This document shows, piece after piece, positions 1-64,000 of a DNA stretch of 64,000 nucleotides (positions are counted from its first letter, which is position 1; every line of letters starts with the position of its first letter). Below the pieces are notes generated by a model, which was not told the origin of the DNA, ran no database searches, and saw only the letters and a list, made by a program, of their open reading frames with translations. The stretch is from Cryomorphaceae bacterium 1068. Lineage in GTDB: Bacteria > Bacteroidota > Bacteroidia > Flavobacteriales_D > Cryomorphaceae. A program made the translations under genes and the position numbers. The stretch lies in NCBI GenBank assembly GCA_027214385.1, contig JAPVXR010000016.1:1-64000 (forward strand), read 5' to 3'.

Positions 1-2319
1 ATCAGCAGGGGAGCCTAAAATACTTAGACTTTCCACGCTACAGTTGTCAGCAGACCCGCCGTCGATATCAGCCGGTAAAAGTGTCGCTTCGCCATTGGCA
101 TCGAGCTGAACGTTAATGTTTTGACAAACTGCTGTTGGAGCATCGCTATCAATTACCGTAACGATAAGGTTGCAGATTCCGCCATTCCCGGCTGCGTCAA
201 AGGCGATAAACTCTACATTGTTTGTTCCTAAATCGGAACAAGTGAATTGAGTTTTGTCGAGCGAGAAACTCGTGACTCCACAATTATCAGTTGAACCATT
301 GTCAGCGTCGGCGGGATCTGCCGTTGCCATTCCATTTTCATCCAAAACTAGTGTAATGTCCTGACAGTTTGCTTGGGGAGGCTGATTGTCATCCAGCGTT
401 ATTGTGAATGTACAGTCATTGGTGTTGCTGTTGACATCGGTTACGGTCCATGTCACCATGGTACCATCAGTTACCGTTTCGCCGTCTAATGATGAAGTCC
501 CGTTGATGCTATTAACAACAGATGCCACGCCACAATTATCGTCTACTGCAGTCGGATCGAATTCAGTGCCTTGAACTGTGTATGAGCAGGTGCCGGAATC
601 CGTACTTCTACTGGGGTCGCTCACACAAGTAATTGTAGGGTCTTCCATATCAGGACTTAGTGAAATATCGATTGGAAGAGCTTCATTAATAATATCTGTT
701 GCTATTGAGACACCATTAATAAAATCGCTGAAAACTATTCTCGAACGAGGGAATCCCGTTAAGATTGGGGTAATTGAAGTCGTTCCCGAGTTTCCTATTA
801 CTTCGAAAGTGATTCTAATAAAATCCGTGTTTCCAGTAATGTCAGTGGTAGATCCTGCCGTATAAGCTACCAAACCATTCGTATTGTCTTCAGTGACCGG
901 TCCACCCGGAGTATTGAATGGTGGGTTCGATGTAAATACATTTGATCCTTCCGGGGAAGTCACTTCTACTACTTGTAAATCATTCGGATCAAAATTGAGA
1001 CGCGCCTCAACAAGATTGAAAGTTCCATCTGTTTCAACAGAAACCAAGACAGTAAACACATCACATTCGCTCACGGAAGATGAAGAAGGGGTAAGTATAA
1101 GATCAGCTTGATCGCAGCTTTCACAACTTGTTTGACCAGTTTCGTCTTGACAAAATCCCGGGTCACATGCCAGGCACTCAACAGCTCCTTCATTGGCTTG
1201 GAAAGTTCCCGCAGGACAATCCGTACATACGGATGCTCCTGTAACATTAGAAAATTTACCTGCGGGGCACGAGATACATTCTGTTTGGCCTACAAGACCT
1301 TGAAAAGTACCTTCTTCACAAGGGATACACTCTACCGCTCCGCTTATGGCTGAGAATCTACCTGCCGGACAAGGATATGCATTTCCATCTCCCGGGCAGT
1401 ATGAGCCCGGAGGACATTCGATACAAACGCCATTTTCTGCATATTCTCCTGCTGCACATGGCAAGCATTCTGATGCTCCCGGAGGAGATGCGGTACCTGC
1501 ATCACAGGCTATGCAATTTTCTAATCCCGTTTGATCGGCGTAAGTTCCGGCAGGGCATGCAACACAGGCTGTTGCACCTGATTGGCTTTGGGCTTCTCCC
1601 AGAGCACAGGCAATACACTCAGTAGCTCCTTGAGCGCCTTGATAGAAACCAGGTGAACATTCGGTGCACTCTGATGCTCCCGTTGTGGCTGAAAACCTTC
1701 CTGCAGGGCATAGCGAAACTGTTCCATCACCCGGACAAAATGAACCTGCAGGACATTCCGTGCAGACTCCATTGTCATCGTAAAAACCAGGGTCCGTAAT
1801 TGTGAAGGTCGCGGTAAAGTTTGCACCTCCGTTACCGTCAAAACGGTCTCCGATATTCGTGAACGCTTTCCAAAACACTTCGAGATGATAGGTTCCGCAT
1901 GGAAGTCCGGCTGTGATATCAACATTGGCATTGACTTCTTGCCATCGTTGGTCTTTTACGATATTATCTAAGTTTGACTCAAAAGGTAAATTGATTGAAC
2001 TAAAAGATCCTGTTCCACCGCTAGCCAAGTGAACATTGTATGAAATTTCGGCACCCGTTACGTCGCCTCCAAATTCTTTGAACGTCTTTATTTCTCCACC
2101 ATTTAAAATTAGGCTATTGATATTTCCAAGATTGTTTCCATCGAAATTATTTGTTGAGCCATCTGCATTGGCGCCACCATGAAAAAACTGGTTGCCGGAA
2201 TTATCGATGTCTAAGACGGCATAGGTTTGGAAAATACCTGTTTGTTGAGCTTGAAGAGTGAGTGCAAAAAAAGCTATGTACAGCAAGGATGCTGCGAGCT
2301 TGAGTCGGTTAAATTTCAT
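1..2319 (-). CDS. Large secreted Cys-rich / cohesin-like / HYR-domain protein (3' end outside window)
   Basis: The reading frame is open from an ATG at 2317-2319 to the window edge, 773 codons without a stop, so the C-terminus is missing. It begins with a signal peptide ending near LQAQQ. Residues ~30-180 are an N-terminal domain of unknown type. Residues ~183-403 hold about a dozen short units of the form C-x-x-C-x-x-G-x-[FY]-x(6-8)-G-x-x-x-C, like the GCC2/GCC3 (ephrin-receptor-like) Cys repeats of eukaryotic surface proteins. Residues ~404-555 resemble a cohesin-type domain (NLVEARLNFDPNDLQVVEV). From ~556 onward come HYR-like beta-sandwich repeats (TAVDDNCGV, TDNCGVTSFSLD, SADNCSVESL). 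Such proteins in Bacteroidota usually end in a T9SS sorting domain, which would lie outside this window. Role: probably a cell-surface or secreted adhesin or matrix protein (inference). Confidence 0.85.
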   Translation of the reverse strand, partial: MKFNRLKLAASLLYIAFFALTLQAQQTGIFQTYAVLDIDNSGNQFFHGGANADGSTNNFDGNNLGNINSLILNGGEIKTFKEFGGDVTGAEISYNVHLASGGTGSFSSINLPFESNLDNIVKDQRWQEVNANVDITAGLPCGTYHLEVFWKAFTNIGDRFDGNGGANFTATFTITDPGFYDDNGVCTECPAGSFCPGDGTVSLCPAGRFSATTGASECTECSPGFYQGAQGATECIACALGEAQSQSGATACVACPAGTYADQTGLENCIACDAGTASPPGASECLPCAAGEYAENGVCIECPPGSYCPGDGNAYPCPAGRFSAISGAVECIPCEEGTFQGLVGQTECISCPAGKFSNVTGASVCTDCPAGTFQANEGAVECLACDPGFCQDETGQTSCESCDQADLILTPSSSSVSECDVFTVLVSVETDGTFNLVEARLNFDPNDLQVVEVTSPEGSNVFTSNPPFNTPGGPVTEDNTNGLVAYTAGSTTDITGNTDFIRITFEVIGNSGTTSITPILTGFPRSRIVFSDFINGVSIATDIINEALPIDISLSPDMEDPTITCVSDPSRSTDSGTCSYTVQGTEFDPTAVDDNCGVASVVNSINGTSSLDGETVTDGTMVTWTVTDVNSNTNDCTFTITLDDNQPPQANCQDITLVLDENGMATADPADADNGSTDNCGVTSFSLDKTQFTCSDLGTNNVEFIAFDAAGNGGICNLIVTVIDSDAPTAVCQNINVQLDANGEATLLPADIDGGSADNCSVESLSILGSPAD

Positions 2320-2340
2320 TGGTTTCTAATTGGTTAAATA

Positions 2341-2349
2341 CAAAGTAAT
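2341..2349 (-). promoter_or_regulatory. Putative -7 promoter element of the Cys-rich protein gene
   Basis: On the minus strand this reads TTACTTTG, seven of eight matches to the Bacteroidota -7 consensus TAnnTTTG, about 22 bases upstream of the ATG. No convincing -33 TTG was seen at the expected spacing. Confidence 0.35.
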
Positions 2350-2400
2350 TGGCATTGGTTGACTTTCCCGGGGGATAATAATGGACTTTCAGGATAATCA

Positions 2401-2431
2401 ACACCTTTCATTAGGTGTAAATTATACACCT
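2401..2431. promoter_or_regulatory. Operator-like array of three AGGTGT half-sites
   Basis: Half-sites ACACCT (2401-2406), AGGTGT (2413-2418) and ACACCT (2426-2431) alternate in orientation. The second pair extends to perfect 7-bp arms (2413-2419 and 2425-2431) with a 5-base spacer. The array lies about 55-85 bases upstream of the putative -7 element of the minus-strand gene, where an activator or repressor would bind. The regulator is unknown. Confidence 0.4.
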
Positions 2432-2485
2432 ATTAAAAAGTGTCGCAAAGTATTAAAAAATAAAGTGTAGCACAATCGAATTTTA

Positions 2486-2725
2486 TTAACGACTGTTCAT
2501 ATCATCATTGTTGTTGATTGAATCCTTATCGATATAGCTCAACACTTCATCGTGTTTATGAAATAATTCAAAGAAATCGGGTATTCTAATAAAGAAGAGC
2601 TGAATCCATTGAGTCCATTTATTTTTTATTAAAAGCCAAAATGCAAATAAAGACTCTCGATTTGCTCTTGTTCCGAGCATGCCCACAAATTCATGGGATT
2701 GCCAAATCACCTTGTTAATTAACAT
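2486..2725 (-). CDS. Possible small hypothetical protein (79 aa)
   Basis: A minus-strand frame begins at the ATG at 2723-2725 and encodes a Trp-, Phe- and Leu-rich protein (LIKNKWTQWIQLFFIRIPDF) with a polar Asn/Asp-rich tail. It is the only frame of any length in the ~480-base gap and does not shadow another gene. I recognise no domain and see no clear ribosome binding site. It could equally be a chance frame in AT-rich DNA or the remnant of a longer gene. Confidence 0.2.
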   Translation of the reverse strand: MLINKVIWQSHEFVGMLGTRANRESLFAFWLLIKNKWTQWIQLFFIRIPDFFELFHKHDEVLSYIDKDSINNNDDMNSR

Positions 2726-2796
2726 TTTCGAACTCTTTGGATAAGGCACTAGGTGATCCTGTTCTTACTCATCGTCCATTTTCATACCTTTCCACC

Positions 2797-3837
2797 ATGC
2801 TCGGAATTCTTCGAAAACTCAGGCGAAAAGAAAGCCGCTTTACCCGATACTTGCTCTACGCAATAGGTGAGATCTTTCTCATCATCATCGGGATATATTG
2901 TGCAGTTCAACTCAATAACTGGAACGAGGGAAAGAAGCAAAGCCACCGTGTAGAGTCTCTTATAGACAAGTACGAGGCTGAGCTGTACCTAACGATCAAC
3001 AATGCGGAATGGGATTTAAAAAATGGTCTGATTTACGATTCGCTCATTCAAGCCACATTGGCCGATCAAGTGACCATAGACGATTATTGGGAGACTCCCA
3101 TTTTGGAGACCATGATTACCAAAACCTTTAGCTTGGATCCAGCCAGAGATAATTTGGATAAGATTCTTGAACAAGAAGAGAGCTTGCCTGAAAAGTACGA
3201 ACCTATCATTGTAGGGATGAAGAGTGAATTGTTTTGGATGAATAGGGATGATTTTTACCGGGAAACCTTTTGGAAATCGGCCGAAGAAAACATGAATTAT
3301 TTTAATATCAATTATTCTTGGGCCCGGAAAGCTGATTCGCTCGATCGACATGAAGCCTATACTTTTTACCTCACCAATCCCGAATTTAAGAATCGACTAT
3401 ATGCACACTGGGTGCATATGGAGCGTTACCTCAAATCAATTCACTATTACAGGAAGAGTGCAATAATGCTGTTGATTGACCTCAAAGTTTATAGGGATGG
3501 TTTAAACGCGGATGAGCTGCGCTCGTTCTATGCCGCACTCGGATTGAATGAACCTGTAACATTGGACTGTGCGGGCGGTTTTAATGGAAATCGGAGCCAG
3601 GGTGAAGAGTTTACATTCGTTACCAATCTCTCGTCAGATACGGTGAGGTTTGATAATTTCGATAGTGAAGATCAAATGAACCGTAAGTATGTACTCGCGC
3701 CAAACGACTCCAGATATACGCGCACCAGATGGGGTAATGGCGATTTAATGCCTCCCCGAATCATAGAAGGTATGGTGAATGGCACTTGTGTCGAACGACT
3801 CGCTGAAGTGAATGACGGGTATCTAGTTTTTGACTGA
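2797..3837 (+). CDS. DUF6090 family membrane-anchored protein
   Basis: The 346-aa product starts MLGILRKLRRKESRFTRYLL, followed by one membrane segment around residues 22-42 ending IGIYCAVQLNNWNE. A basic N-terminus, a YLLYAIGE motif before the helix and QLNNWNE after it are typical of the DUF6090 family, which is abundant in Bacteroidota and has no known biochemical role. The rest is a soluble, helix-rich domain. An in-frame ATG at 2737 is possible, but it would add 20 residues (ALGDPVLTHRPF) that the family lacks, so 2797 is preferred. It is probably monocistronic, with a bidirectional terminator downstream. Confidence 0.85.
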   Translation: MLGILRKLRRKESRFTRYLLYAIGEIFLIIIGIYCAVQLNNWNEGKKQSHRVESLIDKYEAELYLTINNAEWDLKNGLIYDSLIQATLADQVTIDDYWETPILETMITKTFSLDPARDNLDKILEQEESLPEKYEPIIVGMKSELFWMNRDDFYRETFWKSAEENMNYFNINYSWARKADSLDRHEAYTFYLTNPEFKNRLYAHWVHMERYLKSIHYYRKSAIMLLIDLKVYRDGLNADELRSFYAALGLNEPVTLDCAGGFNGNRSQGEEFTFVTNLSSDTVRFDNFDSEDQMNRKYVLAPNDSRYTRTRWGNGDLMPPRIIEGMVNGTCVERLAEVNDGYLVFD

Positions 3838-3941
3838 ACCAAGCTTTTATGCTTGCCTCAATCTTTAAGGTACTGCGAATTCCTTGAACCTTAGCGAGAG
3901 GTCATGTGAATGAAAGAGATACCGAGATGCCACCTTGAAAT

Positions 3942-3972
3942 AAAAAAGCCCAATCAACTGATTGGGCTTTTT
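3942..3972. terminator. Bidirectional rho-independent terminator
   Basis: A perfect 10-bp stem (3947-3956 with 3959-3968) has a 2-base loop, an A-run before it and a T-run after it. It can therefore stop transcription from both the plus-strand DUF6090 gene and the convergent minus-strand SDR gene. Confidence 0.85.
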
Positions 3973-4012
3973 ATAGTTATCACGTGTAATCATATATCCC
4001 TCAATCGGAGAA

Positions 4013-4897
4013 TTAAGCTTCCTGATTTACTTTGAGCTTGAGCATATCACCCATACCGAAAGAACCAAGAATGCCTTCGTGAATTTTATCCAAGTGCTCA
4101 TTGTAAGGACCGACGTGTTCACCCATTCCCATTAAGTCTACGGGGGTTCTAACCGGTCTTTCGCCATCAGGAGTTTCTATCAGTTTTAGCACGGCATCAG
4201 CCACCATCTGTGGATTCTGATTGGGATTCGAAGCCAAGGCTCCTTCAAAACTGTCGAACAACTGCTTTGGTGCATCGGCCATTGGGCCGTAGCTCGCATC
4301 GGTTGATTTATCCTTTGGCTGAATAAGCCCATCGAAGAAGGCCGTTGGAAATCCTCCGGGCTCCACAATCACTGAATCTACACCAAATGCGGAAAGCTCG
4401 AGCCGATAGCCTTCAGCGATGGATTCCACTGCCCATTTTGAAGCATTGTATGGACTATAGAACGGTAGGTTAATTCGACCCAATAGACTTGAAATTTGAA
4501 CCAAAAGTCCCGCACCTTGAGCGCGCAAGTGGGGGAGAGCTGCCTTGTTGACCCGCTGTACTCCGAAAACGTTGACATCAAACAGTCGTTGGAACTCTTC
4601 AATGCTAAATTGCTCTTGAATACCCAATACACCGATTCCTGCATTATTGACCACCACGTCGAGTCCACCCATCAGTTCGATGGCTTTCGCTACTCCTGTA
4701 TTCACACTGTGGTCGTTTGTCACATCAATATCCACAACGTGCGCGCCGAGGCTTCGCATCTTTTCAGCGTTTACCTTGTTCTTACCTTCAACGTTCCGCA
4801 TACTGGCCGTAACGGAATGTCCGTTCTCGATAAGGGTCTTTACCGTTAAAGCTCCGAAGCCGCTGCTTCCTCCTGTAATTAATACTTTCTTTTTCAT
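4013..4897 (-). CDS. Classical short-chain dehydrogenase/reductase (SDR)
   Basis: The 294-aa cytoplasmic NAD(P)-dependent oxidoreductase has the Rossmann glycine motif TGGSSGFG (8-15), NNAG (84-87), a Ser in the ISS segment (136-137) and the catalytic YxxxK (Y150, K154). Family and fold are clear; the substrate is unknown. The N-terminal motif followed by an Asp-rich second strand gives no firm cofactor preference. It lies 78 bases downstream of a MarR-type regulator on the same strand. The gap holds a palindrome like the one before the regulator, so the pair is probably controlled together and may respond to a toxic or reactive compound (inference). Confidence 0.93.
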   Translation of the reverse strand: MKKKVLITGGSSGFGALTVKTLIENGHSVTASMRNVEGKNKVNAEKMRSLGAHVVDIDVTNDHSVNTGVAKAIELMGGLDVVVNNAGIGVLGIQEQFSIEEFQRLFDVNVFGVQRVNKAALPHLRAQGAGLLVQISSLLGRINLPFYSPYNASKWAVESIAEGYRLELSAFGVDSVIVEPGGFPTAFFDGLIQPKDKSTDASYGPMADAPKQLFDSFEGALASNPNQNPQMVADAVLKLIETPDGERPVRTPVDLMGMGEHVGPYNEHLDKIHEGILGSFGMGDMLKLKVNQEA

Positions 4898-4938
4898 GTT
4901 GATTTGATTTAGGGTTTGATAATTGATTTATTAATTAA

Positions 4939-4953
4939 TGCATGTACATACAA
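4939..4953. promoter_or_regulatory. Putative MarR operator upstream of the SDR gene
   Basis: The plus-strand sequence TGCATGTACATACAA contains the palindrome ATGTACAT and, on the other strand, starts TTGTATGTACAT. It resembles the perfect palindrome upstream of the marR-like gene (TTGTATATACAA at 5428-5439), suggesting one regulator binds both. Confidence 0.45.
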
Positions 4954-4975
4954 TAAATTGATGCTAAATTTTTTT

Positions 4976-5401
4976 TTACGTCATTGTTCCAATAGCAGAG
5001 TTGATCGCCTCGGTTAGGCCTTTCGCCTTATCGCTGCCAATAATCGAATTATATCGCTTATGTAGTCGAAGCCATGCGGCCTTTATTTCAACGTTTAGCT
5101 TCATTCCTGAAGGGGTAGGGAATACTTCCGTGCATCTGCCGTTTTGATGCCGCTCTAAAATTCCTTTGCCCTCCATCTTCTCTATCAAACGCGTCACAGT
5201 AGAAGGCGTGAGCTGTAGTTCTTCGGCAATATCTTTTGGGTTAACACCGGGCTTTTTGTTGACCGTCATCACCAAAAATGCGTGCGATGAACTCAGTCCT
5301 GTAGAAGCGAATTCCTCGTGAGCCATTTTGGTCATCACTCTGGAGAGAGCATTGACCGAATAGGTCAAACAATTGCAATATGTCGATGGCGTTTTTTCCA
5401 T
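4976..5401 (-). CDS. MarR-family transcriptional regulator
   Basis: The 141-aa winged-helix repressor has a recognition region with LTPSTVTRLIEKMEGKGIL (about residues 64-82), the signature of MarR DNA-binding domains, followed by the wing and a C-terminal dimerisation helix. Two Cys residues near the N-terminus (C9, C11, in YCNCL) lie where redox-sensing members carry a reactive thiol; thiol sensing here is only a possibility. It is upstream of and co-oriented with the SDR gene, and a 12-bp palindrome lies 27-38 bases before its start, which fits autorepression. Confidence 0.9.
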   Translation of the reverse strand: MEKTPSTYCNCLTYSVNALSRVMTKMAHEEFASTGLSSSHAFLVMTVNKKPGVNPKDIAEELQLTPSTVTRLIEKMEGKGILERHQNGRCTEVFPTPSGMKLNVEIKAAWLRLHKRYNSIIGSDKAKGLTEAINSAIGTMT

Positions 5402-5427
5402 GTTCGGGTCAAAGGTAGAAAAGATAA

Positions 5428-5439
5428 TTGTATATACAA
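5428..5439. promoter_or_regulatory. Putative MarR autoregulatory operator
   Basis: TTGTATATACAA is a perfect 12-bp palindrome just upstream of the marR-like start codon at 5401. It is similar to the site before the downstream SDR gene. Confidence 0.5.
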
Positions 5440-5481
5440 GTAATTTATTTTCATGTGTGCTAAACCGATTGGGTGAAGCGG

Positions 5482-5856
5482 CTATCGACTCACAATATCC
5501 TTCCCAAAAGGAGTCAAAGCCAATGAAGCCATCTTAAAATGTTGTTTGGCAAAGGGAATTCCGATGATGGTGATAAAGAGAAGCGCTCCAAAAAGAAGAT
5601 GCGTCAAACTGATCCAAATGCCGCCAACCAAAATCCAAATCACGTTGAAAATGATGTAGAGACATCCGTTTGATCTGTCGTGAGTAACCACCTGTTTGCC
5701 GAAAGGCCAAAGCGCTAAGCCGGCTAACTTTAGGGTTTGAATCCCAAAAGGAATCCCGACGATGGTGATCATCATCAAGATACTCGAAACCAAGTATTCA
5801 AAAGCGGTGATGAGTCCGCCAAATATGAGCCAAATGATATTGCCGAGAATGCGCAT
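5482..5856 (-). CDS. YccF family inner-membrane protein
   Basis: The 124-aa product, starting MRILGNIIWLIFGG, carries two copies of the YccF-type (DUF307) motif: hydrophobic helices followed by IGIPFGIQTLKLAGLALWPFG and IGIPFAKQHFKMASLALTPFG. About four membrane segments are expected. The exact function is unknown. A longer frame starting at 5916 would add 20 polar residues absent from the family, so ATG 5854-5856 is chosen. It stands apart from the marR gene by 80 bases, in the same direction. Confidence 0.88.
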   Translation of the reverse strand: MRILGNIIWLIFGGLITAFEYLVSSILMMITIVGIPFGIQTLKLAGLALWPFGKQVVTHDRSNGCLYIIFNVIWILVGGIWISLTHLLFGALLFITIIGIPFAKQHFKMASLALTPFGKDIVSR

Positions 5857-6093
5857 TGAGGCGAAATTAATAAAAGTCTGAGCGGATTGGCAACGCCCTT
5901 GAAAACTCTCCGTCATAGACGCATAATTTCAAGTCATGCAACGCACGTACATATACCTCACCTCTTTTTGGGTAGAACCGAAGCCGATTCGGTTTGAGTG
6001 CGATTGCCTGCACTATTCCCTCGGCTAAGATCACGCCCTTAATCCGCACTAAGCGGAATCACTTCTATTTATTAATCAATTAAACTTAAATCG

Positions 6094-6609
6094 ATGACAC
6101 GTAACTACGCGGCCATCGAAGCCCGAATGTCTCATATAGACGAGCTTTGGGCAAGTGGCCGTTTCGAAGAAGGATTTGAAATCCTTGAATCTGTATTAAT
6201 GGATGAGCCCGGATACGGAAAAGCTCACTCATACATGGGTTGGTATGCCTACGCCCGAATGCAAGATTACGAACTTGCCGAGCGTCACTATAACTTGGCC
6301 TTGAATTTTAGTCCTGGTTTTGCCGGAAGCTACATCAACTTCACCATCGTGTTGATAGCTACAGGCCAATATGCCGACGCCATCAAAATGGCACGAAGAG
6401 GAATGAACGTAGGAGGCAGCAGCAAAGCTCAACTTTTGTCTGAAATAGGCCGAGCTTACGAGTACATGGGCATATTGTCCTTGGCAAGAGGTGCATACAA
6501 AGAAGCGTACCTCATGGCAGAAACTGATGAAGCCATGGAGGCTGTGAAAAGCGCCATGGTCAGAGTAAGAAAAAAGAGACAAATCAAGTCTCTTGGTTTT
6601 GCTTTTTGA
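6094..6609 (+). CDS. Small TPR-repeat protein
   Basis: The 171-aa soluble protein, without signal peptide, is built of tetratricopeptide-like helical hairpins (FEEGFEILESVLMDEPGYGKA at about 27-47, YELAERHYNLALNFSPGFAG at about 64-83, and two weaker units). The basic C-terminus is VRKKRQIKSLGF. TPR proteins act as protein-interaction scaffolds; partners are unknown. It is probably monocistronic and ends in a strong terminator. Confidence 0.8.
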   Translation: MTRNYAAIEARMSHIDELWASGRFEEGFEILESVLMDEPGYGKAHSYMGWYAYARMQDYELAERHYNLALNFSPGFAGSYINFTIVLIATGQYADAIKMARRGMNVGGSSKAQLLSEIGRAYEYMGILSLARGAYKEAYLMAETDEAMEAVKSAMVRVRKKRQIKSLGFAF

Positions 6610-6613
6610 ATGA

Positions 6614-6642
6614 AGCCCTCGCCCTGGCGGGGGCTTTTTTTA
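6614..6642 (+). terminator. Rho-independent terminator after the TPR gene
   Basis: A GC-rich 10-bp stem (6614-6623 with 6626-6635, one G-T pair) is followed by a run of seven T. Confidence 0.85.
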
Positions 6643-6670
6643 TTGTGTATTCTCTTTCTCATAACCGAAA

Positions 6671-6683
6671 ATTCAACGGATAT
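6671..6683 (+). promoter_or_regulatory. Putative -7 element before the EamA gene
   Basis: GATATTTGCGCC about 20 bases before the ATG resembles the Bacteroidota TAnnTTTG(C) -7 element. The pattern recurs before several genes in this window. Confidence 0.35.
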
Positions 6684-6697
6684 TTGCGCCTTTTAAA

Positions 6698-7606
6698 TTG
6701 ATGAATCCACGAACACTCGCGCATCTGGCTGCATTGGGCGTAGCTCTGATCTACGGGGCCAACTATGTAATCGCCAAAGATGTGATGCCTTTGTACATTG
6801 AGCCGCGTGGATTTATACTTTTGAGAGTAGCGGGTGCCACAACGCTCTTTTTCATCCTCAGCCTCTTTATTAAGAGCGACCAAAAAATTGAGAGAAAAGA
6901 CTGGCTGCGCTTAATACTTTGTGGTTTTTTTGGTGTAGCGGCAAATCAGCTTTTCTTTTTCGAAGGCCTCAACCTCACCACGCCCATCAATGCTTCCGTG
7001 ATCATGACGGCAAACCCGATTATGGTGTTGTTTATGAGTGCCGTATTGCTCAAAGAGAAACTTAAACCGATAAAACTCCTCGGGATTGTCATTGGTGCCG
7101 TAGGAGCGGTTTATCTCATCCTGAGTGCTGCGGGTGAAGGCTATGCCTTGCCTGGCGTGAGCCTGGGAAACTTGTTTGTATTTATGAATGCCGCCAGCTA
7201 TGGTGTTTATCTCGTTATTGTAAAGCCCTTACTCATCAAGTATGACGCCTTACTCGTCATCAAATGGGTTTTTGCAGCGGGTCTGTGTTTTGTACTTCCC
7301 GTAGGATTAAGTCAGTTTGGCAAGATAGACTTGACAAGCTGGACTCCTTCCATTTTTGGCGCAGTAACCTACGTAGTTATTTGCACAACCTTCCTTGCCT
7401 ATCTGTTGAATGTTTTTGCCTTGAGAACCCTGAAGAGCTCAACGGTAAGTACTTACATTTATCTTCAACCGCTTTTTGCGACCTTACTTGCGCTTTATCT
7501 GGCCAAAGATGCTTTGACATTTGAGACCACCATTTCGGCAGCCTTTATTTTTATTGGGGTGTACTTGGTAGGGCGGAAGCCAAAAACAGCAGAGGTTGCA
7601 AAGTGA
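6698..7606 (+). CDS. EamA/DMT-superfamily transporter
   Basis: The 302-aa integral inner-membrane protein has ten predicted helices in two homologous halves of five, the EamA arrangement. Diagnostic stretches are GANYVIAKDVMPLYI after helix 1 and INASVIMTANPIMVLFMSAVLLKEKL at the end of the first half, with a similar STYIYLQPLFATLLALYLAKDAL in the second half. Family members export metabolites, amino acids or drugs; the substrate cannot be told from sequence. It sits directly after the TPR-gene terminator with its own promoter-like element, so it is probably transcribed alone. Confidence 0.92.
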   Translation: MMNPRTLAHLAALGVALIYGANYVIAKDVMPLYIEPRGFILLRVAGATTLFFILSLFIKSDQKIERKDWLRLILCGFFGVAANQLFFFEGLNLTTPINASVIMTANPIMVLFMSAVLLKEKLKPIKLLGIVIGAVGAVYLILSAAGEGYALPGVSLGNLFVFMNAASYGVYLVIVKPLLIKYDALLVIKWVFAAGLCFVLPVGLSQFGKIDLTSWTPSIFGAVTYVVICTTFLAYLLNVFALRTLKSSTVSTYIYLQPLFATLLALYLAKDALTFETTISAAFIFIGVYLVGRKPKTAEVAK

Positions 7607-7916
7607 TTTTTTTGACTACCCGCTGCTCGCAGACTGCTACCTACCTCTAGTATACTTATCCCTAACCTATCCCTATGCAATCCCTAACCAACTCCTATTC
7701 ATTTCCTTTTTTTTCTCAAATTCTCCCACTTTGGTTCGAAGAGCCAAGTTTACTGAACGAGCCCAAATAAGCTTGAGGTGATTTTTCAGATTTCCGTTTA
7801 CTGTTCAGGAAACTTTTAACTGTCGAATATTGAAAAAGAGCCCTTGCTGGAATGACTTGATTTTGAGAAGTTAAATACTTGACGGATATTGTGTTGAACT
7901 ACCAATCATTCCAACC
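7607..7916. other. Intergenic region without recognised gene
   Basis: The first part is pyrimidine-rich and loosely repetitive (CCTAACCTATCCC-like runs around 7660-7700). The last 100 bases presumably carry the promoter of the lipoprotein gene. Short frames here are not convincing and no hairpin with a T-run was seen. Confidence 0.5.
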
Positions 7917-9620
7917 ATGATGTTCTCACTCGTTTATTCAAAGTTTCGTTTATCTATTTTAATGGTCTTGTCTGTCCTGATTCTAGCTTCTTGCGATGAC
8001 GACTCTAAAGATGAAGATCCTCCTCCAAGTGGTGGCAACGACGTGACCATTTCTGTATTTGACTTGCTCTATGTGAATGACAATACCTTAAACGTTTCTT
8101 ACACGCCTTCTTTGGTTTGGGAAGCGAGCACAGCATCTGATGGGGCGGCGATTACCTATTCACTGCTCATTGATAGGGTGGTAGATTTGGACCCGGATGA
8201 GAATCCTTCTACCGTAGTGGATTCTACCATAACGACAACTTTTTTTACCATCACCACTCCATTATTGATGAATAATGAATACAAATGGTGTGTGATAGCA
8301 CGTGATGAAAATGGGAATGAACGAAAGAGCAGCTCGGTATTCTCTTTTACCACAGGTGAAGAAGACAATCAACCACCCAATGCTTTCAGTTTAATCTCTC
8401 CTGTAGATTTTGCCACCAGTCAATCAACAGATGTTCAATTAATTTGGCAAACAGCTACTGATCCCGAAGGCGATCCCATTACCTACGATGTATATCTCGG
8501 TTTGAGTCCAAACCCATTTTCAATAGCATCTTCTTCACAATTTCCCACGGGATACTTTGCGATGAATTTGGCGGAAAGCACGAACTATTACTGGTATGTC
8601 GTCGCCAAAGATGATAAAGGTGGTCTGACCGTATGCAACTTCGAATACACTTTTGCAACACAGGATCCTCCGATTACCATCCCCGGAACGGGTACGGTAG
8701 TATTGACAGGCGGTCGACCGGTAACGGGTGGACTACCTACATACCTCGGCACGGTGGGCCACCAAGTAGTCGTTCTGAACGGGGTAATCTACGATACGGC
8801 AGGGCTCTCTTTACTCAGTGTAGGCGGTGGAGAAAGAAATGACGTTTTCTCATCAACGGATGGAGTTAATTGGCAGTTGGTGAGAGATCATTTGTTTCAA
8901 GACCCCTTTGGATTTGAACCCTCGGAAGAGCATGCAGTCGCTGTTCACAACGGACTCATGTTTATGTTTGAAGGGAATAGGAATACCATCAAAGTTTCTG
9001 CGGATGGTGCTACTTGGTCTTCCGTTTTATGGGAAGGTTCCGTGCAGGATGACACCCACTACTTACCCAGAAATAATCACCAAGCCGTCTCCTACAATGG
9101 AAGCCTTTATTTGATTGGTGGACTTTCAGGTGGTCAGCGAAAGAAAGATGTGTGGCGCAGTGACGACAATGGAATTAATTGGATAAAAGTAAAAGCCGAT
9201 GACGAAAGTTCTTGGGCTGGAGCAGCAGAACCCAGAGCCGAAGTGCACGACGGTTACATTTGGCTTTTTGACGGTGGTGATGGTCCCGAGGGGACACCTC
9301 CGGACTTATGGCGTTCTACCGATGGCACCAATTGGGAATATATGAGTACGGTACCATTTTCTGCACATAGAAGTTTTGCCACGACTGTTTATAAGAATGG
9401 TTTGGTAGCAGTAAGCGGGGATACTGAAAACGAAATTTGGTGGACAGGTGATGGTGTCAATTGGATTCAGGTTGAACTTACAAACCCGAGTTCGCTCTCA
9501 TGGAGAAGGGATCACGACGCATATACTTTCAATGGTGAGCTTTATGTAAGCTATGGAAAAGGTCAAAGCGTAGGCAGCGAATTGAGACCGGATATTGTGA
9601 AGTTGACTTTTGATCCTTAA
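7917..9620 (+). CDS. Surface lipoprotein with FNIII-like and Kelch/BNR-like repeats
   Basis: The 567-aa product has a lipoprotein signal with lipobox LASC (C26). The Cys is followed by CDDDSKDED, an acidic patch like the lipoprotein export signal that sends Bacteroidota lipoproteins to the cell surface. Residues ~40-145 and ~150-245 are two fibronectin-III-like domains (LVWEASTASDGAAITYSLLI; LIWQTATDPEGDPITYDVYL). The C-terminal ~320 residues contain propeller-like repeats with the recurring phrase [ST]-x-D-G-x-N-W (STDGVNWQLV, WRSDDNGINW, WRSTDGTNW, WTGDGVNW). It is likely a surface binding protein; no catalytic motif was seen. Its stop codon overlaps that of the convergent PrsW gene. Confidence 0.82.
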   Translation: MMFSLVYSKFRLSILMVLSVLILASCDDDSKDEDPPPSGGNDVTISVFDLLYVNDNTLNVSYTPSLVWEASTASDGAAITYSLLIDRVVDLDPDENPSTVVDSTITTTFFTITTPLLMNNEYKWCVIARDENGNERKSSSVFSFTTGEEDNQPPNAFSLISPVDFATSQSTDVQLIWQTATDPEGDPITYDVYLGLSPNPFSIASSSQFPTGYFAMNLAESTNYYWYVVAKDDKGGLTVCNFEYTFATQDPPITIPGTGTVVLTGGRPVTGGLPTYLGTVGHQVVVLNGVIYDTAGLSLLSVGGGERNDVFSSTDGVNWQLVRDHLFQDPFGFEPSEEHAVAVHNGLMFMFEGNRNTIKVSADGATWSSVLWEGSVQDDTHYLPRNNHQAVSYNGSLYLIGGLSGGQRKKDVWRSDDNGINWIKVKADDESSWAGAAEPRAEVHDGYIWLFDGGDGPEGTPPDLWRSTDGTNWEYMSTVPFSAHRSFATTVYKNGLVAVSGDTENEIWWTGDGVNWIQVELTNPSSLSWRRDHDAYTFNGELYVSYGKGQSVGSELRPDIVKLTFDP

Positions 9621-10942
9621 TGACTGACTTCAGGATCTATCTCCAAAACCGCCCACTCAATAAAGGGAAAATCCTTTTTCTCGATGCGATGAGAAGTGGA
9701 GTCGGGAGGATGGTTGATTTTCATCAAATGCACAATAGGGTCACCACCTTTTGTCGTAGCTCCTTTCGCCTTTGCCTTAATCAGGTAATACGTGGTTGAC
9801 TCACCTCTGTCTTCTTGAAAGCGAAGCAAGTAGGCAGGCTCGCCGTCTTCAAACCATAGTTTGCGGGGAGCGATGGCCTTTCGTGAATGTTTCAATAGTC
9901 TTGATCTTTTAGCGCTGAGCGGCGATATGATCAGAGGCTTTTTAAAGTAATTCTCAGAAAGGATATCGTCGTAGGGATTTCCTTTGACTTTTATAAATGG
10001 GCTTCCGGACCAGGTAAACGGAAACTCAATGGGTATAGGTTGCCACTCTTCGGGTACAAGGGTGAAACGCCCCATGCGCATAATGGTGATAAAGGTTATA
10101 CTTCCTGCAAGAAAGAGCTGACCATAGAAGTTTTTGAGGGCAAACACCAAATCATTGTCTATGATGAGTAGAATAATTTGAGTGAAAAAAATCAACATGT
10201 AATAGGCAAAGAGCCGTTGGGTGATATTCCCTGAAAGGATGACCTTCTCAAATTCGAAGAAGGGGGAATTGCTAAGGGCATTGTTGAGAATTCCCGCGAA
10301 AATGGAAATGGTTATAAGGAAGTAAGCGAAGGTCACAATCATCCCCGTGGGCTGAACGGGCTCAAAAAGGATCCAGAAATCATAGAACCCATGAGAGAGG
10401 GCTGCGAGCAAAAAATAGCCCGCTATAGCGAGGTAATTTCTGCGCTTGTACAAAAATCTATATCGCGCTATTCCGTAAGTGATAATGGCTGTATTAAACA
10501 TATGAGTCATCGGAGAGAGAATAGCTCGAATGTCAATAATGCTAGCCCCGTGAGTATTGAAATACATCACATTTTCAAAGGCCGCAAAGCCAAGTGCCGA
10601 TGCACTGCCGTATAGGAGGAAGTCGATTGGTTCATTCACTTCTCTCTTGAAGAACTTGTAATACAACAAAAAGGGTAGGAGCTTGGCTAGTTCTTCTACG
10701 GCCCCGATTCCGAATACACAGTAAAAGAAGTCGTTGAAAAAGGAGCCGTTTGTACCGAGATGTAGCGGATCAAGAAAAAAGTCGCCAATTCCAAAGACGA
10801 GAAAAACAGAGAGACCACCCAAAAGAAATACGCCAATGACATGCTTTAAGTCCTCAGGTTCATAAATGTCGATCATGCGGTAGTAGTCGACCCATGTCCA
10901 CGAAATCAAAAGTGCTATGAGGATGTAGGTAAAAAGCATCAC
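9617..10942 (-). CDS. PrsW-family glutamic intramembrane protease homologue with C-terminal extension
   Basis: The 441-aa polytopic protein carries the PrsW/CPBP-type motif set in successive helices: EE (E83, E84, in AVEELAKLLPF), E123-N124 (FENVMY), H147 (THMFNTA) and H184 with D188 (SHGFYDF). These are the residues expected for an intramembrane metalloprotease or glutamic protease that in other bacteria cleaves anti-sigma factors or processes peptides. A ~170-residue C-terminal part after the membrane domain (EEWQPIPIEFPFTW onward) is soluble and not part of the usual PrsW core. No sigma or anti-sigma gene lies beside it, so the target is unknown. It is convergent with the lipoprotein gene, and the two stop codons share bases 9618-9619. 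Confidence 0.87.
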   Translation of the reverse strand: MMLFTYILIALLISWTWVDYYRMIDIYEPEDLKHVIGVFLLGGLSVFLVFGIGDFFLDPLHLGTNGSFFNDFFYCVFGIGAVEELAKLLPFLLYYKFFKREVNEPIDFLLYGSASALGFAAFENVMYFNTHGASIIDIRAILSPMTHMFNTAIITYGIARYRFLYKRRNYLAIAGYFLLAALSHGFYDFWILFEPVQPTGMIVTFAYFLITISIFAGILNNALSNSPFFEFEKVILSGNITQRLFAYYMLIFFTQIILLIIDNDLVFALKNFYGQLFLAGSITFITIMRMGRFTLVPEEWQPIPIEFPFTWSGSPFIKVKGNPYDDILSENYFKKPLIISPLSAKRSRLLKHSRKAIAPRKLWFEDGEPAYLLRFQEDRGESTTYYLIKAKAKGATTKGGDPIVHLMKINHPPDSTSHRIEKKDFPFIEWAVLEIDPEVSH

Positions 10943-11062
10943 TTCTCAGTCAGGGCGAAAATACAAGAAGTGATGGGACTGCCGTCATTAATCGGTAGGT
11001 GCTCTCGTTTTTTATGGATCGACTCTTGCACCTTTTAAAATGAATCAATTAAAAGAAACATT

Positions 11063-11743
11063 ATGAAAAACATACTCATCATAGGAGCACACGGTAAGAT
11101 TGGACAAATCCTTTCAAACCAACTTTCAGAATCAACGAATTTTCAGCCTACTGCTTTTATCAGAAAAGAGTCCCAACAATCAGATTTCAAAATTGGAAGT
11201 TTGAACTTCAAAGTTGGAAACCTCGAAGAATCGGTGAAAGACCTTACTCATAAATTTGAAGGATATGATGCGGTAGTATTTACCGCAGGTTCAGGTGGAA
11301 GTACAGGACCTGATAAAACCTTATCAATCGATCTTGATGGAGCTGTTCGAACCATGGAAGCAGCCAAAGCAGCAGGAATAAAAAGATTTGTAATGGTCAG
11401 TGCAGCAGGGGCTGACGATCGTTCATTCTGGGATAAAGCCGAAATGAAGCCTTACTATGTAGCGAAGCACTATGCAGATGAAATGCTGCGAAACTCAGAT
11501 CTGAATTACACCATATTGCGTCCCGTAATGCTCACGAACAATGACGGAACAGGTCTTATTACGGCCTCCGAAACTATGAAGGGATTGAACAATGAAATCT
11601 CCCGTGCAGATGTGGCTAACGCAATTGAAGAGGTACTGAACCGAGAAGACACTTACGGCAAAACCATCGAAATGAGTGAAGGCTACCATTCGATTGAGGA
11701 AGCTATTTCCGGATTGACCAAAAGTGAATTGGAATTGGCTTAA
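11063..11743 (+). CDS. Atypical SDR, NAD(P)-binding (NmrA/SDR_a5-like)
   Basis: The 226-aa cytoplasmic protein begins with a Rossmann strand and GAHGKIG (8-14), contains VMVSAAGADD where classical SDRs have the catalytic Ser, and YYVAKHYADE with a YxxxK (YVAKHYADE). It lacks NNAG. This is the pattern of NAD(P)H-binding flavin-reductase or epimerase-like proteins used as redox sensors or reductases. The upstream sequence (CTTGCACCTTTT about 35 bases before ATG) resembles the promoter core found before the AhpD-like and cupredoxin-like genes. It is monocistronic with a hairpin downstream. Confidence 0.9.
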   Translation: MKNILIIGAHGKIGQILSNQLSESTNFQPTAFIRKESQQSDFKIGSLNFKVGNLEESVKDLTHKFEGYDAVVFTAGSGGSTGPDKTLSIDLDGAVRTMEAAKAAGIKRFVMVSAAGADDRSFWDKAEMKPYYVAKHYADEMLRNSDLNYTILRPVMLTNNDGTGLITASETMKGLNNEISRADVANAIEEVLNREDTYGKTIEMSEGYHSIEEAISGLTKSELELA

Positions 11744-11768
11744 CCCCAAAAGAACTAAAACGGAAGCA

Positions 11769-11803
11769 TGTGAAAGCCCCTCCATTGTGGAGGGGCTTTC
11801 ACA
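11769..11803. other. Perfect 16-bp hairpin without T-run
   Basis: Arms 11769-11784 and 11788-11803 are exactly complementary around a 3-base loop. The downstream sequence is TTGTGG rather than a T-run, so this is not a canonical intrinsic terminator. It may act as an mRNA 3'-end stabiliser or a terminator of weaker type. Confidence 0.55.
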
Positions 11804-12121
11804 TTGTGGGGTATGAGGCCTCGCTGAAAATACGAACGGCGAAGTAAAACAGGGACACTTTTTACAAGATGGCTCTATGAGTGAAAAGTGTTTCTTTCGA
11901 CACATAGAGTTAATAAAAAAAAGAAAATATAATATTTCTAAAAATTGCAGTTGTAGTGGGAGTTGCAGGGGGGGTCGGAGTTATAAAGCATTTATAATAA
12001 GCAAGGTGAATTATTTTTTAGGGGTTATCTAAAATATTAAAACATATATTGTCAATAGTAATAAATAAGCCTGGCAGATAAAACGTTGGGTTTTATAACC
12101 AATAAACCAATTAAAACCATT
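11804..12121. other. AT-rich intergenic region before the first fibre-like gene
   Basis: About 320 bases without a gene. It contains an A-rich tract (11915-11940), a run of seven G near 11970 flanked by GTTGTAGTGGGAGTTGCA-like repeats, and very AT-rich DNA up to the start codon. This is the likely location of the promoter and any regulatory sites of the fibre/metallopeptidase operon. No defined operator could be assigned. Confidence 0.45.
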
Positions 12122-13693
12122 ATGATGAAAAGAAAGAATTTATCGTGCAGAATGCTATTGATAGTATTTGCACTTACAGCAGTAAACTTTGCAGGGGCAC
12201 AGACTATTGATATTGGGCCAAATGAGTATGCTTTTCAGTTTACCGGCAACCCTAATTTCGGTTTATTTTTTAATGCCACTGATGGAGTTTATGAATTTAA
12301 AAATGGATCGGGAGATGCTGTTTTTGGTATAAAAGGTTCGACTGGAGCGATGACGACTAGTCTCAGTTTTGAGGCAGGTAACGATCTACGCATCTCAGAT
12401 AATAATTATGCATTTCGATCTGCATCAAACCCGAACTATGGCCTCTATTTTAATTCGTCAGTGCTTCAATACCAGTTTCTGAATGGATCATCGACTGCTA
12501 TATTTGCCATTAATGCGAATAACGGTCGATTTGACTCAAACATTCAATTCAACCCGGGAAAGAACCTTTTGGTTGCGCCCGGCAGTTATGCCTTAAGATC
12601 TGCGGCAGCACCTGATGCAGGGATAGTTTTTGGATTAACCGATTATGAGTTCCGTTCTCTTACAGGTGTTCCTGTTTTCAGTGTAAATGTTGCAACGGGA
12701 AATGCAAAATTGACCGGGGGACTTACACTTGGAAGCACAGCTGTTGAAGAGACAGGTAGCATCCGCTACAATGGCGGAGATTTTGAAGGATACGATGGTG
12801 CTTCATGGACTTCATTGACAGAAGGTACTGAAGGCCCCGTTGGTCCGCAAGGTCCTCAGGGAGTGCAAGGTGCACCTGGTGTAGCCGGAATTCAAGGTCC
12901 TGTTGGCCCACAAGGCCCCGCAGGTCTTCTATCCTCGGGGTCGATCAGTGCTGTTCCTTATTTTGATGGTACGAACTGGCAAGTAAGTGCTACCAACCTT
13001 AGCAATAATGGTACTTCCGTTGGAATTGGTAAAAACCCTAGTACAAACGATCGATTGGCTGTTGAAGATTTGGAAGCAACTTCGACTGCTTTTAGAAGTG
13101 TCATAAGAGCTGACAGAACAGGATTGGTAGGCGAGGCCGGAACACTGACGAGCTGGGCGCAAGCGGATGTCGCAATCAGAGGTGCAGTTGACTGGGGTAA
13201 CGCTTATTCTGCAGGTATATACGGAAGTTCAGTGTTGGATTATGCAAATTCTGCAGGTGTGATCGGGTATTATAGTAATTCTGTTTTCGCGGGATTGGCA
13301 TATCGAGATGCAAACAATGATTTCTATGCAGGATACTTCCAAGGCAATGTAGCCGTGAATGGAGAGATCAAGACAAAGTCGGTTAGAGTAACCCTCGATG
13401 GATTTCCTGATTACGTTTTTGAATCGAGTTATGACTTGATGCCACTTTCTGATGTGGAGTCATTTATCCAAGAATACGGTCATCTTCCCAACATGCCTTC
13501 TGAGGCTGAAGTATTGGAAAACGGCCTTGGCTTAGGAGAGATCAATGTGATATTGGTAGAGAAAGTGGAAGAGCTTACGCTTCACTTAATCCAAAAGGAA
13601 AAGGATATGGAGACTCTCTCAAATCAAAACGAGGAGATGAAAGAGCGTTTGGATAAGCTGGAAGCCATTATGAACGAAATGATTTCAGAATAA
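12122..13693 (+). CDS. Secreted fibre-like protein: three 60-aa repeats, collagen-like stretch, coiled-coil tail (copy 1)
   Basis: The 523-aa product has a signal peptide ending AGAQ (~27). Residues 31-198 are three repeats of exactly 60-residue spacing, seen in NEYAFQF (Y36), NNYAFRS (Y96) and GSYALRS (Y156), each followed by N-P-N-[FY]-G-L-[FY]-F and [YF]-x-F-x-N-G. Then comes a FEGYDGASW motif (~221), a collagen-like stretch of ten Gly-x-y triplets (238-268), a region with VGIGKNP, and a C-terminal module (FPDYVFESSYDLMPL, GHLPNMPSEAEV, GEINVILVEKVEELTLHLI) ending in a coiled coil, as in trimeric tail-fibre-like proteins of Bacteroidota. ATG 12122 or 12125 precedes the signal peptide; the frame is open to 12086. 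Its stop codon TAATG overlaps the start of the metallopeptidase gene, implying translational coupling. A paralogue lies at 39185-40795. Confidence 0.85.
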   Translation: MMKRKNLSCRMLLIVFALTAVNFAGAQTIDIGPNEYAFQFTGNPNFGLFFNATDGVYEFKNGSGDAVFGIKGSTGAMTTSLSFEAGNDLRISDNNYAFRSASNPNYGLYFNSSVLQYQFLNGSSTAIFAINANNGRFDSNIQFNPGKNLLVAPGSYALRSAAAPDAGIVFGLTDYEFRSLTGVPVFSVNVATGNAKLTGGLTLGSTAVEETGSIRYNGGDFEGYDGASWTSLTEGTEGPVGPQGPQGVQGAPGVAGIQGPVGPQGPAGLLSSGSISAVPYFDGTNWQVSATNLSNNGTSVGIGKNPSTNDRLAVEDLEATSTAFRSVIRADRTGLVGEAGTLTSWAQADVAIRGAVDWGNAYSAGIYGSSVLDYANSAGVIGYYSNSVFAGLAYRDANNDFYAGYFQGNVAVNGEIKTKSVRVTLDGFPDYVFESSYDLMPLSDVESFIQEYGHLPNMPSEAEVLENGLGLGEINVILVEKVEELTLHLIQKEKDMETLSNQNEEMKERLDKLEAIMNEMISE

Positions 13694-15513
13694 TGAGAGA
13701 GTTAAAAAAATCATTCACCGCAATGGCTTTGCTGCTGGTGCTGGGATTGCTTACGCAATTCTTGCAGGCACAAGAAGTCTTCCGGGGAATTGAAATTAAT
13801 AGTAGTGCTGAGGATCGAGTTTTACTGAATGAGGGTTTTCAATCTTATTCCCTTTTTGAGTTAGACCATGAAGCACTTTATGAATTGGTTGATGCCAACC
13901 GAGAACAGGCCATTTTTACGCTGCAAATAGCAGGGTTCGATTGGCCCATAGAGCTGTATGAAAATGAATTGCGCTCTCCCGGATATTCCGCAGGTCAAAC
14001 AGGCGATGACGGATACAAGGAAGTGATTCAGGGAGAATGTGTCACATTTGCAGGTTACCTCGCTCAAACGAGCAAGGCGGTGCGTTTAAACCTAGAGCCA
14101 AATCGCGTTTGGGGATATGTCACAACGGAAAACGGGGAGTATTTTATCGAACCACTTAATCGATTCATTGATGATGCAAAAGAAGGTGAATACATTCTTT
14201 ACAATGCCGATGATGTAATCGTTTCAGGAGAAGTTTCCTGTGGTGCCGATACTCAATCTGAAAAAGTGAAAAAGTCTCAGCCGTCGCAAGGAGCTCCCAA
14301 AACAGGTGATGATTGCCGCAAGTTGGAGATTGCCACTGAATCGGACTTTGAGGCGTTCAATGCGGGTATCACTTTCAGCGATATTATAGCCAATCTCAAC
14401 CTTGTAGAAGGAATATATACGGCCACTTATGACGTGGAAATCTTTGTGGTTTACCAGCATGAATGGACAACATCTGCTGATCCTTATACCACCACGGAAT
14501 CAGGTTGTGGAGGCTTTGGAACACTCCAGCAAGTCGGGGCAGAATGGCGTACGAATTTCACCAATATCCGCAGAGACATGACTGTATTATACAGCCAAAA
14601 AGACTTCAATAGCAATACCATAGGTTGTGCTTGGATTGGAGTATTTGGGAATGGATCTGAAAATGATGGTGTTTTAAATGGTGAAGGGACCACAGTAGGT
14701 CCCTATAGTGTCAACCAATGGGATTGGCAAGGCGGATCAACCTCAGATGCGAGCAGGAGAACCTTAGTTGCTCACGAGATGGGTCACAATTTCGGAGGGA
14801 CTCATGACTCTAATGGTGGCTGTGCTAACATTATGTGTCCGACTATCAATACAACGACCGTTTTTAATGCAGCGGCTCAGACACAAATGAACGGCAATAT
14901 GAACTTTGAATCTGCCGTAGCCAACGACGGTCGTTCTGCTCTGCGCGAACGCTATTTGAGTGCTGAGGAAGGAGGCGTGTCACTCGCCTTTTTGCCAAGT
15001 ACCAATTCCGCAAATGTTCTTATTCTAGACGGAACGTTGATACCACTTTCATTCTTTTTCGGAACCACTGCACAGTACAACGCTTCAGAAGAAATTCGAA
15101 TGAATCCGGGTGCTTTGATGGAGGCCGGTGTCGATATCAATTTCCAATTTGATATTGCATCGTGCGCTAATGGCGCAATTGTACCAAATGCACAAGATGG
15201 ATCAGGCAGTGGATCAGACAGCGAGCAATTGACAAGTTTGAACCGAGGTAGCAGTGATACCGATGTTATTCTCTATCCGAACCCAACCAGCTCTAATTCT
15301 TTTATCAAGTTGGAATCAGAAAAGGAAGAGCAGATTTTTATAACCATTTTTGATGGTTTGGGACGCGTGGTGGTTCAATCGAATGAATTTCTTGCCGAAG
15401 GAGTCAACGTGATAGAGCTTCAGTCAGAAAACTTGACTCAGGGACTCTACTTCGTAAATCTTAGGATAGCTGAAGGAGAAAGTAAAACACTCAAACTCCA
15501 AAAAATCGACTAA
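13693..15513 (+). CDS. T9SS-secreted reprolysin-like (M12B-type) zinc metallopeptidase
   Basis: The 606-aa precursor has a signal peptide (~1-27, ending LQAQ), a pro-region of about 170 residues, a catalytic domain with the zinc motif HEMGHNFGGTHD (H361, E362, H365, H371) and a Met-turn in CANIMCP, then a linker and a T9SS type A sorting domain (from ~525: VILYPNPTSS, GLGRVV, LTQGLYFVNL) ending TLKLQKID. It should be exported by Sec, then across the outer membrane by T9SS, and released or anchored at the surface. It overlaps the fibre-like gene by one base (TAATG). Substrates are unknown; the partner protein is one candidate (inference). Confidence 0.92.
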   Translation: MRELKKSFTAMALLLVLGLLTQFLQAQEVFRGIEINSSAEDRVLLNEGFQSYSLFELDHEALYELVDANREQAIFTLQIAGFDWPIELYENELRSPGYSAGQTGDDGYKEVIQGECVTFAGYLAQTSKAVRLNLEPNRVWGYVTTENGEYFIEPLNRFIDDAKEGEYILYNADDVIVSGEVSCGADTQSEKVKKSQPSQGAPKTGDDCRKLEIATESDFEAFNAGITFSDIIANLNLVEGIYTATYDVEIFVVYQHEWTTSADPYTTTESGCGGFGTLQQVGAEWRTNFTNIRRDMTVLYSQKDFNSNTIGCAWIGVFGNGSENDGVLNGEGTTVGPYSVNQWDWQGGSTSDASRRTLVAHEMGHNFGGTHDSNGGCANIMCPTINTTTVFNAAAQTQMNGNMNFESAVANDGRSALRERYLSAEEGGVSLAFLPSTNSANVLILDGTLIPLSFFFGTTAQYNASEEIRMNPGALMEAGVDINFQFDIASCANGAIVPNAQDGSGSGSDSEQLTSLNRGSSDTDVILYPNPTSSNSFIKLESEKEEQIFITIFDGLGRVVVQSNEFLAEGVNVIELQSENLTQGLYFVNLRIAEGESKTLKLQKID

Positions 15514-15567
15514 CTGAAAAGCCTGATTGGCTCTTGCAAAAATGATTAGTCGAATATTTGTTTAAGA

Positions 15568-15600
15568 GAAAGGCCACGTCACCGTGGCCTTTCTTTTTTT
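15568..15600 (+). terminator. Rho-independent terminator of the fibre/metallopeptidase operon
   Basis: A perfect 11-bp stem (15568-15578 with 15583-15593) with a 4-base loop is followed by a T-run. Confidence 0.9.
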
Positions 15601-15647
15601 AGGGCTCCATTGTCAATTGTATGACAAGCTATCATGAGAAACTCGGT

Positions 15648-15655
15648 TAATTTTG
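15648..15655 (+). promoter_or_regulatory. -7 promoter element TAATTTTG
   Basis: An exact match to TAnnTTTG lies only 5 bases before the ATG of the AraC-type gene at 15660. If it is used, the transcript would be nearly leaderless, or translation would begin at a later codon. Confidence 0.45.
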
Positions 15656-15659
15656 CCCT

Positions 15660-16481
15660 ATGAAATTCACAGGTCCATCAGGAGAATTTTTTAATGCCTC
15701 AGATCTATCCGCAGCTGATGCCGAGCAGATTACACAGCGCATTCCATCTAGTATGACCTTGCTTTGGTTCACTGAATCGGGCACAGAATTGCTCGTTGAT
15801 GGGAGTGAGCTAAAGCCCGAAGCGGGAACCATGATATGCCTAACGGAATTCCATGCCCTCGTGGTGAAGGCATTCGGCGGAGGTAAGCTGCTGCGCTTCA
15901 ATCGAGACTTCTATTGCATATTAACTCATGATGATGAAGTGAGTTGCAAAGGTTTGCTCTTCTTTGGCGCTTCGCAACTTCCCGTTATTTCACTCGATGA
16001 CACTTACCGCAAGGCTTTTAGTGCACTTTGGGAAGTGATCGAAAACGAAATGTCTGCTACCGATGATCTTCAGATGGAAATGCTGCAGATGCTCACCAAA
16101 CGTTTCTTGATCCTAGCCACGCGAGCCTATAAGGAACAAGTGGACTTTGGTAGTTTGGATAACGATCAAGTGGATCTGATTCGCTCCTTTAACTTCTTAG
16201 TAGAAAAGCATTTCCGCGAAAAACACAAAGTAGCCGATTATGCCAACTTACTATTTAAGTCTCCCAAGACTTTGAGCAATCTTTTTGCAAAAGTCGGCTC
16301 CAAAACACCCTTGGCATACATTCACGAGCGCATTGCTATGGAGGCTCGGCGCAAATTGCGTCACGGTGACGAGAGCGTAAAAGAAATAGCCTTCGACTTA
16401 GGCTTTGATGACTTACAAACGTTTAGCCGCTTTTTCAAACGAATGGAAGGCGTTTCACCCAATACATTCAAGCAGGCTTAA
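15660..16481 (+). CDS. AraC-family transcriptional regulator
   Basis: The 273-aa protein has an N-terminal cupin-like sensor half (residues ~1-150, with RFNRDFYCILTHDDEV) and a C-terminal AraC DNA-binding domain (~175-273). The second helix-turn-helix shows VKEIAFDLGFDDLQTFSRFFKRMEGVSPNTF, the classic AraC signature. Ligand unknown. Flanked by a terminator upstream and the convergent OmpA-like gene 25 bases downstream, so it is transcribed alone. Promoter-like TAATTTTG sits at its start. Confidence 0.92.
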   Translation: MKFTGPSGEFFNASDLSAADAEQITQRIPSSMTLLWFTESGTELLVDGSELKPEAGTMICLTEFHALVVKAFGGGKLLRFNRDFYCILTHDDEVSCKGLLFFGASQLPVISLDDTYRKAFSALWEVIENEMSATDDLQMEMLQMLTKRFLILATRAYKEQVDFGSLDNDQVDLIRSFNFLVEKHFREKHKVADYANLLFKSPKTLSNLFAKVGSKTPLAYIHERIAMEARRKLRHGDESVKEIAFDLGFDDLQTFSRFFKRMEGVSPNTFKQA

Positions 16482-16506
16482 AAAAGTCTTTCCCAAAACG
16501 AACTAT

Positions 16507-18246
16507 TCAGGCATCTAAGCCTTTCAAGAATTTTCGAAATTCACTGAGCTTCATGGGTTGGTATTTTAAGTCTACGGATTCGACGTTTCTCGTTAAAGAG
16601 CGCGCTACTTTAATGGATCCTTCCTCGATTTTATAAGCCACGATGAGAATTTCCTCTTTTCGCGGAAGCGTTAATGACTTATACGATAGTTCTTTATAGT
16701 GCATCATTTGAACCATAGATTTTGATCGAGGTAGGATAGCCATAATTTGTTCTTCTTGATCGACTTCGGGAAGGGTGGCAATGATCTCAAAGCGTTCGTT
16801 TTCAGGAAGCTTTCGAAATCTATCCACATTGATCCACCCCAAATCCGTTCCTGCTATTATGTAAAAATGGGGATTTGCATCAGCGGGAAAACCAAGATTT
16901 TCGAGTACCAATGCATACCGCTCTAACTCGACCTTTCTAATGCTGTCCCAAACGGCAAACTTGGCTTGGTACTTCTTCTTTTGAGCCGCGTCGAGGTATT
17001 GGAATTGGCGCAGGGCTTCTTTCCATTCGTTCTGTTTGAAGTTCTCCATCGAGTTCTCCTTGTCCGCCTGCCATCTGATCAACTTTGCTTCGTATTCCTT
17101 CACCCAAGTGGGGTGTTGTGCAAGTCTTTGATAGTATTTGTCCACATCCTCTGCATACTCCTCGAGTTTCAACTTATAGTCAAGCAGGGCAATTTCGTAC
17201 CTCCGCTGGCAGTCTTTTAGAATTCGATTTCGTGAAAAGAATTGATACCAGCTTATTTTCCTAGCATAGCTCTGAGGTCTTGGTTTTGAAGGTTCAGTGG
17301 GGTATAAGGGTTTACTCGGGTAGCGAGGTTTGGTGTTGTCATCAAAATAAAATTCAGGCCAGTTCACATCAGCATATTCAAACGCAGGGCGTTCAGGGAT
17401 ATTCAAACTCGATCTGGTGAGGAAGTTTTGACCTGTCTCTGCCCAATTCGCACCAGTGTTCGAAACGAATAGAGACATATCTGTTTGCAGAGGAGTTCTC
17501 GATGGTATGGCAATACTTAGGTCAGTTCCATCCGCTAGTTCGAGAGTAGAACCACTTGGAGTCTCTGCTGTAATGCGCAGCATTCCACCTGTTTCGAGCA
17601 AGCGACCATCCGAAACCGTATAAAGTTCGTTGGCGAGAAAATCATGGTAGTCCAATGCCTCAATCACCTTCACATGAACATCGCCTTCATATGGATTTCC
17701 AAGACTATCTACGAATCCATTTGCAGAGATGAACACTTTGGTGCCTCTTTTGCATTTGAGTGTATTGGAAACGGATGGATCAATCATGAAGCTATTCTTT
17801 GCGCTTTCGGCTAATTCCGCGTGCAATTCATCGGTATTCTCAAAGTGAAAACGTTTAAAGACGATGTCGACCCTTCGGTTTTCTCGCATTGACTTCTCGT
17901 CTCTGCTTTTTTGAAGAAGTTGCCTCTTACCAAAGGCCTCCGTGAACAAAAGACCTTTTTGAATTCCTTGATTTTGCAGGTAAGCTCTGACGCTTTCAGC
18001 ACGTTTTTGCGAAAGCTTATAATTGTATTCCTCATCACCTTCGTGATCGGTATGTCCATGAATTTGAAATTCGCAATCACCATTGAGTTCTACGAGTGTC
18101 AAGAAGTCAGAAAGTTGCGCTTTCGCTATATCATCAAGCAGGTGCGAGTCTGAGTCAAAATGAATTCGAGTGGTCTGAATTTCAGGTGCGGCGAAGGTCA
18201 GGACAGCGCATAAAATGGCCGTTCCCATTAAGAATGGAATTTTCAT
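16507..18246 (-). CDS. OmpA-like domain protein with N-terminal OmpA and a large C-terminal domain
   Basis: The 579-aa product starts MKIPFLMGTAILCAVLTFAA, a signal peptide; the frame is open to 18327, but that start would bury the signal. Residues ~27-135 form an OmpA/MotB peptidoglycan-binding domain (IHFDSDSHLLDD, IHGHTDHEGDEEYNYKLSQKRAESVRAYL, NRRVDIVF). OmpA domains are usually C-terminal, so the order is unusual. After it come a ~120-residue beta-rich domain with a Ser/Thr-rich segment, a Pro-rich linker (YPSKPLYPTEPSKPRP), a Lys/Glu/Tyr-rich helical region, and a C-terminal domain I do not recognise. It is likely periplasmic, linking to the cell wall. Confidence 0.8.
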   Translation of the reverse strand: MKIPFLMGTAILCAVLTFAAPEIQTTRIHFDSDSHLLDDIAKAQLSDFLTLVELNGDCEFQIHGHTDHEGDEEYNYKLSQKRAESVRAYLQNQGIQKGLLFTEAFGKRQLLQKSRDEKSMRENRRVDIVFKRFHFENTDELHAELAESAKNSFMIDPSVSNTLKCKRGTKVFISANGFVDSLGNPYEGDVHVKVIEALDYHDFLANELYTVSDGRLLETGGMLRITAETPSGSTLELADGTDLSIAIPSRTPLQTDMSLFVSNTGANWAETGQNFLTRSSLNIPERPAFEYADVNWPEFYFDDNTKPRYPSKPLYPTEPSKPRPQSYARKISWYQFFSRNRILKDCQRRYEIALLDYKLKLEEYAEDVDKYYQRLAQHPTWVKEYEAKLIRWQADKENSMENFKQNEWKEALRQFQYLDAAQKKKYQAKFAVWDSIRKVELERYALVLENLGFPADANPHFYIIAGTDLGWINVDRFRKLPENERFEIIATLPEVDQEEQIMAILPRSKSMVQMMHYKELSYKSLTLPRKEEILIVAYKIEEGSIKVARSLTRNVESVDLKYQPMKLSEFRKFLKGLDA

Positions 18247-18425
18247 TGCAGGAAAATTATTGGTTTCAAATAGAACCCATTTTTTGATGAGATTATTGTG
18301 CGAAGCATCAGTTAAATAACAACACACCTCGAGTGAAGCGGCCCTTGCACTGTCAGTTCATTGTCGGAATAGAAGTGGAAGGATTTCTCTTTGTGAGCTG
18401 GTCTAAGCAAGAGCCGCTTTTTTGA

Positions 18426-18515
18426 AGAAGGGAATAATTGCCAACCCTTAGGGAATTTCTGCCGAGCGTTCTGCGAAGATCTTGCCGCACCTTTGACCTA
18501 TCAACAAACAAAAAC
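18426..18515 (+). promoter_or_regulatory. 90-bp shared promoter element, copy A
   Basis: Matches 29075-29164 without gaps, with about 15 differences in 90 bases. Two blocks are nearly invariant: an upstream block around 18430-18458 holding AATTGCC and GGGAATT in inverted orientation (operator-like), and a core CTTGCCGCACCTTTGACC (18481-18498) whose CACCTTTG resembles the -7 element TAnnTTTG. The sequence between the blocks is poorly conserved, so conservation is of the functional sites rather than of a recent duplication. It lies just before an AhpD-like gene. Confidence 0.7.
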
Positions 18516-18533
18516 TATAAATAACACATCATC

Positions 18534-19082
18534 ATGAACCCATTTACAGTTCCATCTCGAGAAGAAGTTTCAGAATCAAATCAAGCTATTTTCGATAATC
18601 TTCAAAAAGGATTAGGCTTCGTTCCAAATCTGTATGCTTACTACGCAAAAAGTGAAACAGCACTGGGTGACTACCTCCGGTTGCAGAATAGAAAAACCAG
18701 TCTCCGCGCCAAAGAGAAAGAGATTATCAATTTGGTGACAAGCGAAATTAACGGATGCCGCTACTGCCAGTCTGCACACACTGCTATCAGCAAGAACTTA
18801 GGGTTTACCGATGAAGAAATCCTTGATTTCAGAGGGGCTAGCGCTCCTTTTAATGAGAAGTTTGATGCTTTGGCAAAGTTCACCAAGGCAGTAGTAGAGA
18901 ATCGCGGCAACGTTTCCGATTCAGCCAAAGAAGCATTTTTTGCTGCAGGATATACTGAAACGAATTTGATCGATGTAGTGATTGTCGTTGCAGACAAAAC
19001 GATCAGCAATTACATCCACAACTTGGCGGGGTTTGAAATAGACTTCCCACTCGCTCCTCAGCTAGAAGAGGCAGTGGTATAA
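18534..19082 (+). CDS. AhpD-like carboxymuconolactone decarboxylase family protein (peroxidase-related)
   Basis: The 182-aa all-helical cytoplasmic protein has the CxxC-x3-H active-site motif CRYCQSAHT (C75, C78, H82), as in AhpD-type alkylhydroperoxidase-related proteins. These reduce peroxides or similar compounds with a disulfide relay. Full family length; start at the ATG preceded by an A-rich leader. It is transcribed from the shared promoter element also found before the cupredoxin-like gene, which suggests a common stress signal (inference). A terminator follows at 19146. Confidence 0.9.
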   Translation: MNPFTVPSREEVSESNQAIFDNLQKGLGFVPNLYAYYAKSETALGDYLRLQNRKTSLRAKEKEIINLVTSEINGCRYCQSAHTAISKNLGFTDEEILDFRGASAPFNEKFDALAKFTKAVVENRGNVSDSAKEAFFAAGYTETNLIDVVIVVADKTISNYIHNLAGFEIDFPLAPQLEEAVV

Positions 19083-19145
19083 AAATAAAGCGGTTTCATC
19101 TTCACCGTTCTCAAACAGGATGATTGGTTAATATTGGTTAGGTAA

Positions 19146-19173
19146 AGACCCCTTCAAACGAGAAGGGGTTTTT
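19146..19173 (+). terminator. Rho-independent terminator after the AhpD-like gene
   Basis: An 8-bp stem (19148-19155 with 19162-19169) with a 6-base loop is followed by T-rich sequence. Confidence 0.75.
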
Positions 19174-19326
19174 GCGTTTTGCTAAATAAAGTCTTTCGAA
19201 TACAAATTGGAAGAACCAAATGGTGCGTTGAGAAACCTTCTCAGTCCGGTTTTATGAGCCGAGTATGATCTACTTCTTAGATTTCTTAGCTTCAAACCTC
19301 TTCATTAATTTCATTTTCTTTGAGCC

Positions 19327-20724
19327 ATGAAATTGGAGTATTCTAATCGACTGTCCGTAATAGGCGGTTATACAATCCTCATTATACTGGCCATCTTTGG
19401 AGCCCACTACGCTCTAATTAGATTTACGGCTTTCGATGCTGCTTACTACCTTTTTCAAATTGCAGAAGGCAAAGATTTCTTCGTCGCCCACGGCCGCCAT
19501 ATATCCTATTTTGCCCAATGGCCAGCAGTCATAGCAGCTAATTTGGGCATTCCCATGAAACTGCTTTTGCCGATAGCGTCTCTCGGATATTCTCTTTTCT
19601 TCATTCTCAACTATTACTTTGCTGTCAGGTTCAAAACGAAAGAAAACCTTTATTGGCTCGTAGTATTTCTTCCTCTTCTCGCACTTAGGTTTAAGTTCTA
19701 CAGCCCGATTAGCGAATCGATTATGTCCTTGGCGAGCATTAGCTTGTTTTATGTGGTGATGGACAATGCTACGCAAGCGTTTTCCAAGAAGAAATGGGTT
19801 TTTTTATTTCTAATCGCAATCACCATATACATAGGTCACCCGCTGGCATTTATGGGCCTCTTCATTATGATTTTTTTTCATGCCTTTTGGCATGGAGATT
19901 ATCTGAATAAAACGCGGCTTTATGCAATGGGAATCGCCACAGCATTTTTTGTCGCCAAAATGATTTCCGTGCAGTCGAGTGGTTATGAATCAGAAAAACT
20001 AGGGGATGCCACATCCAATCTTTCAAAACTATTCTCGGCAAGAAATCACTGGGTTTACCTTGATCTCGACGATTGGATAATAGCTGAGTGTTTTTGGCCT
20101 CTTATCACTTTTATTGGGGCTATCCTCTTATTGGTTTACCGGAAACGAATTATTCCTGCTGCATTTTTAATCCTGACTTTTGTGGCCATAAAGCATATCA
20201 TCACCTTCGTTTATTGGGAGGGTGAAACACCCAATATGTTGCACAGTTATTACGCATACTTAAGTATTCCATGGTCTCTTGGAATTATTTATGCAGCATC
20301 ATTTATACCAAAGAAGGGCTTTGTACTTGGGTTCTATTTATGCTTATGCATCCAAAGTATTTGGGAAATAAGAGAGGAGCGTACTTTTTTTCAAGATCGG
20401 CTGGCTTATTTCGACTCCATTTTTGATGTGTACCCTGAAAACCGAAAACAAATCCTTCCCGAAGTCAAATTGGAAATGGAGAAAGTGCATTTAACCTGGG
20501 CTATTCCATTTGAAACAATGATTTACACTAGCTATAGCGATCCCCGAGATGCAAAGACGCTCTTTATCAATAGATGGATGGAGGGCGATGAACACCTTTT
20601 GAAATCAGAAGAAAATCCCGCTGTTTTTCTGGGTGCTCCTTGGTATCATTATGAAATCGAAAATAGTGCAGAGCTCAATCCTGATTATTTTATTCTTCCG
20701 CCGGAACCATATATCATGCATTAG
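19327..20724 (+). CDS. Polytopic membrane protein of unknown function
   Basis: The 465-aa protein has roughly ten to eleven hydrophobic segments between residues 10 and 350, then a ~115-residue soluble C-terminal tail. The first loop contains FDAAYYLFQIAEGKDF, and further loops have LRFKFYSPISE and IGHPLAFMG. The acidic first loop and overall layout recall GT-C-type membrane glycosyltransferases, but no diagnostic motif can be confirmed. Stands alone; the neighbouring genes give no clue. Confidence 0.75.
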   Translation: MKLEYSNRLSVIGGYTILIILAIFGAHYALIRFTAFDAAYYLFQIAEGKDFFVAHGRHISYFAQWPAVIAANLGIPMKLLLPIASLGYSLFFILNYYFAVRFKTKENLYWLVVFLPLLALRFKFYSPISESIMSLASISLFYVVMDNATQAFSKKKWVFLFLIAITIYIGHPLAFMGLFIMIFFHAFWHGDYLNKTRLYAMGIATAFFVAKMISVQSSGYESEKLGDATSNLSKLFSARNHWVYLDLDDWIIAECFWPLITFIGAILLLVYRKRIIPAAFLILTFVAIKHIITFVYWEGETPNMLHSYYAYLSIPWSLGIIYAASFIPKKGFVLGFYLCLCIQSIWEIREERTFFQDRLAYFDSIFDVYPENRKQILPEVKLEMEKVHLTWAIPFETMIYTSYSDPRDAKTLFINRWMEGDEHLLKSEENPAVFLGAPWYHYEIENSAELNPDYFILPPEPYIMH

Positions 20725-20882
20725 TATTTCCTGTTCATGCTTTTAAGTTTAAGAGAATACTTTCTGAATCGGGGTTATCCTTTGGTTAAGCTCCCTCTAT
20801 TGAAGTCCACTTACCCAGACCGGTGAATCGTGGCAGATTCGGAAATAAATTTCGAATCAAGCCGGAGTTTTAAGTAGCCTTG

Positions 20883-20890
20883 TATATTTG
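20883..20890 (+). promoter_or_regulatory. -7 promoter element TATATTTG
   Basis: A perfect TAnnTTTG match. It overlaps the first possible TTG codon (20880) of the next frame, which argues that translation starts downstream, at GTG 20913. Confidence 0.5.
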
Positions 20891-20912
20891 GCCAACATTT
20901 GCGCTTACTAGA

Positions 20913-22694
20913 GTGATCAATCAAAAGTCCATAGCAGTCCTTCCTTTCGAGAACTTGAGTTCTAATAAGGAAAACGAATACCTCGCCGATGGTATCACCG
21001 AAGAGATCATCAATGCCTTGAGTAAAGTTGATGGATTAAAGGTCACCGCTCGTGCTTCATCTTTTCGTTATCGAGACAAAAAGCCGGATGTCCGTATTAT
21101 TGGCAACGAGCTCGCTGTCAACACTGTTTTAGACGGAAGCCTTCGAAGGGTAGGGAATAGAGTGAGAATTAGCGCTCAGCTTATCCGAACGGATAATGGA
21201 TTTCACATTTGGTCGGAGAATTTTGACCGTGAGATCGACGACATCTTCTTGCTTCAAGACGAGATCAGCATCCTAATAGCTGAGAAGATTAGAGAAAACT
21301 ACGGTCACTTAGAAATAGCCAAGCATCTGGCAGGTGCCCCGACGGAAAACATAGAGGCCTACGAGCTGTATCTTAAAGGAAGGTTCAACCATTTGAAATG
21401 GGATTGGGAAGGGCTACAAAATGGCATCAAGTATTACGAAGAGAGCATTGCTAAAGACCCTGGATTTGCCCTACCGCTTTTCGGCTTGGCGTTTTGTTAT
21501 TCAATGATAGGTTCTTGGGGCAAACGTCCTGAATTATTCGATCTGGCTCAAGATTACATTACCACAGGTTTTGCGATAGACAAAGAATCAGATCTTGGCC
21601 ATTTCGCCAAAGCTACTTTGGAGTTTTGGGGAAGGTGGAACTTTATTGAAGGTGAGAAGTCTTACCGAAAGGCCATTGCCCTTAACCATACCAACTCTGA
21701 GGCTATGGAAGGATTGGCAGAGCTCTACATTGCGATTGGCTATTTTGATCTGGCTGAAGAGCTTACCGCACAGGCTTTAAAGACCAATCCACTTTCGGCC
21801 AATCACCTCTTCACCATGGGGAATATTCACTACGAGCAAGGCGAAATCGAGAAAGGACTTTCGTATTTCAATTCGAGCTTGAGGATAGATCCGAATTTCG
21901 CCCACTCTATTTCCTATAAATCTTTGTGCCTTATTGGCTTGAAATCATTTGATAAGCTAAAGCTCCATGTGGATGCCTATCCTGAACAAGAAGACAGGCA
22001 GCAATGCATTCTTTTGGGTAAACTTCAAGAAGGTGGAAATGGTGAACTCAAAGAAGAGACAAATCGCCTCGCAGCAATCACCGAAGATGTAGGTTTGGTT
22101 GGTTGGAGGCTTTACTTGTTGGCGCAAAATGGAGAGAAGGAAGAGGCATTAAATTTACTTGAAGCGGTTATCGGAAGGAAAGAGGGACAGTACATCAACT
22201 TTACTCATTTACCACTCTTGGAACCGATTCGATCCATGCAGCGTTTTCAGCAATTGGCAGCAGCCACTTTTGCTCAGTCGAAATTGCCTGTTAAGGCGGG
22301 AATAACAGTGGACAAGAGTCAATCAAAAAAGGCCTTACTCGAACAATCGGAAATTGAAGCGGTCGACGAGCAGCTCAAGGTGTTGATGTCTGAAGACAAA
22401 ATCTATCTTAATCCGACTTTGTCGCTTAGAGAATTGGCCGAGGCGATAGAGCTTAATGCCAATAGGCTCTCGTGGTTTTTGAACGACCGACTTGGAAAGA
22501 ATTTCAGTGAATTTATCAATGAAAAGCGTGTTTCTGAATTCAAAGAACGGGCCGTCACAAACGATTGGAGTCATTTATCGATACTCGGCTTGGCCTATGA
22601 ATGCGGTTTTAATTCTAAGTCGGTTTTTAATGACTACTTCAAAAAATCTATGGGTCAAACCCCAAGCCAATGGGTGAAGGCGAATAAGAACTAG
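20913..22694 (+). CDS. TolB/FlgO-like + TPR + AraC-type DNA-binding regulator
   Basis: The 593-aa protein (from GTG 20913; a TTG at 20880 would add 11 residues but overlaps a promoter-like box) starts INQKSIAVLPFENLSSNKENEYLADGITEEI, the signature of the TolB-like/FlgO-like domain attached to bacterial signalling proteins. About residues 130-420 are TPR units, and the last ~100 residues are an AraC-type HTH domain (SLRELAEAIELNANRLSWFL; LGLAYECGFNSKSVFNDYFKKSMGQTPSQW). It has no membrane segment, so sensing is probably through the TPR array. A one-component regulator of unknown signal. A palindrome follows its stop codon at 22716-22730. Confidence 0.87.
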   Translation: MINQKSIAVLPFENLSSNKENEYLADGITEEIINALSKVDGLKVTARASSFRYRDKKPDVRIIGNELAVNTVLDGSLRRVGNRVRISAQLIRTDNGFHIWSENFDREIDDIFLLQDEISILIAEKIRENYGHLEIAKHLAGAPTENIEAYELYLKGRFNHLKWDWEGLQNGIKYYEESIAKDPGFALPLFGLAFCYSMIGSWGKRPELFDLAQDYITTGFAIDKESDLGHFAKATLEFWGRWNFIEGEKSYRKAIALNHTNSEAMEGLAELYIAIGYFDLAEELTAQALKTNPLSANHLFTMGNIHYEQGEIEKGLSYFNSSLRIDPNFAHSISYKSLCLIGLKSFDKLKLHVDAYPEQEDRQQCILLGKLQEGGNGELKEETNRLAAITEDVGLVGWRLYLLAQNGEKEEALNLLEAVIGRKEGQYINFTHLPLLEPIRSMQRFQQLAAATFAQSKLPVKAGITVDKSQSKKALLEQSEIEAVDEQLKVLMSEDKIYLNPTLSLRELAEAIELNANRLSWFLNDRLGKNFSEFINEKRVSEFKERAVTNDWSHLSILGLAYECGFNSKSVFNDYFKKSMGQTPSQWVKANKN

Positions 22695-23048
22695 ACCTTG
22701 AAAGCACATTTTCGAGTCGAATGATTCGACCAAAATCCTTTTACCGAATTGTCACTTCGAGTGATTTACGACTTAGGAGTGAATCGTATCGAGAACAGCC
22801 TACGGGTAAAACTGTCTTCGAAAGACTTCTCGATTACCTTCCATCGTTCGGTGAGATTGCCTCCCTCAGAGTATCGGCGCTAGGTTCATTTCATCTTCGT
22901 GTCTCAGATGAAACCATTGAATCAATAAGCTTTGTCAGTTCGGTTGATCCGACGGAGGAGGATGGTGTTGAGAACACGTCCTGATTTTCATTTCAGGTCG
23001 CTAGCACCCGTTCTGTGAAAGATTTTTGTGCCATCAAGTTCACAAACG
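22695..23048. other. Intergenic region with palindrome and repeated box
   Basis: Contains the perfect 15-base palindrome GTCGAATGATTCGAC (22716-22730) just after the stop of the upstream regulator, and a box GTCCTGATTTTCA (22979-22991) repeated at 23928-23940 before the next promoter. GATTTTTGTGCC near 23026 resembles a -7 element. A frame of 87 codons at 22721-22984 is open but has no recognisable domain and starts inside the palindrome; I do not call it a gene. Confidence 0.5.
22979..22996 (+). promoter_or_regulatory. Repeated box GTCCTGATTTTCA, copy 1
   Basis: This box lies ~53-70 bases upstream of the ATG at 23049. A near-identical box at 23928-23945 lies upstream of the next gene, so both promoters may share a regulator. 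Confidence 0.35.
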
Positions 23049-23933
23049 ATGACATATAAAAATCAAAACACAAAAAAAATTGTTCTCGCAGGTGCCACCG
23101 GTTATTTAGGGCAGCATCTTGTTGAAAAGCTAAAAGAGCGTTCGCTGCCATTCTCTGCTATTGCGCGCAATCCGGGTAAGCTCTACGATCTAGGTTTAAG
23201 CCCCCATGAAATCATCACAGCCCAAGTCACCGAGCCATTAAGTCTAATGGGGCAATTGGAAGGCGCTCATACAGTCATCTCCACTGTTGGAATCACCCGA
23301 CAGAAAGACGGCCTCACCTACATGGATGTCGATTATGCTGCCAATGTAAATCTACTCAGAGAAGCTGTAAAAGCGGGTGTGAAGAAATTCGTTTATGTCT
23401 CTGTTCTAAACGGTCAATTTCATCGGGATCTCAAAATTCTAAGGGCCAAGGAGAAGTTTGTAGACGCGCTCAAAGCTTCAGGAATAGAGTACATAATTAT
23501 TCGCCCGAATGGATTCTTTTCAGATATGGGCGACTTTTTGGAAATGGCCAAAGGCGGGAGAGTTTACCTCTTCGGAGATGGCAATAGGAAAGTCAATCCA
23601 ATTCACGGATCAGATTTGGCCAATGTCATTATCGATGAACTCTACCAATCAAATACCGAGATAGAGGTAGGTGGCCCCGATATTTTGACTCACAACGAAA
23701 TCGCTGAATTGGCCTTGACCCTTTTCGCAAAACGAAAGCGAGTTACTCACTTTCCCAATTGGCTGAGGAATGCTGTAATCTGGCTACTCCGAAAGCTATC
23801 CTCCGAGAAATTTTATGGACCATATGAGTTCTTTCTCACCATGATGTCTGATGATCAAGTGGCACCTCGTTACGGAGTAAGGCGGCTGCGTGCCCATTTC
23901 ATCGAAGAAGCCGATCGAATTATGAAGTCCTGA
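23049..23933 (+). CDS. Atypical SDR / NmrA-like NAD(P)-binding protein
   Basis: The 294-aa protein has a Rossmann start IVLAGATGYLGQHLVEKL (about residues 10-27) and VYVSVLNGQ and IIIRPNGFFSDM where SDR_a5-type proteins have their modified active site. It lacks a classical YxxxK. Such proteins are complex-I-assembly-like or NmrA-like NAD(P)-binding sensors or reductases. The frame is open to a GTG at 23028, but that codon sits in a -7-like box (GATTTTTGTGCC), so ATG 23049 is chosen. A secreted barrel-like gene follows under a promoter that shares the same box. Confidence 0.88.
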   Translation: MTYKNQNTKKIVLAGATGYLGQHLVEKLKERSLPFSAIARNPGKLYDLGLSPHEIITAQVTEPLSLMGQLEGAHTVISTVGITRQKDGLTYMDVDYAANVNLLREAVKAGVKKFVYVSVLNGQFHRDLKILRAKEKFVDALKASGIEYIIIRPNGFFSDMGDFLEMAKGGRVYLFGDGNRKVNPIHGSDLANVIIDELYQSNTEIEVGGPDILTHNEIAELALTLFAKRKRVTHFPNWLRNAVIWLLRKLSSEKFYGPYEFFLTMMSDDQVAPRYGVRRLRAHFIEEADRIMKS

Positions 23934-23945
23934 TTTTCACTTTCG
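23928..23945 (+). promoter_or_regulatory. Repeated box GTCCTGATTTTCA, copy 2
   Basis: It overlaps the 3' end of the SDR gene and matches the copy at 22979. It also pairs with TGAAAATCGGG (23956-23966) as an imperfect inverted repeat, so a hairpin at the end of the SDR transcript is an alternative explanation. About 50 bases downstream, CGCCGCACTTTTGCC (23986-24000) resembles the CCGCACCTTTG promoter core seen at 18481 and 29130. Confidence 0.35.
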
Positions 23946-24044
23946 AGTCTGGAAATGAAAATCGGGTCGTGCAGCTTCTGACATCGCCGCACTTTTGCCT
24001 CGATAAATAAAACGACTGAATAACAACTTTTAATACAAACTAAA

Positions 24045-24698
24045 ATGAAAAGCGTAATTATCATTATCGTCATAGCCCTTTGCAGCTTTAAGGTAATAGC
24101 TCAAAGCGAATACGGTCCTAAACCCGAAAATGAAGTAAAGCACAAATACAGGATAAGCATACCGGGGATTATTTTACCACAATTGGTCATGGATCCTTGG
24201 GACGATAGACAGCATACCCAGCACATTGAGCTTCATATAAAGCGGAACCTGGACAATAAGAACATTGTGGGGGTAAAGCTGGCTACCTGGCGCTTATTTC
24301 AACCAATGGGGATTCAATTCTCCGATGGACTTCTAGACAAACTAGATACTGAAGAAGAGTTTTATCCAGGTCATGTGAGAGAGTCGGGAATTGGAATATC
24401 ATACCAACGAATGATTTGGAAAGGGCTCTTTGCCACGGTAGAAGTACTGCCGCAATTTCAACGATACGAAGACCTCGATGGCAACAAGGTAGGTGATGGA
24501 TTCAAGCTCTACAACTCATATCACTTGGGTTATCATTTTGCCTTTGGTGGCCAAAAGCAATTTTTCCTTGAGCCACAGCTTCACGTGAATCAATGGATGT
24601 TTGAAAGCGAAGCACCCGAGGGCTTCAAGGAGCTCGATGACAAATGGGACGACTACTTTCTTTTTGAGCCCAATATTTATATTGGAGTGAAGTTTTAA
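24045..24698 (+). CDS. Secreted, outer-membrane beta-barrel-like protein
   Basis: The 217-aa product has a signal peptide ending VIAQ (~20) and alternating hydrophobic/polar strands ending in an aromatic residue (FEPNIYIGVKF-stop), the C-terminal signature of outer-membrane barrels. I recognise no family. A sequence HTQHIELHIKRNL is His-rich but not a known motif. Its promoter resembles those of the stress-type genes nearby; it is followed after 30 bases by a small membrane protein gene in the same direction. Confidence 0.75.
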   Translation: MKSVIIIIVIALCSFKVIAQSEYGPKPENEVKHKYRISIPGIILPQLVMDPWDDRQHTQHIELHIKRNLDNKNIVGVKLATWRLFQPMGIQFSDGLLDKLDTEEEFYPGHVRESGIGISYQRMIWKGLFATVEVLPQFQRYEDLDGNKVGDGFKLYNSYHLGYHFAFGGQKQFFLEPQLHVNQWMFESEAPEGFKELDDKWDDYFLFEPNIYIGVKF

Positions 24699-24728
24699 AT
24701 TTGGGTGATACCTTGATTTAGATTCAAG

Positions 24729-25112
24729 ATGAAAAAGGAATTTGCCATGCAATTGATCTTTGGGATTTTTGGACTTTTAGCCATTTACCACATCTTGATC
24801 ATTACCCAAGTTATTCCATTCGATAAAGTGTGGGCAGGACGCTTAAAATCAGTAGCAGAGATGAGGTCTTTTGAGACCTTTTCTCTTTTCGTTTTGGTTT
24901 TCATGTTTACCACCTTTGCTGTAAAGTATCGACAGGTGAAAAAAGGTATCGAGAATCGATGGATCAATGGATTGATCTGGATATTTGCGGCCTTTTACGC
25001 TCTCAATACTTTTGGAAACCTATTCTCAAAAAACATCCTCGAACTCATCTTCGGCACCTTAGTGACCTTGGTTTTGGCCGTTTTGTGTGTGGTGGTGGCA
25101 AGGAAGAAGTGA
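24729..25112 (+). CDS. Small four-helix membrane protein
   Basis: The 127-aa protein has four hydrophobic segments (about residues 5-27, 48-66, 80-98 and 103-124), short loops with basic residues, and a C-terminal ARKK. This type is common in Bacteroidota as an uncharacterised conserved membrane protein. The start ATG is 30 bases after the barrel gene, so the two may be co-transcribed. Confidence 0.75.
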   Translation: MKKEFAMQLIFGIFGLLAIYHILIITQVIPFDKVWAGRLKSVAEMRSFETFSLFVLVFMFTTFAVKYRQVKKGIENRWINGLIWIFAAFYALNTFGNLFSKNILELIFGTLVTLVLAVLCVVVARKK

Positions 25113-25149
25113 GTGGTTTGAGTTGAGGTGCTATATTTGAGCTTCCTTG

Positions 25150-26139
25150 ATGAATTACGTCTCCGTCCACCTATACCGCAAAATGCTCGACTGTGCCATT
25201 GCAGAAGGAATTCCCAGAGAGGATTTTAAGGACTTGCCGACACCTATTGATGCCATTGATCAAATTCAAGCGATTCCTGCCGATGAGTTTTTTGCCTTCC
25301 ATGAACTCATGGATCAAAAGCTTGGGCCTGGTTTTTCGGTGAGAGTGGGTCAGCAGATGAAAATTGACGATTACGGAGTATTGGGACTATCCTGGCGCAC
25401 CTGCTCATGGGTAGGTGAGATTTTTGAGCGAAGTAAGCGGTATTTCAATTTGCTCTCAAACACATTTTTCTGGAGGATAGAGGAAATAGGCGGAATATCT
25501 CGAGTACATTTGGATAGAGAACTCTACAGGCCTGGAGAAGGCCTGTCCACAGAGGCGAGCCTTTCAGCAACGGTCGTGGTAATGCAACAGACCTCAGAGA
25601 AAGACATACGACCCGTTGAGGTCTCCTTCAGGCACAAGGCGCCTGCCAATTTGGATAGTCACAATGAGGCATTTCAGTGCAAACTACTCTTTGAAAAGGA
25701 TCAGTATTACATTGCATACAAAACGGAAGACCTGAAGCTGCGAACGGCAAGAGCAGATGAACAAATCAATCATTATCTCCTTCAGCGAATTGATGAGGAG
25801 ACGAATAGCATTACCATCAGTTCAAGTAAAATCATCCCAAAGATTGAAGAGCTTATTCGTCAAGCGCTACCGAGTGGTATTCCGAGCATGGATTTCCTCT
25901 GTGAACACTTGAGCATGAGCAGGCGAACGCTTACCCGTCGCCTCAGTGATAACGGCGTTACCTTTCGCGACTTAATTCGGAATACCCAAGAATCAATCGC
26001 CAAAGAATTACTTGCCAAGCCAGAATTCAATATCGGTTATATCGCTTTCGAAACTGGATTCTCTGAGCAAAGTGCTTTCAACCGTGCGTTCAAACGCTGG
26101 ACTGGAAAATCACCGCTAGAATTCCGAAAAAGTAGCTAA
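25150..26139 (+). CDS. AraC-family regulator with arabinose-binding-type sensor domain
   Basis: The 329-aa protein has an N-terminal sensor of the arabinose-binding-regulator type (residues ~15-200, FKDLPTPIDAIDQIQAIPADEFFAFHELMDQKLG, GVLGLSWRTC) and a C-terminal AraC HTH domain (SMDFLCEHLSMSRRTLTRRL; NIGYIAFETGFSEQSAFNRAFKRWTGKSPLEF). The frame's first codon is TTG 25147; ATG 25150 is the likely start. It lies immediately before and in line with the cytochrome/DUF1772/AhpD operon. Direct repeats between them (26149-26205) are plausible binding sites, so it is probably the local activator. Confidence 0.92.
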   Translation: MNYVSVHLYRKMLDCAIAEGIPREDFKDLPTPIDAIDQIQAIPADEFFAFHELMDQKLGPGFSVRVGQQMKIDDYGVLGLSWRTCSWVGEIFERSKRYFNLLSNTFFWRIEEIGGISRVHLDRELYRPGEGLSTEASLSATVVVMQQTSEKDIRPVEVSFRHKAPANLDSHNEAFQCKLLFEKDQYYIAYKTEDLKLRTARADEQINHYLLQRIDEETNSITISSSKIIPKIEELIRQALPSGIPSMDFLCEHLSMSRRTLTRRLSDNGVTFRDLIRNTQESIAKELLAKPEFNIGYIAFETGFSEQSAFNRAFKRWTGKSPLEFRKSS

Positions 26140-26148
26140 ATAGACCGT

Positions 26149-26205
26149 TTTGGCCCAAAGTGTCAAAGAGTTGGCATCTTCGGTCAAGTTTGGCCACTTC
26201 TCAAA
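26149..26205 (+). promoter_or_regulatory. Two direct repeats, probable AraC-type binding sites
   Basis: TTTGGCC...TCAAA occurs at 26149-26167 and 26189-26205, 40 bases apart (four helical turns), with a partial third copy (GTTGGC, 26169) between. A -7-like GACTTTTGC follows at 26209-26217. This is the architecture of an AraC-activated promoter driving the five-gene operon from 26242. Confidence 0.5.
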
Positions 26206-26241
26206 CGTGACTTTTGCTTCGTAATCAAAAAACGAAGTGAA

Positions 26242-26583
26242 ATGTACAAGTCCCTTACCGTTCTACTCTTGATTGTTTCCTTGATGACCATCACTTGGAT
26301 GGTGTCCATTAGTAGTTCGGCAGCAGTTTCGAAAACATCAGTGCCGTATTCTGACCCACTTAAGAACCGTGCATACAACATCTTGGACAGCAAGTGCAAC
26401 GTTTGCCATCGCAAGCAGAATCCTTTTATGGTCTTCAACCTGAAAAACATGGACAAACGCGCCAAGAAGATTAACAAAAATGTCTTTGAGCTTCAGCGCA
26501 TGCCTAAAGGTGATGAGATCAAACTCACTGCCGAAGAAAGGGAAACCCTCAAAAATTGGATTCAATCCTTAAATCTTAAATAA
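26242..26583 (+). CDS. Small exported c-type cytochrome
   Basis: The 113-aa product has an N-terminal membrane or signal segment (1-24), one heme-attachment motif CNVCH (C52, C55, H56), and a probable distal ligand M87 in LQRMPKG. It is a mono-heme electron carrier, anchored or free in the periplasm. First gene of an operon; its partner DUF1772 protein starts 2 bases after its stop codon. An electron-transfer role for the operon's other enzymes is inferred from context. Confidence 0.88.
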   Translation: MYKSLTVLLLIVSLMTITWMVSISSSAAVSKTSVPYSDPLKNRAYNILDSKCNVCHRKQNPFMVFNLKNMDKRAKKINKNVFELQRMPKGDEIKLTAEERETLKNWIQSLNLK

Positions 26584-26585
26584 TC

Positions 26586-27086
26586 ATGGAAATCTCAATC
26601 AAATCATTCGTCCTATTCGGAGCTGTTGTGCTCACGGGACTATCGGCAGGCTTCTTTTATGCCTGGCAGGTATCCGTCATCCAAGGAACCCTTTTGGTAA
26701 AAGACTCGGTTTATCTCGAAACCATGCAATCAATCAACAGAGCCATCCTCAATCCTTGGTTCTTCGCGGTCTTTTTCGGTAGCCTCATCTTCTTGAGCAT
26801 CGGAAGCATTTATCAGTTCAACACCAATAAGTGGGTGTTTGGATTGATCTTGTCTGCTTCAATACTCTACTTGATCGGTACTTTCGGAATAACCGCGGCT
26901 GGCAATGTGCCTTTGAACGACGAGTTGGATGCACTCAATCTTTCTGAAATCACATCAAACAAGATGGCGGAATTCAGATCCTACTACGAAACGAAATGGA
27001 ACCGCCTTCACCTGCAGCGAACGGTATTCTCGGTTCTGTCTTTCGTTCTCGCAGTCCTTGCTCTTTTTATAGAATTCAAAAAGTAA
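26586..27086 (+). CDS. DUF1772 family membrane protein
   Basis: The 166-aa protein has four hydrophobic segments and the family's conserved features: F-Y-A-W in the first helix region (GFFYAWQVSVI), an N-x-P-L-N-D-E-L-D loop (NVPLNDELDAL), and KWNRLHLQRT before the last helix. DUF1772 includes proteins related to anthrone oxygenase; no enzyme activity is established for most bacterial members. Second gene of the operon, 2 bases after the cytochrome gene. Confidence 0.88.
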   Translation: MEISIKSFVLFGAVVLTGLSAGFFYAWQVSVIQGTLLVKDSVYLETMQSINRAILNPWFFAVFFGSLIFLSIGSIYQFNTNKWVFGLILSASILYLIGTFGITAAGNVPLNDELDALNLSEITSNKMAEFRSYYETKWNRLHLQRTVFSVLSFVLAVLALFIEFKK

Positions 27087-27112
27087 AATCAATAATCTAT
27101 AAACAAATAATT

Positions 27113-27715
27113 ATGGCATTTTTCAGCTACCTGGATGAAAATTCAGACATCACAGACATCACATTTAACGACCGAAAAAGACTAGGTCCTCTAGACAAAG
27201 CTTCCGAAGAAATCATGCGAGGGTCTTCAGAATTTACAGAACCTGAGAGGGAAGTAATGGCCGCATATGTTTCAGGACTTAACGCTTGCTCGTTTTGCCT
27301 CGGCTCTCACACAGCTGTCGCGGCGCAGTTTGGTGTGGAAGACGGAGTAATTGAAGCGCTGATTGAAGACATTGAGACAGCACCTATTCCACGAAAGCTC
27401 AAACCCATCTTTCATTATCTGAGAAAACTAACCCTCGAACCTGCTAAAATTTGGGAAGGCGATGTAGATCTGGTAAAGGATGCAGGCTGGAGCGAAGAGG
27501 CCTTGCATCAAGCCATCTTAATTGGTTGTCTATTCAATTTTTACAACCGCCTTCTAGATGGGCATGGAGTAAAGGGTAACAAGAACATCTACCAATTTGC
27601 GGGTAAGCACCTACATAAGAATGGCTATTCCGTGCCTTGGTTTATTGGCTCCATCAAAGGTTTTGTGAAAAGAAGCAAGATGAAAAAGCTCGAAGAGCTA
27701 GAAATGGAATCATAA
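27113..27715 (+). CDS. AhpD-like carboxymuconolactone decarboxylase family protein
   Basis: The 200-aa protein has the CxxC-x3-H motif ACSFCLGSHT (C59, C62, H66) in the family's helical bundle, a disulfide-relay peroxidase-type site. The frame is open upstream to 26996 but overlaps the DUF1772 gene; ATG 27113, preceded by an A-rich leader, gives the family-typical start. It is third in the operon and the second AhpD-like protein of this window, distantly similar to the one at 18534. Confidence 0.9.
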   Translation: MAFFSYLDENSDITDITFNDRKRLGPLDKASEEIMRGSSEFTEPEREVMAAYVSGLNACSFCLGSHTAVAAQFGVEDGVIEALIEDIETAPIPRKLKPIFHYLRKLTLEPAKIWEGDVDLVKDAGWSEEALHQAILIGCLFNFYNRLLDGHGVKGNKNIYQFAGKHLHKNGYSVPWFIGSIKGFVKRSKMKKLEELEMES

Positions 27716-27749
27716 TCACATCGAGTCATTAAAACGAAGAAAAATCAAT

Positions 27750-28163
27750 ATAAAAAAGGTCATAGGAATCGGTACTGTCATCTGGATAATCGGAGTTAGT
27801 CTATTCACCCTTTCCTTCTACATTCCTGTCTTGGAAGATCCTGAACAGCAAGCAAACGCTGTGCTATTTATCTCTGTGCCTTTATTGGTATGGTTCGGGG
27901 GCAAGCATTACTTCAAAACTGGATTAAACACTCAAGGATATCTTGTAGGTCTCGGTTTTTTCTTGACATCGATGACTTTAGATGCCTTGATCACAGTCCC
28001 TGTCCTCATCATTCCAAGCGGAGGGTCTTATTATCAGTTTTTTGCTGATATCGGATTCTGGCTTATCGGACTTGAGTTTCTGATTGTCACTATGCTTTGC
28101 AAGAGAGTTCAAGTAATATCAAAGAATAATACTAACACAAATTATAAAACACAAACATCATGA
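27750..28163 (+). CDS. DUF5367 family membrane protein with non-canonical ATA start
   Basis: About 137 aa with four membrane segments, ending in polar NNTNTNYKTQTS. The family's N-terminal helix (KKVIGIGTVIWIIGVSLFTL) is intact in frame from 27753, but no ATG, GTG or TTG precedes it: the codon where the start is expected is ATA (27750-27752). The first standard codon is TTG at 27831, which would delete the first helix. The gene is therefore either expressed from ATA, expressed truncated, or damaged by a single G-to-A change or a base-call error. It overlaps the next gene by ATGA at 28160-28163. The rest shows SMTLDALITVPV and GGSYYQFFADIGFWLIG, typical of the family, of unknown function. Confidence 0.72.
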   Translation: MKKVIGIGTVIWIIGVSLFTLSFYIPVLEDPEQQANAVLFISVPLLVWFGGKHYFKTGLNTQGYLVGLGFFLTSMTLDALITVPVLIIPSGGSYYQFFADIGFWLIGLEFLIVTMLCKRVQVISKNNTNTNYKTQTS

Positions 28164-29002
28164 AAAATAACATCGCAGTAATCGGAGGAAACGGAAAAAC
28201 AGGACGCCGTGTGGTGCAAAATCTCGAAAACCTGAATCAAAATGTATTCGTTCCATCCAGAAAGGGAAGTATCAAGTTTGATTGGGAAGATCGTTCTACT
28301 TATGCAACTGCTCTGGCAGGAATGGACCGAGCTTACATCGTGTATTATCCCGATTTGGCCGTTCCCGGAGCGAAAGAAGACATCAAAGCATTTACAGACG
28401 CCGCTCTTGAAGCTGGTTTGGAAAAGGTAGTTCTCCTATCGGGAAAAGGGGAGATCGAAGCAGAGCGTTGCGAAGAAATTGTCGCTCAATCAGGATTGAA
28501 TTACACGTTGGTTCGCGCTTCTTGGTTTAACCAAAATTTCACGGAGAGCTTTTTGCTCGATCCCTTGTTGGCAGGACATGTTGCCTTGCCCATGCCAGAA
28601 GCGGAAATTCCCTTTGTAGATGCTCAAGACATTGCGGATGTAGTGACTAAAGTACTTCTGGATGATTCTTACAACGGAAAGAGGTTTGAGGTTACAGGCC
28701 CTCGAAAGCTACGCTTCAGAGAGGTAGTGGAAGAAATAGCCAAGGCAACGGGGAGAGTAATTAATTACGAACCGATCTCAAAAGAAGCATACAAGGAAGG
28801 AATGAAGAACGCAGGTTTGCCTGATGGCTTTGTTTGGCTTTTCGGGTACCTATTTCAAGAAGTACTTGGAAATGCAGAGAACCAAACGATTTCTGCTGAC
28901 ATCGAGAGTGTGCTTGGCAGAGAAGCCCGTGACTTCAGAGATTTTGCCGAAGAGATGGCTCAGTCAGGAATTTGGAATCAAGAAGTAGCTCAATCGATGT
29001 GA
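28160..29002 (+). CDS. NmrA-like NAD(P)-binding protein (ergot-alkaloid-type SDR)
   Basis: The 280-aa protein begins IAVIGGNGKTGRRVV (about residues 5-19), a glycine-rich Rossmann motif, and has VLLSGKGEIEAERCEE and YTLVRASWFNQNF, as in NmrA-like reductases and redox sensors. It lacks a classical YxxxK. Last gene of the operon; its ATG overlaps the upstream stop codon (ATGA), implying coupled translation. A terminator follows. Confidence 0.9.
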   Translation: MKNNIAVIGGNGKTGRRVVQNLENLNQNVFVPSRKGSIKFDWEDRSTYATALAGMDRAYIVYYPDLAVPGAKEDIKAFTDAALEAGLEKVVLLSGKGEIEAERCEEIVAQSGLNYTLVRASWFNQNFTESFLLDPLLAGHVALPMPEAEIPFVDAQDIADVVTKVLLDDSYNGKRFEVTGPRKLRFREVVEEIAKATGRVINYEPISKEAYKEGMKNAGLPDGFVWLFGYLFQEVLGNAENQTISADIESVLGREARDFRDFAEEMAQSGIWNQEVAQSM

Positions 29003-29024
29003 CTTCTTCACCATGTAGTTGATC

Positions 29025-29054
29025 AAAAGGCCAATCAGTGAGATTGGCCTTTTT
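29025..29054 (+). terminator. Rho-independent terminator of the cytochrome/SDR operon
   Basis: A 12-bp stem (29025-29036 with 29042-29053) with a 5-base loop ends in a run of T. Confidence 0.85.
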
Positions 29055-29074
29055 ATTTTCTCAGGGAGAATAGA

Positions 29075-29164
29075 AGGAGGGAATAATTGCCAACCCTTCG
29101 GGAATTCATGCCGAGTCTTCGCCACTATTCTTGCCGCACCTTTGACCTGTCAACAAACAAAAAA
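29075..29164 (+). promoter_or_regulatory. 90-bp shared promoter element, copy B
   Basis: Ungapped match to 18426-18515. The upstream block (29079-29107) and the core CTTGCCGCACCTTTGACC (29130-29147) are nearly identical, while the ~20 bases between diverge. It precedes the cupredoxin-like gene. Confidence 0.7.
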
Positions 29165-29185
29165 CACATTTAAAAAAAAGACAAC

Positions 29186-29554
29186 ATGAAAAAGTACATC
29201 ACATTTACACTCGCATTTGTCGCACTGATTTTCACCTCTCAAGCATTTGCCCAAAAGGCAGAAACGGTAAAGCTAACCCAAGTAGAAGGTGCCTTTGAAG
29301 AAACGGAACTTATGCTGGAAGCAGGCACTTACGTTTTTGAAGTCGCCAATGATGGGGTAGATCACGAAGTAGGTTTCGTTATCGTACCGAAAGGAAAAAC
29401 AGAAATGAGCGATCACATTAAGGAGGCGTATGTTCAAAAGATGATTGCCGATGGACAGACTTCTACTTCAAAAGAAGTAACCCTCGCAGCAGGAGAGTAC
29501 GAATACTTTTGCCCAATGAACCCAACGCCGCACTACACCTTAGTAGTAAAGTGA
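29186..29554 (+). CDS. Secreted cupredoxin-like protein
   Basis: The 122-aa product has a signal peptide ending AFAQ (~23) and a plastocyanin-like beta-sandwich pattern: VDHEVGFVI with a possible copper ligand H60, and YFCPMNPTPHYTLVV with C109, M111 and H115. The spacing is C-x5-H, longer than the classical C-x2-H loop, so copper binding is likely but not certain. It is transcribed from the shared 90-bp promoter element and ends in a terminator. Possibly a periplasmic electron carrier in the same response as the AhpD-like protein at 18534. Confidence 0.8.
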   Translation: MKKYITFTLAFVALIFTSQAFAQKAETVKLTQVEGAFEETELMLEAGTYVFEVANDGVDHEVGFVIVPKGKTEMSDHIKEAYVQKMIADGQTSTSKEVTLAAGEYEYFCPMNPTPHYTLVVK

Positions 29555-29589
29555 GAATAGAAATGATTGGTCAAGTAAATTTAATACTG

Positions 29590-29624
29590 AAGGCTCTTCT
29601 GTAAACTCAGGAGGGCTTTTTTTT
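29590..29624 (+). terminator. Rho-independent terminator after the cupredoxin-like gene
   Basis: A stem with arms around GGCTCTTCTG and CAGGAGGGC (two G-T pairs) and a 5-base loop is followed by eight T. Confidence 0.75.
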
Positions 29625-29659
29625 ATCCGTCTATTCTGAGGCAGGATGCATTCGTTCAA

Positions 29660-30613
29660 TTATTTTTTCAGGTACTTACGCACTTTTTCAATACCCGACC
29701 CTTTCCATCTTTTTACCACATTTCCCTGCGGGTCGATGAGCAGATAGGTGGGGTAGACGTCTACCTCAAATTTCTTGAATACTGCTCGGCTATCATCGCG
29801 AAGGCTTGTCCAGGTGATCTTGTCTTTTTGTGTTTTCCCGATAGTCAGCCATGCCTCCAATTTCGGGTCATCCCAAATCGAAAGAATCTCCAATTCACTT
29901 TCAAAATCGCTTTGAAGTCGAACCAGTTGATCGATGTCTACCAAGCAAGGACGGCAGCCGCTCGACGAAAAATCGATTAGCAGATACTTGTTTTCGGGTC
30001 TTTTGTATTCCATCTTTTCACCCTTTTTATCAGAAGCCGTGAGGGATTGAAAGGTGCCGTTTTCCGGGTCGAAACCGACTTTCTCCAATTCCGTGAGATA
30101 GAGTTGAATTTCTTCTGCTGCCCAAAAGCTTTGGTCCTCTGAAGCCAAGCGATTGAGCACTTCTTGAAGATCTTCCGTTTTTTGGAATTTGATGGAATTC
30201 CTTAAATACACCAGCAATTGAGGCGAAGGATTAGCTAGATTTTCCCCCTTGAAAAAGCCTTTCCATTCTTCTTCAGGGCTTGTCGAGAGTATACGGCCTG
30301 ATGTGGCAGGCGAAACGGTGAATCTATTTTCTTCAACCGAACCTTCAATGGTGAGAGATTCCCCTGTAAGCCAAATGGTCTTCAGTGTCGTGATCTTGCC
30401 CTTGTTGATGGAGTTTATTTCAATGATTGTCGGAAGGTTTTCAACTTCCAAAAGCAATGTACCATTTTCAGGCACTTGGTGCGAAAGACCTCCTTCGCTC
30501 AAGAAAATCGGCAATGCTCCGCTGAGGCTAGTTGCGTCGATGGATACTTCTACACTCAGGAGATTAGTGGTAACACAGAGGAGGGATAAAAGAGTCAAGG
30601 ACTTCAGAGACAT
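29660..30613 (-). CDS. Exported TlpA/thioredoxin-like protein
   Basis: The 317-aa product has a signal peptide (~1-20), an N-terminal ~180-residue domain with beta-rich character (DUF4369-like position in such proteins), and a C-terminal thioredoxin fold with the redox motif SGCRPC (C220, C223) followed by YPTYLLIDPQGNVVKRW, including the cis-Pro region. Probably a periplasmic thiol-disulfide oxidoreductase. Transcribed alone, divergent from the LAS-type peptidase gene 53 bases away. Confidence 0.88.
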   Translation of the reverse strand: MSLKSLTLLSLLCVTTNLLSVEVSIDATSLSGALPIFLSEGGLSHQVPENGTLLLEVENLPTIIEINSINKGKITTLKTIWLTGESLTIEGSVEENRFTVSPATSGRILSTSPEEEWKGFFKGENLANPSPQLLVYLRNSIKFQKTEDLQEVLNRLASEDQSFWAAEEIQLYLTELEKVGFDPENGTFQSLTASDKKGEKMEYKRPENKYLLIDFSSSGCRPCLVDIDQLVRLQSDFESELEILSIWDDPKLEAWLTIGKTQKDKITWTSLRDDSRAVFKKFEVDVYPTYLLIDPQGNVVKRWKGSGIEKVRKYLKK

Positions 30614-30666
30614 TATTTCTGTTTTTACAAGTTCACAAAAGCTAAGATAGCTCAGAATATTTACGC

Positions 30667-31512
30667 ATGGTCATCCTGAATGTCATACAACTTGAAATGA
30701 ATCTGATTCTCTTCCGTTTTAAGATCATTACCTTCTCTTTGATGATATTTGTTCACATTCTAATGGCTCTTCTGTTGACGGTGATCACTCAAATCGGAGG
30801 ATTGCTGTATCTGATGATTGTCTTGGTATTTCGAAAGACAAAATGGGGGAAACGTCTTTTGGTTTTTATTGGACTTTATGCCCTCGCCACTTTTGTCATT
30901 GTACCCATTCTTGCGCCACATTTCGGGCGCGAAAAGGTCAAGGTCGAGGTGGTAAATGCAGGATATATTTTGGCCAATCGAAATTACGTCACTGCCGAAA
31001 TGAACAAGACCCTCGAGTCAATTGAGCAAAACCTCAAATCGCAATACCCTGAATTGAAACTCGTAGTGCTCGACGCTAACTTCCCCTTCCTGGATGGCTT
31101 TCCGCTATTGCCTCACTTGAGTCATGACGATGGAAAGAAAGTCGATTTGGCATTCGTTTATGAAGAGCCTAATGGCCAATTGACCAATCAGAAAGTATCC
31201 CGATCGGGATATGGAGTTTTCGTATCCCCTGAAGAAGGCGAGCTGAATCAAGCTGATCTCTGCACTAGAAAGGGCTCGTGGCAATATGGGATAACCGAGT
31301 ACTTCAGCTTTGGGGAAATCCATTCGAATTTGATTTTTTCAGAAGTTGCCAATCGAAAACTCTTGGAGGCGATCATAGCTGAGGACAGAATCGGGAAGGT
31401 TTTTGTGGAGCCTCATTTGAAAGAACGACTAGGGGTAGTCAGCGATAAAATCCGTTTTCAAGGATGCCATTCCGTAAGGCACGATGATCATTTTCACATT
31501 GAGTTAAGGTGA
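30667..31512 (+). CDS. Membrane-anchored LAS-type zinc peptidase homologue
   Basis: The 281-aa protein has two to three hydrophobic segments in residues ~10-85 and a periplasmic domain with the LAS (lysostaphin / D-Ala-D-Ala peptidase) zinc motif: SHDDGKKVD (H153-x6-D160) and DDHFHIEL (H275-x-H277). This is the pattern of M15/M74-type peptidases that cut peptidoglycan peptides. Most such enzymes lack a multi-helix anchor, so this is an unusual form. A second ATG at 30697 (MNLILFRF) is an alternative start. Role in cell-wall remodelling is inferred. Confidence 0.75.
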   Translation: MVILNVIQLEMNLILFRFKIITFSLMIFVHILMALLLTVITQIGGLLYLMIVLVFRKTKWGKRLLVFIGLYALATFVIVPILAPHFGREKVKVEVVNAGYILANRNYVTAEMNKTLESIEQNLKSQYPELKLVVLDANFPFLDGFPLLPHLSHDDGKKVDLAFVYEEPNGQLTNQKVSRSGYGVFVSPEEGELNQADLCTRKGSWQYGITEYFSFGEIHSNLIFSEVANRKLLEAIIAEDRIGKVFVEPHLKERLGVVSDKIRFQGCHSVRHDDHFHIELR

Positions 31513-31565
31513 AATTAACCAGTCGATAGGTCTTGAAGCTCTTCGATTATTAAACTCATCCAGGC

Positions 31566-34500
31566 TCACTCATTATAGTACTCCTCAAAATCTTCAATAA
31601 TGAGATTCTTGGATTTTTCAGGGTCACTATCATCTGCCTCACCAATGTAGAGTGTGCTATAAATCAGCCTGTCATTCTTTCCCAATACACAAGAAGCAAG
31701 TTCCTTTGATTCACTGTATTGAGAAGTATAAGCCAGATGATAGATTTCTAATTCCTGATCTTTGTATGTGTAGTTGAAGTTTTGAATTGATTCGACTTCA
31801 CAGCTGCCGTATTCTTCGTAGTAGAAATCATTTTTAATATGTAGTCTACAGAATTCTTCCTTCGGAATAAGAGAGTAAAACCTTTTGGGTCCTAACAAAT
31901 CCAGTACTTCGAGAAGTATGGATAATTTATCTTCATCTGACTTCAAATTGGATAATTCGCTTGCTTTAGGGTCAGCTCCCATTCCTATTTCGATTAGGTA
32001 AGCCAATACCTCCGCTTGTTCATTCTTCGTTTTGTTCAAAGATTTAACAATGCCGCTCATGTCCTTAAATGAAACACCGGCATATGAGGCCAACTCTACC
32101 AAACTAACGTAAGTATAGACGGGGATATAATAGTCCGCTTTTGGGTTGATCGTATCAAGCATCTGCCTTAAAGCACTTGTGAAAACACCTCCGTATGGTG
32201 CCAGTAAGCTTTGATCTTCGTGATTCTTTTCAAAATAGGATTCCAAAATACTGACAGAATATGAGTCGTCTTTGCTCGTTTCGATCAGTTCAATGAGAGC
32301 CGCATAATCAGTTTTTACCAGTTCCTTTTTAGTGTAAAAACCTGCGAAGTCATTGTACGTGTATTTACCTTTTTTCTTTTTGAATAGCTCGCTAAACAGG
32401 TTCAAAGATTCTTCCGATTCAATTTCTGAAAATGCTCCAAGTACGTAAGACTCGAGTTTAACGTTCTTCTCGAAAATTTCTTTCAGAGGAGCTAGACTAG
32501 TGTCTGATGTATGATCGTATAAATTGGTCAAGAGGCCTAGATAACTCCACTCATTATCAAAGAGTGTCGGAGTTGAGTCACGCAAACTTTTAAGAATATC
32601 CTTTGCTCTTTCTTCTGAAAAGTGATAATCAGTAGACGATGAAAGCGCAGATTCATAAGTAGCAGTATCTGCAGAGTAGAGCCTCGATTTGATCAGGTCT
32701 TCTTTAGTGCTGAAAATATCAAACGAGCTCTCTGGATTTTCTTTTATAATTTTGAATGAAGTAAAAACAGAATCAGTGTAGTGAATGTCTATGTCCTTTG
32801 CTGTATTGTAGCTGATCTCGAAGAGCATATTATTCTTCCAAGTCAGGTACACGTGTGAGGTGAGATTACCGTTTTTTTCTTCGTAAGCGTAGGTGTATCC
32901 ATCTCTGTATTTTTCCAGCGGAGATATCAGATTTGAATATGCCGTGTCTATGAAAAACTCTTGAATTAAGGAGTCTTCGTTTTCAAAGTATGCAAGGTCA
33001 TTGAACGTATAAACAATAATATCTGCAGATACTCCCGACTCTACGTCCAGTATGCTTTGATATATAGATGAATCGACACAACTGTAGTATGCGTAGAACT
33101 CATTGAACTCACTTATGTCGCCGGAACCTAAGATTTCGTAGTATTCATTAGTCAGTAATACCATTTCAGGTTTTTTCCAAGGAGTTACTTCCCAGTTCTT
33201 TAAAAAACTCTTCTGGTTCTCGTCGAGTTCGCCTGTTGTTTGAAGTACGATATTGTTCATCAAGCTCCCTCTAACAAAACTTACCACATGTATGCTACCT
33301 GTATCTGCAATATTGAGTACTTCATAAAGGTACATTTGATCGTTGTTTTGCAGTGTATCTTTCGAAATTGATACTCCACCTGTTGCTTCTAGAAGAATGT
33401 CTAGCATGTTGCTGTGAGTGAAGTCCATAGTTTGCGGTTGATATCCAACCGGATAATAATATTGATTTACGGATATTGAGTAATTATCCACACGGTCAAC
33501 TGCTGTAATTACAGAGTTGCGCATATATTCAAATGAACCTTGCTCTAAAGGAATCGGATAGTTCAACATCTCAACTCTTGGATTGGGAAGTTGAATCTTC
33601 AGTTTCAGTTGTTCAATCTCACTCATTTCTTTGTTCCAAGAAAGTGTGGAAAGTTGATCGATGGGAAAAAATCTTATGCTCTGTAAGAAATCTGACTTCT
33701 TTGCTTTGAAGTCTTCACTGGAATTGACCATTTCCATAAAAATGTAAGCAAAACCATTCGTGGTGAACAGCCACATAATAGCGTCAAAACCTGCCGGTGA
33801 AGACAAGTCTATTTGTCTTCCTTTCACGTTTTGGTGTTCGATATCCTGAATTTCCTTTATTTCAAACTTATTCTGTGCTCTGTAGTTATCAACGATTAAG
33901 TCAAGCTGTTTTTCGGGAGAAGAGAAAATATCTCCTTGTTCCATGACCATGGCAAACTGTCCCATCCCTGTTTGTCTATCCTGCCATAAATCCATCTTCA
34001 TATTGCTGTTGGGGATTTCAATTTCCTCAGTAGATCCTTTCATTTTTGCTGTAAATCCTTGAAGTAATCGCTCAATTTTTCCGGCAGGGAGTTTCTCGTA
34101 CTTCTTCATGAGCCTTTTGCCTTCTCCCGTAAAATCTGCTCTGACTACTTCTACCGTGTAGCCCTTTTCACGCAACATTTCGATCAATCCATACTCTCCG
34201 GGGAGGTGACTTGCGCCAACAGCGCAGAATACGCTGCCTTTTTTCATAAGAGAGTCAAGTCCTTGCGCCATTTTAGTGTTTCTGTCTTTCATGGCAAAAG
34301 TGCTCATGGCTCTTGAATTCTCTTCCATATTGAACTCGGGTAGTTTTCCGTCACGGTAATTCTCTATTCGCAGATTAGCTTTGGAAATGAAGCTATTGTC
34401 TTGCATCTTGTCATACGTTTCAAAAATGGAGTCCATATTGGTTAAAAGCCTCATTTTAAAGAATTCCTTCTCAAAGGAATTCGAAAATTCTTGTCCGGAT

Positions 34501-35018
34501 CTTATCCCGTCAAATGGCTTCTCTAATCCAACCACTTGCTTATTCATTCTGAGAGCACATTCTTCGAGGTATTCATCCAGTATCAATAGAGATGACTTGT
34601 CATCTTTTTTTTGGGACTCCCTTAAAAGCTGGTTTATTAGGAGAGGGTTCGCATTATCGACTTTGTCCAAATCGAGTTTTGTACGCTTTCTGAAGGCTTC
34701 TCTGATCTGAGTATATTCTTCTTCGTCAAATTGATCCTTAAACGCTGAGTTTTGTGTTTTTGAGAATCGTTTTTGCATGGCAGCTTCGAAGACATCGCTT
34801 CTGGACAATTCTTTAGCAAGTATTTCTGCAGAATCAAATGCAAGGAGCACAGAGTCACTGAAGTTGTAGACGCGCTCATCCGAGACGTGCATGGTCCCGA
34901 AAAGAAAAGAAGTCTTATCAAGTTCTTTTCCATCTATTCTCCAAAGCAATTCGTAATCACTCTGAGCGCAGGATAATAGACTTGTAAGGGTGAATACGGC
35001 GGCTACAATATATTTCAT
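31566..35018 (-). CDS. Giant TraB/GumN-family lipoprotein (1150 aa)
   Basis: The lipoprotein signal ends in lipobox LLSC (C17). Residues ~22-295 are a TraB/GumN domain (SFLFGTMHVSDERV; AVGASHLPGEYGLIEMLREKGYTV), a putative metal-dependent hydrolase fold whose bacterial members are about 300 residues long. Here an extra ~850 residues follow: a region with repeated beta-rich modules and Tyr/Asp-rich segments (about 300-760), then an alpha-helical repeat region (about 770-1080, helices ending LFSELFKKKKGKYTYNDF, ILESYFEKNHEDQS). I recognise no family for the extension. Promoter-like TATATTTC on the minus strand lies at 35038-35045. Transcribed alone. Confidence 0.82.
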   Translation of the reverse strand: MKYIVAAVFTLTSLLSCAQSDYELLWRIDGKELDKTSFLFGTMHVSDERVYNFSDSVLLAFDSAEILAKELSRSDVFEAAMQKRFSKTQNSAFKDQFDEEEYTQIREAFRKRTKLDLDKVDNANPLLINQLLRESQKKDDKSSLLILDEYLEECALRMNKQVVGLEKPFDGIRSGQEFSNSFEKEFFKMRLLTNMDSIFETYDKMQDNSFISKANLRIENYRDGKLPEFNMEENSRAMSTFAMKDRNTKMAQGLDSLMKKGSVFCAVGASHLPGEYGLIEMLREKGYTVEVVRADFTGEGKRLMKKYEKLPAGKIERLLQGFTAKMKGSTEEIEIPNSNMKMDLWQDRQTGMGQFAMVMEQGDIFSSPEKQLDLIVDNYRAQNKFEIKEIQDIEHQNVKGRQIDLSSPAGFDAIMWLFTTNGFAYIFMEMVNSSEDFKAKKSDFLQSIRFFPIDQLSTLSWNKEMSEIEQLKLKIQLPNPRVEMLNYPIPLEQGSFEYMRNSVITAVDRVDNYSISVNQYYYPVGYQPQTMDFTHSNMLDILLEATGGVSISKDTLQNNDQMYLYEVLNIADTGSIHVVSFVRGSLMNNIVLQTTGELDENQKSFLKNWEVTPWKKPEMVLLTNEYYEILGSGDISEFNEFYAYYSCVDSSIYQSILDVESGVSADIIVYTFNDLAYFENEDSLIQEFFIDTAYSNLISPLEKYRDGYTYAYEEKNGNLTSHVYLTWKNNMLFEISYNTAKDIDIHYTDSVFTSFKIIKENPESSFDIFSTKEDLIKSRLYSADTATYESALSSSTDYHFSEERAKDILKSLRDSTPTLFDNEWSYLGLLTNLYDHTSDTSLAPLKEIFEKNVKLESYVLGAFSEIESEESLNLFSELFKKKKGKYTYNDFAGFYTKKELVKTDYAALIELIETSKDDSYSVSILESYFEKNHEDQSLLAPYGGVFTSALRQMLDTINPKADYYIPVYTYVSLVELASYAGVSFKDMSGIVKSLNKTKNEQAEVLAYLIEIGMGADPKASELSNLKSDEDKLSILLEVLDLLGPKRFYSLIPKEEFCRLHIKNDFYYEEYGSCEVESIQNFNYTYKDQELEIYHLAYTSQYSESKELASCVLGKNDRLIYSTLYIGEADDSDPEKSKNLIIEDFEEYYNE

Positions 35019-35228
35019 AGTACTTTTTTAGAAAACCGAAATATAGGACCAATTTATTATTGGATCATAAAGAGAATGTAATGCAGAATTATGAAACGGA
35101 CGGACATCAAATTTAAATACACACATCCTTACCAAAGACCAATAATTTTTCAGTTATCTCCATTTAAGCCGGTTTTTATTTCAGCACCAATCGCCCGTTT
35201 TAATTGAGGATTTCAAGAAAGGCACACT

Positions 35229-35870
35229 TTACTTCACCAATCCCTCTCTTAAGGCTACGGCCACCGCGCCAGCGCTAGATTGCACCTTCAGCTTTCCATA
35301 AATCTTCGTGATGTGGCTATTTACCGTAGGGTAGGAGATGTGGCATTCCTCGGCGATCATCTTGTAGCTAAACCCTTTTACGAGAAGATTGAGAATCTCA
35401 GACTCTCGCTTGGTGAGATCAAAGTTGTTTCCCTTTTTTGAAGAGCCTTGTTTTTGGAACAGCTTGAGAACCTTAGCGGCAATAACAGGGGTCATCGGAG
35501 CGCCACCAACGAGTACCTCGCGAATTCCGTCGACTAGCTTCATGGGATTTGCCTGTTTTAAGATATACCCATCTGCACCTGCACAAATGGCTGCAAAGAT
35601 TTTATCATCATCTTCAAAAACGGTTTGCATGAGTATTTTCAGATCTGGATGAACCTTTCGAATTTCAAGTACTCCTTCTATTCCGTTTACATGTGGCATA
35701 TCAATATCCATCAGCACCACATCCGGATTAGATGATTCAATATCGGCAAGTACATTTCTGCAATCGTTGTAAAGGCCTACGCAATTTAAATCATCGATGG
35801 TCTCGAGCAGAAGAAAAAGTCCTTCACGCCGCTCAAGATTGTCATCAAATATGGCTACACGTGTTTTCAC
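35229..35870 (-). CDS. NarL/LuxR-type response regulator
   Basis: The 213-aa protein (GTG start at 35868-35870) has an N-terminal receiver with phospho-acceptor D55 in VVLMDIDMPHVNG and acidic pocket D9-D10 (AIFDDN), and a C-terminal LuxR-type HTH (LTKRESEILNLLVKGFSYKMIAEECHISYPTVNSHI, about 151-186). It is 44 bases downstream of the sensor kinase on the same strand, so the two form a two-component pair. The neighbouring divergent fibre/metallopeptidase operon is a candidate target (inference). Confidence 0.95.
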   Translation of the reverse strand: MKTRVAIFDDNLERREGLFLLLETIDDLNCVGLYNDCRNVLADIESSNPDVVLMDIDMPHVNGIEGVLEIRKVHPDLKILMQTVFEDDDKIFAAICAGADGYILKQANPMKLVDGIREVLVGGAPMTPVIAAKVLKLFQKQGSSKKGNNFDLTKRESEILNLLVKGFSYKMIAEECHISYPTVNSHITKIYGKLKVQSSAGAVAVALREGLVK

Positions 35871-35914
35871 AGTTTAAAATTCGCATTGTTTTGCGATCAT
35901 TCCTATCGTTGAAA

Positions 35915-38900
35915 CTAATGATTTGTGGGAACTTTTAAGTTTACCACTGTTCCAGTCTGAAGGTCGGAGGAAACTTCCAATTGACCTTTGATTCGCTCTG
36001 CTCTTCTTTTCATTCCTGCAAGTCCGTTTCCGCCTGATGAACGTCTGGGAGGATTTGCAAGGTCAAATCCTTTTCCGTCATCACTTATGGTAAGGATCAG
36101 TTTACCCGTTTTCACTACAAGTCGAATCTGCATTTCAGTAGCTTCGGAATACTTGGCAGCATTGTTTACCGCCTCTTTAAAAATTAGGTAGATCTCTTTT
36201 CTCTTGTCCATTCCAAGCTTTACCCTTTCTACAGCAGACTGAGAGTTAAAGTCAAGCTTTATACCTTTGGCTTCAGTCATTTCAGCAGCGAACGCGCGCA
36301 TTCTATTTACGACTTGTTCCATGCTGTCATTGTCCGATTTGATGGTCCATACCATATCATTCATCTTCTCCATGATACTTGACACATTGGTAATAATTCT
36401 ATCCAAGACAGGTTGGCTCTTAGGAGAAAGATCCTTCTCATTCGATTTCATCACCGCGCTGTAGAGAGAGATACTGCTCAGTGTTGAGCCGATCTCGTCG
36501 TGAAGGTCTTGGGCTATTTGGTTGCGCATTCGTTCTACTCGAAGGAGTTGGTTAAGACGGTAGCGGTAAAGGCTGTAGAATATACCGACTACAAATACTA
36601 AGATTAGGGCTCGGAACCACCAAGTGGCCCACCAAGGTGGGAGGACCTTAATTTTCAAGGTGCGAGCTATTTGGCTCCAGTTGCCCAGACTATTTCTACC
36701 CAGTACTTCGAATGTGTAATTTCCGGGGTCGAGATTGGTGTAAGTAGCTTCCCTAATATTCTTGGTCTCAATCCACTCATCATTCAAACCATTTAATCGA
36801 TACTTATAGGATTGTTTGGACCAATCCCCAAAATCAATTAAACCAAAACCGACGGTTATCATACTCTGATCATAGTTCAGAACAATTTCTTCCGTTAATT
36901 CGAATGGTTTTTGCAAAGTGAATTTTTCACCTACGTTTTCTGCTAAATACCCAATAGGTTCGTTGAAAATCCGCAGCTCACCTAAAACGACACCCGAGTG
37001 TGTCGTATCTGATATGAAGTCTTTTGGACCGAGAGAAGTGGTGCCTTCAATGCCTCCGAAGAATAGTCTCCCTTGGTCATCTTTAGAATATTGAAAACGG
37101 TTGAACTCATTTCCGTTAAGTCCATCAAATTTGGTGAATGTTTTAAACTGATTTTCGCGAGGATTGAATTGAGCCAAGCCGTAGTTTGTACTGAGCCATA
37201 AATTGCCATAGTTGTCAGGGAGGATGCCATTAACAAAGTTGTTTACAAGCCCGTTCTTTATCCCGTAAGATTTGATAGAATCAGTTGAGTAGTCAAGAGA
37301 ATGCAAACCTGAGCTTGTGGCAATCCATAGACGCTTTTCAGGCAGTTCAGGGTCTTTACAAATCGACAAGACATTGGCGCTACGTAAACCACTTTCTGTG
37401 TTGTAAATCTTCCACTCTTCGCTCGCAACGTTGTATACCATTAATCCTTGTCGGGTAGCGAACCAGATCCTATTCGGATATTCTGCCAAGTAGTCCTGGA
37501 TAAAGCGTTCTTGATCAATTTGTTTGACCTCTGGAAAGGGAGTTACGCTTAAGACGCTCGTTTCTGATCCCGTCTTCACCAGTGAATACTTATCCCCATC
37601 TTTAGCAACTAAATAAATGCTGTCATTCTGCCAATGAATGGCATTCAATACGTAATTGTAATTCGTGAGGTTTGTTTTGAGGGAGTCGTAATTGTCGTCC
37701 TCATCGGGGTATAGTTTATATCTGTAAAGAGATTGGCCGACGTCAACGGTGTCGGAATAGAACCAGATGTAATTTTCATCATCCGTAAACGGGAAGAAAG
37801 ACCTCGACAACTTACTTCGTTCTTTTGCCTTCGCCAGTCTTTTATTCTCGGGATTTTGCCAAGCCCTATAGACATTACTGGAATAATGGGCTCTCTTTTC
37901 AGGCATTTCTATTCTCAAACCCCAGCAAGGGTGTGTAGTTTTTATGGTATGTCTGGCAAAGCGTATATGGTTGACAGATAATTTGCCCAAGCCATGACCA
38001 CCTGAGGTTAGCCATATATTACCCGTTTTATCTTCAAATCTAAAACTCATGTTTCTGCTATCAGAACTCAATCGATAGATCTGAGATGACTGAAGCGAAT
38101 CCCATTTTTCCAAATGGCCTTCACCAAAATTCAGCCATAGATTGTTTTTATTATCAATGAATTTGGAAGCTTTATTCCAATTGGTAGCAGCTTGTGGAAA
38201 TATCAGTTGAAGATTAGGGCTTCTGTTATTCCATTTAAAAATACCAGTACCCGAGACGTCAATATAAACCTCTCCCGGTTCAGCGTTTTCAAAAAATTTA
38301 ATGGATTGATCGGCAGGGAAGATATCAGATAAATCAACTGTCTGATGAACTGTAGGTTCTAATCCATTATGTGGTTCGAAGACTGTCAATCTTTGGGCCG
38401 AATCAACGGAGAAAAACATACCATTTGAAGAAAAGTACCACGAATAGCTATTCTTTCCATTGGATCTTTTTAAGCACTTGAGAAAGTGATTAATTATTTC
38501 AGATCCATTCTCGAAGCTATTTTCAAATGGAATTCCAACGAATGGTAGTTCTTGCTCAGTGCTCAGGTTATTAACAACTACCACATACGATTTGTCGAGA
38601 TGAAATCGAGAAGTTCCTACCAATAAACTATCCGTAGACCATAGTCTGCCAGGCTCTTGAATTCTCTTTCCGTCTTGATCAAAGATTTCAATGAAGCCTT
38701 CAATTGATGGATTGAAATAACATAGCCCATCGTTTTGTGTGGATACCCAAAGTCGTTTTTCCTTGTCTATGAATAGATCAACTATATAGTCACCTGGTAA
38801 TGTAAACGGGGTTTGGTCATCATTCTTGAATTGTTTAAAAGAATTCCCGTCAAACCTGTTTAAACCTCCTTTGGTGCCGACCCATATATAACCCTTCTCA

Positions 38901-39061
38901 TCCTGAATCACAGAAGTAACCAAACTTTGTGATAGCCCGTCTTCAATACCATAAATCTCAAAGGAGAGATTGAGAGTATCAAACAAGCCAGACTCGGTTT
39001 GGGCGGTAGTGACCTTAGATAAACAGATTAGGAAGAAAAGGAGACTAAATGCTCTGGACAT
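35915..39061 (-). CDS. Sensor histidine kinase with two-component-propeller sensor domain
   Basis: The 1048-aa protein starts MSRAFSLLFFLICLSKVTTAQ, a signal/anchor peptide; an upstream ATG at 39101-39103 would add 14 residues. Residues ~25-700 are two-component propeller repeats (GLSQSLVTSVIQDEKGYIWVGTKGGLNRFDG is the hallmark first blade). A Y_Y_Y domain follows (~730-790), then one membrane helix (~807-827), a HisKA_3 dimerisation domain with phosphoacceptor H854 (QDLHDEIGSTLSSI), and a C-terminal HATPase (DDGKGFD, GGNGLAGMKRR). It is a periplasmic ligand sensor, not a hybrid: its receiver is the separate regulator downstream. It is divergent from the second fibre gene, 123 bases away. Confidence 0.94.
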   Translation of the reverse strand: MSRAFSLLFFLICLSKVTTAQTESGLFDTLNLSFEIYGIEDGLSQSLVTSVIQDEKGYIWVGTKGGLNRFDGNSFKQFKNDDQTPFTLPGDYIVDLFIDKEKRLWVSTQNDGLCYFNPSIEGFIEIFDQDGKRIQEPGRLWSTDSLLVGTSRFHLDKSYVVVVNNLSTEQELPFVGIPFENSFENGSEIINHFLKCLKRSNGKNSYSWYFSSNGMFFSVDSAQRLTVFEPHNGLEPTVHQTVDLSDIFPADQSIKFFENAEPGEVYIDVSGTGIFKWNNRSPNLQLIFPQAATNWNKASKFIDNKNNLWLNFGEGHLEKWDSLQSSQIYRLSSDSRNMSFRFEDKTGNIWLTSGGHGLGKLSVNHIRFARHTIKTTHPCWGLRIEMPEKRAHYSSNVYRAWQNPENKRLAKAKERSKLSRSFFPFTDDENYIWFYSDTVDVGQSLYRYKLYPDEDDNYDSLKTNLTNYNYVLNAIHWQNDSIYLVAKDGDKYSLVKTGSETSVLSVTPFPEVKQIDQERFIQDYLAEYPNRIWFATRQGLMVYNVASEEWKIYNTESGLRSANVLSICKDPELPEKRLWIATSSGLHSLDYSTDSIKSYGIKNGLVNNFVNGILPDNYGNLWLSTNYGLAQFNPRENQFKTFTKFDGLNGNEFNRFQYSKDDQGRLFFGGIEGTTSLGPKDFISDTTHSGVVLGELRIFNEPIGYLAENVGEKFTLQKPFELTEEIVLNYDQSMITVGFGLIDFGDWSKQSYKYRLNGLNDEWIETKNIREATYTNLDPGNYTFEVLGRNSLGNWSQIARTLKIKVLPPWWATWWFRALILVFVVGIFYSLYRYRLNQLLRVERMRNQIAQDLHDEIGSTLSSISLYSAVMKSNEKDLSPKSQPVLDRIITNVSSIMEKMNDMVWTIKSDNDSMEQVVNRMRAFAAEMTEAKGIKLDFNSQSAVERVKLGMDKRKEIYLIFKEAVNNAAKYSEATEMQIRLVVKTGKLILTISDDGKGFDLANPPRRSSGGNGLAGMKRRAERIKGQLEVSSDLQTGTVVNLKVPTNH

Positions 39062-39184
39062 GTGTGGAAATAACATCAACTCCGTAAAGTAATGACAATG
39101 CAATGAATCATAAAATCATTGGAATCAATGATTGATTAAATAGTTACTCAGCCTCACTTTTACCAAAAAATTAAATCCAACAAA
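39062..39184. other. Divergent promoter region between sensor kinase and fibre gene
   Basis: A 123-base AT-rich gap separates the minus-strand kinase from the plus-strand fibre gene. CACTTTTACC (39152-39161) is a weak -7-like sequence for the rightward gene. ATCATTGG/CAATGATT-like inverted sequence near 39112-39130 is suggestive of an operator but imperfect. Confidence 0.35.
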
Positions 39185-40795
39185 ATGAAGGCAATAGTAA
39201 CCAATCGAATTTTTACCATAGTTGCAGTAGTGGTTTTTGCGTTTAGCGCTAAGGCTCAAACAAGTAATATTGGCCCAAACCAATACGCGTTCCAATTCAC
39301 AGGCGATCCTGATTTCGGGCTATACTTTAATGCCGACGATAGCCGATATGAATTTTTGAATGGCTCAGCAACACCGATTTTCGGCTTTAGCGCTGGCTCT
39401 GGCCAAATGACGACTAACCTTCAGTTTAGTCCAAGTTCGGATTTGCTGATTGGCAATAATCGATATGCTTTCCGCGCGGCGAGCAATCCGAATTTTGGTC
39501 TTTTGTTTAGTTCTACCAGTACCGAATATCAATTCTTAAATAACTCCGCGGAGCCTATTTTTGCAATTAATGCCAATACAGGTCGGTATGCTTCCGATAT
39601 ACGATTTAATTCAGGCAAGGGCGTGTTAGTGGATCCTAATACCTACGCTTTACGATCTGCAGTAGTTCCTGATGCGGGTTTTTACTTTGGTGGTCCTGAT
39701 TTTGAGATACGCGGTTTGACGGGCGCCCCGATGATGAGGATTAATACGTCTTCAGGGAACACGGTTATTGCGGGAAGCCTAAAACTGGGAGACGGTGGCT
39801 TGGAAGAAGAAGGTGCCATTCGCTATGTAAGCGGTGAATTTGAGGGCTATGACGGCTCGATTTGGAAAAATTTATCCCAAATCGGTAGCGGCTCAAGTCT
39901 TTGGAGTCAAAATGGAGCTGATGCTTTCTATACAGCGGGTAATGTTGGAATTGGGACATCTACACCTTTGGAGAAGTTAACACTAGAGAGCGGAGAAGGT
40001 GAAAATGCGGCTTTTGGTGTGTATAGAGGTACGAAACGAGTTGCTTTTATAGGGGATGGCTCTGGAGGAGGAGAAACTGGGACAATCTATCTAGGAAACA
40101 ATGAAGGCATAACTACACACCGTTTTTTGGCTAATGGAGGAGCAAACTATATCAATGCCGGTAATCTCGGGATAGGTACCACTTCTCCTTCTGCACCCTT
40201 AGATATTGAAAGTGAAAATGGGAATATGCTGGAAGTCAGAAACCCTACAGGGGGCACCAGTTATCAGGATTTTTACTCCGGGACAAATGGCCAGCTGACT
40301 GTTGGTCTAGTCGGAGGTGGAAACGGCGAACAAGTTGGACAAGCCATTTTTTGGAATCGGAAAAATGCGCGCTTGAATTTTGGCACCAACAATCAAGCGC
40401 GTATGACTATAAGGAATAATGGTAATGTGGGAATAGGCACTGAGACACCAAATGCCAAGTTTCACGTAATTGGTGATGCGTACATAGATGGTAAGGTCTG
40501 GGGACGAGAAGTAGAGGTAACCCTGGCTTCCTTTCCTGATTACGTTTTCAAGGCAGATTACGACTTGATGAGTCTTTCTGAAGTGGATGCCTTTATCCAA
40601 GAAAACGGTCACCTACCCAATATGCCTACCGAAGCAGAAGTAGTGGAAAACGGCCTGAACCTGGGAGAGATGAATGTGAAGCTAGTAGAGAAAGTAGAAG
40701 AGCTAACCCTTCACTTGATTGAGAAGGAGAAGCAGTACGAAGCATTGCAGTCGCGATTGGAGATGCTCGAAAAAGCTATTCTAAACCAAGACTAA
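39185..40795 (+). CDS. Secreted fibre-like protein with three 60-aa repeats (copy 2)
   Basis: The 536-aa product has a signal peptide ending AKAQ (~25). The three repeats have the same exact 60-residue period as in copy 1: NQYAFQF (Y34), NRYAFRA (Y94) and NTYALRS (Y154), each followed by D/N-P-[DN]-F-G-L or the third-unit form VPDAGFYF. Then FEGYDGSIW (~219) and, instead of the collagen-like stretch, three VGIGT-type units (GNVGIGTSTP, GNLGIGTTSP, GNVGIGTETP). The C-terminal FPDYVFKADYDLMSL, GHLPNMPTEAEV and GEMNVKLVEKVEELTLHLIEKEK coiled-coil tail is shared with copy 1. It is followed 56 bases later by a T9SS metallopeptidase, as copy 1 is by its own. The divergent two-component system lies upstream. 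Confidence 0.85.
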   Translation: MKAIVTNRIFTIVAVVVFAFSAKAQTSNIGPNQYAFQFTGDPDFGLYFNADDSRYEFLNGSATPIFGFSAGSGQMTTNLQFSPSSDLLIGNNRYAFRAASNPNFGLLFSSTSTEYQFLNNSAEPIFAINANTGRYASDIRFNSGKGVLVDPNTYALRSAVVPDAGFYFGGPDFEIRGLTGAPMMRINTSSGNTVIAGSLKLGDGGLEEEGAIRYVSGEFEGYDGSIWKNLSQIGSGSSLWSQNGADAFYTAGNVGIGTSTPLEKLTLESGEGENAAFGVYRGTKRVAFIGDGSGGGETGTIYLGNNEGITTHRFLANGGANYINAGNLGIGTTSPSAPLDIESENGNMLEVRNPTGGTSYQDFYSGTNGQLTVGLVGGGNGEQVGQAIFWNRKNARLNFGTNNQARMTIRNNGNVGIGTETPNAKFHVIGDAYIDGKVWGREVEVTLASFPDYVFKADYDLMSLSEVDAFIQENGHLPNMPTEAEVVENGLNLGEMNVKLVEKVEELTLHLIEKEKQYEALQSRLEMLEKAILNQD

Positions 40796-40851
40796 TCATG
40801 ATTGATAAGGAAAACCTTTCCTATCATTTTATTCACTAAAACATTTCAATC

Positions 40852-42336
40852 ATGAAAAATAGAATAGTACATAGTTGGCCAATACTGGTGATGGCACTAT
40901 TGGTTTCCTTATTCCCTCACTTGGCGGAAGCCCAAGAGGGGTGTAGAACTCAATTTCGAAATCAAGCAGAAACAGCTGCCTATGCAGAACGGCATAAAAA
41001 CTTCCTGCAGAATAGGGACGAAGCTAAAAGTTCCATTTCAGAAACGAAATTCATCCCGGTTCATTGGCATTTTGCTGATGGGATAGCTTGGTCACCTCCA
41101 TATAGCGAGGCAAGAGCTGCATTAGCAAGGGCCAATAATGCATTTTCGGAAACGAATATTCGATTTTATGAATGTGGTACCAGCGTTATCGGTGCTAATT
41201 GGTACTCATTTGAATCCGAATCCGAAGAGGGTGCAATGATTAATACGCATAACATCGCGGGAGTTCTTAATGTTTATGTCGTTAATGAAATCGAAGACGG
41301 GGGTTGTGGATATGCAAACTTTCCAGGTACCGATCCTCCTAATAGCAATAACGGAAATAATTTTGTGGTGATGGATATTGATTGCATGGACGAAGACGGA
41401 GACACAACTCTAGAACATGAGTTTGGACATATTTTTGACCTGGCACATACCCATGAAACAGCATGGGGCCAAGAGTTGGTCACTAGAACCGGGCCTACGG
41501 CCAACTGCACTTCAACAGGTGATCGATTTTGTGACACACCTGCAGATCCTAATATAAGTGGCGATGTATCATCAAGCTGTGTTTACACAGGAGGTGGTGC
41601 AGATGCCAATGGAGATAGCTATGTTCCTTCTACTTCAAACATAATGTCCTACAGCAGGAAAGAGTGCCGAACCGATTTTACTCCTTCACAAATCGCGAAA
41701 ATGAACTATTCTGTTTCTCCTAATGGTGACCCTGATCGCAACAGCTTAACCTGTGCAAGTTGCTCTACAATTGATTTAGATGCTCTTTTGCCACTTAACT
41801 TTCCAATTGTCGGATTCATCGTTTCATCTTATTTATTGGATGGGGAAATATTCAGCAATGTGAATATAACTGAATCTAATTCGACAGGAGATAATTTGGT
41901 TTTGGTATCCACAGAGAGGGTAGTCCTTACGCCTGGTTTCTCTTTTAGTTCCGTGAATAACCCATCAATGAATTTTTATGCCGTAGTTGATGAATGCGGT
42001 GGTGGAGGAGCAGCTTTGACAGATCAAGGAACTGATACCGATGATAATTCATTTCTAGCAAATCATCATGCGTTTAATACAGAATTCAATAAGGTCTATC
42101 CTAATCCAACATCAGGTTTGGCATTTATGGAAGTCAGTGTTTTCAAAGAAACTGTGATTACCATTCGTGTTATAGATGCCCTTGGACGACAAGTGATGGC
42201 TGAAGTGAGAGGTTTGTCAAAAGGTGAGAATACAGTTCAGCTCAACACTGAAACCTTGAATCAAGGCCTGTACCTAATCAACATTTCAGATGTGCACGGC
42301 TTGAACCAAACCCTCAAACTCCAGAAAATCGACTAA
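40852..42336 (+). CDS. T9SS-secreted pappalysin-like (M43B-type) zinc metallopeptidase
   Basis: The 494-aa precursor has a signal peptide (~1-27, ending AEAQ), a short N-terminal pro-region, and an M43B-like catalytic domain with CGYANFPGT, the zinc motif HEFGHIFDLAHTH (H189, E190, H193, H199), CDTPADPN, and a Met-turn region SNIMSYSRKECRTDFTPSQIAKM. Residue D196 stands where the family motif HExxHxxGxxH has Gly. A T9SS type A sorting domain follows (from ~415: KVYPNPTSGLAFMEV, GLYLINISD) ending TLKLQKID, the same last eight residues as the enzyme at 13693. Downstream partner of the fibre-like gene in module copy 2. Confidence 0.9.
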   Translation: MKNRIVHSWPILVMALLVSLFPHLAEAQEGCRTQFRNQAETAAYAERHKNFLQNRDEAKSSISETKFIPVHWHFADGIAWSPPYSEARAALARANNAFSETNIRFYECGTSVIGANWYSFESESEEGAMINTHNIAGVLNVYVVNEIEDGGCGYANFPGTDPPNSNNGNNFVVMDIDCMDEDGDTTLEHEFGHIFDLAHTHETAWGQELVTRTGPTANCTSTGDRFCDTPADPNISGDVSSSCVYTGGGADANGDSYVPSTSNIMSYSRKECRTDFTPSQIAKMNYSVSPNGDPDRNSLTCASCSTIDLDALLPLNFPIVGFIVSSYLLDGEIFSNVNITESNSTGDNLVLVSTERVVLTPGFSFSSVNNPSMNFYAVVDECGGGGAALTDQGTDTDDNSFLANHHAFNTEFNKVYPNPTSGLAFMEVSVFKETVITIRVIDALGRQVMAEVRGLSKGENTVQLNTETLNQGLYLINISDVHGLNQTLKLQKID

Positions 42337-42374
42337 ACATTCTTCTCAACAGAAGACGGGCTAACCAACCCCTT

Positions 42375-42403
42375 AAAGCCGGCAGAAATGCCGGCTTTTT
42401 TTA
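42375..42403 (+). terminator. Rho-independent terminator of module copy 2
   Basis: A perfect 10-bp stem (42375-42384 with 42389-42398) with a 4-base GAAA loop is followed by T-rich sequence. Confidence 0.88.
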
Positions 42404-42679
42404 CGTTCATTTTTAAAAAACACCAATAGCGAGAAATGCTTGATGCCCTGATACAAAATATGCCATTCCTTGGTTGTCAGCCCAAAAGCGCTATATTTAA
42501 CACAACCAAATACTCGTTATGACCCCCTTAAATCTAACTACAGACCTTGGCCCGTCGCGCCGTACCCTAACTTTTCTTATCGTTCTTACTCAGAATTCCG
42601 CCTGAATTAGGGTCCTGCCTATTTGCAAGGCAAGATGAGAAATAGCTAAGCCAACAACCGCATAACCAAAATCTTTCAA
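42404..42679. other. Long leader region before the envelope operon
   Basis: About 275 bases between a terminator and the amidase gene. TATATTTA (42492-42499) is a -7-like box. A 28-codon frame (ATG 42519 to TGA 42603-42605, MTPLNLTTDLGPSRRTLTFL...) begins shortly after it, so the operon may have a ~180-base leader with a small ORF. No riboswitch or terminator fold was recognised. Confidence 0.4.
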
Positions 42680-43531
42680 ATGAAAATTGATTCATCCAAG
42701 CATGAGCTAGTCGGAGATGAGGTCAAAGTCGACCTCACAAACAAGAACACCAGAGCATTTGATGCCGGGCTTCCCGACTCCATCGTGATTCACTACACGG
42801 CGGGCAGTTCAGCGTCAGGTTCGGCCTCCTGGCTAAAACGTCCTGAAGTCAAAGCCTCTGCGCATCTGGTGATCGGTAGGGATGGCTCTGTCTTTCAAAT
42901 AGTACCCTTCAATATTCAGTCTTGGCACGCAGGAGTCAGCGCCTATGGCGGAAGGTCAGGTTACAACAAGTTCTCTATTGGAATCGAACTGGACAATGCG
43001 GGTTTCCTCACCAAAACGGGAAACGTTTACCGCGCTTCTTTCGGTCGAGCCTACACTGCCGATGAGGTGCTGAAAGCCAAACACCAAGATGAAAACAAGG
43101 AACGCTATTGGCACACTTATACCGAAGCACAATTGGATAAGTGTCGGGATATTTGCGAATTACTCATCGCTCAATACGGAATCAAGGAAATAGTCGGTCA
43201 CGATGAAATTGCTCCGGGTAGGAAACAAGATCCCGGGCCTGCTTTCCCTATGAACCGCTTTCGCAACAATCTCCTCGAACTGGCCAACGCGCAAGTCATG
43301 GAAACCAGGCAAGATACGGAAGTACCTCATTTGGGAATACCCGGCAAGGTAGTGGCTTCATCGCTCAATATTCGCGCTCAAGGGAGTGGTGATGCAATAA
43401 AAATCGCCCAGCCACTTAAGAATGGCCAGAAAGTAAAAATTCAGGAAGAGAAGGATGGCTGGTATAAGGTAACAACGGAAATAGAAGGTTGGGTGAGCAA
43501 GGCTTTCATTCAAAGAGAAGACAATGACTAG
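42680..43531 (+). CDS. N-acetylmuramoyl-L-alanine amidase with C-terminal SH3 domain
   Basis: The 283-aa protein has an Amidase_2 (PGRP-like) domain with zinc ligands H38 (VIHYTAG) and H174 with D184 (GHDEIAPGRKQDP), and a C-terminal bacterial SH3 domain (~215-280, SSLNIRAQGSGD, DGWYKVTT, GWVSKAFI). It cleaves the amide bond between muramic acid and the stem peptide. No signal peptide is visible: the N-terminus is polar (MKIDSSKHELVGDE), as in phage endolysins. It overlaps the next gene by 8 bases and is the first gene of the six-gene operon. Confidence 0.9.
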   Translation: MKIDSSKHELVGDEVKVDLTNKNTRAFDAGLPDSIVIHYTAGSSASGSASWLKRPEVKASAHLVIGRDGSVFQIVPFNIQSWHAGVSAYGGRSGYNKFSIGIELDNAGFLTKTGNVYRASFGRAYTADEVLKAKHQDENKERYWHTYTEAQLDKCRDICELLIAQYGIKEIVGHDEIAPGRKQDPGPAFPMNRFRNNLLELANAQVMETRQDTEVPHLGIPGKVVASSLNIRAQGSGDAIKIAQPLKNGQKVKIQEEKDGWYKVTTEIEGWVSKAFIQREDND

Positions 43532-44327
43532 TCTGATTCGCTTCTTTGTTATTCTGATTGTGGTATTCGCAGTGGTGCTCTTCGCCATGCGTCCCGACCT
43601 GCTAGAAGATGTATGGCTTTGGATCGTTGGCTTGATCGGACTTATTGTAAAACTATTTGAACGCGCTTGGAATTTTATTGAAGAAAAGATAAAACCCAAA
43701 AACGAACTTATCCCCGCAACTGTTGGTGCAGGGACGGTTCGCCCGCAGACTCCGAAGAGGCCGGCTGAATCCGCTCGTAGATCGAGTGACAACAGAACCA
43801 TCGAGGATTTCCCAAAACCCAAGTTTCAAGGCATTACAATGGAGCTCAAACGCCTCCAAGATGATGGTGCCTCCACGCTTGGAGTGCTCTCTTTTGATGG
43901 TGAGTTCTATTGCTACACCTTGGAAGACACTTACCGAGAAGTCAAGCTCAAAGGCGAAACGCGCATCCCTGCAGGGGAATACATGTTAGATTTTAACGAG
44001 CAACTGACCAATATGACCAAGCGCTACCGCGAGAGTGAGTTTTTCAGCGAGTGGTTTACCTATCACTTACACTTGAAAAATGTGCCTGGCTTCGAGGGTG
44101 TGTATATCCACAATGGAGGGCATCACGCTCACACGGATGGTTGCATTCTAGTTTCAACCGATTATATCGAAAAGACTGAGAATGCCCCGGTGACCCTTAC
44201 CAATTCACGAAATACTTTTAAGAATTTATACATCAAGCTCAAGCAGCACTTAGATGCAGGTGTCCGCGTCCGCATCGTTATTGAAAACGAACCGACCCGT
44301 CAAATGCCAAAACCAACGCTATCATGA
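43524..44327 (+). CDS. Membrane-anchored DUF5675 protein
   Basis: The 267-aa protein has two N-terminal hydrophobic helices (~5-22 and ~30-45), a ~50-residue charged linker, and a DUF5675 domain (~105-250). The domain has GVLSFDGEFYCYTLEDTYREVKLKGETRIPAGEY and VYIHNGGHHAHTDGCILV, with H196, H200-H201 and C207. The H-x(n)-C arrangement resembles the catalytic layout of YkuD L,D-transpeptidases, but this is only a resemblance. DUF5675 occurs in phage and secretion-related loci and is not biochemically defined. It overlaps the amidase gene by 8 bases and the next gene by 4 (ATGA). Confidence 0.82.
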   Translation: MTSLIRFFVILIVVFAVVLFAMRPDLLEDVWLWIVGLIGLIVKLFERAWNFIEEKIKPKNELIPATVGAGTVRPQTPKRPAESARRSSDNRTIEDFPKPKFQGITMELKRLQDDGASTLGVLSFDGEFYCYTLEDTYREVKLKGETRIPAGEYMLDFNEQLTNMTKRYRESEFFSEWFTYHLHLKNVPGFEGVYIHNGGHHAHTDGCILVSTDYIEKTENAPVTLTNSRNTFKNLYIKLKQHLDAGVRVRIVIENEPTRQMPKPTLS

Positions 44328-45061
44328 ACGACATTAAATTACAACAAGAAGTAAGAAGCGAAAAAAAGTCCATGAATCGACTTTTTATTTTCTGTATCGG
44401 GGTTGCAGTGGTTATTCTGATTGCCAGCCTCGTCTTTACGGGAATTCATATTATGGCGAAAGATGGTGGAACAATCTTTCACTTCTCGGCGATTTGTATC
44501 ATGACCCTTTGGATCGCAATCATAATCGGCTATTACGCATGGGCCATCTACTTCTACAATATCAATTTGGGCTTGACCAATGAAGATTGGGCCGAAGCCC
44601 GTATACAGAAAAGTATAAACCCGAACTATCAAGAACGAGAAGAGAATCCCAATAAGGAGCATACCTTGGGTTTACCACCCGGAACCGTAAGGGGAACACT
44701 TACACTTACGCTTATGGTCGCAGCTCTCGCTCTTACCATTGCCTATATGGGTGAGGAGGACAGTCTTGAAAACAACCGGTTTTTCCTGGATAACTTTGAT
44801 TTCTTTAAGCAAGCCTTTCTTATGATGATCGCCTTCTACTTTGGTAGCAAGTCATTGGAATACATTTCAAAAACGAGTAGAGAGAAGGAGATTGAAATCA
44901 CCAAACAAACCAAATTTCAAGCCGAGGCAGCTGCATCTCCTGAGAATATAGATGTGAACGTGGAGAACATCGATACAGATACAGTGGAGTTTGACTCAGA
45001 GTTTGACGGGGAGATTCACCAATCTAAATCGGAATTTGATCAGGAGGATTCAGTTGGGTAG
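44324..45061 (+). CDS. Membrane protein of unknown function with acidic tail
   Basis: The 245-aa protein has about four hydrophobic segments (~18-40, ~55-80, ~128-145 and ~160-175) and a hydrophilic C-terminal ~65 residues rich in Asp and Glu (NIDVNVENIDTDTVEFDSEF). I recognise no family. Its start overlaps the DUF5675 stop codon by 4 bases, and the next gene begins 5 bases after it, so it is part of the operon. Confidence 0.72.
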   Translation: MNDIKLQQEVRSEKKSMNRLFIFCIGVAVVILIASLVFTGIHIMAKDGGTIFHFSAICIMTLWIAIIIGYYAWAIYFYNINLGLTNEDWAEARIQKSINPNYQEREENPNKEHTLGLPPGTVRGTLTLTLMVAALALTIAYMGEEDSLENNRFFLDNFDFFKQAFLMMIAFYFGSKSLEYISKTSREKEIEITKQTKFQAEAAASPENIDVNVENIDTDTVEFDSEFDGEIHQSKSEFDQEDSVG

Positions 45062-45066
45062 ATTCA

Positions 45067-45678
45067 ATGAAACGACTGATCCTCATATCGATTTCCATAG
45101 TTCTTCTGCTTGGTTGCAAAGAAGACAAGCGCTATTTGGCAGTAAGCAAAATAAAGAGCACTTGCGCCTTGGCCACTACTGAGACCATAATTGATAAGGT
45201 GGTGATTGGCTACAAAGACAAACGTACCTTCTTCAGGCTTTTTGCTTTGGGCGAGGCCACATACCTTGCCGAGACGGAAGCCACTATCAAAACAGGGGTG
45301 AGGCTCGAGGACATTATGCCTGAAGATGTTACCATAGAAGGAGATCGTATCGAACTCAGGCTACCGGCCATAGAAGTATTGAACTTCGATTATCCGTTTG
45401 AATCGGTGAGGGTAAACGAGGTGGCATCGCGAAATGCGCTCTTCAACAGCGTAACTGTAGAAGATGAAGAAACATTTTTACGCATGGCTGAATCAGATAT
45501 CCGCAAACACCTCGAGTACACGGGTATTGTAAAACAAACCCAAGAGAATGTACGGAGTATGCTTATGGGTATTCTGACCCAACTGGGCTTTGAAGAAATT
45601 TATATCTCATTCAAAAGCGATGAACTGATTCAGCAGATTGTAATCCCTCAAGAACTCTTACCCGAAGAAGATGACTAA
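45067..45678 (+). CDS. DUF4230 lipoprotein
   Basis: The 203-aa lipoprotein (lipobox LLGC, C17; CKEDKRY follows) carries a DUF4230 pattern: FRLFALGEATYLAETEATIKTGVRLEDI, DRIELRLPAIEVLNFDYPFESVRV and helical ESDIRKHLEYTGIVKQTQENVRSML. The function of DUF4230 is unknown; such proteins are membrane-associated and often occur in pairs. It overlaps the next gene, which shares the same kind of domain, by 8 bases. Confidence 0.8.
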   Translation: MKRLILISISIVLLLGCKEDKRYLAVSKIKSTCALATTETIIDKVVIGYKDKRTFFRLFALGEATYLAETEATIKTGVRLEDIMPEDVTIEGDRIELRLPAIEVLNFDYPFESVRVNEVASRNALFNSVTVEDEETFLRMAESDIRKHLEYTGIVKQTQENVRSMLMGILTQLGFEEIYISFKSDELIQQIVIPQELLPEEDD

Positions 45679-47155
45679 GATCTGGACATTCATCATATCG
45701 CTAATCGGGCAAATTATTTTGGCTGTAGTTCTGGTGGGACTGCTCGTCTTCTTCAATCCGGGAGATATTTTTTCTAAAACCAAGCACACGCTGAAAGATA
45801 CGCCGATCTTGGTTCGATCCATGAAGCAAATCGGTCAGCTGATTACCGCAGAGTATTACGGCGAAACAGTGGCAGACAATTTCACCGTTATTGAGATGGA
45901 CGATCTGGAGAAAGAGGAGGAGCTACTCAAAGTGCTGGAATCCAATGATAATTTTGCAGCGGAGATTGATGAAATGCGAAAGATCCAAGATGATCTGCCT
46001 CGGAACAAACGGAAGCTCGAAGAGCACTACTTGGCAAATTACTCTACTCTCGGTGATGGGGCGAATGACCTTGTATTGTTGCACTATTATTTAAACAGAC
46101 ACGATAAACCTGATCGTCAAAAGCTGCTCCAATACCTCGTTAAGACAAAAAAAGGACGCGATAAATCTGTTGGTGAACCCAAGTCAATTGAAAAACACCT
46201 CGAAAACTACTACGCTGAGTCAGCCACTCCGGGAAAGGTGAAGAAAAAGGAACTTCTAGTTATCGTTGGGCGTGGTTGGGTGAAAGCCGGTTACGACTTC
46301 GGTGAGTTCGATCCGAATAACTTCATCTATTCCGAGAGCCAAAAAAGAATCTACATCAGCGGTATGTCTCCTTTTATGGAGGTAACGATGAACCCTTGGT
46401 TCATTCCCGAGAAAGGAGTAGAGGGCTTTGAATTTATCATGATGGGAAAAGAGGCGGCGCATAATCGGAAAACCGTTTTAGAGACCAAGAAGAAGTGCAA
46501 GACCAACTTGATCAAGCAAGCAGAGGACCGCGAGATTCTTCAAAAAGCAAGAGAGAATGCACAGGAGAATCTCCGAGCTTTTATCTCTTTGATGATGGAT
46601 GTGGAAATTGTCTCGGTCCAAATTCACGAAAGCTTGATCGATTCGTATCGCAATTTTTTTGCGGAAAATGATTCTTTAAGCCTCGATGAATTCAGAATCA
46701 TCGAAATGGAATTTTTGAAGAATGGATTTAGAGATACCCTCAAGGGCAATAGCCTGAGAGAATATCGATCTTTTGAAAAATATTTGGACTGGATACATGA
46801 CAGCACTGAGGTTCGCTATTCCAAGCAAGGTTTTGTTGATGAGATAGCGAGCGATGGACGACTTGACCTTTGGGAACTTGAGGAGCTGCACAACTTAACC
46901 GTCACGGCTTTCGATAGTGTGTGGTATGGTGCTTTAAAGCTAGAGCCCGTGCTGGTGAAAGGCAGTCATATCCATATTTTAAGGGCTCAGAATGACAATA
47001 TGCTTTCTCTATCTGAATTGGAAGAAGAGATGAAAACAGACTTGGCTATGAAGATTCAAGGGGCTCAGTACATGGAGAATGATACCATTCAAACGGTAGT
47101 TGATTCCGTTCAGATTAGTCTGATAATCGACCAAAGTCTGCGCTTGACTGACTGA
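45671..47155 (+). CDS. Membrane protein with DUF4230-like domain and C-terminal extension
   Basis: The 494-aa protein has an N-terminal membrane segment (~5-28) and a DUF4230-like domain in two parts, KTKHTLKDTPILVRSMKQIGQLI (~36-58) and LLVIVGRGWVKAGYDFGEF with AEDREILQKARENAQENL (~195-305), separated by an ~85-residue charged insertion. A ~190-residue C-terminal part is not recognised and has EF-hand-like phrases (NDSLSLDEFRIIEMEF; SDGRLDLWELEELH) that resemble calcium loops. Fifth gene of the operon; it overlaps the DUF4230 lipoprotein gene by 8 bases. Confidence 0.72.
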   Translation: MTKIWTFIISLIGQIILAVVLVGLLVFFNPGDIFSKTKHTLKDTPILVRSMKQIGQLITAEYYGETVADNFTVIEMDDLEKEEELLKVLESNDNFAAEIDEMRKIQDDLPRNKRKLEEHYLANYSTLGDGANDLVLLHYYLNRHDKPDRQKLLQYLVKTKKGRDKSVGEPKSIEKHLENYYAESATPGKVKKKELLVIVGRGWVKAGYDFGEFDPNNFIYSESQKRIYISGMSPFMEVTMNPWFIPEKGVEGFEFIMMGKEAAHNRKTVLETKKKCKTNLIKQAEDREILQKARENAQENLRAFISLMMDVEIVSVQIHESLIDSYRNFFAENDSLSLDEFRIIEMEFLKNGFRDTLKGNSLREYRSFEKYLDWIHDSTEVRYSKQGFVDEIASDGRLDLWELEELHNLTVTAFDSVWYGALKLEPVLVKGSHIHILRAQNDNMLSLSELEEEMKTDLAMKIQGAQYMENDTIQTVVDSVQISLIIDQSLRLTD

Positions 47156-47189
47156 ATTCAAATAACTCGCATACATACCGCTAGAATAC

Positions 47190-48146
47190 ATGCCAACCAT
47201 CCACGACACCCCACCCGCCGAAGTGCAACTCGAATTAAACGAGCTCAGAAATGACCTCGACCTGAACTTACCGCGCAAAGAACTGGATCGAAATATCTTG
47301 ATCGCAACATGGAATATTCGCGAGTTTGGCGGACTCACCGAAGAGTGGAATGGGGATGAACACACTCCTAAGAGAGATCTTCATTCGCTTCTGCTCATAG
47401 CTGAAATCATAAAGCGTTTTGATATTGTCGCCATTCAAGAAGTCACCGGAAAGCTAAAGGCCTTGAGGCATATGCTTAAAGTTATCGGGTCGCATTGGAG
47501 CTTTATCCTTACTGACGTCAGCAAAGGATCATCGGGAAATGATGAGCGCCTGGCTTACCTCTTCGATACCAGAAAAGTACAGTTGTCAGGACTGGCTTGT
47601 GAATTGGTTACACCAAACGAGGATGTAGAGGCAATCAGCGAGGGAGCTTTTAATCGCCAATTTTCTCGTACACCTTATGCCGTGAGTTTTAAATCGGGAT
47701 CAAAGACCTTCATTCTCGTTACGGCTCATATTCTTTATGGTAAAGCCGCTGAGGACCGCGAGCCCGAACTTACTGCCATTGCCCAATGGCTCAAAGACTG
47801 GTCTGAAGACATCAATGCCTTTGATCAAAGCCTCATCCTTCTGGGAGATTTCAATATAGACAGGGCAGGGGATCCTCGTTACGAAGCATTCGTGTCTACG
47901 GGCCTCCATCTACCTGATGACTTGGCTGCGGTGAGGAGAATGATCTATGAGAAGAGTGCGAAGTATTACGATCAGCTCTCATGGTTTAAGGATGAGTCAG
48001 GAGAGGACAAGATCTCATTGACTTACGCCCGTGGTGGAGCTTATGACTTCACTCGTGTAGCCTTGAAGAGCAGGGACTACACCAATAACAGTCTCTCTTG
48101 GAGAATGTCGGATCATCTGCCGCTATGGGGCGAGTTTTTGATTTGA
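47190..48146 (+). CDS. Endonuclease/exonuclease/phosphatase (EEP) superfamily protein
   Basis: The 318-aa protein has the EEP fold signature in order: N42 (ATWNIREFG), E84 (AIQEVTG), H180 (VTAH), D220-N222 (LLGDFNID) and the C-terminal D308-H309 (MSDHLPLW). The family cleaves phosphodiester bonds (nucleases, phosphatases). No signal peptide is visible. Last gene of the operon, 34 bases after the preceding gene; convergent with a T9SS protein and separated by a bidirectional terminator. Confidence 0.88.
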   Translation: MPTIHDTPPAEVQLELNELRNDLDLNLPRKELDRNILIATWNIREFGGLTEEWNGDEHTPKRDLHSLLLIAEIIKRFDIVAIQEVTGKLKALRHMLKVIGSHWSFILTDVSKGSSGNDERLAYLFDTRKVQLSGLACELVTPNEDVEAISEGAFNRQFSRTPYAVSFKSGSKTFILVTAHILYGKAAEDREPELTAIAQWLKDWSEDINAFDQSLILLGDFNIDRAGDPRYEAFVSTGLHLPDDLAAVRRMIYEKSAKYYDQLSWFKDESGEDKISLTYARGGAYDFTRVALKSRDYTNNSLSWRMSDHLPLWGEFLI

Positions 48147-48212
48147 GAGAAAACACCAAGGCTTGATCTCGGAAGAATGTAGGTTGGGTCACATAACGAT
48201 CAAATTCATAAA

Positions 48213-48245
48213 AAAAGCACCCGCCATCGGCGGGTGCTTTGTATT
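48213..48245. terminator. Bidirectional rho-independent terminator
   Basis: A 12-bp GC-rich stem (48214-48225 with 48229-48240) is flanked by an A-run and TTTG-rich sequence. It serves the plus-strand nuclease gene and the minus-strand T9SS gene. Confidence 0.88.
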
Positions 48246-48271
48246 GATTGAGTGGTTATCGTAAAAAGAAC

Positions 48272-49627
48272 TTACTCTTTAATCAATTTTATCGTTCCCA
48301 TACCAAGATCAGTTCTGATCTCAGCAATGTAGAATCCTTTGTCCAAGTTTGACGCATCAATTTGAGTCATACTCGCGTTAGGGCTTTGAGATAGAACAAC
48401 TTGTCCAAGAGCGTTGTAAACGCGCACTTCATTGATAGAAGACGCATCAGAAGAAATCATCCAAGCTTCTACAGAAGGGTTAGGGAAAGCTCTCAAGCCA
48501 TTTGATACTAGATCATTAACGCCTGTTGGCTCTTTTGCAAAGTATACATTGTCAAAGAAGAGGGTTCCGATACCATCAAATTTGTACTGGAAAATATCAT
48601 CCAAGTCGTAAGTGAAAGAACCTGTTGGTTGGTCTAAGAAGTGCTGTAGTGGAATATCAACACTTACCCATTCGCCTTGTACAATCTCTTCGTCTCCGCC
48701 TGCTCCGAAAGAGTAACGTGGTTCGTCAGGTGAGCCACCGGGAATCATAGAAGTTAGATCAATCAGGTAGAAATTAAAACCTGTCGAAGATGTTGCGTAA
48801 TAGTCAAGGTGAACAAAGTCGTACTCATTAATATCTTCAGCAATCCATTGAGCACCGTAAAAGTTTAGGTTTTCAAGCTTGGCCGTTTGATTTCCATCAC
48901 TTTCAATGTCAACCTCAGTCGCTACAATTCCAAAAACATTTAGATTGAACTCAGCAACCGTATTAACCAGGTAAGTATCACTGTAAACAGAAAGAACGAG
49001 GTCTTCATCGATTGTTGGATCCGGAGCTGAAACCATTGGGTCCGGAAGCGGTGGATCACCGGCACCAAAAGTGATGTTGTCAAACCAGACTGCGTGTCCT
49101 GTAGCTCTTGGTCCGTAACTTGGTAAAATTACGAGTTGAGAAAAAGGAGCTACACCTGAAGAGATAAGTCCACTCAAGTCAAATTCTAGTTCTACCCATT
49201 CATTGAATACATCGTTTTGTACAATGATGTCTCCGTCTGAACCAAATGTAGAGTTCACAAACTTCAACGCAACGGGGGCCGCGAAATCTTCTTGAAAAAC
49301 CATCATTCTGGCTACACTATTGTTTTCGTCAAAAGTGAAAATGCCCATTTCCATTCCTGCAATGTCCGTTTCAGTTCCTGCTTGTCCCCAAGGAGCATCT
49401 GTGCCATATCCGATGTCTAATTTTGCAGCAGTAGCGGAAGTATTTACACCATCTGTGACAGGATTTGCTTCAATCGTCAAAGTTGGGTTATCAAAACCTT
49501 CAGGAGCTTCAAAAGTGGCCCAACCAAAGTCGGCACCGTTTCCTCCAGGTTCAAAATCGATAGGGTTGGTCTGTGCAAAAGCTGCACCTCCAATAAGTAG
49601 TGAAGAGAGTAGAATTACTTTTTTCAT
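48272..49627 (-). CDS. Secreted T9SS protein with two carbohydrate-binding-like modules
   Basis: The 451-aa precursor has a signal peptide ending GAAFAQ (~20), two beta-sandwich modules (~22-190 and ~205-365; the second has VHLDYYATSSTGFNFYLIDL and FFDNVYF, the first VWFDNITFG) that look like carbohydrate-binding domains, and a T9SS type A sorting domain (~372-451, GLRAFPNPSVEAWMI, ALGQVVLSQ, LDKGFYIAEI). ATG 49627 is preferred; the frame opens at a TTG two codons upstream. No catalytic domain is present, so it is likely a surface glycan-binding or matrix protein. Confidence 0.85.
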   Translation of the reverse strand: MKKVILLSSLLIGGAAFAQTNPIDFEPGGNGADFGWATFEAPEGFDNPTLTIEANPVTDGVNTSATAAKLDIGYGTDAPWGQAGTETDIAGMEMGIFTFDENNSVARMMVFQEDFAAPVALKFVNSTFGSDGDIIVQNDVFNEWVELEFDLSGLISSGVAPFSQLVILPSYGPRATGHAVWFDNITFGAGDPPLPDPMVSAPDPTIDEDLVLSVYSDTYLVNTVAEFNLNVFGIVATEVDIESDGNQTAKLENLNFYGAQWIAEDINEYDFVHLDYYATSSTGFNFYLIDLTSMIPGGSPDEPRYSFGAGGDEEIVQGEWVSVDIPLQHFLDQPTGSFTYDLDDIFQYKFDGIGTLFFDNVYFAKEPTGVNDLVSNGLRAFPNPSVEAWMISSDASSINEVRVYNALGQVVLSQSPNASMTQIDASNLDKGFYIAEIRTDLGMGTIKLIKE

Positions 49628-49908
49628 TGTCAAAAATTTATTTGTGTTTAGAGAACAATATAGGGACTCTTCCGCTAGTAAGGGCTACATCTTAATTACA
49701 TCATTATTTGGCTGAATCCCCATAAATAGCGGAAAGTTATACTACATCAAATTAAAGATTCAATTGTGTATGGCATTTCCTGAATAAAATCCAGCTGGGA
49801 CAAGCAGAATAACTAGATGATTCATTTTATAGATTCTGATGATAACCCAATTTATCTTGATCGATTCCATCATGGAGCCAAATAAACTACTTTAGCACAA
49901 ACACAACT

Positions 49909-50868
49909 ATGAAAGCAATCGTCTTTGATAAATATGGTTCTTTTGACAATCTCCGAATCGAAGAAAGAGAGAAGCCCGAACCCAAAGCCGACGAAGTCCG
50001 ATTAAAAGTTTACGCGGCATCTGTCAATTCAGGTGATCTGCAATTAATCAGCGGCAATTTGAAAAATCGATTCCGTACGGGAATTTTTTCTCCCGGAAAA
50101 ACTGTGCCTGGTATAGACGTTGCGGGAATGGTGGATGCTATGGGCCCTGAAGCAATTGGTTGTACATGGGGTCAGGAAGTTTACGCTGATCTATCAGCAT
50201 ACGGGTTTGGTGCTTTTGCTGAGTATGTGTGTGTACCCAAGTCGGCCATAGCTTTGAAACCAAGCAACTTGGATTACATAGAAGCTGCAGCTGTTCCGAT
50301 GGCTGCTACAACTGCTTTTCAAGGACTTTTAGACTGGGGACAGATGCTTTCGTATAGATCAGCAATGATCATCGGTGCTGCCGGTGGTGTGGGACATTTT
50401 GCGGTTCAATTCGCTAAGAATTACAACCTTCAGGTTACTGCGGTAACACGAGAAAATAATATGGATTTTGTGAGAAATCTAGGTGCTGACTTTGTCATGA
50501 CATATGATGATTTGGACCATTCCGATTCTGACGATCACTATGAGCTGATATTTGATACGGTTGCCAACGATTCTGCACATACCTACCGCCGCATGTTGAC
50601 CCGAGATGGCAAGTACGTGGCCTGTGCGTTCAGCCCATCCGCCATTCTTCAGAGTCCTTTCGGAGGTATATTAAATAACCGTAAAGTAGTCACCTTCGAC
50701 GCCATACCGGACATGGACGATCTCGCGACCATTCGTAAAATGATTGAAAAAGGAAATGTCACGCCTAGAATTGATCGGATTTACCCACTAGAAGAGACAG
50801 CCGATGCCCTCAAATATGTGGCAGCAGGAGATGCACAAGGAAAGGTGGTGATTAAAATTTCGGAATAA
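49909..50868 (+). CDS. Zinc-independent MDR / quinone-oxidoreductase-like dehydrogenase
   Basis: The 319-aa protein has the GroES-like N-terminal domain (VYAASVNSGDLQLISG; GIDVAGMVDAMG) and a Rossmann domain with the MDR motif IIGAAGGVGHFAVQFAK (about 155-171). The Cys zinc ligands of alcohol dehydrogenase are absent, as in quinone oxidoreductases. It probably uses NAD(P)H; substrate unknown. Its stop codon overlaps the start codon of the VOC gene (TAATG), so the two are co-translated. Confidence 0.92.
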   Translation: MKAIVFDKYGSFDNLRIEEREKPEPKADEVRLKVYAASVNSGDLQLISGNLKNRFRTGIFSPGKTVPGIDVAGMVDAMGPEAIGCTWGQEVYADLSAYGFGAFAEYVCVPKSAIALKPSNLDYIEAAAVPMAATTAFQGLLDWGQMLSYRSAMIIGAAGGVGHFAVQFAKNYNLQVTAVTRENNMDFVRNLGADFVMTYDDLDHSDSDDHYELIFDTVANDSAHTYRRMLTRDGKYVACAFSPSAILQSPFGGILNNRKVVTFDAIPDMDDLATIRKMIEKGNVTPRIDRIYPLEETADALKYVAAGDAQGKVVIKISE

Positions 50869-51281
50869 TGAACATAAAGGATAATCCATTTGAGGGTTCA
50901 GAACTCACCACTATTCTCGTTGTCAGTGATATGGAAAAGTCGAAGGCCTTTTACCTCGATAAGCTGGGAGCATCCATATATCGGGAATATGGGGGTGATT
51001 CAATGGTTATGAGCTTTCTGAACTCATGGATTTTGATCGTAACAGGATCGGGTGAAACAGATGACAAGCCCGGCACTCAGTTTCGCGTACCTGCTGATCC
51101 AAATACATTTAGTCACTCCTTTACTATTCGAGTAAATGATTGTGAGGAGTCTTATAAGATTCTTAAATCCCGCGGCATTTCGTTCATAACTCCGCCGTAT
51201 AAAAGAGGACCGGAAACGCGTTGCTTCTTCCGCGATCCCGATGGTCATCTTTTTGAGATTAGTGAATATCGATCTGCTTAA
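50868..51281 (+). CDS. VOC (glyoxalase/bleomycin-resistance) superfamily protein
   Basis: The 137-aa protein has the two beta-alpha-beta-beta-beta modules of the vicinal-oxygen-chelate fold (ILVVSDMEKSKAFYLDKLG; FRDPDGHLFEISEYR). Metal-ligand E is in FEISEY. Activity of unknown specificity. Translationally coupled to the MDR gene by a one-base overlap; a secreted PsbP-like gene follows after 67 bases. Confidence 0.9.
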   Translation: MNIKDNPFEGSELTTILVVSDMEKSKAFYLDKLGASIYREYGGDSMVMSFLNSWILIVTGSGETDDKPGTQFRVPADPNTFSHSFTIRVNDCEESYKILKSRGISFITPPYKRGPETRCFFRDPDGHLFEISEYRSA

Positions 51282-51348
51282 GTTCAATTTGCAATACCCT
51301 TGTTTGGTATCAAATTTGATTTCTACGCCTAAACCAGAATTCAATTCC

Positions 51349-51843
51349 GTGAAGAAACTCTTTTTACTTATCCTTCTTTTCATCACTGCAGATCTCTTTG
51401 GCCAATCTGTTCATACAGTCGAAGATCCTGATATCACTTTTTCCATTGAAGTACCTGAGAATTGGCGGGTAGAAGACGATGGATACACCGTTGCCCTAGT
51501 TCCTCCACAAGGTGGAAGAGAGTACCTTGACTTCACTTATTACGAAACCACCGAAACCGATCTGGAGAAAGCTTTTGAGTTCACCGTTTTGGCTTTCAAT
51601 GGTCCTAAGACTTTTGATACGGAGATCATCGACCAAGGAAGCGATACGGTAAATGGAGTCCGGGCACGTTGGGCAATCTTAACCTTAACCACCGAAGGCG
51701 TTCCTTATCATAGATTGACCTATTTGCTCATCAAAGACGGACAATACTACATTTTCCAAGGCACGGCTTTGCCAGCCAATTTCGATTACTACCGCCCGAT
51801 TTTTGAGAAAGTGATCAGATCGCTCGTGACAACTTCAAATTAG
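51349..51843 (+). CDS. Secreted PsbP-like protein
   Basis: The 164-aa product starts at GTG 51349 with a signal peptide (KKLFLLILLFITADLFGQ), followed by a compact domain with ITFSIEVPENWRVEDDGYTVALVPP and DQGSDTVNGVRARW, like PsbP/DcrB-type domains. The frame is open upstream to 51241, but that part overlaps the VOC gene and has no signal. Function unknown. Its stop codon overlaps that of the convergent efflux adaptor gene (51840-51843). Confidence 0.75.
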   Translation: MKKLFLLILLFITADLFGQSVHTVEDPDITFSIEVPENWRVEDDGYTVALVPPQGGREYLDFTYYETTETDLEKAFEFTVLAFNGPKTFDTEIIDQGSDTVNGVRARWAILTLTTEGVPYHRLTYLLIKDGQYYIFQGTALPANFDYYRPIFEKVIRSLVTTSN

Positions 51844-53114
51844 TGTTCATGCCCTCCTTCTCCTTTATCCATTTCCGCAAGTAGGAAATACGCCTGGTTC
51901 AAAACGATTTGAGTAGATTCGTCTATTGCCTTTAGCGGTTTGACTTCAGTCCAACCACTATCCGATACGCCTACCATCACTTCAATTGGAGTAAAGTGAT
52001 ACATCTTCTCTCGACCTTCCATTTCCTCTTCTACGGCGAATATGATATACGCCTCACCGTCTCGCACCACAGCCGATTCAGGTACTGCGAGCGAATTCTC
52101 AGCGGCTAGCAAGATTCGTCCTTTAACGTACATTCCCGGCAAGAGCACTTTTGGCTTGTCACCTAAAATCTCGGCGTGGACGCTCACTGCTTTTGAGTCT
52201 TGCTCGAAGGTGGTACCCACGGCGAAGATCACTGCAGGAAATTCCGTTTCGGGTGCTGACTCCGTGTGAAAGAGGACTTCCTGACCCTTTTCGATTTTGG
52301 CAATGTCCTTTTCGTAAACCAAAAGATCCACGTGGATATGGTGATTGTCGATGACTTCAAACAAGGTCGTCTCAGGAGCTACGTACTGGCCGATATTCAC
52401 CCCAATGGCATTCACCGATCCGTCAATGGGAGAGGTGATGGAAACCGTTTCGGAGATGTCGCCATTCTTGATCGATTTTGGGTCTAAGTTGAGCTGCTTC
52501 AATTGCGACTCCAGCCCCTTTACGCGCCCTTTCATGGTGAGGTATTCCGATTTTACCTTTTGGAATTCCTTTCCGGAGCCCACTTCTTCTTGGTAAAGTT
52601 TCTCTTGTCGGGCATACTCCGCTGCCAAGTAGTCCAATTCGTTGCTGTGTTGGGTGTACTCCGTTTGAACACGGATCAAATCGGGATGGCTTATCGTGGC
52701 CAATGTCTGCCCCTTCTTTACCACTTCTCCCGGTATTACGGCGACCGATTGGATGTTCGCTCCGATAATCGCCGTAACCGATGCTTTGTTTTGTGGTGGC
52801 ACCTGCAGGCGACCGTTCGTGCGCACAAAGGCGCTCATATTCCGCGGTTCCAGTTTGCCAAATTTCAAACCAAGCGATTCCACTTGGCTAGCGTTGAGTT
52901 CGGCCATTTCTTCGTGCCCTTCTTCCGAATGGTCGTGTCCTGTGTGGTCATGGGAATCGACCTGACTATGGGCAGCTTCCTCGTGAGCGGCGTGGTCGTG
53001 ATCTTGCTCTTGGCAAGATGCGAATGCCATGGCTACTGTGAAAAGTAGTATGGTATAGTGGCTTTTCGACCTTTCTAAAAGGTGGATAATAGCTAGTGTG
53101 TTTTTCTTATTCAT
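51840..53114 (-). CDS. CusB/HlyD-type periplasmic adaptor of metal efflux RND system
   Basis: The 424-aa lipoprotein has a lipobox FASC (C34) followed by a His- and Asp/Glu-rich segment (DHDHAAHEEAAHSQ, HDHTGHDHSEEGH), then the membrane-fusion layout: beta-barrel, barrel-sandwich hybrid and helical hairpin (about 170-230), with a C-terminal membrane-proximal domain. The His-rich N-terminus fits metal capture. It follows the pump gene by one base and is the last gene of the operon. Confidence 0.9.
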   Translation of the reverse strand: MNKKNTLAIIHLLERSKSHYTILLFTVAMAFASCQEQDHDHAAHEEAAHSQVDSHDHTGHDHSEEGHEEMAELNASQVESLGLKFGKLEPRNMSAFVRTNGRLQVPPQNKASVTAIIGANIQSVAVIPGEVVKKGQTLATISHPDLIRVQTEYTQHSNELDYLAAEYARQEKLYQEEVGSGKEFQKVKSEYLTMKGRVKGLESQLKQLNLDPKSIKNGDISETVSITSPIDGSVNAIGVNIGQYVAPETTLFEVIDNHHIHVDLLVYEKDIAKIEKGQEVLFHTESAPETEFPAVIFAVGTTFEQDSKAVSVHAEILGDKPKVLLPGMYVKGRILLAAENSLAVPESAVVRDGEAYIIFAVEEEMEGREKMYHFTPIEVMVGVSDSGWTEVKPLKAIDESTQIVLNQAYFLLAEMDKGEGGHEH

Positions 53115-53115
53115 C

Positions 53116-56100
53116 TTATTTCGATGTGTAGTATTCTAGTTGAAACAATGCGTCGGCATAGTTGCCAAAGGCATCCCATGCGCCAATCTCTAAGCGGATG
53201 GCGTCCTTCGCGTTTTGCAAAAAGGCCACGTAATCAATGGCACCTTCGGCGTAGGCCAATGCCGCTCCTTGGAGTTGCTCCTGGGCCAGTGGCATAGCTT
53301 CGGTACGGTAGAACTCCCAGCTTTCTTTCCATTTAAAGTAGTTTTCTAAAGCCGATAGGTATTGGCTTTCAAGCTCCATCTCAGTTTGCAAAAGGTTTTG
53401 CTTGGCAATGGCTCTGCCAATCTTGGCCGATTGAATTTTCCCTTGCTGATTGAAAAAGAACAACGGCAGGGTAATGCCCGCCTGGTATTGCGAAAAACCC
53501 GATTGCCCTTGAATCTCTTGCACACCGTAGAGCAAATTGATCTTTGGCAAGAGCTGTGCATTGGCCATATCGATGGTTTGATCGGCTACCAAAAGACGCG
53601 ACTCTGCCGATTGCATCAGCGGGTGGGTGCCAAGTGAATCTTGGAGTGCAGGGTCATTCACGCCGATTTCCCATTCCGCGGCAGCAGCGTAGATGGTATC
53701 ACCAATGAACCAGCGGTTGAATCGTGCCAGCGCCACTTGCAGATCGCGATTTGATTGCTGCTTGCTTATGGTCATCTGCTTGGCTTGATTGGCTGCAGCC
53801 AAATAGGCCAGCTTCGAGGTGGCTTCTGTTTCGTAACGTACTTTAGCTGCTCTTTCAAATTTGACGAACAAGCTGTCCAAGCTTTCGTAAAGGTCGGATC
53901 GCTTTTGCGCAGCATAGAGCTGTGCGTAGGCTAGTTTCACCTGATAGGTCAATTGCTGTTCGGTGAGGTTGAGTTCGGCCTCTGCCAGCTCAATCTCGCG
54001 TTGCCGCAGTTTCGATTTGGATGGAATCCCAAACAGGTCGATGTTTTGCTGTTGAAATCCAATGATGGTAACGACACCCTCACCGTCTTGCATCTCTTCA
54101 CCCGCGGTGAAAACACCCGTCTGTCCTAGATTGAGCGAGGTCTTTTTCAGAGCCTCTCTATTCTCGACTTGGAGCTGCGCTGCTTTGAGTTCCGGATATC
54201 CCGAAAGGGATTTCTCTACGGCGTTTTCAAATCCCAATGGAATGGGGTTCTCCACCGTTTGGGCGGAAGCCGAGAAGGTGATTCCCAAACATAAGACAGC
54301 CGTGGCCATGCCCGTCATCCCGATGGGCTTCGTTCTTTCTAGCCAGCGGTAGAGGATGGGCAGAACGAATAGCGTGAGTAGGGTAGCCGAGACCATTCCA
54401 CCGATCACTACCGTGGCGAGCGGTTGCTGCACTTCGGCACCTGCCGATGTCGATAAAGCCATTGGCAGAAAGCCCAAAATATCGGTGAGGGCGGTGAGAA
54501 GAATCGGTCTGATTCGTCGGCGGGCTCCTTTGGTAATCAGTTCGTTGAGATCGGTGATTCCCTCTTCTTTCAGCTCTTTCCAGGCGCTGATCAGAACGAG
54601 CCCGTTCAAGACAGCTACTCCGAAGAGGACGATAAAACCAACTCCCGCCGAGATGCTAAAGGGCATATCACGGAGCCAGAGCGAAAATACGCCACCGATT
54701 GCGGCGAGGGGAATAGCGATGTAAATCATGGCCGTTTCTTTTATGGATCCCAATGCGAAATAGATGAGTACGAAGATCAGAGCCAAGGCCACGGGTACTA
54801 GGAGTCGCAGTCGCTTGGTGGCGCGTTCAAAATTTTCGAAAGTACCGCCATAGCGGAGGTAATAGCCGGGAGGCAATTCCAATTCGGCATCGAGCCTTTC
54901 GCGAATTTCCTCCACGAAGGTCTGGATGTCGCGGCCCCTCACGTTGACACCTACGTAGGTTCTGCGGTTGGTATTGTCTCGGCTGATTTGCATTGGCCCG
55001 GTTTCGTATTCGATAGTGGCCACTTCACTTAGCGGAATTTGGTTTCCGTCGGGCAAATTGACGAACAAGTCCTTCACATCTTCGATGCTGCTGCGCTGGT
55101 TTTCGGCTAGCCGAACCACCAGATCAAAGCGTTTCTCTCCTTCGAAGATGACGCCTGCCGTGCTTCCCGAAAAGGCACTTTGGATCATTCGGTTGGCGGT
55201 GCTGATTTGAAGTCCGAATTGGGCCAGCTTCTCGCGGTTGTATGAAATGGTTATTTGCGGAAGACCCGTAGTGGCTTCTACCCGCATATCGCCAATGCCC
55301 TCCACATTGGCTATGATGGCCGAAATCTCATCGGCTTTCTGAGCCAAGACGTCCAAGTCCTCGCCAAAAACCTTCACGGCTACATCTTCCCGAACGCCCG
55401 TCATCAATTCGTTGAAGCGCATCTCGATGGGTTGGGTAAACTCAAAGCTCAAGGAAGGGAGTTGCTCCAGTTTATGCTTGATTTTGTCCACCAGCTCCGC
55501 TTTGGACAAGCCCGATTCCCATTCTTCCTTTGGTTTGAGAATAATAAAACAGTCGGCTGCATCCATGGGCATCAGGTCGGTAGGTACGTCCGAAACTCCG
55601 ATTCGACAGATGACTTCCAACGCTTCGGGAAAATTCTCCAAGATGGTTTTCTCTACCGTGGTGGTGGCTTTCATGACTTCCGTCAAACTGCTGCCGGGCT
55701 TCAAAATGGTGTGAAAAGCTATATCGCCTTCATCGAGTTGCGGGATGAATTCCCCACCCATTCTGCTAAAGGCAAATACTGCCAGAGCCAGCATGACAAT
55801 GGCTGAAATGATCACAATCGAAGACCGCTTGAGCGCAGGCTCCAACAAGCGTACATAGACTTGTTCAATTTTGAGAACGATGCGATCTCCCCAGGTTATT
55901 TTATCCGTTTTGCGGACACGCAGAAACCACGCCGACATCATGGGGACGTAGGTGAGGCAGAGGATCATGACCCCGATCATGGCAAACATAAAGGTCAAGG
56001 CCATGGGCCGGAACATCTTTCCTTCGATGCCTTCCAATGCCAAGATGGGAATGAATACGATCAAGATGATCAACTGCCCGAAAAAGGCAGAGTTCATCAT

Positions 56101-57432
56101 CTTTCCCGATGATTCGATGGCCGTTTTGTTGCGCTCTTCTTTGTCGAGGCTTTTGCCTTTCAGCAATTTATCGTGGAGGACAAATACGGTTCCTTCGACG
56201 ATGATGACGGCACCGTCTACGATGATACCAAAGTCGATGGCACCGAGGCTCATCAGATTGGCCCATACATCGAAGATGTACATGAGGATGAATGCGAAGA
56301 GCAGCGACAGAGGGATGGTCGAGGCCACGATAAGTCCACCGCGCCAATTTCCCAGAAGGAAAACTAAGACGAAGATGACAATCAAGGCACCCTCGATTAG
56401 GTTGGTGGTAACGGTATCGGTGGTGCGGCCTATCAAGTCGCTGCGGTCTAGGAAGGGTTTGATGGTGATTCCCTCGGGGAGCGACTTTTGTATTTTCTCT
56501 ACGCGCTCCTTTACATCGGCGATGACGTCATTGCTGTTGGCGCCTTTGAGCATCATGATCATTCCGCCTACCGCTTCTCCCTGACCGTTTTTGGTCAAGC
56601 CACCGTAGCGCATCATATGCCCGTAGCGTACTTCGGCTACATCGTCGATGGTGATCGGAATGCCATTGTGATTGGTAACAACCGTTTCGCGCAAATCGTC
56701 GAGGCTCGTGGCCAGTCCCTCGCCACGGATGAAGTTGGCCATGTGGTCTTTCTCGATGTAGGCACCGCCCGTACTGGAATTGTTGTTTTCCAATGCCGCG
56801 AAAATCTCATCAATGGTCACATTCATCGACTTGAGTCGATCGGTGCTCACGGCTACCTCGTATTGCTTTTTGTACCCGCCAAAGGCGTTGACCTCGACTA
56901 CGCCCGGCACCATTGCCATTTGCCGACGGATGATCCAGTCTTGGATGGTGCGCAGTTCGGTGGCGTCGTAGGTGTCGGCGTAAGCGGGATCGACATCCAG
57001 CGTGTACTGGTAGATTTCTCCCAAGCCCGTAGAAATGGGCCCCATAAAGGGCTGGCCGAAGTTTTCGGGAATCTCATCTTTCACCCTGCCTAGCTTCTCA
57101 GCTACCAATTGGCGCGGCAGGTAAGTGCCCATGTCCTCTTCAAAAACGATGGTAACGGCCGATAGTCCAAACCGCGAAATGGATCGGATCTCCACCACAC
57201 CGGGTAGGTTGGCCATCTCAATTTCGATGGGGTAGGTCACGTATTGCTCCATCTCTCGTGTACCGAGATTGGGCGCTTGAGTGAGCACTTGCACCTGATT
57301 GTTGGTGATGTCGGGTACGGCATCGATGGGCACTTGGGTGATGCTCCAAATTCCCGCGATCACTATGACCAGCGTAAATAGGCCTACGATAAACTTATTC
57401 CTGACGGAAAAAGTGATGATTCTTTGAATCAT
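53116..57432 (-). CDS. CusA/CzcA-type heavy-metal RND pump fused to TolC-like outer-membrane protein
   Basis: The 1438-aa protein starts MIQRIITFSVRNKFIVG; the frame is open to 57489, but the family starts here. Residues ~1-1035 are a complete HME-RND pump with twelve membrane helices (IPIDAVPDITNNQVQV; GAIDFGIIVDGAVIIVEG; FRPMALTFMFAMIGVM). A hydrophobic, signal-peptide-like segment (ATAVLCLGITFSASAQ, ~1040-1055) joins it to a ~380-residue TolC/CusC-like part (EKSLSGYPELKAAQLQVEN; coiled-coil helices). CusA-TolC fusions of this type are known in Bacteroidota. Exports divalent or Cu/Ag ions; the metal is not clear from sequence. Second gene of the operon. Confidence 0.93.
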   Translation of the reverse strand: MIQRIITFSVRNKFIVGLFTLVIVIAGIWSITQVPIDAVPDITNNQVQVLTQAPNLGTREMEQYVTYPIEIEMANLPGVVEIRSISRFGLSAVTIVFEEDMGTYLPRQLVAEKLGRVKDEIPENFGQPFMGPISTGLGEIYQYTLDVDPAYADTYDATELRTIQDWIIRRQMAMVPGVVEVNAFGGYKKQYEVAVSTDRLKSMNVTIDEIFAALENNNSSTGGAYIEKDHMANFIRGEGLATSLDDLRETVVTNHNGIPITIDDVAEVRYGHMMRYGGLTKNGQGEAVGGMIMMLKGANSNDVIADVKERVEKIQKSLPEGITIKPFLDRSDLIGRTTDTVTTNLIEGALIVIFVLVFLLGNWRGGLIVASTIPLSLLFAFILMYIFDVWANLMSLGAIDFGIIVDGAVIIVEGTVFVLHDKLLKGKSLDKEERNKTAIESSGKMMNSAFFGQLIILIVFIPILALEGIEGKMFRPMALTFMFAMIGVMILCLTYVPMMSAWFLRVRKTDKITWGDRIVLKIEQVYVRLLEPALKRSSIVIISAIVMLALAVFAFSRMGGEFIPQLDEGDIAFHTILKPGSSLTEVMKATTTVEKTILENFPEALEVICRIGVSDVPTDLMPMDAADCFIILKPKEEWESGLSKAELVDKIKHKLEQLPSLSFEFTQPIEMRFNELMTGVREDVAVKVFGEDLDVLAQKADEISAIIANVEGIGDMRVEATTGLPQITISYNREKLAQFGLQISTANRMIQSAFSGSTAGVIFEGEKRFDLVVRLAENQRSSIEDVKDLFVNLPDGNQIPLSEVATIEYETGPMQISRDNTNRRTYVGVNVRGRDIQTFVEEIRERLDAELELPPGYYLRYGGTFENFERATKRLRLLVPVALALIFVLIYFALGSIKETAMIYIAIPLAAIGGVFSLWLRDMPFSISAGVGFIVLFGVAVLNGLVLISAWKELKEEGITDLNELITKGARRRIRPILLTALTDILGFLPMALSTSAGAEVQQPLATVVIGGMVSATLLTLFVLPILYRWLERTKPIGMTGMATAVLCLGITFSASAQTVENPIPLGFENAVEKSLSGYPELKAAQLQVENREALKKTSLNLGQTGVFTAGEEMQDGEGVVTIIGFQQQNIDLFGIPSKSKLRQREIELAEAELNLTEQQLTYQVKLAYAQLYAAQKRSDLYESLDSLFVKFERAAKVRYETEATSKLAYLAAANQAKQMTISKQQSNRDLQVALARFNRWFIGDTIYAAAAEWEIGVNDPALQDSLGTHPLMQSAESRLLVADQTIDMANAQLLPKINLLYGVQEIQGQSGFSQYQAGITLPLFFFNQQGKIQSAKIGRAIAKQNLLQTEMELESQYLSALENYFKWKESWEFYRTEAMPLAQEQLQGAALAYAEGAIDYVAFLQNAKDAIRLEIGAWDAFGNYADALFQLEYYTSK

Positions 57433-57495
57433 GTAAGAATAGATAATGGGTGGATAAAACGAAAGGAGAATCAGCTCGGTGGCTGACAATTCATT

Positions 57496-57843
57496 TTATG
57501 CCAATGGCGGTCCACGCAGGAAATGTGTCCCGAGTGTGGGAGCGGAGGGTACCACCGATTCAAAAGCGAGAGGCTTTTGAACGAAGTAAGTCTGTGGGAT
57601 AACAGCATAGCCGTTTGTCGCTATGGACGGGTTCAGATCTGGAGAAAAGAAATTGTCCAAGTCTTCGCTTTCGTGGTCAACCTGAAAGAAGCAGGCGATC
57701 AGATCACCCAATCCATTGTGCTCTTCATTGTGTTGGTGAAGACCTTCATCATGGCCTTCATCCTCATGGGTGTGCGGCACGAAAGAATGCCCCAAAAATA
57801 TCAGGACTGCCAAGGTTATGAAGATGTGGCGAAGCGCATTCAT
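57496..57843 (-). CDS. His-rich small membrane/secreted protein of the metal efflux operon
   Basis: The 115-aa product starts MNALRHIFITLAVLIFLGHS, a hydrophobic segment, then a His/Glu/Asp-rich stretch (PHTHEDEGHDEGLHQHNEEHNG, about 20-42) and a less polar C-terminus. A frame start at 57894 would add 17 basic residues. A likely metal-binding accessory, encoded 63 bases upstream of the RND pump on the same strand and presumably co-transcribed. No known family recognised. Confidence 0.7.
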   Translation of the reverse strand: MNALRHIFITLAVLIFLGHSFVPHTHEDEGHDEGLHQHNEEHNGLGDLIACFFQVDHESEDLDNFFSPDLNPSIATNGYAVIPQTYFVQKPLAFESVVPSAPTLGTHFLRGPPLA

Positions 57844-58143
57844 TGCCTCAAAGGTAGATTTTTTCAGATTGATATGCGTTTTTGTGCGAGGCAATTTTGT
57901 GTCGGTTATGGCAAAACAGTCTCCTAAAGTGAGTAACCGCTCCTCGGGGTATACCTTTGGTGAGATCGCTCCTTTGTTGCTAAGTTGCCACCCTGAGGTA
58001 ATCTCACTAATTTTGGGTATTCTTACTAATTCTTTATCACATTCACCCCATCTATCAGCTTAGTATGTGACAAGAATCACATAAGTCAAATAACGTATAC
58101 CATCTTGAAAGAGTAAGCGTTATGCCAGTACACTCTACTAATC
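57844..58143. other. Intergenic region before the flavinylation-type operon
   Basis: About 300 bases. A 97-codon frame crossing it (57770-58063) has an unconvincing composition and is rejected. No terminator seen. CTAATTTTGGG (58006-58016) is a TAnnTTTG match, though 125 bases from the thioredoxin start. This region should carry divergent promoters for the efflux operon and the thioredoxin operon. Confidence 0.45.
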
Positions 58144-58584
58144 ATGAATAAAACACTAGTACTTTTTGTAGCCTGCTTTCTCGGCCTCACTTCACTTTTC
58201 GCACAAGACTGGCATACTGATTTTGCCAAAGCCAAGGAAATGGCTTCATCAGAACATAAGTCAATCGTACTCGTCTTTCAAGGGTCTGACTGGTGCGCGC
58301 CGTGCATGAAGCTCGACCGTGAGATCTGGAGCACGGATGTCTTTAAGGAATACGCTGCCGATCATTACGTGATGCTGCAAGCTGATTTTCCGAGAAGGAA
58401 AGCGAATGCCCTCTCGGAAGAACAAACAAAAGCCAATGCCGCTCTGGCGGAGGAATACAACACCCAAGGAATCTTTCCTTTCGTTGTATTGATGGATAGC
58501 AACGGAAAAGTCTTGGGCGAAACGGGCTACAAAAAAACAACACCCGATTTGTACATTAAGGAGTTGAATGCTTTTATCCAGTAA
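58144..58584 (+). CDS. Exported thioredoxin-like protein
   Basis: The 146-aa product has a signal peptide ending LFAQ (~21) and a thioredoxin fold with WCAPC (C51, C54), followed by FVVLMDSNGKVLGETGY in the cis-Pro region. Full-length for a small DsbD-gamma/TlpA-like protein. It is the first gene of the ApbE/DUF4266/DUF3570 cluster and overlaps apbE by 17 bases. Likely the periplasmic electron carrier of the cluster (inference). Confidence 0.9.
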   Translation: MNKTLVLFVACFLGLTSLFAQDWHTDFAKAKEMASSEHKSIVLVFQGSDWCAPCMKLDREIWSTDVFKEYAADHYVMLQADFPRRKANALSEEQTKANAALAEEYNTQGIFPFVVLMDSNGKVLGETGYKKTTPDLYIKELNAFIQ

Positions 58585-59566
58585 GGTGAAAAGTCTCGTC
58601 ACCCTTTCGGCCGTGCTGATTGGAATTGCCTGCGTGGCCCAACAGCCTTTCAAGCGCACCCTCAAATTGATGGGGAGCAAGTTTGAAATTACCGTGGTAG
58701 CGCAAGATTCGGTGGAGGCCGATGGATACATCTCCACGGCCATTGACGAGATCGGCCGTATCGAGAAACTCATTTCTTCTTGGGATGAAAATTCCCAAAC
58801 GTCTGCCATCAACCGAAATGCGGGCATTCAACCCGTGACAGTTGATCGGGAGCTATTCGATTTAATCGAACGAGCCCTCGCCATTTCCAATCTCACCGAC
58901 GGGGCCTTTGACATCAGCTATGCCTCGATGGACCGCATCTGGAAGTTTGACGGCAGCATGACCGAAATACCTTCCGAAGAGGAGATCAAAGCATCGGTAG
59001 CGAAAGTGGGTTACGGCGATATTTTGCTGGACAAAGAAAAGGGAACCGTCTTCTTGAAGAATGAGGGGATGAGAATCGGTTTTGGTGCCATTGGCAAAGG
59101 ATACGCAGCCGATAAAGCAAAGGAATTACTGATGTCGCAGGGCGTGGTCTCGGGAATCATCAATGCCTCGGGCGATATGAACACCTGGGGAAAGCAACCC
59201 GACGGAAGAGAGTGGAAAGTGGCCATCACCAACCCGATGGACAAGAACAAGGTATTTGCCCTGCTGCCCATTAAAGATGGCGCCGTGGTGACTTCGGGAA
59301 ATTACGAGAAGTACGTCGAGTTTGATGGTACACGCTATACGCACATCATTGACCCACGCACCGGTTATCCCGCGACTGGCTTTATCAGCGTTACCGTATT
59401 TGCCCCCAAGGCCGAGCTGGCCGATGCTTTAGCCACTTCCGTCTTTGTTATGGGCAAGGAGGTAGGGCTAGATCGCATCAATCAATTACCGAATATTGAG
59501 TGCATCATCATCGATGAAAAAGGAAACATCACCCATTCAGAAAACATAGAAATCGACAAGTTATGA
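58568..59566 (+). CDS. apbE: FAD:protein FMN transferase (ApbE)
   Basis: The 332-aa exported enzyme has the ApbE pattern: GSKFEITVVA, LTDGAFDISYASMDRIW, GAIGKGYAADKAKELL, NASGDM, and YTHIIDPRTGYPA, with DALATSVFVMGKE near the end. It transfers FMN from FAD to a Ser or Thr of target proteins outside the cytoplasm. The N-terminus has a signal or lipoprotein-like segment (SAVLIGIACVAQ). It overlaps the thioredoxin gene by 17 bases and DUF4266 by 4 bases, consistent with one operon. Confidence 0.95.
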   Translation: MLLSSKVKSLVTLSAVLIGIACVAQQPFKRTLKLMGSKFEITVVAQDSVEADGYISTAIDEIGRIEKLISSWDENSQTSAINRNAGIQPVTVDRELFDLIERALAISNLTDGAFDISYASMDRIWKFDGSMTEIPSEEEIKASVAKVGYGDILLDKEKGTVFLKNEGMRIGFGAIGKGYAADKAKELLMSQGVVSGIINASGDMNTWGKQPDGREWKVAITNPMDKNKVFALLPIKDGAVVTSGNYEKYVEFDGTRYTHIIDPRTGYPATGFISVTVFAPKAELADALATSVFVMGKEVGLDRINQLPNIECIIIDEKGNITHSENIEIDKL

Positions 59567-59775
59567 TCAAGAAATTACTGGTTCCCGCGGTTTTCATTTG
59601 CCTCTTCACGGGTTGTGTGGTGGTGAAGGAATACGAAAAGGTCAACATCAACGATCCTGATATGGCCTTGAGCGACAAGCCTTGCGACCGCAATCTCACC
59701 ACGGCACACTCGTATCGAGAAGCAGCAGCCGGAGCAAATGGTGGCAAAACAGGAGGCGGCTGCGGCTGCAACTAA
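59563..59775 (+). CDS. DUF4266 small lipoprotein
   Basis: The 70-aa lipoprotein has lipobox FTGC (C18), a conserved EYEKVNINDPDMAL stretch and a Gly/Cys-rich end (GGGCGCN). DUF4266 proteins sit beside ApbE and DUF3570 genes in Bacteroidota. The Ala/Gly/Ser/Thr-rich tail is a possible site of attachment or exposure; no clear D-x-x-S-G-A-T flavinylation motif is seen. It overlaps apbE by 4 bases; the DUF3570 gene starts 23 bases downstream. Confidence 0.9.
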   Translation: MIKKLLVPAVFICLFTGCVVVKEYEKVNINDPDMALSDKPCDRNLTTAHSYREAAAGANGGKTGGGCGCN

Positions 59776-59797
59776 TCCAAACGAAAGCCACTCATCT

Positions 59798-61138
59798 ATG
59801 CAGCCTATGAAAGAACTTCGCTACCTCCTTTTGCCCTGTCTCTTACTTTTTGCCTTTTCGGCGAAAGCCATCAATCTTGCGGATCCACCTGACTCGACTC
59901 AGGTGTACAAGAAGCGCGTGCTCGAAACCACCGAGGTGGACTTCCTCACGAGCTACTACACCCAAAGCGGCGACAATGCTGCCGTAAGCGGTGGAATCGG
60001 AACCGAAGAACTCACCGATGTGACGGGAACGCTGGTGGTTTCCATTCCCCTGAACGACGACGACGTCTTGACCATCGATGCGGGCATATCGGCGTATACC
60101 TCTGCTTCTTCGAGCAATGTCAACCCATTCGGGAGTGGTGAGGCCGATCCTTTTGTCGCCTCGTCGGGTGCATCGGCGGGGGATGTGTGGACCAACCTTA
60201 CGGCAAGCTACAGCCACAGCTCTGATGATCGAAACCAAATCTGGTCGGCCAAGGCATCCATATCCTCAGAATTTGATTATACCTCGGCTGGTTTTGGCGG
60301 AAGCTACACGCGCCTCTTTAACGAGAAAAACACGGAAGTGAGCGTACATGGAAATGTATATCTTGATAAGTGGAACGCCATTTATCCCTATGAGCTGAGA
60401 CCTTTCGGTGAAGGCGGTAGTGGATTGAATGATGCCTTTTTTAGCAGAAACACCATCACGGGTAATCAGAATTACGCTCCCGACTTTACGGAGTTTGCCG
60501 ACGAAAAGCGCAATTCCTATTCGCTGGGGTTTGGCTTTTCGCAGATACTCCACAAAAACGTACACGGTTCGCTGGCTCTCGATGTTGTGCAACAGCAAGG
60601 ATTGCTATCAACGCCTTTTCAGCGGGTTTACTTCGCCGATGTAGCCGATTCGTTTATCGACAATTTCCAGTTGGCGGGAGATGTGGAACGACTACCCGAC
60701 AGCCGCTTCAAAGTGGCCGTTGGCGGGCGCTTAAATTGGTTTGTCGGTGAGCGGCTTACCGTGCGCACCTTCTACAGATATTACTACGACGATTGGGGAA
60801 TCACCTCCCACACGGCCAGCATTGAGGTGCCGATCAAGATTTCGAACAAGTTTACCCTCTATCCCTCTTATCGATTTTACAATCAGACCGCGGCAGATTA
60901 CTTCAATCCATTCAAGGAGGCGCTTTCTACCGACGAGTTTTATACCTCTGATTACGACCTTTCGGAATACAATGCCAACCAGTATGGATTCGGCATATCC
61001 TATACCGATATCTTTACCGATTTTCATCTGGGCAAGCTGGGACTGAAGAGCATCGACCTGAAGTTTTACCAATACGATCGGAATACCACCTTTAGCTCTA
61101 GCATCATTACAGCAGGGGTGAAGTTTGTGGTGGATTAA
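59798..61138 (+). CDS. DUF3570 outer-membrane protein
   Basis: The 446-aa product starts MQPMKELRYLLLPC (ATG 59798 or 59807; the frame is open from 59738 but would overlap DUF4266). A signal peptide ends near SAKA, then a beta-rich protein ending in aromatic-terminated strands (IITAGVKFVVD). It has 'FLTSYYTQSGDN' near the start and 'SSGAS' at S122-S126, where the S-G-A-S string resembles the serine/threonine target of ApbE flavinylation. DUF3570 is an outer-membrane barrel family of unknown function. Its stop codon overlaps a downstream ATG (61138) that I do not take as the start of the next gene. Confidence 0.85.
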   Translation: MQPMKELRYLLLPCLLLFAFSAKAINLADPPDSTQVYKKRVLETTEVDFLTSYYTQSGDNAAVSGGIGTEELTDVTGTLVVSIPLNDDDVLTIDAGISAYTSASSSNVNPFGSGEADPFVASSGASAGDVWTNLTASYSHSSDDRNQIWSAKASISSEFDYTSAGFGGSYTRLFNEKNTEVSVHGNVYLDKWNAIYPYELRPFGEGGSGLNDAFFSRNTITGNQNYAPDFTEFADEKRNSYSLGFGFSQILHKNVHGSLALDVVQQQGLLSTPFQRVYFADVADSFIDNFQLAGDVERLPDSRFKVAVGGRLNWFVGERLTVRTFYRYYYDDWGITSHTASIEVPIKISNKFTLYPSYRFYNQTAADYFNPFKEALSTDEFYTSDYDLSEYNANQYGFGISYTDIFTDFHLGKLGLKSIDLKFYQYDRNTTFSSSIITAGVKFVVD

Positions 61139-61199
61139 TGAGTGATCCTTTCTTGAACCTAGCCACAAGACTGCGCCTGATCCTCTCAAAACTTTCTTC

Positions 61200-61207
61200 T
61201 ATACTTG
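61200..61207 (+). promoter_or_regulatory. -7-like element TATACTTG before the NMT1-like gene
   Basis: Seven of eight matches to TAnnTTTG, about 30 bases upstream of ATG 61237. It supports that start rather than the ATG at 61138, which overlaps the DUF3570 stop codon. Confidence 0.4.
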
Positions 61208-61236
61208 CATCCGCTAAAAGGAACGCCTTAGTGAAG

Positions 61237-62139
61237 ATGGAAAATAAAGTAACGTTAGCTCTCGATTGGACACCAAACATTAACCACATCGGCTTTTTCG
61301 TAGCCCGTGAGAAAGGTTTCTATAAAAAGAGAGAACTGGAGGTGGAGATCATCGACCCTGCTGCCGATAACTATTCGGTAACTCCCGCCAAGAAGGTAGA
61401 GAAAGGCGAGGCCGACTTTGCGCTATGCCCCACCGAAAGTGTGATCAGCTACCGCACCAAGTCTACGCCCTTTGATTTGATAGGAGTGGCGACTGTTTTT
61501 CAAAAAGACCTGAGCGCCATAGCCGTAAGAGCAGGAGAGGGTATTGACTCTCCGAAAGACTTGGACGGCAAGAGCTATGCGAGTTACGAAGCTCGCTATG
61601 AAGACGGTATCGTAAAGCAAATGATGCGCAATGATGGGGGAGAAGGCAGCATCAAAATTGGCTACCCCAACAAACTCGGTATTTGGGAAACGATCATAAA
61701 CAAAACCTTTGATTCGACTTGGATTTTCCTGAATTGGGAAGGAGTGGAGGCTGAAGCTCTCAGAGCCAAGCTCAATTACTTCAAAATGGCCGGTTACGGA
61801 ATTCCTTATTCATATTCTCCGCTGCTGGTGGCCAGTGAGGCGAAGATTGGCGCCAATAGAGAGGCTTACAAAGCATTTGTGGAGGCGAGCAAAAAGGGCT
61901 TCCGTTTTTGTCAAACAAATCCCGCAGAAGCGGTTGACTTGTTTCAATCATTCGTGCCTGAAAAAGACGAGAAGATCGACTTGATGAAAGCATTGGAAAT
62001 TTCCAATCTCGCTTTTGGCAAAGATTGGGGCACTATGAATGAAAAAGTTATTTCCGACTTCTTGGATTGGGTGTATCAAAACAAACTGGAATCCATTCAA
62101 TTGGAAGTATCTCACATAGTGACAAACGAGTTGCTTTAG
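61237..62139 (+). CDS. NMT1/THI5-like binding protein without signal peptide
   Basis: The 300-aa protein starts MENKVTLALDWTPNINHIGFFVAREKGFY, the N-terminal signature of NMT1/THI5-like periplasmic binding proteins. No signal peptide is visible at this start; using ATG 61138 adds 33 residues (MSDPFLNLATRLRLILSKL) that are amphipathic rather than a clear signal. No permease or ATPase gene is adjacent. Yeast THI5 synthesises HMP-P from histidine using a catalytic His; the aligned position here is S in TESVISY, so that activity is unlikely. More likely a pyrimidine-type or sulfonate-type ligand-binding protein, or a cytoplasmic relative. Confidence 0.8.
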   Translation: MENKVTLALDWTPNINHIGFFVAREKGFYKKRELEVEIIDPAADNYSVTPAKKVEKGEADFALCPTESVISYRTKSTPFDLIGVATVFQKDLSAIAVRAGEGIDSPKDLDGKSYASYEARYEDGIVKQMMRNDGGEGSIKIGYPNKLGIWETIINKTFDSTWIFLNWEGVEAEALRAKLNYFKMAGYGIPYSYSPLLVASEAKIGANREAYKAFVEASKKGFRFCQTNPAEAVDLFQSFVPEKDEKIDLMKALEISNLAFGKDWGTMNEKVISDFLDWVYQNKLESIQLEVSHIVTNELL

Positions 62140-62151
62140 GAAAGTTGTCGT

Positions 62152-62682
62152 CTAAAAACGGTATCCGAAATTGAGCCCCACTCTAGGGTAGACTTCAATA
62201 AACGATTCATCGAGAAATTCGCGGCCAATACCACCGTAGATTTCGCCGAATATACCTGTCTTGGAGACGAATTTTCCACCTACGGCTATTCCCAAACCAA
62301 AAGAAACGTAAGATTCATCCGAGTAAGTTGCGTTTCCGTTGTCATCAATGAAAATGGTATTGTCATTCTCAGAGAATATCACCCCCGTATTAGCTTCGAG
62401 AAAGAATCCCGATGCGATCAGTCTTTCTGATGGGTAAAAACGAAAATGGGGTAAGATCGCACCTCGGTAGTTTACGCCTTCTTCGGTCAGAAAATTTGCC
62501 GAAAGGCCTATGCCCATATCGTTATTGAGAACTCTTTCGTAACTGAATTCGAAGAGTTCAAAAATGGCAGATCCGATATTAAACTTCACTTCATTCAGGC
62601 CGTTTCGGCCGTCTTTTGGCTCCGTTTGACCAAAACAGAGGCTTGCGAAGAGAATAAGGAAAAGAGATAGTAACTGTTTCAT
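62152..62682 (-). CDS. Small outer-membrane beta-barrel protein
   Basis: The 176-aa product has a signal peptide ending CFGQ (~19) and amphipathic beta strands with a terminal aromatic residue (RVGLNFGYRF-stop), typical of an eight-stranded barrel (DUF3575-like). Function unknown. Convergent with the NMT1-like gene, 12 bases away; transcribed alone. Confidence 0.82.
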   Translation of the reverse strand: MKQLLSLFLILFASLCFGQTEPKDGRNGLNEVKFNIGSAIFELFEFSYERVLNNDMGIGLSANFLTEEGVNYRGAILPHFRFYPSERLIASGFFLEANTGVIFSENDNTIFIDDNGNATYSDESYVSFGLGIAVGGKFVSKTGIFGEIYGGIGREFLDESFIEVYPRVGLNFGYRF

Positions 62683-62898
62683 GTCGATCGTTTTAAGTGT
62701 CCAAATGTTGTCTCAAATGGGGTTGATGTAGGTTTAGCATGATTCAAACATAGCAACTCCTTTCGGCGAAAAAAAGCCAATTTTTCATTAAGATTGAGAC
62801 GCTACTTACCGACTATTTCGGGCTAAAGCCAATCTGCCAATGAGTTGGCAAATCAAGCATAAGCAACAAGGGTGAAGGCCTTATGAGCTGAAGAGCAA

Positions 62899-63498
62899 CT
62901 AAAACGAAGATAGCCGCCACTTGTAGCGAACGGCGAATATTCGGATGACCACAATGCTCGAACAGGCCAGGATAATATTGATCTCAGGGGTAAGGTTAAA
63001 CTCCTTTAAGAGGAAGTAGAAGCAGCCACCCAACAAGCAAGTCACAGCGTAAAAGTCTTTGCGGAAGATGAGTGGGATTTCATTGCAAACCACATCGCGG
63101 ATTACACCTCCGAAAACAGCAGAGATCATTCCCATCATAATGCAGATGGCAGGTGAAACGCCCGCGTTGAGCGCTTTTTGAAGACCCAAGATGGTAAAGA
63201 CGGCGATTCCAATGGTATCGAATAGAAAAAAGGTCTTCCGAAGCTTTTGGACGTATTTTCTGAAAAGTAAGGCAACACTTATTCCCACAACGATCATAAG
63301 CAAGTAGTTGATCTCCTTCATCCACCCAACGGGAGTGGAGCCTAGCAATACATCTCTTAAGGTACCTCCGCCCAATGCGGTGATAAATGCAACGGAACTA
63401 ATGCCGAAGAAGTCAAGTTTCTTCTCTGAAGCAGTGAGCGCTCCCGAGATTGCAAACACGGCTGTTCCCAGAAGGTCAATGTAGTAGAGTATCTCCAT
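62899..63498 (-). CDS. TRIC/UPF0126-type cation channel homologue
   Basis: The 199-aa integral membrane protein has about seven helices in two repeats, each with the family's glycine-rich motif before R-D: GGGTLRDVLLG and FGGVIRDVVC. UPF0126 proteins are prokaryotic trimeric intracellular cation (TRIC) channels that conduct K+ and other monovalent cations. Full length; ATG start. Transcribed alone, divergent from fabF. Confidence 0.9.
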   Translation of the reverse strand: MEILYYIDLLGTAVFAISGALTASEKKLDFFGISSVAFITALGGGTLRDVLLGSTPVGWMKEINYLLMIVVGISVALLFRKYVQKLRKTFFLFDTIGIAVFTILGLQKALNAGVSPAICIMMGMISAVFGGVIRDVVCNEIPLIFRKDFYAVTCLLGGCFYFLLKEFNLTPEINIILACSSIVVIRIFAVRYKWRLSSF

Positions 63499-63809
63499 TT
63501 TTGGGGTGCAAAGATGGCCATTTACTTCTCAATAAATACCAAGTCTTTGTCCGTCTTGGATGAACACTTTTTATTGACTCTCCGAAGACTTTGTCAGAGC
63601 ATGGTTCTTTTTTGTTTTCTAAAACGATATTCACATCACTGACTAGTTAAAAGCCTTTGGTTGACAACTGCCATCACAAGAGCACCTGTTCCGCAATAAG
63701 TCGCTTACTTTGTGCCTGAAAACAGACAGCAACAAGAGTGGTTTTCGTCACCTATGGCGAAAATCAAAAAAGAATACGGTACAAGACACCGACAAATATC
63801 TAGATTCTT
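63499..63809. other. Intergenic region before fabF
   Basis: About 310 bases. TTACTTTG at 63705-63712, seven of eight to TAnnTTTG, is a plausible -7 element about 97 bases before the fabF ATG. No acpP gene was found before fabF, as would be common. No RNA gene or terminator recognised. Confidence 0.45.
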
Positions 63810-64000
63810 ATGAAAAGGGTAGTGGTAACAGGAATGGGCGCGTTGACGCCAATCGGAAATACACTGGAAGAGTTTTGGAAAAACTCCGTAGCGGGAAAAA
63901 GCGGTGCAGGGCCTATCACCAAATTCAATGCGGAGCACTACAAGACCAAATTTGCCTGCGAGCTGAAGGATTATGACCCTACCAAGTACTTGGACCGCAA
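63810..64000 (+). CDS. fabF: Beta-ketoacyl-ACP synthase II (3' end outside window)
   Basis: The first 63 codons read MKRVVVTGMGALTPIGNTLE and then EFWKNSVAGKSGAGPITKFN, the N-terminus of FabF-type beta-ketoacyl-ACP synthases (condensing enzymes of fatty-acid elongation). The active-site Cys and His residues lie beyond the window. The start is the ATG at 63810. Confidence 0.9.
   Translation, partial: MKRVVVTGMGALTPIGNTLEEFWKNSVAGKSGAGPITKFNAEHYKTKFACELKDYDPTKYLDR

Follow-up and report, generated by a model that had tools for sequence, protein, structure and literature searches.

Fibre genes paired with T9SS metallopeptidases in a Cryomorphaceae genome and the recurrence of the pairing across its class

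Why is a gene for a secreted, fibre-like protein followed twice, in one stretch of DNA, by a gene for a zinc metallopeptidase with a T9SS sorting domain (CTD), and each time by an enzyme of another family? The question is raised by two loci in the window, the whole 64,000-nucleotide stretch that was analysed. The first-pass annotation had placed the pairs at 12122-15513 and 39185-42336 and had taken them for a functional unit. Both pairs were recovered at exactly these coordinates, and their parts are as follows.

12122-13693, + strand: fibre gene F1, with a signal-like N-terminus, three ~60-aa repeats, a collagen-like stretch, a variable middle and a coiled-coil tail
12200-12742, + strand: F1 repeat domain (fibN; profile A5), three units of five beta strands each; AlphaFold2 mean pLDDT 88.5
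12824-12925, + strand: F1 collagen-like stretch of Gly-X-Y triplets (residues 235-268; sub-threshold PF01391 match, E 5e-5)
13337-13690, + strand: F1 C-terminal tail (PDYVF...HLPNMPS...EKVEELTLH plus coiled coil; profile A4); model pLDDT 86.8
13693-15513, + strand: M1, T9SS metallopeptidase, M12B/reprolysin-like (HEMGHNFGGTHD)
14332-14892, + strand: M1 catalytic domain (PF13688)
15271-15510, + strand: M1 T9SS type A sorting domain, terminal TLKLQKID (PF18962, TIGR04183)
39185-40795, + strand: fibre gene F2
39257-39799, + strand: F2 repeat domain
40466-40792, + strand: F2 C-terminal tail
40852-42336, + strand: M2, T9SS metallopeptidase, M43/pappalysin-like (HEFGHIFDLAHTH)
41263-41712, + strand: M2 catalytic domain (PF05572)
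42094-42333, + strand: M2 T9SS type A sorting domain, terminal TLKLQKID
42375-42398, + strand: intrinsic-terminator-like hairpin closing the F2-M2 unit (10 pairs, 6 GC, T run)

Four copies of the pair

The reading frames of F1 and M1 overlap by one base. F2 and M2 are separated by a 56-base gap that is predicted to form a hairpin (z -3.7) and could fix the F2:M2 ratio; the putative terminator downstream of M2 is a strong one. An Rfam search of the 64-kb window gave no match. F1 and F2 are paralogues, as had been proposed, sharing 54% identity across the first ~228 residues and 61% across the tail. Their middles are unrelated: F1 has the short collagen-like stretch and F2 has GIGTxxP repeats.

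The peptidases do come from different families. M1 carries a reprolysin domain (PF13688, 6e-13, 49.8 bits, cut-off 27) with the extended HExxH zinc motif HEMGHNFGGTHD, and M2 a Peptidase_M43 domain (PF05572, 2e-12, 47.8 bits, cut-off 23) with the zinc motif HEFGHIFDLAHTH. Their Por_Secre_tail/TIGR04183 scores (42.5/43.6 bits for M1, 41.1/35.4 for M2; cut-offs 27 and 23) classify both, by sequence, as T9SS type A cargo. The eight-residue end TLKLQKID that had been noticed in both is present, and these are its sole two sites in the genome; the similarity is longer than that, the two enzymes aligning well solely across the last ~147 residues. Among the genome's CTDs, at least 150 in number, the best match of the M1 CTD is that of M2 (61 bits, the next 35). 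In the simplest reading of these alignments, the fibre, the linker and the CTD were retained and a different catalytic part was put in.

The genome (G000; 4.32 Mb, 59 contigs) holds two further complete pairs, so that a module described as two-copy exists in four copies.

Contig C1 (L014), 6543-8291, minus strand: fibre gene of the third pair; its peptidase gene at 4691-6562, minus strand
Contig C3 (L015), 5223-6983: fibre gene of the fourth pair; its peptidase gene at ~6991 to 8814

The peptidases of these pairs are of a third, mutually related kind, here called the M34 type. Every full-length fibre gene of the genome (4/4) is thus followed directly by a gene for a T9SS zinc metallopeptidase, an adjacency with a chance probability of ~3e-11 if the gene number is taken as an assumed ~3,700. 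The converse does not hold. Four Reprolysin_4 and six M43 matches identify 10 M12B/M43 proteins in the genome, and the six unpaired ones adjoin unrelated genes with no such fibre gene upstream, which rules out a fibre tied to every T9SS peptidase. In catalytic domain and CTD, M1 and M2 resemble the known T9SS-dependent metallopeptidases (M12B, M43; Mep72) and are ordinary members of their families; they differ from these, and from the six unlinked enzymes, in their link to a fibre gene. The oddity is the pairing.

No CTD was found in F1 or F2. In SprB-SprF and related systems, an adhesin with a type B CTD is accompanied by a PorP/SprF-like shuttle (PMC12618676, PMC9143113). The present pairs are similar in that adjacent genes encode a surface adhesin, here a putative one, and a cognate partner, there needed for placement (PMC12618676, PMC9143113), but differ in that the CTD, of type B, is on the adhesin there, whereas here the fibre is CTD-less and the partner has a type A CTD. 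Judged by sequence, then, neither window pair is a type B CTD/SprF pair, the downstream neighbour being a peptidase.

A constant tail

At profile threshold the repeat domain is confined to one GTDB family, with a weaker match in a fibre of family f46. Besides G000 it occurs in the genomes G001 (MAG ALOHA_ZT_11), G003 (T3Sed10_241) and G006 (CSSed162cmB_560), in two architectures: repeats with the tail, and repeats without it. All eight repeats-plus-tail genes with a readable next gene, two of them forming tandem pairs in G003, are followed by a T9SS metallopeptidase gene; so are two tail fragments of G006 that are cut upstream by contig ends, bringing the family total to 10/10 readable tail-bearing fibre genes. 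In a ninth repeats-plus-tail gene (L087) the next ORF looks secreted and is cut by the contig end. The seven tail-less repeat proteins (L082, L085, four in L086, L089) are not followed by a peptidase gene (0/7), and six of the seven carry a T9SS CTD of their own. In these six, the CTD is accompanied by neither tail nor partner. The proposal that homologues of the N-terminal domain stand before a T9SS metallopeptidase gene therefore holds for the tail-bearing proteins and fails for the tail-less ones, and the pairing tracks the C-terminal tail, not the N-terminal repeats. From these architectures, a tail with a partner and a CTD of one's own look like alternatives.

The constant element of the pairing across lineages is this C-terminal "HLPNxP + coiled coil" tail. 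Within the order its profile matches 93 of 355 genomes, and within the class 186 of the 396 that were sampled; genes were called as the longest ORF, and loci were chosen by tail score and not at random. In the order sample the next gene lies on the same strand in 93/94 cases, mostly within a few tens of bases. It encodes a T9SS CTD in 52/94, or in 42/83 when the family's own cases are left out, as counted with a somewhat conservative CTD profile built from this genome. The corresponding figure is 49/616 among other genes (p 9e-20) and 5/81 for the gene upstream of the tail gene (p 4e-13). In a sample from the other orders of the class, 24/43 non-tandem cases have a CTD partner versus 12/214 (p 1e-13).

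The partners are exchanged between lineages. At the order level Por_Secre_tail was found in 42 of 46 partners by Pfam, together with, among others, S8, M4, trypsin-like, tyrosinase and BNR domains. Among the 39 class-level partners there are five reprolysins, three M4 peptidases, two cellulases and one S8 peptidase, and 26 have an NCBIfam type A CTD. Taken across the samples, the partner types include M12B, M43, M4, S8, trypsin-like, tyrosinase, cellulase and BNR; the metallopeptidase as universal partner was rejected after the order-level sample. Tail genes that do not precede a T9SS-CTD gene are mostly followed by a lipoprotein gene or by another tail gene, the latter in 17 cases in the class sample. 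The CTD-less partners of the order are mostly lipoproteins, either of ~270 aa and Cys-rich/PKD-like or of ~170 aa, and are more mixed elsewhere. The exceptions that have no anchored partner are tail genes in tandem arrays (15 genes in L217) and those accompanied by small secreted or beta-barrel-looking proteins; three tail genes have no neighbour on the same strand.

The enzymes lead back to the same tail. In the class sample the closest homologues of M1 are in families f21 (42% identity), f46 (38%) and f33 (31%). Over 485 residues, the M1-type partner of the f21 fibre is 39% identical to M1. M1 and its three closest homologues all have a tail gene directly upstream (4/4), versus none of 14 more distant reprolysin matches. 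The f21 fibre has a tail 51% identical to that of F1 and, in its visible part, no profile match to the repeat domain. Outside the genome, the f21 tails rank first, or near the top, in closeness to the F1 and F2 tails, and the F1 tail is closer to a tail of another family paired with an M1-type enzyme than to the tails of the genome's other two fibres. Likewise, a tail gene precedes an M34-type homologue in f22, and none precedes a more distant homologue in f62. These comparisons indicate that head and tail have partly separate histories and that the enzyme goes with the tail. On the tail tree, partner class changes 33 times versus 65 when shuffled, and T9SS versus lipoprotein partner 4 times versus 21; inheritance alone would also yield such strong clustering.

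The pairing is almost certainly a real and recurrent two-gene module. It also appears to be unnamed: no description of it was found in the open-access literature, which was the literature searched. A conserved pairing with a swapped enzyme, as had been suspected from the two window copies, is well supported. That the tail stays constant under a changing partner suggests a so far undescribed mode of attaching enzymes or other proteins to extracellular fibres.

Modelled fibre structure and links to phage

In the model of the repeat domain the ~60-aa repeats are real structural units, each of five short strands. The top Foldseek matches in the PDB are weak and are to phage fibres: Mu 5yvq (the best, E 0.003), T4 gp34 and T5 pb4. 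VIA adds the Bdellovibrio fibre Bd3182 (8ojn, 8onb), with Z below 5. The fibre character assigned earlier is supported by these matches, the best of which, though weak, are trimeric phage fibres. A trimer is probable for the present fibre too, as an inference from weak match scores and a monomer model. By phmmer, the sole match of F1 in the PDB is a collagen chain. A lectin-like haemagglutinin was considered for the repeats, and its weak PDB profile match (E 0.035) was judged to be chance.

In the model the tail consists of a small helical domain that is continued by a helix of ~50 residues. The PDB gave no match with E <= 0.001, and the best VIA Z is 3.7; the single plausible viral match is A0A5J6VKV2 (probability 1.00, E 0.025). 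An S74 domain is judged improbable for the tail, which gave no Pfam match (at E 0.1, four fibres) and no fold or sequence match in the PDB. Some virion-type proteins encoded on IMG/VR contigs have the tail domain at their end too, and the gene of one of them adjoins a tail-sheath gene matching T4 gp18 (3e-39). The INPHARED collection contains no match to the tail, nor do annotated phages contain one to the repeat domain; the phage link of the tail therefore rests on the IMG/VR contigs, one of them checked via its sheath gene.

Two known kinds of fibre invite comparison. Like phage tail fibres (T4 gp34, the Mu fibre, T5 pb4), the present proteins have a repeated, short-stranded beta fibre, a collagen-like stretch and a dedicated C-terminal end, and the tail is shared with the phage protein beside the gp18-like sheath gene. 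Unlike them, they would be secreted by the bacterium, as their sequences predict, and they are paired with T9SS cargo, with no virion genes recognised nearby. The MAT superfamily of Bdellovibrio has a beta-rich N-terminal domain of ~130 aa that is conserved and follows the signal peptide, an intertwined trimeric beta fibre and a variable C-terminus (PMC10769870). Both are bacterial, chromosomal, phage-fibre-like fibres with exchangeable parts, located at the surface in MATs and probably so here, and Bd3182 is among the best matches of the repeat domain. But in MATs the N-terminus is the invariant part, whereas here the C-terminal tail is constant and the head varies. There is no S74 match here, and there is a dedicated downstream partner gene, of which no mention was found for MATs (PMC10769870). 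If the tail does bind its partner, the present fibres would be a second example, on another plan, of phage-type fibres put to use at the bacterial surface.

A proposed tail-docked cassette and its alternatives

The reading that we prefer, with the balance standing about level between its being right and wrong, is that the fibre is held at the surface by an interchangeable anchored partner, which it aims. The tail genes that lack an anchored partner speak against it, as does the weakness of the structural matches. Each pair would be a two-gene cassette, the second gene touching or lying close to the first and probably sharing its transcript. The first gene would encode a surface fibre, probably trimeric, on the plan of phage tail fibres. 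Its head (here the 60-aa beta repeats) and its shaft would be exchangeable, and its tail, with the small helical domain and the coiled coil, would be the conserved part. The fibre showed no anchor of its own, and its N-terminus is Sec-type as judged by eye, the way in which all secretion signals were assigned. Fibre and partner would be made together, exported by Sec, and then meet. The partner would bear what directs the pair to the surface, which is a T9SS type A CTD here and a lipid anchor in some other lineages; by holding the tail it would bring both to the surface together. The fibre would supply reach and binding or aiming, and the partner the activity. In this GTDB family the activity would be proteolysis: with a zinc peptidase as partner, the device would grasp a target and cleave the proteins that it bears.

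A binding partner for the tail, if true, would offer: i) a route by which proteins that have no T9SS signal reach or stay on the surface; ii) a prediction of the partners of hundreds of unannotated genes; and iii) a modular means of putting enzymes on a binding fibre. A stronger version is more doubtful and is put forward tentatively: that a T9SS cargo or lipoprotein, through the tail-partner contact, exports a CTD-less, phage-fibre-like trimer or keeps it tethered without a covalent bond, as a trans-acting T9SS adaptor found class-wide in Bacteroidota. If so, enzymes and binding heads would be freely recombinable.

A looser tie is somewhat unlikely: fibre, as an adhesin, and enzyme might be independent exoproteins, co-regulated and useful on the same substrate with no mutual binding. 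The wide differences between partner functions fit this, as do the regulators beside several pairs: a Reg_prop/Y_Y_Y sensor kinase gene divergent from F2, hybrid sensor-regulator genes upstream of the C3 and L087 fibres, and an AraC gene after M1. Their placement suggests induction by substrate. But co-regulation alone leaves unexplained why the tail and not the head accompanies the partner, why a tail gene stands directly upstream of close M1 homologues in other families, and why neither tail nor partner is found with the repeat proteins that carry a CTD themselves.

It is improbable that the peptidase matures or sheds the fibre, through an S74-like cleavage of the fibre or its tail after export. 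Such a role would agree with the peptidase gene beside every readable tail-bearing fibre gene of this GTDB family, and S74 self-cleavage can process MAT and phage fibres (PMC10769870). However, closely related fibres are served by three different peptidase types, and elsewhere most partners have no peptidase domain: only a few of the 46 order-level partners do, nearly all of these 46 being T9SS proteins, and 23 partners are lipoproteins. Maturation by the partner, which had been suggested from the window, cannot be the general rule, because T9SS proteins of other kinds and lipoproteins make up most partners outside the family.

That an ancestral gene pair was passively duplicated, its members having no functional connection, is very improbable. 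It would account for four pairs in one genome, for the tandem pairs of G003, and for the matching distances of tails and M34-type peptidases (r 0.76, permutation p 0.0004, 8 pairs). The catalytic parts of M1 and M2 differ, however, around a common tail and CTD, the pairing persists in distant families with different heads, and the neighbour counts already disfavour it. A prophage or tailocin remnant, suggested by the phage-like fibre folds and by the tail domain of phages, is hardly credible given the Sec-type N-termini, the T9SS partners and surroundings in which phage structural genes were recognised at none of the four pairs.

In the tail-docked cassette that we prefer, the partner would grip the tail perhaps via a "3-coathanger stack" region (GCX_COOH, NF045639). 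This region was found in 36 of 85 partners (18/46 in the order, 18/39 in the class). The match in M1 is weak (18 bits, below cut-off), and none was reported for M2. GCX_COOH is present in 7/7 tested M34-type peptidases versus 0/29 other T9SS proteins of the genome, a small background from a single genome, and the stack is a candidate docking site for the tail.

Regulatory genes and the F2-M2 gap

Regulatory genes stand beside fibre-peptidase pairs in the window, where the fibre genes F1 and F2 are each followed by a metallopeptidase gene (M1 and M2), and at two further loci, L015 in the same genome and L087 in the same family:

Window 15660-16481, after M1: AraC gene
Window 35229-35711, divergent from F2, beside the sensor kinase: LuxR-type response regulator
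Window 35915-39076, minus strand, divergent from F2: Reg_prop/Y_Y_Y sensor kinase
L015 962-4984, upstream of the fibre gene: hybrid sensor-regulator
L087 2517-6632, upstream of the fibre gene: hybrid sensor-regulator

The bases between F2 and M2 (40796-40851) are predicted to form a long hairpin, with a folding energy of -13.5 kcal/mol and a z of -3.7, which may tune the ratio of fibre to peptidase. In the genome's remaining fibre-peptidase pairs, unlike F2-M2, next to no space separates the two genes. A tight row of genes, assigned by eye, lies directly after the M2 unit:

Window 42680-45061: amidase-like protein whose end is SH3-like, plus two further small proteins

By eye, this row looks like a separate cluster of lysis type.

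Matches of M1 and the F1 tail

Residues 129-176 of M1 (14077-14220), which precede its catalytic domain, are similar to part of a PDB entry for ADAM17 (E 4e-6). The best structural match of the F1 tail, the conserved C-terminal coiled-coil domain (13337-13690), is BFVD A0A5J6VKV2 (probability 1.00, E 0.025), a 719-aa protein from a Megaviridae environmental sample.

Tandem arrays and a tail remnant

In a single genome of another order, 15 tail genes are arranged head-to-tail (L217, 1388-15218), none of the 15 being followed by a T9SS protein gene. Four fibre genes with the repeat domain form a tandem row at L086 (90-10423), in the same family as the window; three of the four carry their own T9SS sorting domain and none carries the tail. 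Elsewhere in the window's genome (L016, 5876-8126), a 64 aa tail remnant is followed by a Cys-rich lipoprotein gene, and a further lipoprotein gene resembling it is found farther along.
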